NCBI GenBank assembly: GCA_021161555.1
Contig: JAGHAI010000095.1
Span: 1-37,559 of the forward strand
Direction: 5' to 3'
Source: a bacterium
Lineage (GTDB): Bacteria > UBP14 > UBA6098 > B30-G16
Length of the DNA stretch: 37,559 nt
A program made the translations under genes and the position numbers. Shown here in pieces: positions 1 through 37,559 of this stretch. The notes under the pieces were generated by a model. The model was not told the DNA's origin, did no database searches, and was given only the letters and a program-made list of their open reading frames with translations. Positions within the stretch are counted from its first letter, which is position 1. The number at the start of each line of letters is the position of its first letter.

Positions 1-1
1 G

Positions 2-3000
2 GGCCATTATTATAGGGATGGTTCTGGAAATGCCGCATATTGGAGCGAGCACAGCACAAGAAATATAAGAGTAGAAGTAGTTGATTCCGTCAATATCGCA
101 TCGACCACATTGTTGGGAACATTTGGCATCGGTGGAAATGCCGCATCGGGATATACTGTTCTAACAAGAAATTTTCACTGGCCATATCAGATATCGGGGC
201 AGGATTTCGTTCTGTATATAGATGGGACATATTTTACAAACAATACATCTTATAGCACAATTTATTGTGGCACTGGAGTTCCGCGTATCGCTCTTGATTC
301 TACTTATTTTATGGATAGTGATACATTTCGAGCAACCGACGGAGAACTTATGATAGAGTCCCACTGGCGTATTCCTCAGGGAACAGGGTATATCGATGTC
401 TATCAGGAACTCAAACCGGATACACTGGAAATTAGCAGCACAGTTGTTGGTTTAATAAGAATTAAATATAGAATTTTCAATAATGATATTACTGGTTCAC
501 ATACAATCGGTCTAAAATTACACATAGATATTCAGGTTGCTGGCGATGATGCTCCGGATGTCTCTATCGGTCCCACATATACAAGTAATGGTGTTATTGT
601 TCGGGGCTCAGATGTTCCTGGTTATTGGCAGGCATATCAGGATTATTTTGGTGGTGGAGAAGTGGCACGAGGAGTTTTGCGCGGAATGGGATGCACGCCC
701 CCTGATTTGTTTGCAATCGGTAATAATCCATTAGCTCTGGGGCAATTTATATGGATAAATCCAGATTGCGAAGATAGTGTATATTGGAATTATTTCATTG
801 ACAATCCCACATCTGATGTAGCAGCAGCCTGGCAGTGGGAACCTACTGCATTAAATCCCGGAGAAAATTTAACTTATATAACTTATTATGGCTTTGGCTA
901 CGCCGGTGTTGATACTGTTCCCATAATAGTTGATTTGAATGTGGACGAAATAGCCATAGATAGTTGCAGAATAATAGATACTACTACGACAGCGACATCG
1001 ATTATTTCTCAACAGGACCCATCTTTGCTTACCTATTACAATGATACGATTTGTATTTACCCTCCTTACCCCATAACAATTGATACCGTTGATTGGCCTG
1101 ATAGTATTGTTGGAGGATATATATTAGATTCTAATTGTATAGTTTTCGATAGCTTGCCTGCGTATCAGCCCATTACAGCTTTATGGACACTTAATGTTCC
1201 TTCCAGTTTATCATTAACTGGTTTAACCGATAGTATCTGTTATCATGCAAATTCTCCCAGTGCTGTTATTCCGACAGATGGTTGTCAGGGATTTCCTGTA
1301 ATACCAGCTATCTCTGGCATACCGCCAACTATTAATTTTTATAATGAACCGCCTTATTTCGTAAATTGTTCAACTTTTACAATCGATGTGGAATACACGG
1401 AAGATGAAGAAATAGTTATTTCTTCGTTTGTGCCAATTATAAATGGAATAGCGTCGCCGGAATATCTGCTTCATCCTCTGCCAAGCGACCCCAATCATGA
1501 CATATTTCATATAGTTCCACCGGGTTCGCTTCTCTTTGCAGATGAAACTCTTCTCGTGGAAATACCTTCTCCAAAGGATATCTATGGATGTGTGAACCCA
1601 GATACTTTGAGAACGACCGTTGTTCTGGATACTTCGCCGCCAGTCGTGAGCAACATTTCTCCCTGCGATACAATAGTTTCCGACCCATCTCAACCGATAT
1701 CTTTTCTCGTTATGGATTCGATTTCTGGTGTCAAGGAAGATAGCATTATATTTTCAGTACAAATCGATGGCAACAGTCCCGTTCAATTCCGTCCAGGAAT
1801 GCCCGGGGTATCTACATTCTCAAGCGATTCGCTTTCAATCATTGTCTCCTATGTACCTGGTTCTCCTTTCCCAAGTGAAACAACGGTTACTGTTTGTGTG
1901 GAACATGCCATCGACTATGTTGAAGTTTGTTCGGCAAATGTATTTGTGGATACGACCTGTTGTTCCTTCCTTGAAGATTATACCGCTCCGCGGGTGAATT
2001 TCATCACTCCGCCTGAAAGTGCATACATAAGTTGCGATACTCCTTATGTTTGCTTTGATGTTACCGACTTGAATGGAATCAGTTTGTGGCCCGATTCTAT
2101 GCTTCAGGTTAATATAAATGGATTTGTTTATGATGCTGGCGATTTGTATATGCAAATTGACACTCTCGATTCCGTAACATATCGTGTATGTGTGGAGGAT
2201 GTGTACAATGTCCCATATATTTCGGGAACAGATGTATGTGTGTTTGTTCAGTTGCTTTCTGACACTGTTGGGAATAGTTATGCCGATGCTGATTCTTATT
2301 GTTTTTCTCTTGATTTAGCTGGTCCCATCTTCTACGCGCCATCGCCACCAGCCGGGTCATTTGTCCCAGAGCCATCTGGTGTTACTATTTGCACTCTTTC
2401 GGTTCTCGATGCACTGACAGGAATTTCCGATAGCGGAATAGTTATCAGCGCTTATGTGAATGGCGTGCTTTATGGAACTCTGGATGAAACCGAATATGCG
2501 CTGGAAAGCGAAAATAGAATCATATTATTTCCAACAATGTCGGGAATAGAATATCTCGATACAATCAGATTTTGCGTTGATTCTCTATTCGACAATGCGC
2601 TACTATGCGGTCCTAATAATGTTGATTCCTCATATTGTGTAGAATACATTGTCGACAATATGCCGCCGGAAGTTGATTTAATACATCCTCCTGATAGTGC
2701 GCATTCTTCGTGTTGTGCTGGAGGTCCTATTTGTATCAGGATAACTGATATAAGTGGCGTGAACCCCGATGCCACATTATTGGAAATTGGTGGTGCAAGT
2801 GTGTCGGGAGCGGTGTGGACCTGGTTCCCCGATGACAGTATGCTGTGCGGAATAGTGCCGGCAACAGCGCTGTGTGATAGTGCCTGTGGAAGAATGAATA
2901 TAATTATCGCAACTGTTGCCGACTCAATTGGAAATGCTTCTCTCTATGCTGATACATTTTTCTATATTGTGGATAGGGAACCGCCCTATGTCGTTTCCAT

Positions 3001-6000
3001 ATATCCTCCGTGTGATACTCCAAGTGTCGCCTATGATTCCGTGTCTATTTCCTTTAAGGATGACTGCTCCTGGTTTATTGAGGATTCTACCTGTATAGTT
3101 TTATATCATCGTATGCGGGATTCAACAAGCTGGCAGGTGGATACTGCCTGGGGTGATAACCCTAATCTCACCTGGGCGTATGACTCCGCTACGGGCATTT
3201 ATACGGTGATTTTCTTTATGAACAATATTATGGAAAATTCCTGGGAAAGCGGAGACAGTGTTCGAATATGCGTTGAAAATCTATCCGATAGCCTCGATGT
3301 CGATGACTGCGGATTCAACACACTATCTGCTCCTGATAGTTGCTGTGCCATATATTTGAGTTCCGGTGGTCCAACATTCTCACTTGTGAGACCTCCCAGT
3401 GGTTCATACATATCCTGCACTGATACATTTCTCGTTGTATTTACCTGTCGGGATGAGCAGGGAGTTGATTCGTCTTCAATTGAGATGGTCTATCGTATAA
3501 ACGATGGGCTTCCTACCACGGTTACTTATCCTGACCCTTCGATATTGTTTGTCGGTGGAGCAGATAGCAGCGATGCGGATACTGTGTATTTTTCTCCACC
3601 GGTTATTCTTGCCGATGGCGAAAGTGTTTATGTCGAATTTAAATATGCTCACGATATGCTTGATATTCCTTCTGAAGCTAGTCGTGGTGGATGGTATCAT
3701 ATCGACCAGACGACACCCTACATATCTGGATTTGGTCCTGCGAGTGGTTCGGTTCTCACAGACCCTACACCTGATTTCTGGGCGGCTCTGGGAGATTTTG
3801 GAGCCGGATTGGATTATGAATCTCTATGCTTTATAGTGGATGGCACCGATACATACTGTGTCGATGGAACGAATGTTCTGTGGGGCGCTGGAGATACTGC
3901 ATATTTCCACACGGAAGGATTGGGACTGCATTTCTGCGGCGGTGATACGGTAAATATCTGCGTGATTGTTGCTGATGAGACGATGCCTATTGCTGTGGAT
4001 GACACTTCGCTTTGCCCACCGAACCTGCTCGAAAGCTGCTGGGATGTCACATTCGATACTGGCGCTCCTGTTCTGGTTCCTGTCAGTCCCGGCGATGAAT
4101 GGATTGTTACCTGTTCACCACTGGATGAAATCGTCGTCTCTGCTGTTGACAGCCAGGGAATTGACTGGAGCACATTCCACATTTTGATTGCGGATGCTTG
4201 CGGAGATACTTTTGATTATACATATCCGCTTCACATTTCGGTTTCCGGAGATAATGCCACAGTTACTCCTTCTCCCGCCATCAGCTGTGAAGGAACGGTT
4301 TCTGTTTCCGTGCAGGTTGAGGATATTTTGTGCAATATGACTTCCATCGATTATTCGTTTGTCATCGACCATACAGCGCCAGAGATAATATCTCTCTATC
4401 CGATGTGTGATAGTTTGTTCCTGGATATACCGACGGAGTTGAGAATTTATGCCTATGATTCTTTGAGTTATCCTGACCCTGCGCGTTGTTGTGTTGGTAT
4501 AATTGATACAACAGGCGCGGCAATTGAAGTTTGCGGAGATACATCTTCTGCGATAACGAATGTGGGCGATACGATAATTATTTCGCTTGATGCTCTGGGC
4601 ATCGGTTATAGAGGCGGTGATGAGGTCTGCTGGTGGATAAGTCAGCTTTCTGACTATTCCGATTTGTGCGACCCCAACTATACTTCCACTGGTGTTGGCG
4701 ATACCTGTTGTTTTGAGATTTCCTCTCAAGGTCCTCTGGTAGAATTGATAAGTCCTGATGCGGGGGATGATGGAGTGCTGTTCATTGGTTGTCTCTTCCC
4801 TGGAACGGACATCAGATTTTTAATTACCGACAGCGATGGTTTTGAGGAAGGCAGTATCAGGCTCATATCCATCTGTGGAACGGATACTGCTGTGGTTACG
4901 CTCGGTCCAAATCTTATACTTCTTGGGGATACTCTCATCTGGTCGCCGGCGAGCGACCCCTGTTCGGAATGTGATACTTTCATCGTCTCTGTGGAAGTGA
5001 TGGATAATCTTTCCAACCCGCAGAGACCAAATAGTTTTCCTATGGCAATCGACCGAACCCCGCCTGATATTGTGATATTGAATGCGTCTGCTTTTGACAG
5101 TGCATTTTCGCTCTCGCCGACCTGTTCCCTTTATTTCCCCGATAACTGTTCTGGTGCGGATTCTATGTCGGTGTGCTGTTCGCTTTATTCTGCTCTGGGC
5201 GGATGGTCTGCGTCGTTCTGCAATACGAATGATACTATAAGGTGGAGCGGCGATACGATGCTGATATTCACAGATGACTTTGATGTGCAACCACAGGATA
5301 CTCTGTTCATCTGCTTTGACCAGGTTTCTGACAATGTAGATACCTGCGTGAATACTGCTGTGCTCGATACCTGTTATTGGATTTATATTGCCCAGTTCGG
5401 TCCTGTTGTGACTTTTGTCGAACCCCTGCCCGATTCTATCGGGCTTGTGTGTCCGTCCGATTCGATTGTCGTTTCGTTCTATGACCCCGATGGATTGGAT
5501 ACCTCTACCGTTAATTTTGAAGTGAATGGGACGGTTTTGCCGATTGCCACAAATCCATATTGGATAAATGATACCACAATTGTCTATCTGCCTTCGTTTA
5601 CCTCGTCGCCGGAGACTATTGTGGTGTATGGTCAGGCGGATATGCTCGGCTATTCGAGTGAATCTGAGACACTTTTCATTTATTTTGATGACATTGCGCC
5701 GATTTCGACCTGGCTTTCGCCCGGTTCACCTATACCTGGCACTGTTCCCGCTGGAACACCAGATGTAATTCTACAAATCGAAGATTCTCTGCATTCCATC
5801 GATAGTTTGACGATTATATTTGTTATTGATGGAGATACTCATTATGTCTCCGATGAAATTCTTGAGTGGTTTAGAAGTGGTGATAGCCTTGTCTATCACA
5901 GTTCTGCAGCTTTCGACACATTTTTCGCCAATGATACATTTGACATCTGTCTCACCGCGGGAGATAGCACGGGCTGCGGATACTCGAATATTCTCGATAC

Positions 6001-8794
6001 CTGCTGGACTGTTGCTGTTTCTGCTGGTGCGGGACCGGAGCCATCGCTCATAATTCCATCTGTTGACAGCGCGTATATCGCCTGTCGTGATTCCTTCGTA
6101 ATTGCCTGGTATTGCGACGACCCCGAAGGACTGAGAACCGCAGGTGCACAAATCTCTATGCGGGTAAACGACGGGACAACTGTGATATATGATGATTTGT
6201 CAGGGCATATTTTCTATCGTGGGGATACGCTATTCTTCATTCCACCTGATACATTGTATTTCCCTGGTGGCGGATTTTCCGATGGAGATTCTTTCTTCGT
6301 TCGCATTGTCAGAGTGGAAGATGCTCTTGGAAATGTTACATCTGACCCAGTGGAATATGTCTTTTACATAGACTGGTCTGGACCGGAAGTTCTCGCCGAT
6401 GGTCCTGTTGGAGATGTCGTGGTTACTGCACCTGATATGTGGTTTAATCTGCACGACATCGATGGAATTGATACGACGACGGCTGTGGTTTCAGTATGGG
6501 TGAATGGGGTTCTATTGACCACTCTCCATTGGGGTAGCGATTCAATGAGCTGGCGCAGTCCCGATACTCTGGTTGTGTCTGGAATTCGTTTCCTTGGGGG
6601 CGACAGCGTCCGCGTGTGTCTGGATTCAATTGCAGATTCTCCAGATTATTGTGGACCGAATTGGACTACGGATAGTTGTTTCACCTTCTGGCTTTCGCAG
6701 GGTGGACCAACTGCCGAACTTCTCGTTCCTCTGGATGGGGCTACTATAACCTGTGATGAGATAGATATGCGGATTGCTATGTGCGACAGTCAGGGAATTT
6801 TGTATGACAGTTTGCTGATTATTGTTCAGCACGCAGCTTATGTCGATACATACGACTTTTCCGACATCGGCACGCTGATTGATACTATTATCGCCCCACC
6901 CACAGAAGAAGATATATGTGATACGATTATTGTTCACCCTGTTCCCATACACAACTTCCACGATGGCGAGACTGTCAGCGTTTCCCTTCGCACTATGGAC
7001 ACTTTGTTCAATCCATCCTTTGATTATAACTGGCAATTTTACATCGACCTTTCGGCGCCGGTGGGCGATAACTTTGTCCCCGCTGATGGGGAAACCATAT
7101 ACGACTGGAGCAGCGGTGTGTCGGCAACAATTTACGATGAAATCAGTTATCTCGATTATAATTCTCTATCCGTTGTCATCCTTGATAATGGAGTTCCCTG
7201 GCTTACATATGATTATGGGGATGCACCGGTCTCGTATAATTCCAGCGATTCCACATTTGCATTTTCCATCGCCGATGTTGGTTCTCTGTGGCACGAATTT
7301 CACCAGTATTGCATAAGGGTATTTGTTCAGGATACGACCGATTGGGAAATGTATTGCCCGCCCAACAGCGATACGATTGAATGGTGTTTCACCGTTGGCG
7401 ACGACGATACGACAGGTCCCGATGTGTTTTTCTACGAAATGCTCGGCGATACCTGTCTGTGGGATGCGATGAACCCGAGTTTTGTCATACAGTGCAGTTT
7501 GTGGGATACATCCGGGATATACGATGACAATACCGATACATCCGGGCAGGGAATTTTCGTGATAGTCGATACTTCGGATTGCCCAACGCTCACAGATGGC
7601 GGCTATCTCGAATTGGAACAGATGGTATATGACCCTTCCACTGGTTTTGCCTCAACGATTCCTGGCGCATTTGATTTATATCCGCCTGGAACCTGGCTTT
7701 ACTTTGTGATTTACGCCTACGATAATGACTTCGATTTCGATACCACCTTCGATAGGGCTCTGACGATTTCGGAATGTGGGAGTTGCTATTTCCACGAGAC
7801 TGACCCGCCTGAAGTCTGGGCAATTGACCCGCAGGATGGCTGGTATGTTTCGTGTCCGTGCGATAGTCAGAAAATAATCGTTGGTCTGTATGATGAGAAT
7901 GGCGTGTGGGTTTCGGAAGGCACTCTGGAAGTGAATGGCGCGCAATACCCTATCGGGACATCGCCCGAAATAATCGATACGGGTGCGCTTGCTTCCCCTG
8001 GAACTACTTTTGTTGTGTTTACACCAGATTCTGGCGTATGCTGGGAAAATGGAGAAACTGTTTTCGTAAAGGTATATGGAATAACGGATGTCTATATGAA
8101 TGTTATGACCGATACATTTTCATATAGTTTCATAGTTGATTGGGAACCACCGATAGTGGAATATCCCGAATGCTATGATACGACATTGTATCTCGAAGAA
8201 CTTACGGAGGTTGAAATTTCGATGTTTGACTCTCTTGCGGGGACGGATTCGTCCTCAATTGAAATTACTATTGAAGGGAAACGGCTTAACGGTGACACAT
8301 ATAGCTGGACATACACAGTCGGGGACAACGGTGTGGAATACATAGATTCAACTCAAACGGTGAAGTTGACGATGGCAATTCTGCCCAATCTTGAAATTGA
8401 CAACGAAGATTCCGTGTGGATAAGGGTGGACAATGTCTGCGATAGGACGCAATCCTGTGCGCCGAACTGTATTGACGAACCTTACGAATGTATAAAATTT
8501 ATCGCTGCTGAATTTGAATGTCGGGCGCATCCAAATCCGTTCACGCCGGATGGAAATAATGTCAACGATGTCGCTTTCTTCGATTATCCTAAACGATTTT
8601 TCGAAGATGCGACAATTTACATCTACGATATGCAGGGAGTTGAACTGCGAAAGATAGAAGTCGGTCCGGAGCATACATATACCTGGGATGGAAAGGATAG
8701 CCAGAACAATGAATGCAGACCTGGAGTTTATCTGTATGTCATCGAAGTGTATGGTGAAGTTATCTGCACGGGAACGGTCGTTCTCGCAAGATGA
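2..8794 (+). CDS. Giant secreted/surface protein, 5'-partial (>=2930 aa): N-terminal conserved domain, ~20 tandem Ig-like repeats, C-terminal CHU_C/gliding-CTERM-like (T9SS type B-like) domain
   Basis: The supplied ORF starts at an internal TTG (110), but frame 2 stays open to the window edge (GHYYRDGSGNAAYWSEHSTRNIRVEVVDSVNIASTT-LLGTFG...), so the true start is upstream. Repeats recur as '[T/G][P/G]P...P..GS.....D..GID..S'. The C-terminus 'HPNPFTPDGNNVNDV...IYDMQG...YTWDGKDSQNNECRPGVYLYVIEVYGEVICTGTVVLAR' matches the gliding/CHU_C-type domain. Confidence 0.9.
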   Translation, partial: GHYYRDGSGNAAYWSEHSTRNIRVEVVDSVNIASTTLLGTFGIGGNAASGYTVLTRNFHWPYQISGQDFVLYIDGTYFTNNTSYSTIYCGTGVPRIALDSTYFMDSDTFRATDGELMIESHWRIPQGTGYIDVYQELKPDTLEISSTVVGLIRIKYRIFNNDITGSHTIGLKLHIDIQVAGDDAPDVSIGPTYTSNGVIVRGSDVPGYWQAYQDYFGGGEVARGVLRGMGCTPPDLFAIGNNPLALGQFIWINPDCEDSVYWNYFIDNPTSDVAAAWQWEPTALNPGENLTYITYYGFGYAGVDTVPIIVDLNVDEIAIDSCRIIDTTTTATSIISQQDPSLLTYYNDTICIYPPYPITIDTVDWPDSIVGGYILDSNCIVFDSLPAYQPITALWTLNVPSSLSLTGLTDSICYHANSPSAVIPTDGCQGFPVIPAISGIPPTINFYNEPPYFVNCSTFTIDVEYTEDEEIVISSFVPIINGIASPEYLLHPLPSDPNHDIFHIVPPGSLLFADETLLVEIPSPKDIYGCVNPDTLRTTVVLDTSPPVVSNISPCDTIVSDPSQPISFLVMDSISGVKEDSIIFSVQIDGNSPVQFRPGMPGVSTFSSDSLSIIVSYVPGSPFPSETTVTVCVEHAIDYVEVCSANVFVDTTCCSFLEDYTAPRVNFITPPESAYISCDTPYVCFDVTDLNGISLWPDSMLQVNINGFVYDAGDLYMQIDTLDSVTYRVCVEDVYNVPYISGTDVCVFVQLLSDTVGNSYADADSYCFSLDLAGPIFYAPSPPAGSFVPEPSGVTICTLSVLDALTGISDSGIVISAYVNGVLYGTLDETEYALESENRIILFPTMSGIEYLDTIRFCVDSLFDNALLCGPNNVDSSYCVEYIVDNMPPEVDLIHPPDSAHSSCCAGGPICIRITDISGVNPDATLLEIGGASVSGAVWTWFPDDSMLCGIVPATALCDSACGRMNIIIATVADSIGNASLYADTFFYIVDREPPYVVSIYPPCDTPSVAYDSVSISFKDDCSWFIEDSTCIVLYHRMRDSTSWQVDTAWGDNPNLTWAYDSATGIYTVIFFMNNIMENSWESGDSVRICVENLSDSLDVDDCGFNTLSAPDSCCAIYLSSGGPTFSLVRPPSGSYISCTDTFLVVFTCRDEQGVDSSSIEMVYRINDGLPTTVTYPDPSILFVGGADSSDADTVYFSPPVILADGESVYVEFKYAHDMLDIPSEASRGGWYHIDQTTPYISGFGPASGSVLTDPTPDFWAALGDFGAGLDYESLCFIVDGTDTYCVDGTNVLWGAGDTAYFHTEGLGLHFCGGDTVNICVIVADETMPIAVDDTSLCPPNLLESCWDVTFDTGAPVLVPVSPGDEWIVTCSPLDEIVVSAVDSQGIDWSTFHILIADACGDTFDYTYPLHISVSGDNATVTPSPAISCEGTVSVSVQVEDILCNMTSIDYSFVIDHTAPEIISLYPMCDSLFLDIPTELRIYAYDSLSYPDPARCCVGIIDTTGAAIEVCGDTSSAITNVGDTIIISLDALGIGYRGGDEVCWWISQLSDYSDLCDPNYTSTGVGDTCCFEISSQGPLVELISPDAGDDGVLFIGCLFPGTDIRFLITDSDGFEEGSIRLISICGTDTAVVTLGPNLILLGDTLIWSPASDPCSECDTFIVSVEVMDNLSNPQRPNSFPMAIDRTPPDIVILNASAFDSAFSLSPTCSLYFPDNCSGADSMSVCCSLYSALGGWSASFCNTNDTIRWSGDTMLIFTDDFDVQPQDTLFICFDQVSDNVDTCVNTAVLDTCYWIYIAQFGPVVTFVEPLPDSIGLVCPSDSIVVSFYDPDGLDTSTVNFEVNGTVLPIATNPYWINDTTIVYLPSFTSSPETIVVYGQADMLGYSSESETLFIYFDDIAPISTWLSPGSPIPGTVPAGTPDVILQIEDSLHSIDSLTIIFVIDGDTHYVSDEILEWFRSGDSLVYHSSAAFDTFFANDTFDICLTAGDSTGCGYSNILDTCWTVAVSAGAGPEPSLIIPSVDSAYIACRDSFVIAWYCDDPEGLRTAGAQISMRVNDGTTVIYDDLSGHIFYRGDTLFFIPPDTLYFPGGGFSDGDSFFVRIVRVEDALGNVTSDPVEYVFYIDWSGPEVLADGPVGDVVVTAPDMWFNLHDIDGIDTTTAVVSVWVNGVLLTTLHWGSDSMSWRSPDTLVVSGIRFLGGDSVRVCLDSIADSPDYCGPNWTTDSCFTFWLSQGGPTAELLVPLDGATITCDEIDMRIAMCDSQGILYDSLLIIVQHAAYVDTYDFSDIGTLIDTIIAPPTEEDICDTIIVHPVPIHNFHDGETVSVSLRTMDTLFNPSFDYNWQFYIDLSAPVGDNFVPADGETIYDWSSGVSATIYDEISYLDYNSLSVVILDNGVPWLTYDYGDAPVSYNSSDSTFAFSIADVGSLWHEFHQYCIRVFVQDTTDWEMYCPPNSDTIEWCFTVGDDDTTGPDVFFYEMLGDTCLWDAMNPSFVIQCSLWDTSGIYDDNTDTSGQGIFVIVDTSDCPTLTDGGYLELEQMVYDPSTGFASTIPGAFDLYPPGTWLYFVIYAYDNDFDFDTTFDRALTISECGSCYFHETDPPEVWAIDPQDGWYVSCPCDSQKIIVGLYDENGVWVSEGTLEVNGAQYPIGTSPEIIDTGALASPGTTFVVFTPDSGVCWENGETVFVKVYGITDVYMNVMTDTFSYSFIVDWEPPIVEYPECYDTTLYLEELTEVEISMFDSLAGTDSSSIEITIEGKRLNGDTYSWTYTVGDNGVEYIDSTQTVKLTMAILPNLEIDNEDSVWIRVDNVCDRTQSCAPNCIDEPYECIKFIAAEFECRAHPNPFTPDGNNVNDVAFFDYPKRFFEDATIYIYDMQGVELRKIEVGPEHTYTWDGKDSQNNECRPGVYLYVIEVYGEVICTGTVVLAR
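1315..8508 (+). repeat. Protein-level tandem Ig-like repeats (about 20-21 units of ~100-120 aa) in alternating A/B types
   Basis: Unit starts read by eye: IPPTINFY, SPPVVSNI, TAPRVNFI, AGPIFYAP, MPPEVDLI, EPPYVVSI, GGPTFSLV, TTPYISGF, GAPVLVPV, TAPEIISL, QGPLVELI, TPPDIVIL, FGPVVTFV, IAPISTWL, AGPEPSLI, SGPEVLAD, GGPTAELL, SAPVGDNF, TGPDVFFY, DPPEVWAI, EPPIVEYP. They are divergent at sequence level and not DNA-level repeats. Confidence 0.8.
8511..8791 (+). other. C-terminal CHU_C / gliding-motility-associated CTD-like domain (putative T9SS sorting signal)
   Basis: FECRAHPNPFTPDGNNVNDVAFFDYPKRFFEDATIYIYDMQGVELRKIEVGPEHTYTWDGKDSQNNECRPGVYLYVIEVYGEVICTGTVVLAR: FTP(N/D)G..(I/V)ND, WDG, G.Y.Y.I and terminal GTVxLxR pattern. 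Confidence 0.75.
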
Positions 8795-8908
8795 TTTAAT
8801 ATATTATATTGAGACACAATGTAATAGAAATACAATATTGTTTATTACTTAAAGTAAATATTATAATAACTTATGGAATAGGAACATCAATAATAGTTCG
8901 GAGATTAT

Positions 8909-11900
8909 ATGGCGAAAATCATATATAGAATAACAACTGTTTCGCTGATTTTGCTTTTGGGCATTGTCTTTGCCGATTCATCATCCGATAGAAAGGCGAG
9001 GTTGTTTGGAAAAAATTCTTCCGATGAAGTGAAGATTGAAATTACTTCTTCAAATGATGATATTGGTGTTCTTGTTGAAGGAACCGGTATGTTTTCCATT
9101 GGAACGAGCACCGGGAAGGCGCTTCTCTATGGTTATCCGTATTCTGCGAGAACGAGCCATTGCCACTTCTATGTTGACGGCGATGTTGCAGGAACCTACA
9201 GCGATTCCAGTGATGTTCATCCAGTGCCGGCTGAACTCATTGAATTTCCTCATCTCGTCGGAGATACAGTTATATGTAAATGGCTATTTAACGGCGTAGA
9301 ATTTTCGCAAAAGTTGATTCCCGTTTATATAGGCGAAGATGCGCAAATACGAATAGAATACAACGCCACGAATGTAGATGCTACATCTCATCTTGTTGGT
9401 CTATTGCTTTTCCTCGATACGATGATAGGCACGAACGATTGCGCACCTATTGCCACACCTGTTGGTTATTTTGCGACAGAACAGCAGTTTATGGGAGAAC
9501 TGCCTTCTTTCTGGCAGGCGTTCGAAGAGAGCCCGTTTCAGGATGAAACTTATCTTGTCGGTCAGGGAACGCTTTCGGGGTGGTCTGCAACGCCGCCCGA
9601 CATCTTATTATATGGAGATTTCTGGCATTATCATTCTACCTGGTGGGATTATTCCTTCGTAGGTGGAATATACAGCGATAGTTCGGTTCTTCTGCGATGG
9701 AATGCCCATCTTCTTCCCGCTGGCGAATCGAGGACTTTTATAACATATTATGGCATAGGTTCCACGGCAAGGTCGCTTGGCGAAGTTTCCCTTTCCATCA
9801 CTGCGCCAGCACAGATTATGCCATCGGGGTGTTCTGGTTTTTACCCCGATACATTCGTCGTGAATTTGCTCGTTGGCTGCACCGATACATTGCGCGGAGC
9901 AGTTGCTAACATCGAACTGCCATCATTTCTTCGTCTGCTTGACGATGCAGAAAAACCTATTTCGCCTGCTGTTTTGATGCCTGGTGGAATTGGAACTGCG
10001 TCGTGGAATGTGACTGTGAATTTGCCTTCAGCAAGCGCTGTTGATTCTTTGATGGTCGAACTCTATGCGGCTGGATATTCTCCCGTCGCAGTATCGAGAG
10101 AAATTTCTATCGTCAGGTCGAATGGCATTCCGCCTGATATTTCGCTGATTTCAGAAATTCCGCCTTCGCTGGAAACAGATTCAATCACTGTTTCGTTCAA
10201 TATATCCGATTCGGACGGCATCGATACGACTTCGATTTCTGTCCTCCTTGATGGAGAAGCACTGCCCTTCGATTGGTCTTATCCTGTGCTGCGAGTTCAT
10301 CTTTCGGGGCTGACCGCCGCTTCTCATCATCTCGAAATTCCTGGCATCAAAGATATATACGGATGCACAGCAGAACCTTTCGTGGTGGACTTTATCGTAA
10401 ACCCGCCATCTCCGCCGCAATTTTCCGTATTAACGCCAGAAGTGGGAAGTTTTACCGCCTGCGCCGATGACACGATAAAAATTCTCGTCATTTCCGAAGG
10501 GGAATGGGACATCGCCGACTTCTCGCTCAATCTCGACGGTTCACTGCTCCCGCTCGGCAGATTGGGTGATACGCTTATGACATTCTACGATGCCCTTTCC
10601 GATGGTGAACACACTATTGAAGTTTCATATAGCGGTGGGGGAGAAACCGTCGATTCTGTCTGGAATTTTTTCATCGATAGAACTCCACCTTACATAAATT
10701 TATCTTCGATGATTTTTGAACTGCGCACCCCTTCGGATTTGATTTCATTTTCCGTTGATGATGACGGCGCAGGTGTGGATTTTTCCGAAATCGCAGTTCA
10801 GATTGGTTATGGAGATGACACAGTTTCGTTATCATCTACTTCTCCTGGAATATCGGTGGACGATGGAAGGCTTGGCATTTTGCTCTCGGAAACAGGGCTA
10901 TATTTTGGTGGTTGTGCAGAAATCACAGTCTCGCTCAACATTCCCGATAGCACAGGGAAGTGTGGACCAAATGTTCTCGATACTGTGGCATTGCGAACGG
11001 AAGTTCCCTGCACTCCGCCGGAAATTTACCTGCTGAGTCCAACGGGTGCGACCTCCTGTGATAGCATCAATGTTGCGATTTTGCTCATCGACGATGAGGG
11101 CATCGTCGCCGATTCTGCTTATGTAATTTTTGGCGGAGTGAGATATGATATTGGAAGTCCGTATTTATATCTATCAGGCGACACACTATTTTTCACTATT
11201 TTAGTTGTAGAGATTTCAGCAGGGGAACACAATATAGATGTGGGCGGAATTACTGATAGTTGGGGAAATTCAATTGTTGAAGGGACTTCTATAAACATTT
11301 ACATAGACAGAGAACCGCCGGTAATAGATGATATACTGCCGGATAGTGTCCTGTATGGTTCTGAATCGGTTAGTTTTGTCTGCCACGATGATGTCAGCGG
11401 AATTTCAACTGAAAGAAGTTTCATCGTATGTGATGGCGATACTATTTCTGTGGGAACAGGACTCACTTTTGAGGATGGTGTATTATCTGTTCCTTCTGCG
11501 GTCTGGCTTTCTGCTCTCGGTGGGGACAGTCTTACTATTTGCTGCCACATAGTTGACGATGTCGTGGAATGCGCCCCCAATTTTGTGGATTCCTGTGTCG
11601 TTTTCCCTGTGGAACAGTCAGGTCCTGCTGCTACTATGATTTATCCCCAGCCGAACAAATTTCTCGGATGTGAATCTCAGAATTTAAAAATCCTCTGGTT
11701 CGACCCCGATGGCATCGATAGAACTGCTTCCACAATATCCTTCGGTGGAGAAGTTTTTCCTTCAGATGATGCCAGATTTCACTGGAATGGAGATACTGTT
11801 TCTTTTAACATCGATTTGACCGAATTTGAGGACAATGTTTCGATTGTTCTTCACGGAGTTGATGAAATCGGTTTTTCTTCCGATACTTCATTTGTCTTCG

Positions 11901-13696
11901 GCATCGACAGGACTTCGCCTTCAATTTCGGTGATTTCGCCTGTTCCTGGTTCACGCATTTCATATCCCTATGAACAGTGGAAAATTCTTCTTGATGATAA
12001 TAAATCTGGCATTGACCCTGGCGCAATCTCAATAATTGTGGATGGCGACCTTTTCACTCTGCTGGATGGCGCTGTCAATTTGCGGGGGGATACTTTAATT
12101 TTCGATGCCAATGTTGCCGATATGGATTTCGGCAATGCCGTCGATGTTGCAGTTCATTGTTCGGATAATTCAGCAGGTTGTCCAAACGATGCGCAAATGG
12201 AATGGTCTTATGAAGTTTTTCATCCCGATATGTGGTGGGAATTATTGTCGCCTCTGGGCGTTGTTTCTTGTGATACGGTAAATTTGAAAATAGCGGTTCA
12301 CACAAATTTCGATGTGGATTACTCCGATGTTCACTGTATCGTCGCCGAGAATTCTGTTAATTACGATGTTTCAAATGATACGATAACAGCGGAAATTCCA
12401 GGGACGATGCTCACAAGCGGAGTTAATGCGGTGTCTTTAACTGGATTTTCCAATGCTGAAAGTGGCTTGCCGGTTGATGATACGATTTTTGCCGCAATTA
12501 TATACGATGCGCTGCCGCCTTCGGTAGTTCCCGTTTATCCTGTGCCCGGTTCCCGCGTTCCTGCGGGAAGTCAGTTGATGGCTGTTGTATATGATGACAT
12601 ATCCGGTGTGGATGTGGCAGGTGTTATGGTAGATGTAAATGGAAACGCTCTTTCTCTTTCTTCTGACAATTGGCGCGGAGATACAGTTGTGGTTGCCATT
12701 CCACGCGATATAACTGGCGATGTTGAAGTTTGCATCACCGCTGCGGATATGCCGCAAGTGTGCGACCCAAACGAGATGAGATTGTGCTGGCAGTTCACAA
12801 TTCCAGGCGCAGGACCGCAGATTACAATTATTGAGCCGACAAATGGCGCATATTCACATAATAGGCGCCAGAAAATTGTCGCAAGTTTATGCGGTGAAAA
12901 TGAAATAAATATCGATGACATAACTATGACTGTGAATGGTTCTATTTATGATATTCACAGTGGTTTTTTGACATTTTCGTCAGGGACGCTTGAATTTACC
13001 CCTTCTGAGGAATGGAATGATGGTGAAGAAGTGGAGTATAAAATCAGATGCACCGATGAACTTGACCTTTCGACCGAAATCTTTGGGAATTTTAAGTGCG
13101 ATTTTTCACCTCCAACCTGTTCAAATCCTTTTCCAGAAGGTGTCGTTCAGGGGGTTCCTCAAAAAATTTCTATCGACATTACGGATGATGGCGTTGGCGT
13201 TGACCCGCAATCAATCGTATTCAGGGTGGGAGAATTATTTATTGAATTTGACAATTATGCTTTGATTTATGACGGCACGAAGGCGATTCTCGACCTGTCC
13301 CGCGCTGGTGTGCATTTGAGCGCACTTGATACAATCGATGTCGGTGTTATCGCTGTGGATTACAATACTGGATATGGGGCTCAAAATGTTATGGAAAATT
13401 GCGAGTTCTGGTTTTTCCCTGTAAAAAGTGGTTGTTCCGTCGGTCCGACGCCCTTTACTCCCAATGGGGATGGCATAAATGACAATGTCGAATTTGCCGT
13501 CTATTCGGATGAGACTATAAAGGTATCCATATATACGATGGATGGAGTGGCTGTTAGAGAACTTGAAGGGCAATATGTGGTTCTCTGGGATGGACGGGAT
13601 AATTATGGAAGAAATGCCCCGGCGGGACCATATCTTTACATAGTTGAGGGCGGCGGAAAGATTTTGAAAAAGGGCACTGTGGTTATAGCGCGCTAA
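8909..13696 (+). CDS. Large secreted Ig-like repeat protein (1595 aa), paralogue of the upstream giant protein, with CHU_C-like CTD
   Basis: ATG after a weak CGGAG Shine-Dalgarno. Signal peptide MAKIIYRITTVSLILLLGIVFADS. N-terminal domain aligns with the upstream protein (e.g. FWQAFEESPF...GQGTLSGWSATPPDILLYG...PAGESRTFITYYGIG vs YWQAYQDYFG...ARGVLRGMGCTPPDLFAIG...NPGENLTYITYYGFG). About 11 Ig-like repeats. C-term GPTPFTPNGDGINDNVEF...VLWDGRDNYGRNAPAGPYLYIVEGGGKILKKGTVVIAR. Confidence 0.92.
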   Translation: MAKIIYRITTVSLILLLGIVFADSSSDRKARLFGKNSSDEVKIEITSSNDDIGVLVEGTGMFSIGTSTGKALLYGYPYSARTSHCHFYVDGDVAGTYSDSSDVHPVPAELIEFPHLVGDTVICKWLFNGVEFSQKLIPVYIGEDAQIRIEYNATNVDATSHLVGLLLFLDTMIGTNDCAPIATPVGYFATEQQFMGELPSFWQAFEESPFQDETYLVGQGTLSGWSATPPDILLYGDFWHYHSTWWDYSFVGGIYSDSSVLLRWNAHLLPAGESRTFITYYGIGSTARSLGEVSLSITAPAQIMPSGCSGFYPDTFVVNLLVGCTDTLRGAVANIELPSFLRLLDDAEKPISPAVLMPGGIGTASWNVTVNLPSASAVDSLMVELYAAGYSPVAVSREISIVRSNGIPPDISLISEIPPSLETDSITVSFNISDSDGIDTTSISVLLDGEALPFDWSYPVLRVHLSGLTAASHHLEIPGIKDIYGCTAEPFVVDFIVNPPSPPQFSVLTPEVGSFTACADDTIKILVISEGEWDIADFSLNLDGSLLPLGRLGDTLMTFYDALSDGEHTIEVSYSGGGETVDSVWNFFIDRTPPYINLSSMIFELRTPSDLISFSVDDDGAGVDFSEIAVQIGYGDDTVSLSSTSPGISVDDGRLGILLSETGLYFGGCAEITVSLNIPDSTGKCGPNVLDTVALRTEVPCTPPEIYLLSPTGATSCDSINVAILLIDDEGIVADSAYVIFGGVRYDIGSPYLYLSGDTLFFTILVVEISAGEHNIDVGGITDSWGNSIVEGTSINIYIDREPPVIDDILPDSVLYGSESVSFVCHDDVSGISTERSFIVCDGDTISVGTGLTFEDGVLSVPSAVWLSALGGDSLTICCHIVDDVVECAPNFVDSCVVFPVEQSGPAATMIYPQPNKFLGCESQNLKILWFDPDGIDRTASTISFGGEVFPSDDARFHWNGDTVSFNIDLTEFEDNVSIVLHGVDEIGFSSDTSFVFGIDRTSPSISVISPVPGSRISYPYEQWKILLDDNKSGIDPGAISIIVDGDLFTLLDGAVNLRGDTLIFDANVADMDFGNAVDVAVHCSDNSAGCPNDAQMEWSYEVFHPDMWWELLSPLGVVSCDTVNLKIAVHTNFDVDYSDVHCIVAENSVNYDVSNDTITAEIPGTMLTSGVNAVSLTGFSNAESGLPVDDTIFAAIIYDALPPSVVPVYPVPGSRVPAGSQLMAVVYDDISGVDVAGVMVDVNGNALSLSSDNWRGDTVVVAIPRDITGDVEVCITAADMPQVCDPNEMRLCWQFTIPGAGPQITIIEPTNGAYSHNRRQKIVASLCGENEINIDDITMTVNGSIYDIHSGFLTFSSGTLEFTPSEEWNDGEEVEYKIRCTDELDLSTEIFGNFKCDFSPPTCSNPFPEGVVQGVPQKISIDITDDGVGVDPQSIVFRVGELFIEFDNYALIYDGTKAILDLSRAGVHLSALDTIDVGVIAVDYNTGYGAQNVMENCEFWFFPVKSGCSVGPTPFTPNGDGINDNVEFAVYSDETIKVSIYTMDGVAVRELEGQYVVLWDGRDNYGRNAPAGPYLYIVEGGGKILKKGTVVIAR
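10124..13427 (+). repeat. About 11 tandem Ig-like protein repeats, again alternating two types
   Basis: Unit starts: IPPDISLI, SPPQFSVL, TPPYINLS, TPPEIYLL, EPPVIDDI, SGPAATMI, TSPSISVI, PDMWWELL, LPPSVVPV, AGPQITII, SPPTCSNP. Confidence 0.78.
13428..13693 (+). other. CHU_C / gliding-CTERM-like C-terminal domain
   Basis: CSVGPTPFTPNGDGINDNVEFAVYSDETIKVSIYTMDGVAVRELEGQYVVLWDGRDNYGRNAPAGPYLYIVEGGGKILKKGTVVIAR. Confidence 0.8.
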
Positions 13697-13831
13697 CTAA
13701 TTAGAGAGTTTTTAATGCAGTTGGAGGGGTTTGAGAATTGAGGCTTTTATGTGATATTTTCTGGAGTTATGTGTAGTGTGTGGGTAATTTTAGTGCGATG
13801 AAAAAGTTTTTCGAATAAAGGAGAGTGGTTT

Positions 13832-16753
13832 ATGTTTAGATTGTTCTTTATTATATCGGGAATATTCGCATTGTTGTTTGCGCAGAGTGGTATGCAGATG
13901 GAGAGTATTCGCAGTATGGGAATGGGCGGTGCTTCTGTTGCGGTTGCTGACGATGCGTATGGTGCTGCCACAAATCCTGCAGGGTTGATACAGTTGAATA
14001 GGACGCAGTTTTCAGCGGCATATACGAAGTTCTTCGCAGGGCTCGATGTCGGCTCAATCTCCGAAGGGAGTTTTTTCATCGCGCCGAGACCTTTTGGCAA
14101 AAATACATTTTCGCTGGCAGGTTCGTATCTCTTTCAGGATATCTTTTCGCAGATGAAATTGAGCATATCTGCTGGAAGGAGATTTATTCGTTTTAAAAAT
14201 AATATTGGTTTCTTTTCAATTGCTGTTTCTGGCGATTTGTATAGAGTCGGTTATAATCTGGACAATGCCACTTATGACGAAGAGCACGGTGATAATCCTT
14301 CCGACCCGCTTTTTGCGAATTATGGAGAGAACAAGATGGCGTTTGGTGCGAGCATCAGCGCTTTCGCTAAATACAATAAGGCTACATTTGGCTTAAAAGT
14401 CAGCGATTTGAATGAGCCGAACATTTCGCTCAGCGGCGCTTCTGCGGGAAAACTTCCAAGGCGGATGCGCGCCGGGTTCGCATATACATATAGAGATTTA
14501 ATACTTGGCGCTGTGGATATGGATATGCCACTTCGTTCTGCTACTATGCAGGACCCCATAAAACTTGCCATTGGTGTGGAAGGAAGGCTTTTTGAAAACA
14601 AGTTGTTTCTGCGCGGTGGATATGATATGGGCATTGGCGAAGGTGCAACAGGAACGGTTAATTTTGGATTGGGTTTCAGAAGTATGACAAATCACAACTT
14701 CGGTTTCGATTACGCAATTGCCATACCGACAGCGCATATTTCAGGGCATCCACATCATAGATTTGGCGTATATTATGGCTTGCCAATTCCTCCGCCGAAA
14801 AAGATAGACCTTGTCGTGTATGGAGACAGTTTGAGACCTGTTCCAGGTATATTGCGGCCTGACTCACTGGGAACAATTCACGCGCTTGTTGGCAATATCG
14901 GTGATGATGATGCTAAAAATTTCTGGATAAGGGCGTTTTACTTCGATGAAGATAGCAATTACGGGCTTATAGAAGCGAAGAAAATTGATATTTTGCCGGC
15001 GAATGAAAATATGGATATAGATTTCAACTGGACGCCCCCAAAAAAGGGGTATTACAATGTATATGTTTCCGTAAATGACCTTGAAACCAAGAAAGCGGAG
15101 AGAAAGCCAGGTGAACTTCCTGAGATAAATAGTTCTAATAATATAGCATTTATTCAGGTTCCTGTATTCAATCCGCCTGGTATGGCGGAGAACCCGAAAT
15201 TGTTGAAGAGCGAATTGAAGTTGAACGAAATCAATTATATTCGCGAAGAAGTTCCTATGGTGCCGTTTATATTTTTCGATAATGTCAGTTCCGATGTTCC
15301 AGTTCGATTTGATGTTGTGTTGAATGAAATAGCGAAGAGATTAAAACGAAACCCGAATGTGGCTGTGAAGATAAAAGGTTATGTTGACAAGCCTTCTGAG
15401 GGGGGAGAAGTTGGGAATCTGGCTACGCTGGCTTATGCACGAGCAAAAGCAGTGAAGAATGCACTTATTGCAAAGGGTGTTTCTGCGGAGCAAGTTATGG
15501 TCGTATCCACCGATGAGTATGATTATACTCAGCCCCGTGCGGGAAAGAAGCGTAGGAGACGGACTTCCGCCTGGGAAGAAAAAATAGCTCAGGAGAACCG
15601 TCGTGCAGAGATGGAAACGCAGATAATTGATTTTCCCGATACCATTTTGGTATGCTGTGTAAATTATCGTGTCGGTGAGGTGGAAATTCCACCAGAAGGC
15701 AAGCTGGAAGTTGAAAATTCAATGAGATTGACGAAGGACTTACTCGAACTGAATAAAGATATAAACATTCTCTTCCACGGGATGAGTTCACCCGAAGATG
15801 GGGCAAGCTGGGAGCGTGCTTTCGACCGCGCTGTGAGAGTTAGAAATTATGCTGGCAGTCTTGTTTCTCCAAAACTTGCAAGGAGGATGATGGTATTTGC
15901 TTCCGCTCCCGATTCGGTTGATATGGTCAGCATTATTATGACAGGTGATGCCGTTATTTATCGTCCTCGAAGTTCAACCAAGGCAGCGCAGGGATTCCAG
16001 ATAGCGGCAAGGGAAAAGAATGAGATAGAATTGAATGGAATTTTTTCCGATGCGGGAATTGATTCCTATTATGTGGCGATTGTGGATGACATAGGTATGG
16101 AATTCAGGCTTTTATCTGCTGGTAGAGGTCAGCCGCCGTCGTCGGTTGTGTGGAATTGGCTTGGAAATGACGGAGAACCGCCTGAACCAGGGAAAAATTA
16201 TCATGCATATATATATCTAAGAGATAAGGTGGGGCAAACATTTGAGGCAAGTTCTGAACCTGTGCGGGTCAATGTTACCCAGACGGAGAAGCGTCAGGAA
16301 CTCATAATTGTAAACTTTACCTTCGGCGGAACCTTCCCGCAGTCGCCTTATCTTGAAGGAAGAATGGAACGCATCGCATCAGATTTCATCGAGAAAGCTG
16401 TTCAGAGAAAATCGGTATTCAAAGTAACCGTGGGTGGACACACCGATATAATTGGAAGTCCTATTGTGAACCAGCGGCTGAGCCTCGACAGAGCAAGAAG
16501 GGAATACAGAAACATAAGAAGGATGCTGATGTCCCTGCTGAGACTGAAAGACAATAAGGAATTGGATAGGTGGCTCGCAGAACAGAAGGTCAGCATTGAT
16601 GTTAAAGGCTTTGGATTTTCCAAGCCCTATGTAGTGCGAGTCTGGGAAAGGGGATACTTCAGAAACTTCACCGTTGGCGATAATGAATATCCTGAGGGAA
16701 GATTCATCAACAGACGCGTTTCTCTTGAATACAACATAATCAAAAGATATTGA
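13832..16753 (+). CDS. PorV/PorP-SprF-like outer-membrane beta-barrel fused to CARDB-like, FlgD-like and OmpA-like domains (973 aa)
   Basis: Good RBS (AAAGGAGAGTGGTTTATG). Signal peptide MFRLFFIISGIFALLFAQ. N-term 'SIRSMGMGGASVAVADDAYGAATNPAGL' (PorV/UPF0164/FadL-like) and 'VSDLNEPNISL'. CARDB-like 'GTIHALVGNIGDDDAKNFWIRAFYFDEDS...FNWTPPKKGYYNVYVSVND'. OmpA-like C-terminus 'FKVTVGGHTDIIGSPIVNQRLSLDRARREYRNIRRML...VKGFGFSKPYV...FINRRVSLEY'. Confidence 0.85.
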   Translation: MFRLFFIISGIFALLFAQSGMQMESIRSMGMGGASVAVADDAYGAATNPAGLIQLNRTQFSAAYTKFFAGLDVGSISEGSFFIAPRPFGKNTFSLAGSYLFQDIFSQMKLSISAGRRFIRFKNNIGFFSIAVSGDLYRVGYNLDNATYDEEHGDNPSDPLFANYGENKMAFGASISAFAKYNKATFGLKVSDLNEPNISLSGASAGKLPRRMRAGFAYTYRDLILGAVDMDMPLRSATMQDPIKLAIGVEGRLFENKLFLRGGYDMGIGEGATGTVNFGLGFRSMTNHNFGFDYAIAIPTAHISGHPHHRFGVYYGLPIPPPKKIDLVVYGDSLRPVPGILRPDSLGTIHALVGNIGDDDAKNFWIRAFYFDEDSNYGLIEAKKIDILPANENMDIDFNWTPPKKGYYNVYVSVNDLETKKAERKPGELPEINSSNNIAFIQVPVFNPPGMAENPKLLKSELKLNEINYIREEVPMVPFIFFDNVSSDVPVRFDVVLNEIAKRLKRNPNVAVKIKGYVDKPSEGGEVGNLATLAYARAKAVKNALIAKGVSAEQVMVVSTDEYDYTQPRAGKKRRRRTSAWEEKIAQENRRAEMETQIIDFPDTILVCCVNYRVGEVEIPPEGKLEVENSMRLTKDLLELNKDINILFHGMSSPEDGASWERAFDRAVRVRNYAGSLVSPKLARRMMVFASAPDSVDMVSIIMTGDAVIYRPRSSTKAAQGFQIAAREKNEIELNGIFSDAGIDSYYVAIVDDIGMEFRLLSAGRGQPPSSVVWNWLGNDGEPPEPGKNYHAYIYLRDKVGQTFEASSEPVRVNVTQTEKRQELIIVNFTFGGTFPQSPYLEGRMERIASDFIEKAVQRKSVFKVTVGGHTDIIGSPIVNQRLSLDRARREYRNIRRMLMSLLRLKDNKELDRWLAEQKVSIDVKGFGFSKPYVVRVWERGYFRNFTVGDNEYPEGRFINRRVSLEYNIIKRY

Positions 16754-19557
16754 TGAGGAAATTCCATTACATATTGTTATTTCTCCTGCTATCTGTGGCA
16801 TTTTGCAGAAAAATTCCTTATTCGGGGAAACCATATCCAACTGACCCGGTCATCCATTGGGATGGTGGCTACTATTTTAGCGCGTTTTTTTCAAAACCTA
16901 TGCTCGGCGTGGGAGACAGATTATATTCTGCTTCTTTAGATTTTTTTACCCCACAATTTTTTTGTTGCGGTTCTTTTGGGTTATCCCTGGTGCATCTTGG
17001 AAATTCATACTGCAATTTTCAGCGTTTTAACGGATTTTATATATCGCCCAAATTCCCCACAGGAAATATTGCTCTTTCGGGATGGATTGGTCCAGGCGTT
17101 GTGCATAGTGGATATTCTTCTGAAAATTTTTATCGTTTCGACAATTCAGACCCGCTTTTCCAATCTAAGACCAACAAATTCGCTCCTTTCATAGACGCAG
17201 GATTCGTGGCGCAAAGTGATTTAGCGATGTTGTCAGTATGGGCGAAAAATATTCTTCAGCCAAATCTTTCCCTCAACGGAGTTGATGATGGCAAAGAACC
17301 GTTATCCGTCGAAGGATATATTGCAGCAAAATTATATCGCAACGCTGTTCCCTGGATTGCTGTGGAATATGATGGCATCTCGCAAAAGATTTTGCCGGCA
17401 ATTGGTGTGGGATATAGATATAATGGCTGGCGTTTTTCTGCGGGATATCGAAGGAGCGGAATTTGGGCTGATATTTCCGTTCCCATAGTTCCACAGAGAA
17501 TGTGGATGAATTACGATGCGGGATATCATCTTGCTTCTGCGGAAGTCAGCCGCGCGGGCATAACTTCGCATAGAATTGGAGTTGAAATGGTGCTTCCTGA
17601 AAAAATAAGGAAATTGCCACGATTACCGAACTTCGTGATTGAACCAGGGGAACTGCCCGATATCTGGTCCAAGGACACAGTTCATCTCAGCGTTGCAGTT
17701 ATCAACCGTTCGGATGTGGAATCCGATTCTACTACGGTGTCTTTCTTTGCACTGAGCCCAAATGAGACACTTAGAGTTGGTATTGTGAAAGTTCCAAGGC
17801 TGAAATCGGGCGAGGAGTTTCTCGCGAGTTATGTCTGGGTTCCACCTCATCTTGGAACTTTTAATTTCATATTTACTGTGGATGATGACGGAACTCGTTT
17901 TCCTGGTATAAATGGGCGAGTGGCTGAAACAAACGAAGAGGACAATCAATATACTCACGAATTCCTCGTGTTCGGCGATATGAAGGCAACTGTATCGCCG
18001 CTAATTCAGGTCCTTACAATTCCAAGTATAACTTTTATTCGTGAAGAACAACCGATAGTGCCGCTGGTTTTTTTTAAGGAGAAATCCGCCGAAATTCTTC
18101 CAAAATACGATACGACATTGTCCATCATTGCTCAGCGGATGATTGACAACCCCGATGTAGTTCTCGAACTGCGTGCCTATGTGGATGTTGAAACAGATGG
18201 AGATTCTATTTCTCTGGTAAAAAAAAGGGCAGAAGCGGTGAAGGATAGACTTGTTACACTTGGGACACCGCCTTCTTCTGTGATAATTGTTTCCCCTGAT
18301 GAATATGATTACAAAAAACCCCGAATTTCTACTGTTAGAAAGAATATTCCTCCCAGAGATAAGAGAATGGTTCAGGAAGAGAACCGCCGCGTGGAGATGG
18401 TTGCGAGGTTTGAGGGAATACCTCATCTCGTATATGAATTTCCGCTTGAACCATCCGCCGAGGAAATTCCCAATAGAGATAGGGCAGTTCTCGATACCGT
18501 TGCGGATAAACTTGCAGGAGTTCTATGTTCAGATCATAGTGCGATAATTCTCATTGAGGGTATTGTTGCTAAGGGAGGGGACCCCGTTGAATATCTCAGA
18601 ACTCTTGATATCGTCCGAAAATATCTTTTACCAAGACTTCAGGTATTTTGTCCGCTGGAAAGAATTCCTATTGCAATTGCCGGCAAGGGGAAACGCTCGA
18701 AGGTGAGAATCTGGCTTTCTGCTGAGGCTATTATTTTCAAACCCATTGAAAATGCCGAAGCCGCCAAGGAGTTTAAAATCCCCGATGATATGGGGAGAAA
18801 TCTTATCGTCATTGCCACTGCAAATCCTGAGATGATTAGAAGATATAATATATTTGTCGTAAATGAAGTTAATGGTGATACTATCAGAAAATTTGCAATG
18901 GGCGATGGTCCACCGCCCTCGCAGGTGGTTTGGGATTGGAAGGATGACAATGGAAATCTTATCGACCCCAGGGGGAAATATCGAATAGTTCTTGTCCTCG
19001 AAGACCAGTTTGGACAGATTTACAATATTCAATCTGAACCTATATGGGTGATGGTGGAAAAATGGGAGCATAGATTTGAATCGTCAATTGTGGTTCAGTT
19101 TTCCTTCGACGAAACAGTAAGCGAGTCAAAATATCTTGAAAGTCGGCTCGAGGATTTTGCAAACCGCATCAAAGAAAAAGCACAGGTCAAAGGGAATGAA
19201 ATAAAAATCACACTTACAGGTCATACCGATGTCATAGGAACTCCGATGCGAAATCAGAAACTTTCCGAAGAGCGCGCAAAAAAGGAATTGAAGAATTTTC
19301 AAAACATTTTGCAATACACACTTGGGCTCGACACACCGGAAGAACTTCGCAAATGGCTTAAGGAAAACAATGTCACGCTCACATATCGCGGTGTCCGCGA
19401 TAAAGAGCCTTATGAAATTGAGCGATTTAGAAATGGAAAGTTCGAAAGGGTTCTCATCGGTGACGACAATACTCCAGAAGGGCGAAGTGTCAACCGCAGA
19501 GTTGTCATAGATGTTGAAGAAAAAGTATCGAAGATAAATCCATCTCGCAACCAATAA
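16753..19557 (+). CDS. Paralogue of the preceding gene: PorV/PorP-like barrel + CARDB-like + OmpA-like domains (~934 aa)
   Basis: Stop/start overlap TGATG (TGA 16751-16753, ATG 16753-16755). The supplied ORF begins one codon earlier at a TTG. 'AKNILQPNLSLNG' barrel motif; CARDB-like 'DTVHLSVAVINRSDVESDSTTVSFFALSPNET...YVWVPPHLGTFNFIFTVDDDG'; OmpA-like 'IKITLTGHTDVIGTPMRNQKLSEERAKKELKNFQ...RSVNRRVVIDVEEK'. Confidence 0.85.
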   Translation: MRKFHYILLFLLLSVAFCRKIPYSGKPYPTDPVIHWDGGYYFSAFFSKPMLGVGDRLYSASLDFFTPQFFCCGSFGLSLVHLGNSYCNFQRFNGFYISPKFPTGNIALSGWIGPGVVHSGYSSENFYRFDNSDPLFQSKTNKFAPFIDAGFVAQSDLAMLSVWAKNILQPNLSLNGVDDGKEPLSVEGYIAAKLYRNAVPWIAVEYDGISQKILPAIGVGYRYNGWRFSAGYRRSGIWADISVPIVPQRMWMNYDAGYHLASAEVSRAGITSHRIGVEMVLPEKIRKLPRLPNFVIEPGELPDIWSKDTVHLSVAVINRSDVESDSTTVSFFALSPNETLRVGIVKVPRLKSGEEFLASYVWVPPHLGTFNFIFTVDDDGTRFPGINGRVAETNEEDNQYTHEFLVFGDMKATVSPLIQVLTIPSITFIREEQPIVPLVFFKEKSAEILPKYDTTLSIIAQRMIDNPDVVLELRAYVDVETDGDSISLVKKRAEAVKDRLVTLGTPPSSVIIVSPDEYDYKKPRISTVRKNIPPRDKRMVQEENRRVEMVARFEGIPHLVYEFPLEPSAEEIPNRDRAVLDTVADKLAGVLCSDHSAIILIEGIVAKGGDPVEYLRTLDIVRKYLLPRLQVFCPLERIPIAIAGKGKRSKVRIWLSAEAIIFKPIENAEAAKEFKIPDDMGRNLIVIATANPEMIRRYNIFVVNEVNGDTIRKFAMGDGPPPSQVVWDWKDDNGNLIDPRGKYRIVLVLEDQFGQIYNIQSEPIWVMVEKWEHRFESSIVVQFSFDETVSESKYLESRLEDFANRIKEKAQVKGNEIKITLTGHTDVIGTPMRNQKLSEERAKKELKNFQNILQYTLGLDTPEELRKWLKENNVTLTYRGVRDKEPYEIERFRNGKFERVLIGDDNTPEGRSVNRRVVIDVEEKVSKINPSRNQ

Positions 19558-19708
19558 TTCTTCTACAATGCAGACGGGTTAATCCCAGGCATCGATTTAT
19601 TTCCCATAAACTGCAAATTATCAGCTGGAAAGAAATTTAAAAAAATCTTCACAGTTCAGGAAATTTTAAGGAATTGTGCCTTAAACTGAAAAAAACTACT
19701 TTTAAAAA

Positions 19709-20296
19709 TTACTTTTCTGGCGAAAATTTTCCTACAAAAACTTTTGCAGGACGAACCAGCCTGTTTCCGCGCTTGTATGTTGGACTGATAGTTTTCATAA
19801 CTATATTATCTTCTTCTTCGTTTTCAGTTTCCATAACGCCAACCGCTTCGTGTTCGAGTGGGTCGAATGTCTTCCCCGTGGGGTCTTCTGCGGAAACGCC
19901 TTCTAATTTCAGCAACTCAAAAATTCTCTGTTCGATCAATTTTATTCCGGATAACAATTGTTTTGGGTCGATTTTATCGTCAGCTGCGGAAACAGCGCGG
20001 GAAACATCATCGGCAATATCGAGAAGCCGACCGATGACATTGTTGCGTTCCTGCTCGAGCATTTCCACAAAAATTTTTTCCTGACGCTTCCTGAAATTAT
20101 CAAATTCAGCAACTACGCGGAGATATTTATCCCGAAGTTCCTCATTTTCCCGTTTGAGCTCTTCTATTATTTCTTCAGGCGATTTTTTATCCTGTTTATC
20201 TTTATCTTCAATTTCTTTTTCCCCTTCATCTGAGATTTCTTCCTGTTGAATTTCCTGTTGCTCTGTGTGGATTTCGCCTTCTTTCGTCGTTGACAT
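19709..20296 (-). CDS. grpE: Nucleotide exchange factor GrpE (195 aa)
   Basis: Acidic/charged coiled-coil N-terminus, 'LRVVAEFDNFRKRQEK', 'LLDIADDVSRAV', 'FDPLEHEAVGVMET...TISPTYKRGNRLVRPAKVFVGK'. RBS AGGAGGAATAATTATG overlaps the hrcA end. Confidence 0.96.
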   Translation of the reverse strand: MSTTKEGEIHTEQQEIQQEEISDEGEKEIEDKDKQDKKSPEEIIEELKRENEELRDKYLRVVAEFDNFRKRQEKIFVEMLEQERNNVIGRLLDIADDVSRAVSAADDKIDPKQLLSGIKLIEQRIFELLKLEGVSAEDPTGKTFDPLEHEAVGVMETENEEEDNIVMKTISPTYKRGNRLVRPAKVFVGKFSPEK

Positions 20297-20298
20297 AA

Positions 20299-21327
20299 TT
20301 ATTCCTCCTGAGGTTTCCAGAGTTCTGTCATCTTTCTTGCGGTGAACGATACGAGTTCTATCAGTTTAGAATAATCCATTCTGATTGGACCGACCACTCC
20401 GAGAATCCCCTTGCTTGAACCAATTGGATAATTTGCTATTACCATTCCGAGTTGTTCCGCTGCCGGCGGACCAATGAATACTTCAACGCCTTTATCTACA
20501 GGATGAGGCAGACATCTTATCAGTTGTTCGTCTTCCTCAAACAGTTCCAGTATTTCCTGCAGTTCATCGGGGTTTGAAAATTCAGGTTTGTTGACTATGT
20601 TTTCCCTGCCAAATAGCGCAGCTATTTCGTCTTCCATCTTGAAAATTTCTTCGGCAGATTGAATAATTTTCGTCGTGAAAGAGCCGTAAAGAACTTCGAG
20701 GTCTGCAAGCCGTTCCGAAATTGTCTTTCTGATTTCCGAAAATTTTAAACCCGACAGCCTTTGATTTAAGCCTTCTTTAATCATATCGAGTTTATTCCTC
20801 GGCATAGACGGTATATCCATCATAAGCGAACGCGTAAGTCCCGATTTGGTCACCAGAACCATAACGAGTCTGTCGGATGTGATTGGTATAAGTTCGATGC
20901 GGTGCAGTATAAGTTCTTCTCCCGAAGGCGATACAATCAAGCCGAGTTCATCCGATATGGATGCGAGAATTTTTCCGACGCCTTCGAGAAGTTGAAGAAT
21001 ATCGGAAAATTCTCCGAGAAAGATTTTTTCAATTTTCTGCCGTTCCCTTGTGGAAAGTCTTTTGGGTTTCATCAGAAATTTTATGTAATATCGCAGTGCA
21101 TTCGCAGTGGGAACTCGCCCCGCAGAAGTATGCGGCTGTCTTACAAAGCCCATTTCCTCAAGGTCCTGCATTACATTTCTTACCGTTGCAGGAGACAGCG
21201 CATTCCCGAGGCGCTTGCTTATAGTTCGGCTTCCAACTGGCTGCCCTGTGTGAATATGCTCGTTTATAAGTTCGCGTAATACAAGTTCAAATCGAGAAGA
21301 AAGTCTCTTTTCGTTTTTTGCTTTCAT
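20299..21327 (-). CDS. hrcA: Heat-inducible transcription repressor HrcA (342 aa)
   Basis: 'RFELVLRELINEHIHTGQPVGSRTISKRLGNALSPATVRNVMQDLEEMGFVRQPHTSAGRVPTANALRYYI' winged-helix and C-terminal 'IGSSKGILGVVGPIRMDYSKLIELV'. Adjacent to grpE. Confidence 0.96.
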   Translation of the reverse strand: MKAKNEKRLSSRFELVLRELINEHIHTGQPVGSRTISKRLGNALSPATVRNVMQDLEEMGFVRQPHTSAGRVPTANALRYYIKFLMKPKRLSTRERQKIEKIFLGEFSDILQLLEGVGKILASISDELGLIVSPSGEELILHRIELIPITSDRLVMVLVTKSGLTRSLMMDIPSMPRNKLDMIKEGLNQRLSGLKFSEIRKTISERLADLEVLYGSFTTKIIQSAEEIFKMEDEIAALFGRENIVNKPEFSNPDELQEILELFEEDEQLIRCLPHPVDKGVEVFIGPPAAEQLGMVIANYPIGSSKGILGVVGPIRMDYSKLIELVSFTARKMTELWKPQEE

Positions 21328-21375
21328 ATCTTTTTACACTTCAACAGTCAATCCGATTTTATACAAATTTTTATC

Positions 21376-21403
21376 TATATAATTATTTTGCCGGAAAAGT
21401 CAA
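21376..21403 (-). promoter_or_regulatory. Candidate sigma70-type promoter upstream of hrcA-grpE (TTGACT-16 bp-TATATA)
   Basis: Minus strand reads TTGACT TTTCCGGCAAAATAAT TATATA (plus coordinates 21403..21376), about 50 bp upstream of the hrcA ATG. Confidence 0.5.
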
Positions 21404-21450
21404 GATGACACCATTTCGTTTTCAACTGAATTTTGCTGAAATGTTTTTTT

Positions 21451-23094
21451 TCAGGGAACATATATCAATTTTAAACTTTCTGCATTGTTTTTAGACCTTC
21501 CAATGTAAATCCCCGCGGGAACATTTTGAGGATGCCATATAATTTTACCGTTCTCGTCAAAAGAATTTTTAAAAACTGTTCGGCCTGCAAGGTTTCTTAT
21601 CTCAAAAATTTCATCTTTTGAGCCAAGAATTTCAACTTCACGATTAAATGGATTTGGATATGCCAGAAGATAAGTTTTGTGCGGCTTTTGTGGCTCTTCA
21701 TAGACATCAGAACATTCCCGTATTGTGAGCGAAAAATCGTATGTCGTCGATGAACTTGCAAAAGAACCTATCGGCGCAACCACAACACAGGCAGGGAGAC
21801 CTCGCGTATTTACATATCCAAAATCGTCGGGATATATGATTTCCGAAGAGTCGCCTGGTATTACCACAGCAACCTTCCAATCAGCACCGGATGCGCCGTC
21901 AATATCTATGTAAATTCCATATTCTTGCGTGGTTGTGAGATTTATGTAATTTGCGCCAAATGAGTGTGGCCTGTGGCTCGATACCGGATAAAATGTGTGG
22001 GGATATGAACTTACAGATGCTTCAACACTTATATCAGGATAATTTTCCGCTTCTTCGTAATGGTAATCGTCCGCCCGCGAAGATGTCAAATAATTCCAGC
22101 AGGAAAAATTTAAAAATTCATCGCCCACATCCTTTCCCATCGAATCGAGCGCCGCAGATATCGCATTCATACCGTCCCGATAAATCATATTATCAAAAAT
22201 TTCTTTTATCACATCAACACCGTAGTTTTCAGAAAGATACCTGAACCAGACACAGGAACTATACATATGCATAGAATATTCCATAAGGGAAAGATAAGGC
22301 GCATCGAAGAGATATTGGGAATATCCCGAAAGATAATTATAATAATCGTTTACATAATTGAACACCATATCTTCCATCCAGACGGACGCTATTTCGAGCA
22401 TCCACACATCTTCATCCGGGTCATATCCCATTTGAATTCCGTGAAAGAATTCGTGAGCGCAGGTGACCTTAAACGCTCCCCAGGAAGAACCTTCGGGGTC
22501 GTCGTTTGGCGGAAATCCTTCGTATGATGTGTTTACTTCTATAAATGCAGATTCATCGTGCCAGGGGTTTGGTCCTTCGTTCCCATCGGGATATGTGATG
22601 CCATAAACTCCCGTCCCGAGACTCATTATATACACATCAAATCTATCATCTCCGCCAAGAGTTCCATCACTTATCGGGGGATTGAAGCCGAAAGAATCAA
22701 CTTCCACAGCCCAGGCTCTCATAAAAAATTCTCCACAGCGGTGCACATAATGAGTATCGGAAATTGAAGCATTGTAATGAATTTTAAAATGCCCGTCAGG
22801 GGTATCATAATAATCGGGCAGAGATGGTCTGGTCAATTTGTCCCGCAGAACTTTTCTTTGCTCCACAGTTAGAAGTTCTTTATGTTTGAGTATGTCCAGT
22901 AAAAGCGGCGTCCCTGATTTCAAAAAGTTTTCCTCACAGGGAAATAAATTTTCCCTGTCAGCATCACCAAATAGTAATTTAAACTCAATGGATATCCTTT
23001 CCTCATCCGATAAATGTTGCAAGTTTAAGGGAAATGCAACCGCACCAGTTATAAAAACGAAAACAGCCGCCGCTAAATAAAAATAACGCATCAT
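21451..23094 (-). CDS. Secreted zinc metalloprotease-like protein (HEFFH motif) with T9SS type A sorting domain (547 aa)
   Basis: Signal peptide MMRYFYLAAAVFVFITGAVAF; 'FKVTCAHEFFHGIQMGYDPDEDVWMLEIASVWMEDMVFNYVNDY' HExxH with downstream E; C-term 'YLLAYPNPFNREVEI...FEIRNLAGRTVFKN...WHPQNVPAGIYIGRSKN' typical Por/T9SS type A CTD. Resembles MXAN_6640-type putative metalloproteases. Confidence 0.85.
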   Translation of the reverse strand: MMRYFYLAAAVFVFITGAVAFPLNLQHLSDEERISIEFKLLFGDADRENLFPCEENFLKSGTPLLLDILKHKELLTVEQRKVLRDKLTRPSLPDYYDTPDGHFKIHYNASISDTHYVHRCGEFFMRAWAVEVDSFGFNPPISDGTLGGDDRFDVYIMSLGTGVYGITYPDGNEGPNPWHDESAFIEVNTSYEGFPPNDDPEGSSWGAFKVTCAHEFFHGIQMGYDPDEDVWMLEIASVWMEDMVFNYVNDYYNYLSGYSQYLFDAPYLSLMEYSMHMYSSCVWFRYLSENYGVDVIKEIFDNMIYRDGMNAISAALDSMGKDVGDEFLNFSCWNYLTSSRADDYHYEEAENYPDISVEASVSSYPHTFYPVSSHRPHSFGANYINLTTTQEYGIYIDIDGASGADWKVAVVIPGDSSEIIYPDDFGYVNTRGLPACVVVAPIGSFASSSTTYDFSLTIRECSDVYEEPQKPHKTYLLAYPNPFNREVEILGSKDEIFEIRNLAGRTVFKNSFDENGKIIWHPQNVPAGIYIGRSKNNAESLKLIYVP

Positions 23095-23111
23095 AGCCTC
23101 CGGATAATAGA

Positions 23112-23960
23112 TTATTTTACAATTCTGTATGTCGTATATGCCAGCGAAATATTTTTTTCTTCTTCGAATTTTTCGAGAACTTTCTGGGTGAGTTCAGATT
23201 CCTTTCCCCGTCTATTGCGCACCATCACAGGGAACCTTCCGACGATGCGAACGCCGCTGTCAACCAACTGCAGATATACAATCGGTGTATATTTTTTATA
23301 GTGAATTAACAACTTTTCCTGTGCATGAGCCAGAGAAGATTTCATCCTGTCGGGTAAATCGCCAATCACTTCATTCATAACATCCTGAAGAATTTCCATC
23401 GCCTTTTTCCAATCGCTTTCAAAAGTAACGACAAACGCAAGTTCAGCCCAGACATACGGAAAAGCAGTGGTATAGTTATATATGCCCTTCGTGAAAACCC
23501 AATAATTCGGGAACTTTACAAGTCTTCCCGTGCTTTGTTCACCATAAACCCAATTACCTATTTCGACGAGTGTAGTATTTGCCATAGAAATATCGACCAC
23601 ATCGCCTTTCATTCCATTTATTTCAATTCTGTCGCCAAGTTGATATATCTTTGAACCAGATATGTAGAACCATCCGACGAGCGATGAAATTGGGTCTTTC
23701 AGTGCAAGAGCCAGACCTGCCGACAGAAGCCCTATCATAGTCGTGAGAGAACCGAGACTTTCCGCCCATATCATAGCAATTATCACGACGACTACGACAA
23801 GGGAGATGTAAAATATTTTTTTATTTACAAGATATTTTGCCGCAGGGTCGGTTACCGTTTTCCTTATAATCCTTCTCAGAAAAATTGCCAGCAAATATAT
23901 TACGAGAATCGCAAGAATGGATTCCAGTATCTTACTTATCCACGGATATTCGTAAATCAT
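23112..23960 (-). CDS. MscS-family mechanosensitive ion channel protein (282 aa)
   Basis: N-terminal TM helices; 'GLLSAGLALALKDPISSLVGWFYISGSKIYQLGDRIEINGMKGDVVDISMANTTLVEIG' is the MscS pore/beta-domain signature. Confidence 0.92.
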   Translation of the reverse strand: MIYEYPWISKILESILAILVIYLLAIFLRRIIRKTVTDPAAKYLVNKKIFYISLVVVVVIIAMIWAESLGSLTTMIGLLSAGLALALKDPISSLVGWFYISGSKIYQLGDRIEINGMKGDVVDISMANTTLVEIGNWVYGEQSTGRLVKFPNYWVFTKGIYNYTTAFPYVWAELAFVVTFESDWKKAMEILQDVMNEVIGDLPDRMKSSLAHAQEKLLIHYKKYTPIVYLQLVDSGVRIVGRFPVMVRNRRGKESELTQKVLEKFEEEKNISLAYTTYRIVK

Positions 23961-24040
23961 TTTTCTCTATCCTGCAAAAACAAATATAATATAAGAAATT
24001 TTTGTGGCATAACAAAGAAGATAATGTCGATGAAAGCGAA

Positions 24041-24943
24041 TTATTCAAATTCGATTTCTGCATCTTCGGGAACTTTGTCGGGGATTTCCACCTTTTTTTC
24101 AACGACAGGCTCTATTTTAGCAACTTCAGATTTTTCAATTTCATCCTTTGAAGGCAATTCTACCTGCCCCGCACGGTCTGCGACTCTCAAATTGATATTG
24201 TATGTCTTTCCCATAGAACCCATCGTTTCCTTTTCTTTTTCTGTCAGAGGAAGCATTGTGGCGATGAGAAATTCATTGAAAAATCTTATTCTGCGCGTGG
24301 TCAATTTGACAAGTTCCCTCCGATATTCGAGGTCGAGTTCGTTTATATTTTCTGGCGGAGTATTGAAAAGGGGATTCATAAGCGGATTTTCCGAAGCACC
24401 ACTCGAAAAAAGAGAATGAATTTCTTCCTGAATGGAGTTAATTTCATCTTTCATATCGCTCAGTTGTCGCAAAATTTCATCCCTTTTATAACTGGCATAG
24501 TGCATTTTATTGAGCAGTTCAAGTCTCTCGGAATGAAGTTTATCCAGCAATTTGAATTTTTTCAAAAGCGCCTCATAATCGCCCTGTTCCTTGGGCTCCG
24601 GGAAATTCTCCGTTATTCTTCTTTGAATAAGTTGGAGGAGCATTTTATCGATAAATTCAGCGCGATGAAATCCCGAATGCGGACATCTTTTTCGGCAGGC
24701 ATAATACAACGGCGGCAATTTTTTCCCAATTTGAACAGGTCGGGAAGAAAATAAAGCCATCGGACTGCCGCAGTATCCACAGTAAAATATCGGTATTCCG
24801 TGAAGAACGGTAAATGGGCGAGTGATTATTTTCACCCGAACGAGGTTCTGCCTGAACTTTTTTCCGCGTTCCGCTTCTTCCTGCTTGCGCTTTTCTTCAA
24901 GAAGGCGCTCCCGAACAGTCATTTTTTTCTTCATCTGTGCCAC
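24041..24943 (-). CDS. Zn-ribbon + coiled-coil protein resembling the C-terminal half of a large serine recombinase (300 aa), no catalytic domain
   Basis: 'IPIFYCGYCGSPMALFSSRPVQIGKKLPPLYYACRKRCPHSGFHRAEFIDKMLLQLI' resembles the recombinase zinc beta-ribbon (CxxC...YYxC...C...). It is followed by a long charged coiled-coil and 'YRRELVKLTTRRIRFFNEFLI'. Confidence 0.6.
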   Translation of the reverse strand: MAQMKKKMTVRERLLEEKRKQEEAERGKKFRQNLVRVKIITRPFTVLHGIPIFYCGYCGSPMALFSSRPVQIGKKLPPLYYACRKRCPHSGFHRAEFIDKMLLQLIQRRITENFPEPKEQGDYEALLKKFKLLDKLHSERLELLNKMHYASYKRDEILRQLSDMKDEINSIQEEIHSLFSSGASENPLMNPLFNTPPENINELDLEYRRELVKLTTRRIRFFNEFLIATMLPLTEKEKETMGSMGKTYNINLRVADRAGQVELPSKDEIEKSEVAKIEPVVEKKVEIPDKVPEDAEIEFE

Positions 24944-25011
24944 AATAACTTTACTGATAATAATGAACTAATTTTAATTTTAGTAAAAAATTGTTTTCCG
25001 TGCAATAGATA

Positions 25012-26217
25012 TTATAAGATTTTGCCGACAATTCTTTCGGTTTCCTGCGCTATTACGAGTTCTTCATTGGTTGGAATAACGAGAGTTTTTATCTTCGCAC
25101 TTTCCGACGAAATGTCAGCTTCAACGCCAACCGCAGCTTCGTTTTTCTCATCATCTATTTCCAGCCCAAAAAAGTTCAGTTTTTCAAGCACCATTTTTCG
25201 CAATATTGGAGAATTTTCGCCAGCGCCAGCAGTGAAGACGACGGCATCTGCGCCGCCCATCGCAGCGATATAGGCGCCGATATATTTTCCTATTCTATAC
25301 ACATATACATCTCGGGCAAGTTTAGCCCGCTCATTTCCAGAAGCGGCGGCTTCCAGAATGTCTCTGAAATCACTCGATACTCCCGAAATTCCTCTCAATC
25401 CGCTTTTTTTGTTCAAAAGATTGTCGGTTTCCTGCGGGGAAAGTTCCGTCTGTTTGATTATAAAAAGAACAACGGCAGGGTCTATATCTCCGCACCTCGT
25501 TCCCATAACAAGTCCTTCTAAGGGCGTGAACCCCATCGATGTATCCACAGATTTTCCGCCATCAACAGCGGCAATCGATGCACCATTGCCGAGATGAGCG
25601 GTGATTATCTTCAATTTCTCTATGGGTTGTCCGAGCATTTCGGCAGCACGATTTGCGACATAATAATGACTTGTTCCGTGAAATCCATAGCGGCGAATTC
25701 TGTATTTTTCATACATCTCATAGGGAATTGCATATATGTATGCATAGGGTTCCATAGTTTGATGGAAAGCGGTATCGAATACAGCAACCTGCGGAATGTT
25801 TTTCAAAATTTCCTTGCACGCTTCAATGCCGATGAGATTGGGGGGATTGTGCAGAGGAGCGAGGGGAATACACTCCCTTATTGCTTTTATCACTTCATCG
25901 TCAATAAGCGCAGATTTTGCAAAAGCTTCGCCGCCGTGAACAACCCGATGCCCCACAGCCTCGATGCTGTCGATATTTTCAAGGACACCATATTCCGAAT
26001 CGACAAGGGCATTCAGAGCGAGTTCTATGCCTTTCTTGTGGTCGATTATCTCATTCGGGGTGAACTTATACTTTTTACCACCGACATAATGTTCGAGCAT
26101 TGGTCCATCAATCCCAATGCGAGAAACAAGCCCTTTTGCCTTCATACCGCCGTTTTCGGTGTCCCACAATTGATATTTCACTGAGGAACTCCCCGAATTC
26201 AAAATTAGAATAATCAC
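25012..26217 (-). CDS. ackA: Acetate kinase (401 aa from GTG start)
   Basis: 'ILILNSGSSSVKYQLWD', 'VGHRVVHGGEAF', 'VAVFDTAFHQTM', 'YGFHGTSHYYV', 'ITAHLGNGASIAAVDGGKSVDTSMGFTPLEGLVMGTRCGDIDP', 'VFTAGAGENSP'. The ORF track begins at 26235, but AGGAGG-TTTCC-GTG (GTG at 26217) gives the better start. Confidence 0.97.
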   Translation of the reverse strand: MIILILNSGSSSVKYQLWDTENGGMKAKGLVSRIGIDGPMLEHYVGGKKYKFTPNEIIDHKKGIELALNALVDSEYGVLENIDSIEAVGHRVVHGGEAFAKSALIDDEVIKAIRECIPLAPLHNPPNLIGIEACKEILKNIPQVAVFDTAFHQTMEPYAYIYAIPYEMYEKYRIRRYGFHGTSHYYVANRAAEMLGQPIEKLKIITAHLGNGASIAAVDGGKSVDTSMGFTPLEGLVMGTRCGDIDPAVVLFIIKQTELSPQETDNLLNKKSGLRGISGVSSDFRDILEAAASGNERAKLARDVYVYRIGKYIGAYIAAMGGADAVVFTAGAGENSPILRKMVLEKLNFFGLEIDDEKNEAAVGVEADISSESAKIKTLVIPTNEELVIAQETERIVGKIL

Positions 26218-26352
26218 GGAAACCTCCTGAAACACAAAATTATTTAAGTTTTAAGATAAATAACACATTAAGAAAATTGTGTTTTTGTTTTTGGCAAGAA
26301 TTTTGAGAAATTTTTATCATTAAAATTGCGATTTTTTTAACTTCATCAGATA

Positions 26353-26727
26353 TTACCTTTCCGCAACTGCTGAGATTTCAACGAGTGCATCTTTTGGGAG
26401 ATTTTTCACTTCCACAGTGACTCTTGCAGGTGGATTTTCGGGAAAAAATTTTTCGTAAACATCGTTGAAGGCGGCGAAGTCGTCGAGGTTTTTGAGATAT
26501 ACATTGCACAAAACCACATTTTTCATAGAAGTCCCCGCCGACTCAAGAATAGCCGAAATATTTTTCAAAACTCTTTCCGTCTGCGCTTTAATATCTTCGT
26601 CGAGAAACCTGTTCGTCGACGGGTCAATTGCTATCTGTCCTGAGGTGAACACGAGATTGGCGGCAATAATCCCCTGAGAATAGGGACCAATTGCTTCAGG
26701 GGCATCTGTCGTGTGGATGATTTTCAT
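26353..26727 (-). CDS. ridA: RidA/YjgF family reactive intermediate deaminase (124 aa)
   Basis: 'DAPEAIGPYSQGIIAANLVFTSGQIAIDP...ESAGTSMKNVVLCNVYLKNLDDFAAFNDVYEKFFPENPPARVTVEVKNLPKDALVEISAVA'. Confidence 0.96.
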   Translation of the reverse strand: MKIIHTTDAPEAIGPYSQGIIAANLVFTSGQIAIDPSTNRFLDEDIKAQTERVLKNISAILESAGTSMKNVVLCNVYLKNLDDFAAFNDVYEKFFPENPPARVTVEVKNLPKDALVEISAVAER

Positions 26728-26760
26728 TGTTTGTTCTCCTTTTCGTTTTAATCAACTTTT

Positions 26761-29745
26761 TTATGAAAGAACTTGCACGGTAGAACCCGCATCTGTTTTT
26801 CTCACGACAATTTTTGCGGGAAACTTATCCCGAAGCACTTCAAGATGTGTGATGACGATAATTCTGTCGAATTGAGATTGAACTTCATATATCGTCTCGA
26901 CCAGTTTTTCCAATCCCTTTTCGTCCTGCGAACCGAAACCTTCATCTATAATGAGCGTTCGCAGAGGGAATCCAGAGCGATTTGCCAGCAATCTCGAAAG
27001 GGCAAGGCGCAGTGCAAAATCTATGCGAAATTCTTCGCCGCCGCTGTATGACGAATAATCCCGCTCGCCCAATCTATCTGATATCCTCACCGTAAGTTTC
27101 TCGTCCTTTTCGGGAATTAGCCTGACGGAAAGCGCATCGTCGGTTATCGATTCGAGAATTTCATTTGCATCTTCTTCAAGCGATGCTAAATAATTTCTCA
27201 TAAGCCAATCCTGAATCCCAAGTGGACCGCATATATCCACGACACTTTTATACAGTGCACTCTCTTTCTTCAACAAAGAAATTTTTGTGGAAAGAGATTT
27301 TTTGCTATTGAGTAATTCCAGACGACTTTTCTGAGTCCCTTCCATCTCTATCTTCAACGAATTTTTATCTTCGATTTCAGCATTTATGGTTTCTACTTCC
27401 GCAGATAGTTTTTCCATCTGAGATTGCAGGTTATCCCTTTCAGTCAACGCATCGGAAAGGTTTTTCTCCTCTTTAACTGCATCAGCCATTTCCCTTTCGA
27501 CCCGCGACAACCTGTCGATGATGTTCTCTATCTTCTTCGTCAATTCGGGATATTTTTTCTCCGCATCCTGCAGGGCAAATATTTTCTCGGGGACTTTTTT
27601 CAATTCCTGCAGCCTCGCACGAATTTCACTGTGTCTGTCAGAATTATAGGAAATACCTTTCAACTGTGAATTTAATTTCTCTATTCTCTGCGAAATTTCA
27701 TCGAGAGAATTATCCTGCTCGAGTTTTAGTAGTTTTGCTCTCAAAACTTCCAGTTCCTTTTCTGCGGCTTTTTTTCTGTTTCTTATGTCAAGTATTATCT
27801 GCCATTTCCTTTCAAATGGAGCTAATTCATCGACCAGTTTTTCAGCCTCGTCGAGTGCTTCGGGCAAAAAGTTTTCCTTTTCAATCAGGCGGTCTATTTT
27901 CGATATTTCACTGCGCCACCGTCCTGCAAATTTTTTCTCCGAAATTTTTTTCTCTATTTCACGAATTTTTTCAGAACGCCTTTCGATTTCCTCTGAAATT
28001 TTTCTCAGCGCAGAAAGTTCTTCCGATAACTTATTTCTCCTGTTCTGCAACTTCTTGCAGCCCAAAATTTTGGTATCAAATTTTTCAATATTTTTTTTAA
28101 AATTTGCAATCTGCTCATTTAGATTATTTCTCCGTGTATCAGTGTTTTCAATGCTTTTTTCAATTTCTTCAATTTCAGATGCCAGTTTTTCGAGGAGTGA
28201 TTTTCTATGTTCCTCCGTCAGTTCAGTTCCACATCGGGGACACCGAGCGACCTCTCCATCGCTGATAAAATCCATTTGTCGTTTTCTTTCGGAAAGAATT
28301 TTTAAAAAATTCTGCCGTTCCTGTTCAATTGCAGATAGATTTTTTTCCGCCACTAAAAGTTTCTCCTGCAGATGAACCTTATCCTTCTCAATTTTTTCGC
28401 ATTCGGCAATTTTTTCGTCTATGGCGGTGATTTTTTCTTCCAATTCGGTTCGTCGGGTCAGTTTTTCCCGCAGAACATCGATTTCAGCCCGATGCTGTTC
28501 AATCTGTTCGCGCAGATTTCTTTCCTCCTGCTCAATTCTCATCTGTGCAATTTCTCTTTTGTGCTCGAGTTCCTGTATTTTGCTCTGAGATTTCAAAAGG
28601 TCATCAAGCATTTCCCGTGCAGATTTCAACTGCTCAACTTTTTCGGAAACAGTTTTTTCATCTTTGAGTTCGTCTTCGTATTTTTCCACTTGCTTTTCTG
28701 TGGCTTCAATTTTAGCAGAAACTTCGCTGCGTTGCTTTTCCAGAAATGTCTTCTTTTGATAAAATTCTTTTTCCGCACGAGATAATTCTTTTTGAATATT
28801 CAAAACTTTTGATAAATTCGAAGACATCTCTTCATCCTGTCGTGTGAGAGCATCGTATTCGGCTTTCTGCGCAAGAATTTCCTCTCTATGCGAGAGTATT
28901 TCCTCAAGTTGAGCGAGGTTTTGCCTCTTATTCAATAGCGATTTTTCCAGTTGACTCTTTTCACCCTGCAAATCTCTGTATGTCTTCAGGATTTTTTCCC
29001 TTTGTTTCTCTAAAGATTTCAATTCATTCATCTTCAATTCAGTATCCCTCAATTTTCTGGATTTTTCGGTCAGTTCGTCTTTCATCTTTTCTATTTCAGC
29101 GCTGATTTTTCCGAGTTCGTCTGAATAGTCCTTCAGTGTTGCAAGTTTTTCATCTATATTGTCTCTTGTGGCGGTGTGAATTTCGATTTCTGTGGATATT
29201 CTGTTATATTTTCGAGATGCAGCGTCGCGTATTCTTTGAAATTTTTCTATGCCGAGTATTTGCGCAAGATTTTTTCGTCTTTCGTGTGGCTTCATCGTCG
29301 AGAAAAGCGACGATTCGTTCTGGACAAAAACGGTCGCCAGTCTCAAACCGGTGAAATCCGTGCCGAGAATTTTTTCTATTAGCATCTGCGCATCGCTTTT
29401 TCTGTTGGAACTCGCAAGCGGTATGAATTGGTCATTAACAAGATTTAAAACTTTTAGGATTCCGCCGCTGGAGCGATTTTGCCTGCGAATTATCCTGTAT
29501 TTTTCGCCCCACATCTCAAAATCAAATTCGACTTCGGCATATTTTTTTCCCGTTCTTATGACATCCTTCGATTTTTTACCGCTTCGGGATATTCCAAAAA
29601 GCGCCCACAAAATAGCCTCAACGATGGAACTTTTGCCCGCGCCATTATCTCCGACGATGCAAAATAAAGGGGAAAAATCGAGAGGAATTTCCACCGCGGA
29701 AGAAAAACTGCGAAAATTTTCCAATTTTATCTTTATCGGAACCAT
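26761..29745 (-). CDS. sbcC: SbcC/Rad50-like SMC-type ATPase with zinc hook (994 aa)
   Basis: Walker A 'GDNGAGKSSIVEAILWALFG'; long coiled coil with central zinc hook 'CPRCGTELTEEHR'; signature 'YSGGEEFRIDFALRLALSRLLA'; Walker B 'LRTLIIDEGFGSQDEKGLEKLVE'. Confidence 0.93.
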   Translation of the reverse strand: MVPIKIKLENFRSFSSAVEIPLDFSPLFCIVGDNGAGKSSIVEAILWALFGISRSGKKSKDVIRTGKKYAEVEFDFEMWGEKYRIIRRQNRSSGGILKVLNLVNDQFIPLASSNRKSDAQMLIEKILGTDFTGLRLATVFVQNESSLFSTMKPHERRKNLAQILGIEKFQRIRDAASRKYNRISTEIEIHTATRDNIDEKLATLKDYSDELGKISAEIEKMKDELTEKSRKLRDTELKMNELKSLEKQREKILKTYRDLQGEKSQLEKSLLNKRQNLAQLEEILSHREEILAQKAEYDALTRQDEEMSSNLSKVLNIQKELSRAEKEFYQKKTFLEKQRSEVSAKIEATEKQVEKYEDELKDEKTVSEKVEQLKSAREMLDDLLKSQSKIQELEHKREIAQMRIEQEERNLREQIEQHRAEIDVLREKLTRRTELEEKITAIDEKIAECEKIEKDKVHLQEKLLVAEKNLSAIEQERQNFLKILSERKRQMDFISDGEVARCPRCGTELTEEHRKSLLEKLASEIEEIEKSIENTDTRRNNLNEQIANFKKNIEKFDTKILGCKKLQNRRNKLSEELSALRKISEEIERRSEKIREIEKKISEKKFAGRWRSEISKIDRLIEKENFLPEALDEAEKLVDELAPFERKWQIILDIRNRKKAAEKELEVLRAKLLKLEQDNSLDEISQRIEKLNSQLKGISYNSDRHSEIRARLQELKKVPEKIFALQDAEKKYPELTKKIENIIDRLSRVEREMADAVKEEKNLSDALTERDNLQSQMEKLSAEVETINAEIEDKNSLKIEMEGTQKSRLELLNSKKSLSTKISLLKKESALYKSVVDICGPLGIQDWLMRNYLASLEEDANEILESITDDALSVRLIPEKDEKLTVRISDRLGERDYSSYSGGEEFRIDFALRLALSRLLANRSGFPLRTLIIDEGFGSQDEKGLEKLVETIYEVQSQFDRIIVITHLEVLRDKFPAKIVVRKTDAGSTVQVLS

Positions 29746-29781
29746 TTTTCGTACAAATAAAATATTCGCAAATGCTCAACA

Positions 29782-30249
29782 TCAACGGTATAAAATGCCG
29801 ACTTCCCTCAACCTCGCATACAAAGCCGTTTTCGACACCTGTAATATGTGTGCCACAGCATCGACCTGAAAGTCGCGGTTTGTCGAATATTTTTTCCACA
29901 AGTTTCTTAGCATTGGTTCTGGCATAAGAAGTTCGGCGGCGAAGCGGTTTGCCGCTCGTTCCATAAGTCTATTCCTGCCGGAATAACATATAAAATACCT
30001 GCTTTTGTGAGGCATTATAATATGACCGAACTCGTGAGCAATTGTGAAACGCTGGCGAACAAGCTGCAAATTTTTATTAACCACGATGACGCTCAATTTA
30101 GGGGATTTCAGGGCAATGCCATCGATTTTTTCAAAATCTTCATAGAAGACTTTTGTATTGAATTTTTTTAAAATCTCATCAAGAGGAACAGGGGGGGAGT
30201 TCATATCTATATATTTAAAAAGTTCTCTGGCGTAATCAATCACTCTCAT
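29782..30249 (-). CDS. ImmA/IrrE family metallo-endopeptidase (155 aa)
   Basis: 'RFTIAHEFGHIIMPHK' (HExxH) plus 'MERAANRFAAELLMPEPML' characteristic of DUF955/ImmA-IrrE peptidases; C-terminal HTH-like 'VDAVAHILQVSKTALYARLREVGILYR'. Confidence 0.93.
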   Translation of the reverse strand: MRVIDYARELFKYIDMNSPPVPLDEILKKFNTKVFYEDFEKIDGIALKSPKLSVIVVNKNLQLVRQRFTIAHEFGHIIMPHKSRYFICYSGRNRLMERAANRFAAELLMPEPMLRNLWKKYSTNRDFQVDAVAHILQVSKTALYARLREVGILYR

Positions 30250-30403
30250 CGGAAAAATCCTCCTGACACATTTGAGCTAATTTTCCTATCCACTTCTCAA
30301 TCAGTTTCCTGTCCTTTTCACTCGCCGCACCGCGACCAAAAAGCCCTTTAACCTGACTGCGCAGACTTCTTTCTATTTCTTCCCTCGTATCTTTCTCATT
30401 CAT
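30236..30403 (-). CDS. Small 55-aa charged protein, absent from the ORF track
   Basis: MNEKDTREEIERSLRSQVKGLFGRGAASEKDRKLIEKWIGKLAQMCQEDFSDESD. Strong RBS GGAGGGG-TTTGAAT-ATG embedded in the dnaB 3' end; its stop overlaps the ImmA/IrrE start by 14 bp. Confidence 0.7.
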   Translation of the reverse strand: MNEKDTREEIERSLRSQVKGLFGRGAASEKDRKLIEKWIGKLAQMCQEDFSDESD

Positions 30404-30405
30404 AT

Positions 30406-31851
30406 TCAAACCCCTCCGTAACTTTCATAATCATCAACTCCTTCCACATCTGCGGCAACGGGAACATTTTCTTCCTCAACATAACCATATTCCTCGAAGG
30501 ATATGCTTTCCTTATTGAACGAAAATATCACCTCGCCAGTTGGACCATTGCGCTGTTTTGCAATCATAAGGCTTGCCAGCCCTTCGGATGGAACTGGTTC
30601 GTCTTTTCCTGGTATCTTTATCTTATCAATTCTATGCACTTCGGGACGATATAGCAAGAGAACGACATCTGCATCCTGCTCGATTGCACCGGATTCTCTG
30701 AGATGGGACAATCGGGGCCTTTTATCCCCGCTTTCTTCTACCTTTCGTGAAAGTTGAGCCAGCGCTATGACAGTTACATCAAGTTCTCTCGCAAGTGCTT
30801 TGAGCGAACGCGAAATCGAAGCCACTTCCTCCTGGCGATTGTCCGTTCTCTTCGATGGAAGCACAAGTTGAAGATAGTCCACGATTATAACACCCACAGG
30901 AACGCGGCGCAGAAGCCTCCTTGCCTTTGCCCGCATTTCCATAACTGTTAAGTTAGGTGTATCATCTATGTAAATTGGTGCATTTTGAATCTGTTCGAGC
31001 TTAAAAGCAATCTGGCTTAGCTCCTTTTTTTCCAAAAAACCCTGTCTCATCCGCTGAGCGCTCACGCCGGTAACTGACGAAAGAATTCTCAACGCAACCT
31101 GCTCCTTCGACATTTCGAGGCTGAAAATAGCAACGCCACTTCGCTCGTTCTCGTCAGGATTTAATGCGATATTTCGCGCAAGAGAAAGTGCAAAAGCCGT
31201 CTTACCGGTGGAAGTGCGTCCTGCAAGAACAATGTAATCTGATGGATGCAGACCCGTAAGAAGCCTATCCAGTTTATTATATCCCGTCGAAATGCCTGTG
31301 ATGAACCTGTTTCGCTTCTGTAATTTCAAAATATCCTCATGGACATCCTGAGCGACGCTTCTAAAGGGAACGAAATCGCCGCGAAGGCGCTTTTCGGAAA
31401 TTTTGTAAAACTCCGCTTCAACGCCATCTACAAAAATTTTCACATCGCCAGGACCACGATGAGCACGCTCTATAACACTTACAGATAGGTCTATGATTTT
31501 CCGCAATAGCGCCTGTTCTTCGATGAGAGAACAATGTTCCTCAAAATGAGCAGGATTTATCACCGATGAAAGCAAATTTGCTATGTAGTCCGCACCGCCA
31601 ATCTTATCGAGTTCGCCATATTTTTTAAGAGTATTTATCACAGTTATCTCATCCACAGGCGAATTTTCGTTCACGAGCTCCATAATTCTGTTGAAAATTA
31701 TCGCATTCGCTCGGGAATAGAACATTTCAGCCTCAAGCAGTTCAAGACCGCGCTCGGTGAGATTGGGATACATAATCATCGCACCCAGAACATCCCTCTC
31801 CGCTTCCAATGCCTGCGGCGGAATGTTTTCCATTTTGCCTTTATCTGCCAT
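30406..31851 (-). CDS. dnaB: Replicative DNA helicase DnaB (481 aa)
   Basis: 'PPQALEAERDVLGAMI'; Walker A 'LAGRTSTGKTAFALSLARNIA'; 'VGVIIVDYLQLV'; 'VTVIALAQLSRKVEESGDKRPRLSHLRESGAIEQDADVVLLLYRPE'. Confidence 0.97.
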   Translation of the reverse strand: MADKGKMENIPPQALEAERDVLGAMIMYPNLTERGLELLEAEMFYSRANAIIFNRIMELVNENSPVDEITVINTLKKYGELDKIGGADYIANLLSSVINPAHFEEHCSLIEEQALLRKIIDLSVSVIERAHRGPGDVKIFVDGVEAEFYKISEKRLRGDFVPFRSVAQDVHEDILKLQKRNRFITGISTGYNKLDRLLTGLHPSDYIVLAGRTSTGKTAFALSLARNIALNPDENERSGVAIFSLEMSKEQVALRILSSVTGVSAQRMRQGFLEKKELSQIAFKLEQIQNAPIYIDDTPNLTVMEMRAKARRLLRRVPVGVIIVDYLQLVLPSKRTDNRQEEVASISRSLKALARELDVTVIALAQLSRKVEESGDKRPRLSHLRESGAIEQDADVVLLLYRPEVHRIDKIKIPGKDEPVPSEGLASLMIAKQRNGPTGEVIFSFNKESISFEEYGYVEEENVPVAADVEGVDDYESYGGV

Positions 31852-31977
31852 AATGTATCACCACGCAAATATTCGCATTGAATTTTTATAATTATGCTTC
31901 AGTTTGAGACTGCATTTTACACACAAATAGGGGAGAAATGAACATCTTGTTCAAAATTTAGCCTTTTGTTCGTAAAA

Positions 31978-33030
31978 TTAAAGCAGTCTCAGAACATCCT
32001 TTATCGTCACAAGCAGCATTAGCGCAAGCAGAAATGCGATGCTCGCCTGTTGAATAGCTGCCATAACTTTTTCTGAAATTTTTCTCCCGCGAACGCCTTC
32101 TATTGCAGTGAATAATATCTGTCCACCATCGAGAATGGGTATGGGAAAAAGATTCAAAACAGCAAGGTTTATCGACAGCGCGGCGATGAATATAAGAAAC
32201 TGCCATATCCCCATTCTCGCTGAATCGCCGGCCATTTGCGCAATCATCACAGGACCGCCAACTTCCGAAAGTGAAGCGCTCCCGACGAGCAATTTCCATA
32301 TAAAAGAAAGAACTGCGGAAACTATTCCGATTGATGCCCCAACAGAACGCCAGACAGCAGCCACCGGACCAATATAATGCTGTTCGGTCGTGGGAACAAT
32401 GCCAATCATTCCCCAGACTGTATCTCCATTTTCAGTTTCGATGTTCCTCGCCTGCGGACTGCACCGCACTTCAAAAATTGAATCGCCTCGCTGAACGACA
32501 ATTATCACTGGCTGGTTGGGGCGCCTGTGAATTAAGCCAGCCATCTCATCCCAGTCTTCAACGGAATCCCCGTCTATGGAAATAATCAAATCCTGCGGCA
32601 ATATTCCTGCTTCGTCTGCGGGCATTCCAGGAATCACAGAACCTATTCGGGGTGTATCAAAATGCGGAACACTTTCGCCGACAAAGGCAAAGACCAGCCA
32701 CAAAAGAAAAATTCCCAGAACGATATTCATCAAAGGTCCTGCAACGAGAACGGCAATTCTTATCAATGGATGCTTCTGGGCAAAACTTTTTGAACTGTCG
32801 GTTGTTTTTGCTCCTGGTTCTTCGCCCACGAGTTTCACATAACCTCCAAAAGGTATCCATCCTATGCAATATTCCGTTTCTCCGATTTTCTTTGAAACCA
32901 TCGTCGGCGGATAGCCAATTGAAAATTTTTCCACGCCAACGCCGAAAATCTTCGCCACCGTGAAATGCCCCAATTCGTGGATAAATACAATTATCCCCAG
33001 AACAATTATGGCGGATATGACGACTATCAT
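31978..33030 (-). CDS. rseP: RIP/site-2 metalloprotease RseP (350 aa), membrane with PDZ domain
   Basis: 'FIHELGHFTVAKIFGVGVEKFSIGYPP', 'GIPFGGYVKLVGEEPG'-like segment (IGWIPFGGYVKLVGEE), PDZ 'IPGMPADEAGILPQDLIISIDGDSVEDWDEM', 'AVLNLFPIPILDGGQILF'. Confidence 0.95.
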   Translation of the reverse strand: MIVVISAIIVLGIIVFIHELGHFTVAKIFGVGVEKFSIGYPPTMVSKKIGETEYCIGWIPFGGYVKLVGEEPGAKTTDSSKSFAQKHPLIRIAVLVAGPLMNIVLGIFLLWLVFAFVGESVPHFDTPRIGSVIPGMPADEAGILPQDLIISIDGDSVEDWDEMAGLIHRRPNQPVIIVVQRGDSIFEVRCSPQARNIETENGDTVWGMIGIVPTTEQHYIGPVAAVWRSVGASIGIVSAVLSFIWKLLVGSASLSEVGGPVMIAQMAGDSARMGIWQFLIFIAALSINLAVLNLFPIPILDGGQILFTAIEGVRGRKISEKVMAAIQQASIAFLLALMLLVTIKDVLRLL

Positions 33031-33079
33031 TTCTTATATTCCAGATTTTTTAAACAAAATTTCTATCAAATATAAAAAA

Positions 33080-33907
33080 CTAAATTCCAAATTCATAGAG
33101 AAAACAGCGCTCTGTGGGTTCATAATATTCCACTGCATTCGTCGAGCTGTCGGCGACGATAATTCCCTCCACAGGGTCGCTTTCATATCGAAAATTGAGA
33201 ATAAACGGGTCATAATCGACATCTTCGCCGTCTCTATCTCCGTCGAGATTACCAGTATCCGTTGCAGACAAAAGATTTGCACTTATCGACAGCGTGTAAT
33301 TTTTATTCAATTCGAGAGGATACGAAAATACAAGCACCGCAAGTGCAACTTCGCTGTAATATACCACATCGAAAAATTGGTTTGCCCAGTCGTCCTCGAG
33401 AACCGTGATGTTCATCGGCAATGAAATGCTATCCACCCCCTCGGAAAAATATATCCCAATCGAATTGACTTCGCCATCAGTCGAATTATAAGACCTCAAC
33501 AAATCAACATAATATACCTGCAAAACATTTCCTGTCCAGAAAGTTTGTTTCATCGATTGCATTTTTTCCCCCGACGCATCTTCAATGTCGCCGTCTATTT
33601 CAAAACGATATTCGGTGGAATCCTGCAGCTTCGTATATGGAATAAACGCAATTCTATCTCCGCTGTAATACACATCGCCAGGGACGGGAACTTCCTGCGG
33701 CAGAATAAGAAGCTTTACAGTTTCCGATGAGACACCATACAGAGGTTTTCTGCCCACATCCACAGATGCAATTATGTGTAGATTTCGTCTGACATTTTCA
33801 ACTCCGAAATTAAGACATCTTACAGTGGGGGAGTGGTCTTCTGCGCCGCAGCCGATAATAATGAACACAACCACCAAAAGTGTCGCTGTCAATACCAACA
33901 ATTTCAT
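33080..33907 (-). CDS. Putative lipoprotein with SbsA/Big_5-like Ig domain (275 aa)
   Basis: The ORF track starts at 33985, but Met-27 gives a clean lipoprotein signal 'MKLLVLTATLLVVVFIIIGCGAEDH'. 'GDRIAFIPYTKLQDSTEYRFEIDGDIEDASGEKM' is a Big_5-like motif. Confidence 0.7.
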   Translation of the reverse strand: MKLLVLTATLLVVVFIIIGCGAEDHSPTVRCLNFGVENVRRNLHIIASVDVGRKPLYGVSSETVKLLILPQEVPVPGDVYYSGDRIAFIPYTKLQDSTEYRFEIDGDIEDASGEKMQSMKQTFWTGNVLQVYYVDLLRSYNSTDGEVNSIGIYFSEGVDSISLPMNITVLEDDWANQFFDVVYYSEVALAVLVFSYPLELNKNYTLSISANLLSATDTGNLDGDRDGEDVDYDPFILNFRYESDPVEGIIVADSSTNAVEYYEPTERCFLYEFGI

Positions 33908-33944
33908 CTTATATGTGCGTAGAAAAAGCATCTGTCTATGAAGA

Positions 33945-34961
33945 TTATCTGATGAGGAACTTGTGCAGCATACATTCATCCTCAATTAAAACAAAACCTA
34001 TGTATTCGCCACTGCTCACGGGTTTTCCATCCTGATTGCTGCCATCCCAGGTCAAGTTATATTTTCCCCTCGAAAGTATCCCAGAAAATAGCATTTTCAC
34101 CATCTTTCCGCTTCTTTCATAAACGCCAGCACTAACATTGCAATTCTTGTTAAGGGAAAAATTCAATGTATGCTCTGTAGAATCGGGCATAAGATTTATC
34201 ATTTTTTCAAGCTGCGCAATTCTCTTTTCCACATTTGCCCTTTCCTCCGATGTAATCTCATTCCCGAGATAAATTGTATAATAAAAAAATGCGGGTTCGT
34301 AGTGTTTCAGCATATCATAGGATTTTGCCAGCCCGAGAATTATTTCCGGTTTTTTAGCGCGATTATTTGCCTGGCGATACCAGTTCAGTGCTTCATCCCA
34401 ATCGCCACGAAGTTGTGCGAGATATCCCTTGCCCCAATATCCTCCCCAGAAGTCATCGTGGGTGAGCGCCTTCGTAAATTCCACATCTGCATCTTCGATA
34501 TCAGAATACTTCAAGCGCATCTTTCCCAGTCGAAAGTGAAGCTCTGCATAATGCGGGTCATCGGGCGGACATCTTTCAAAAAAGGACATCGCCTTCTTTT
34601 CATCTCCCTTTTGAATGTATATGTCCCCAAGATAGCCCCACAATTCGGAAAATTTTTCGTTCATCTGCAGAGCCTTTCTCATAAAAATTTCTGCACGGTA
34701 TAGGTCGCCAGCGCCATAATAAGCAATTCCCAACCCACGATATGCGGGGGCATACTGCGGGTCTATGCCGACCGCTCTGCGCAAAATTGATACCGCTTCT
34801 TTATACTCATTATCATCTATTAGTTTTTCACCCTGACGAACCAATCCAGCCGAAGGACTTTCACTGGACAGCTCAGCAGCACACCCCGATAATAGAAGTC
34901 CCCCCGTGATAATAAAAACGGGCAGCAAAATAATTATATATGTATCTATCTTACGAGACAT
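33945..34961 (-). CDS. TPR-repeat lipoprotein with C-terminal FlgD-like Ig domain (338 aa)
   Basis: Lipobox 'GGLLLSGCAAEL'; TPRs 'AVGIDPQYAPAYRGLGIAYYGAGDLYRAEIFMRKALQMNEKFSELWGYLGDIYIQKGDEKKAMSFFERC...'; C-term 'GKYNLTWDGSNQDGKPVSSGEYIGFVLIEDECMLHKFLIR'. Confidence 0.85.
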   Translation of the reverse strand: MSRKIDTYIIILLPVFIITGGLLLSGCAAELSSESPSAGLVRQGEKLIDDNEYKEAVSILRRAVGIDPQYAPAYRGLGIAYYGAGDLYRAEIFMRKALQMNEKFSELWGYLGDIYIQKGDEKKAMSFFERCPPDDPHYAELHFRLGKMRLKYSDIEDADVEFTKALTHDDFWGGYWGKGYLAQLRGDWDEALNWYRQANNRAKKPEIILGLAKSYDMLKHYEPAFFYYTIYLGNEITSEERANVEKRIAQLEKMINLMPDSTEHTLNFSLNKNCNVSAGVYERSGKMVKMLFSGILSRGKYNLTWDGSNQDGKPVSSGEYIGFVLIEDECMLHKFLIR

Positions 34962-35941
34962 ATTCTGACTCTGACGCTCCTATCCTTTTCGAGAAACACA
35001 AAATATATGCCAGTGGACACATAATTGCCGTTCTGGTCTGTGGCATCCCAGATGATTTCCCTTTCGGCGGGCAGAATTTTTATCGTCCTGCCAGTGATGT
35101 CCTTTATCAAAATATGGTCATCGGGAGAAAAATTGGATATATTTATACGAACCGTGCTGTTGAACGGATTTGGCGCGGCTGTCATAGTTGCATTTATAGG
35201 AATAACGCTCTTTTGTGCCACTTTAAGCGTCGCTAAATCCACATCGATGGAGTCATCGTATTGTTCTCCAACGATGCCCACATCTCTATCTATTGTCGTT
35301 GCAAGTTCGCCGGCGTCAAGTGCGTCATTGCCATTGGCGTCATTGAAAAAAGTGACCCTCTTGCCGCCGGATGGGAAATCGGTGACATCGTATGTATAAT
35401 TTCCGCCGCCAATGGAAGTAATATGCTGGGGGGAAACGACAGTGGGAGAACCATAATAATTGATGTCTTCTCCAGATGATATGTCTTGCCCAAGATAATG
35501 ATGTTCAATCAGAATTTTTATGCTGTCTATGGGAATCATTTTGGCATCGGCATTATAAATAGTTCCCTCAAAACCGCCAGATGTTATTTCGTGAAATGAA
35601 CCCAGGTCAGCATTTCCGTAAGCATCAACATGAAAAGGACCAACAAGTGCCACCGGGTCGCCAGGAGCCTGGTATGCTTCAGAACCAGAAATTGTGGGGA
35701 CGGAAGTAGAAACATAATAATCGGAATCGGGCGAAAATGGGCAGGCATCATCCGCCGTTATCGTGAAACTCCACGGTGTACCACAGAAAAACATACATAT
35801 ATCATTTCGATTTTCGCCACACATCTTGGGGCTTAATGCGGCAAAATGCGGCGAACCGCCTTCTATTACTGTGCCCGTTATTTCATTATCAGCAAAAACA
35901 AGGAAAATGAAGGAAATAAGAAACAGGATAACCTTTTTCAT
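34946..35941 (-). CDS. Secreted protein with T9SS type A C-terminal sorting domain (331 aa)
   Basis: Signal peptide [18 protein letters not shown]-term 'APNPFNSTVRINISNFSPDDHILIKDITGRTIKILPAEREIIWDATDQNGNYVSTGIYFVFLEKDRSVRVRICLVR'; overlaps the TPR gene start by 16 bp. Confidence 0.85.
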   Translation of the reverse strand: MKKVILFLISFIFLVFADNEITGTVIEGGSPHFAALSPKMCGENRNDICMFFCGTPWSFTITADDACPFSPDSDYYVSTSVPTISGSEAYQAPGDPVALVGPFHVDAYGNADLGSFHEITSGGFEGTIYNADAKMIPIDSIKILIEHHYLGQDISSGEDINYYGSPTVVSPQHITSIGGGNYTYDVTDFPSGGKRVTFFNDANGNDALDAGELATTIDRDVGIVGEQYDDSIDVDLATLKVAQKSVIPINATMTAAPNPFNSTVRINISNFSPDDHILIKDITGRTIKILPAEREIIWDATDQNGNYVSTGIYFVFLEKDRSVRVRICLVR

Positions 35942-37050
35942 AACTTCCCCTCCAGAGCATTCTTGTAAATTTTATAGGTCATTTCCGCAGTTTTTGTCCA
36001 GCTGAATAATTTAATTCTCTGTCTGTTTTTTGCAATTAAATTTTTTCTAATTCTTATGTCAACACAGATTTTTTGTAAGTTTTCGGCAATTTCTTCATAA
36101 TCTTCGGGATTTGTGAGCATTGCCGCATCCCCAACGACTTCGGGAAGTGATGCCGCATTTGAGACGAGAACGGGACAGCCACATGCCATAGCCTCAAGCG
36201 GGGGAAGCCCAAAACCTTCATACAGCGAGATGAACACAAACGCTCTCGCTCCTGAATAAAAATACGGAAGTTCAGAAAAGGGAATTGCCCCGATGTAGAT
36301 AACACCATCGTTCGATGTCAGTTTTTTTATGTCCACAATTTTTTTCAATCCCTTTATTTTGCCAGCGAGAACCAATTTCACTTTTAAACCATTTCTTCGG
36401 GCAAGCGAATAGGCAGAAACGAGCCGCTCTATATTTTTATGCGGCTTCATATTTCCTACATATAGCAAAAATTCGCCGGGAACGAGACCATATTTTTTCA
36501 AAATTGCTCTTGTGCTTTCCAGACTTCTTCGAGTAAAAAAATGTGTATCCACACCCTGATGAATTATATGTATTTTTTCCCTCGCAATTTTTATATTTTT
36601 AAAAATCCTGTCCGCAGTGAACTTCGATGGAACAATCACAGCGCTGGCATCTTTAATTTTCTTCGAGACCATTTTGAGATAATATTTCGCCTTCCAGTCT
36701 GGCAACAGCTCTGGAAAATCCCAGTGCAGCGCATCGTGAAAGGTAACGATGAGTTTTTTCCTCCAGAACACAGGAACATTATGATGCGGCGAGTGGAACA
36801 AATCGGCATCCCGAGCGAGCTTCGGCAGGTAAAATTGTTCGGATATAGAAAAAACGGGAACATCCGTGTGCTGAACTATGAATCTGCCGCTTTTTCCAAC
36901 GAGTTTTTCAATTTTCTCGCCATTTCCAATTAAAACAAATTGAAAATTGTGCTTCAGTCTCACAAATTCACGCAACAGGGCTTCAATGTATGTCCCGATG
37001 CCAGATGCACCAAGCATCCGAACATCTATCGCTATTCTGTTATTCTTCAT
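35938..37050 (-). CDS. Glycosyltransferase family 4 (GT-B fold) protein (370 aa)
   Basis: '[13 protein letters not shown]', '[13 protein letters not shown]', '[36 protein letters not shown]', '[26 protein letters not shown]', '[40 protein letters not shown]'. Confidence 0.95.
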
Positions 37051-37447
37051 TTTTGTCTTTCAACTTGAATGCCTCTGGAAGAAGTTCTTTTAATTTTTTT
37101 ATGATGATTTTTCCCGAAGAAATATTTTTGACAATTATATCGGCATTCTCATCGGTAAATTCTGCAATAACCTGAAGACACGCGCCGCACGGGAAAGCCA
37201 CACCTTTCGCAACAACAGCAATGGCATCTATTCTCCTGCATCCCGACGAAACTGCATTGAATATCGCAACTCGTTCGGCACAAATAGTGAGACCATACGA
37301 AGCGTTTTCGACATTTGTGCCGCAGAAAACTTTTCCGTCTTCGCACAAAACCGCACTGCCAACTGCAAAACCAGAATAGGGCGAGTAGGAATTTTTCATT
37401 GCCATCTCCGCCGATGACAATAACTTTTTCTGCATCTGTTCTTTCAT
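37040..37447 (-). CDS. cdd: Cytidine deaminase (135 aa)
   Basis: 'NSYSPYSGFAVGSAVLCEDGKVFCGTNVENASYGLTICAERVAIFNAVSSG' and 'FPCGACLQVIAEF' zinc-binding motifs (CAE, PCxxC). Confidence 0.96.
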   Translation of the reverse strand: MKEQMQKKLLSSAEMAMKNSYSPYSGFAVGSAVLCEDGKVFCGTNVENASYGLTICAERVAIFNAVSSGCRRIDAIAVVAKGVAFPCGACLQVIAEFTDENADIIVKNISSGKIIIKKLKELLPEAFKLKDKNEE

Positions 37448-37559
37448 TGAAATAAAATTATCTTTTTTATTAGTTAAAACAAATCAAAAAATTTTGCAAA
37501 AAATATATTGTGCAAATTTTTTTACTGTATATTTTCAAATTTCTATCAAATATCAGGAC

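Follow-up and report, generated by a model that had tools for sequence, protein, structure and literature searches.

Proteins that appear to fuse a PorP/SprF-type barrel to a PorE-type peptidoglycan anchor are encoded beside giant surface proteins in a small uncultivated bacterial phylum

Why should two giant repeat proteins be followed directly by two proteins that join an outer-membrane barrel to OmpA-like domains, and could the latter be the secretion or attachment partners of the former? The window analyzed here, i.e., the whole stretch of 37,559 bases, is the complete contig C125 of a 2.3-Mb, 234-contig assembly. A preliminary description of this DNA had read the order as substrate, substrate, barrel, barrel on one strand, and four successive plus-strand open reading frames were indeed found (2-8794, 8909-13696, 13832-16753, and 16750-19557). 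The third of these, P0003, begins 135 bp past giant 2, the start codon of the fourth, P0004, shares bases with the P0003 stop codon (TGATG), and beyond the pair lies a convergent grpE gene. Promoter and terminator scans gave a signal near the shuffled expectation, and a search for plasmid-borne relatives of the module found none. On the minus strand, at 21451-23094, the window also encodes a 547-aa protein with a DUF6055 domain and a weak type A C-terminus (Por_Secre_tail 24.2 bits, under cut-off) that, judged from its sequence, is likely a separate T9SS type A substrate adjoining the module. The features of the two giants are as follows.

2..8794, +: giant 1 (P0001), 2930 aa, Ig-like repeats, 5' end beyond the contig start
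455..898, +: N-terminal domain common to both giants, 31.6% identity over 148 aa
8516..8791, +: type-B-like C-terminal domain (CTD) of giant 1 (HPNPFTPDGNN..WDGKD..GTVVLAR), CHU_C E 1.7e-6
8909..13696, +: giant 2 (P0002), 1595 aa, with Ig-like repeats and an N-terminus resembling a signal peptide
13430..13693, +: type-B-like CTD of giant 2 (FTPNGDGIND..WDGRD..GTVVIAR), CHU_C E 6.1e-8

Both giants are strongly acidic, giant 1 very much so (421 D/E vs 74 K/R, with 3.4% Cys). Giant 1 is almost complete, lacking its start only, as its counterparts in relatives measure ~2,900-2,990 aa, and its sequence makes it a candidate T9SS surface protein. The CHU_C/gliding-CTERM-like ends seen earlier on both giants held up: CHU_C exceeded its Pfam cut-off in both, and our CTD profile A1 scored 130.6 bits for giant 1 and 107.7 bits for giant 2. 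TIGR04131 also matched both CTDs but below its cut-off (29.6 bits for giant 1, against 35). In a wider CTD sample, CHU_C matched 12 of 13 and TIGR04131 11 of 13.

The two proteins encoded downstream are paralogous and share one domain order: signal peptide, barrel, CARDB, OmpA, a degenerate OmpA-like fold, Ig, and C-terminal OmpA.

13832..16753, +: P0003, putative fused shuttle-anchor 1, 973 aa
14006..14779, +: P0003 barrel, residues 59-316, 14-strand outer-membrane barrel of PorP/SprF-PorV type (PF11751, AF2, Foldseek)
14807..15088, +: P0003 CARDB, residues 326-419 (PF07705; Foldseek 3idu_A, E 1.1e-6)
15143..15625, +: P0003 first OmpA-like domain (PF00691), DAP-binding Asn not conserved
15644..15943, +: P0003 degenerate second OmpA-like fold, read only from the secondary structure of the AlphaFold model
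15983..16252, +: P0003 Ig/FlgD-like domain between OmpA domains (model; FlgD_ig matches 3 of 43 homologues)
16262..16747, +: P0003 C-terminal OmpA with invariant D872, N880, and R887 (PorE-type peptidoglycan triad)
16750..19557, +: P0004, putative fused shuttle-anchor 2, 935 aa
16867..17598, +: P0004 barrel, residues 40-283 (Foldseek PorV 8gl6_F, E 6.3e-6)
17653..17955, +: P0004 CARDB (PF07705, E 3.1e-6)
18010..18411, +: P0004 first OmpA-like domain (profile match and AlphaFold model)
19042..19527, +: P0004 C-terminal OmpA with invariant D827, N835, and R842 (Foldseek PorE C-terminal domain 6top, E 4.2e-5)

The preliminary description had proposed a PorV/PorP-like barrel rather than an unrelated porin or FadL transporter. 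Foldseek matched the P0003 barrel to FadL (E 9.5e-9) and to the T9SS protein PorV (8gl6_F, E 4.6e-8), and placed PorV ahead of FadL (E 4.0e-5) for P0004. Fold alone cannot separate PorV from FadL because both have the same fold, and sequence profiles decide. The PorP_SprF family PF11751 matched P0003 with 29.2 bits against a cut-off of 22.3 (E 8.5e-7), remained below cut-off in P0004 (E 0.061), and reached up to 72.4 bits in other fusion homologues. Among the 43 homologues, matches were obtained with the PorP family model TIGR03519 in 37, with the PorV family model in 29, with PF11751 in 27, and with FadL/TodX in a single one (at E<=0.001); P0003 itself scored 13.8 bits with FadL/TodX PF03349, whose cut-off is 29.7. 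Neither P0003 nor P0004 reached the TIGR03519 cut-off, and none of the fusions was seen to attain the NCBIfam cut-off for PorP or PorV. A profile of the fusion family matched PorV among solved structures (E 2.9e-8), and a viral structure library gave no useful match for the barrel. We rejected a FadL transporter identity on these sequence profiles, common though the fold is, and the PorV/PorP-like assignment stands.

The proteins were richer in domains than first described: the barrel and OmpA parts are both present, but there are two clear OmpA domains and a degenerate third fold, with CARDB and Ig domains between. OmpA and CARDB exceeded their Pfam cut-offs in both proteins. AlphaFold2 models built from alignments of 43 sequences (A3, for P0003) and 38 sequences (A4, for P0004) had mean pLDDT values of 86.4 and 85.1, with low pTM (0.49 and 0.52), so that the models do not settle how the domains lie relative to one another. 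The Asp-Asn-Arg triad of the C-terminal OmpA domain is invariant in all 43 and all 38 sequences, and its spacing of 8 and 15 in P0003 and P0004 is identical to that of PorE, where Asp576, Asn584, and Arg591 hold peptidoglycan DAP (PMC7192894). The DAP-binding Asn is absent from the first OmpA domain of P0003, as read from its sequence.

The distribution of the fused family was explored in 17 genomes from four families of this small uncultivated phylum. All 17 encode it, with 5-9 matches each at E<=1e-40, some being contig-end fragments. Nearly all PF11751 matches within the phylum fall inside fused frames or their fragments cut at contig ends, the exceptions being three weak stand-alone matches (G003:C126, G006:C378, and G011:C197). 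Outside the phylum, all seven PF11751 matches are in stand-alone frames of 331-440 aa, and 62 genomes of other phyla yielded barrel-only or OmpA-only pieces and no full-length relative of P0003. Two genomes (L096 7592-11619 and L097) encode a 1053-aa glucodextranase-C/CHU_C-like protein and then a stand-alone 289-aa PorV-family barrel, which is the conventional arrangement. The outgroup genome G053 (L090 8076-9527) encodes a 483-aa protein where, as in the fusions, a PorV-family-like barrel is joined to an OmpA domain; unlike them, it matched no CARDB or Ig, and no CTD-B neighbor was seen. It is possibly a simpler form of the fusion. The proteins appear to be a natural, phylum-wide fusion of a PorP/SprF shuttle and a PorE-type anchor, which in better-studied bacteria are separate proteins. 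A literature search, with most subscription papers and all preprints outside its scope, found no earlier description of a PorP-OmpA fusion.

Gene neighborhoods were compared for pairing with CTD-B genes. Six genomes contain 39 full-length fusions, leaving 33 assessable loci once four second tandem members and two fusions at contig edges are set aside. Allowing one small intervening gene, a CTD-B gene was found next to the fusion at 22 of the 33 loci (19 upstream and 3 downstream). If each locus is granted a 3% chance, which is generous, the binomial P is ~4e-26 overall, a figure that treats orthologous loci as independent; the single-genome values (P ~1e-5 to 1e-4; ~1e-5 in G009 and G010) are safer because these loci are not independent, and even they reject chance adjacency. 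Loci around fusions supplied the seed of the CTD profile, but the adjacency is no product of this choice, since the strong matches of the profile are for the most part at other places. The giant-giant-fusion-fusion order recurs in G003, G009, G010, and G011, and giant and barrel genes are neighbors in the four sampled families, so the idea that they might not be found together elsewhere can be set aside. The suggested 2:2 pairing did not prove to be a rule, as the P0004 orthologue of G004/G005 lies beside one different giant of ~3,800-4,000 aa.

The type of neighbor also follows the clades of the fusion tree, with 8 changes vs 17.8 in shuffles, and CTD distances correlate with barrel distances (r 0.74; none of 5000 within-genome shuffles as high). 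Judged from these trees, the match shows that CTD and barrel are inherited as a unit; it is not proof of co-adaptation, and shared inheritance of linked genes could be the alternative cause. About one third of the loci (11 of 33) have no CTD-B neighbor, and of the CTD-B genes roughly two in three have no adjoining fusion. In the CTD tree, several of these orphans fall together with a single clade of paired CTDs (L037/L060/L066; SH-aLRT 96), and we therefore predict that they probably share the shuttle of a paralogue, much as Fjoh_1677 serves three orphans in Flavobacterium johnsoniae (PMC12618676). The 17.5-kb contig G000:C11 (L102) is filled by two giant CTD-B genes in convergent orientation (2681 and 2965 aa) and has no fusion gene. 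A CTD-B gene at the end of G000:C23 and a fusion gene at the start of G000:C66 belong to matching clades and are probably one locus split by the assembly.

Could the fusions instead be general outer-membrane-to-peptidoglycan tethers or porins of the OmpA/OprF kind, sharing an operon with surface proteins only incidentally? We consider this unlikely. It would suit their multiple copies, the FadL fold common to the barrel, and the two paralogue clades that have no CTD-B neighbor, but it is opposed by the PorP/SprF-PorV profile matches, with FadL found in one homologue of 43, and by an adjacency to CTD-B genes that far exceeds chance even within G009 or G010. As to what the unpaired paralogues adjoin, a clade represented by L048 (6499-8414), L054 (6174-8013), and L062 comes after small membrane-anchored proteins and has no CTD-B neighbor; these small proteins are PilN/PilO-like by eye, and the two that were scanned had no Pfam match. 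A further paralogue clade, at L044, L051, L035, and L058, is followed by large proteins of surface type that have Ig or FG-GAP domains but no strong type-B CTD.

The T9SS core, which the preliminary description had asked after, was found in part. SprA is encoded in 16 of the 17 phylum genomes (15 over cut-off) and PorU exceeded its cut-off in 9 of the 9 tested, but GldM/PorM (TIGR03517) was detected in none of the 17, while the same model gives 362 bits in another genome. A divergent GldM homologue in the phylum is possible. That no detectable GldM accompanies SprA and PorU in these genomes weighs against the model favored below, in which secretion needs a source of energy. One tentative, and on balance improbable, idea is that T9SS export in this phylum runs without a GldLM-type motor, a permanently wall-tethered shuttle extracting the CTD from SprA and holding it, with peptidoglycan as its anchorage in place of a PorKN ring or a moving track.

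The presence of PorU, together with many type-A-like CTDs, raises another reading, in which the fusions play a PorV/PorQ-like part in the type A attachment complex and act with PorU on many substrates, not on adjacent cognates. P0003 does score higher with the PorV family model than with TIGR03519 (55.8 vs 38.8), and weak type-A-like CTDs occur in proteins encoded beside some fusion clades. However, this genome has a separate PorV/PorQ-family gene over cut-off close to sprA and on the same contig, the PorP model matches 37 of the homologues against 29 for PorV, and the neighbors mainly carry type-B-like CTDs, all of which makes the type A role quite doubtful. That the two giants are no T9SS substrates at all and end in an ordinary FlgD-like Ig domain is very improbable: the FlgD_ig profile matches them (23.7 and 18.5 bits) and TIGR04131 stays under its cut-off, but CHU_C does not, the domain sits at the C-terminus in every aligned CTD-B case, and SprA and PorU are encoded.

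The model that we favor, and regard as probable, is that P0003 and P0004 are dedicated PorP/SprF-type T9SS shuttles fused to a PorE-like peptidoglycan anchor and hold the giants statically. This is essentially the fused SprF-like and PorE-like partner proposed at the outset, and it is supported by the observed domains and profiles, by the triad and the adjacency, and by the genes for SprA and PorU. Sec would take the giants across the inner membrane, and SprA, which the genome encodes, could be their way through the outer one. The barrel of the cognate fusion would then bind the type-B-like CTD leaving SprA, as homology, conserved adjacency, and matching clades suggest. The CTD would remain on the barrel with the Ig array displayed outside, and the CARDB-OmpA-Ig-OmpA stalk would span the periplasm, its C-terminal OmpA domain predicted from the triad to grip diaminopimelate in the peptidoglycan. 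The giant would thus be held at the wall and not carried on a gliding track. SprF is linked to GldK on the moving track by a twin-Cys disulfide (PMC12635249). No Cys is conserved across 39 fusion homologues, the CC at 608-609 of P0003 being common only to its G003 orthologue, and the lack of a counterpart to the SprF link fits static attachment. With GldM not found either, attachment to a gliding SprF-type track was rejected.

If correct, this model suggests how members of an uncultivated phylum may expose proteins of up to ~4,400 residues on the cell surface, and it makes the idea of static vs mobile type B adhesins directly testable with a single protein. The PorE-PorP-substrate complex that was proposed from pull-downs in Porphyromonas gingivalis and operons in F. 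johnsoniae also gains support of an independent, evolutionary kind from the fusion of shuttle and peptidoglycan anchor; since this fusion unites both parts in one chain, the same role as that of these complexes is strongly suggested. The locus resembles SprB-SprF in that a giant repeat protein with a type B CTD is followed by a PorP/SprF-family barrel, but differs in its peptidoglycan anchor, in having no conserved Cys, and in a phylum where GldM was not detected. PorE and PorP of P. gingivalis are found in a complex with PG1035, a type B protein (PMC9143113). There, too, a type B CTD protein, a PorP barrel, and an OmpA-type peptidoglycan binder are proposed as one anchored unit, but as separate polypeptides, and PorE, a lipoprotein, carries TPR, beta-propeller, and CRD-like domains, none of which had Pfam matches among the 43 homologues, where CARDB, OmpA, and Ig domains are found instead. 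A similar gene organization is that of the five F. johnsoniae operons with a type B substrate, an SprF-like shuttle, and a PorE homologue, for which a static wall-anchored complex has been proposed (PMC12618676). In Fjoh_3952-Fjoh_3951-Fjoh_3950 and similar operons, the substrate gene is likewise followed directly by the SprF-like shuttle and the PorE-like gene; three genes are used there vs two here, where shuttle and anchor form one chain.
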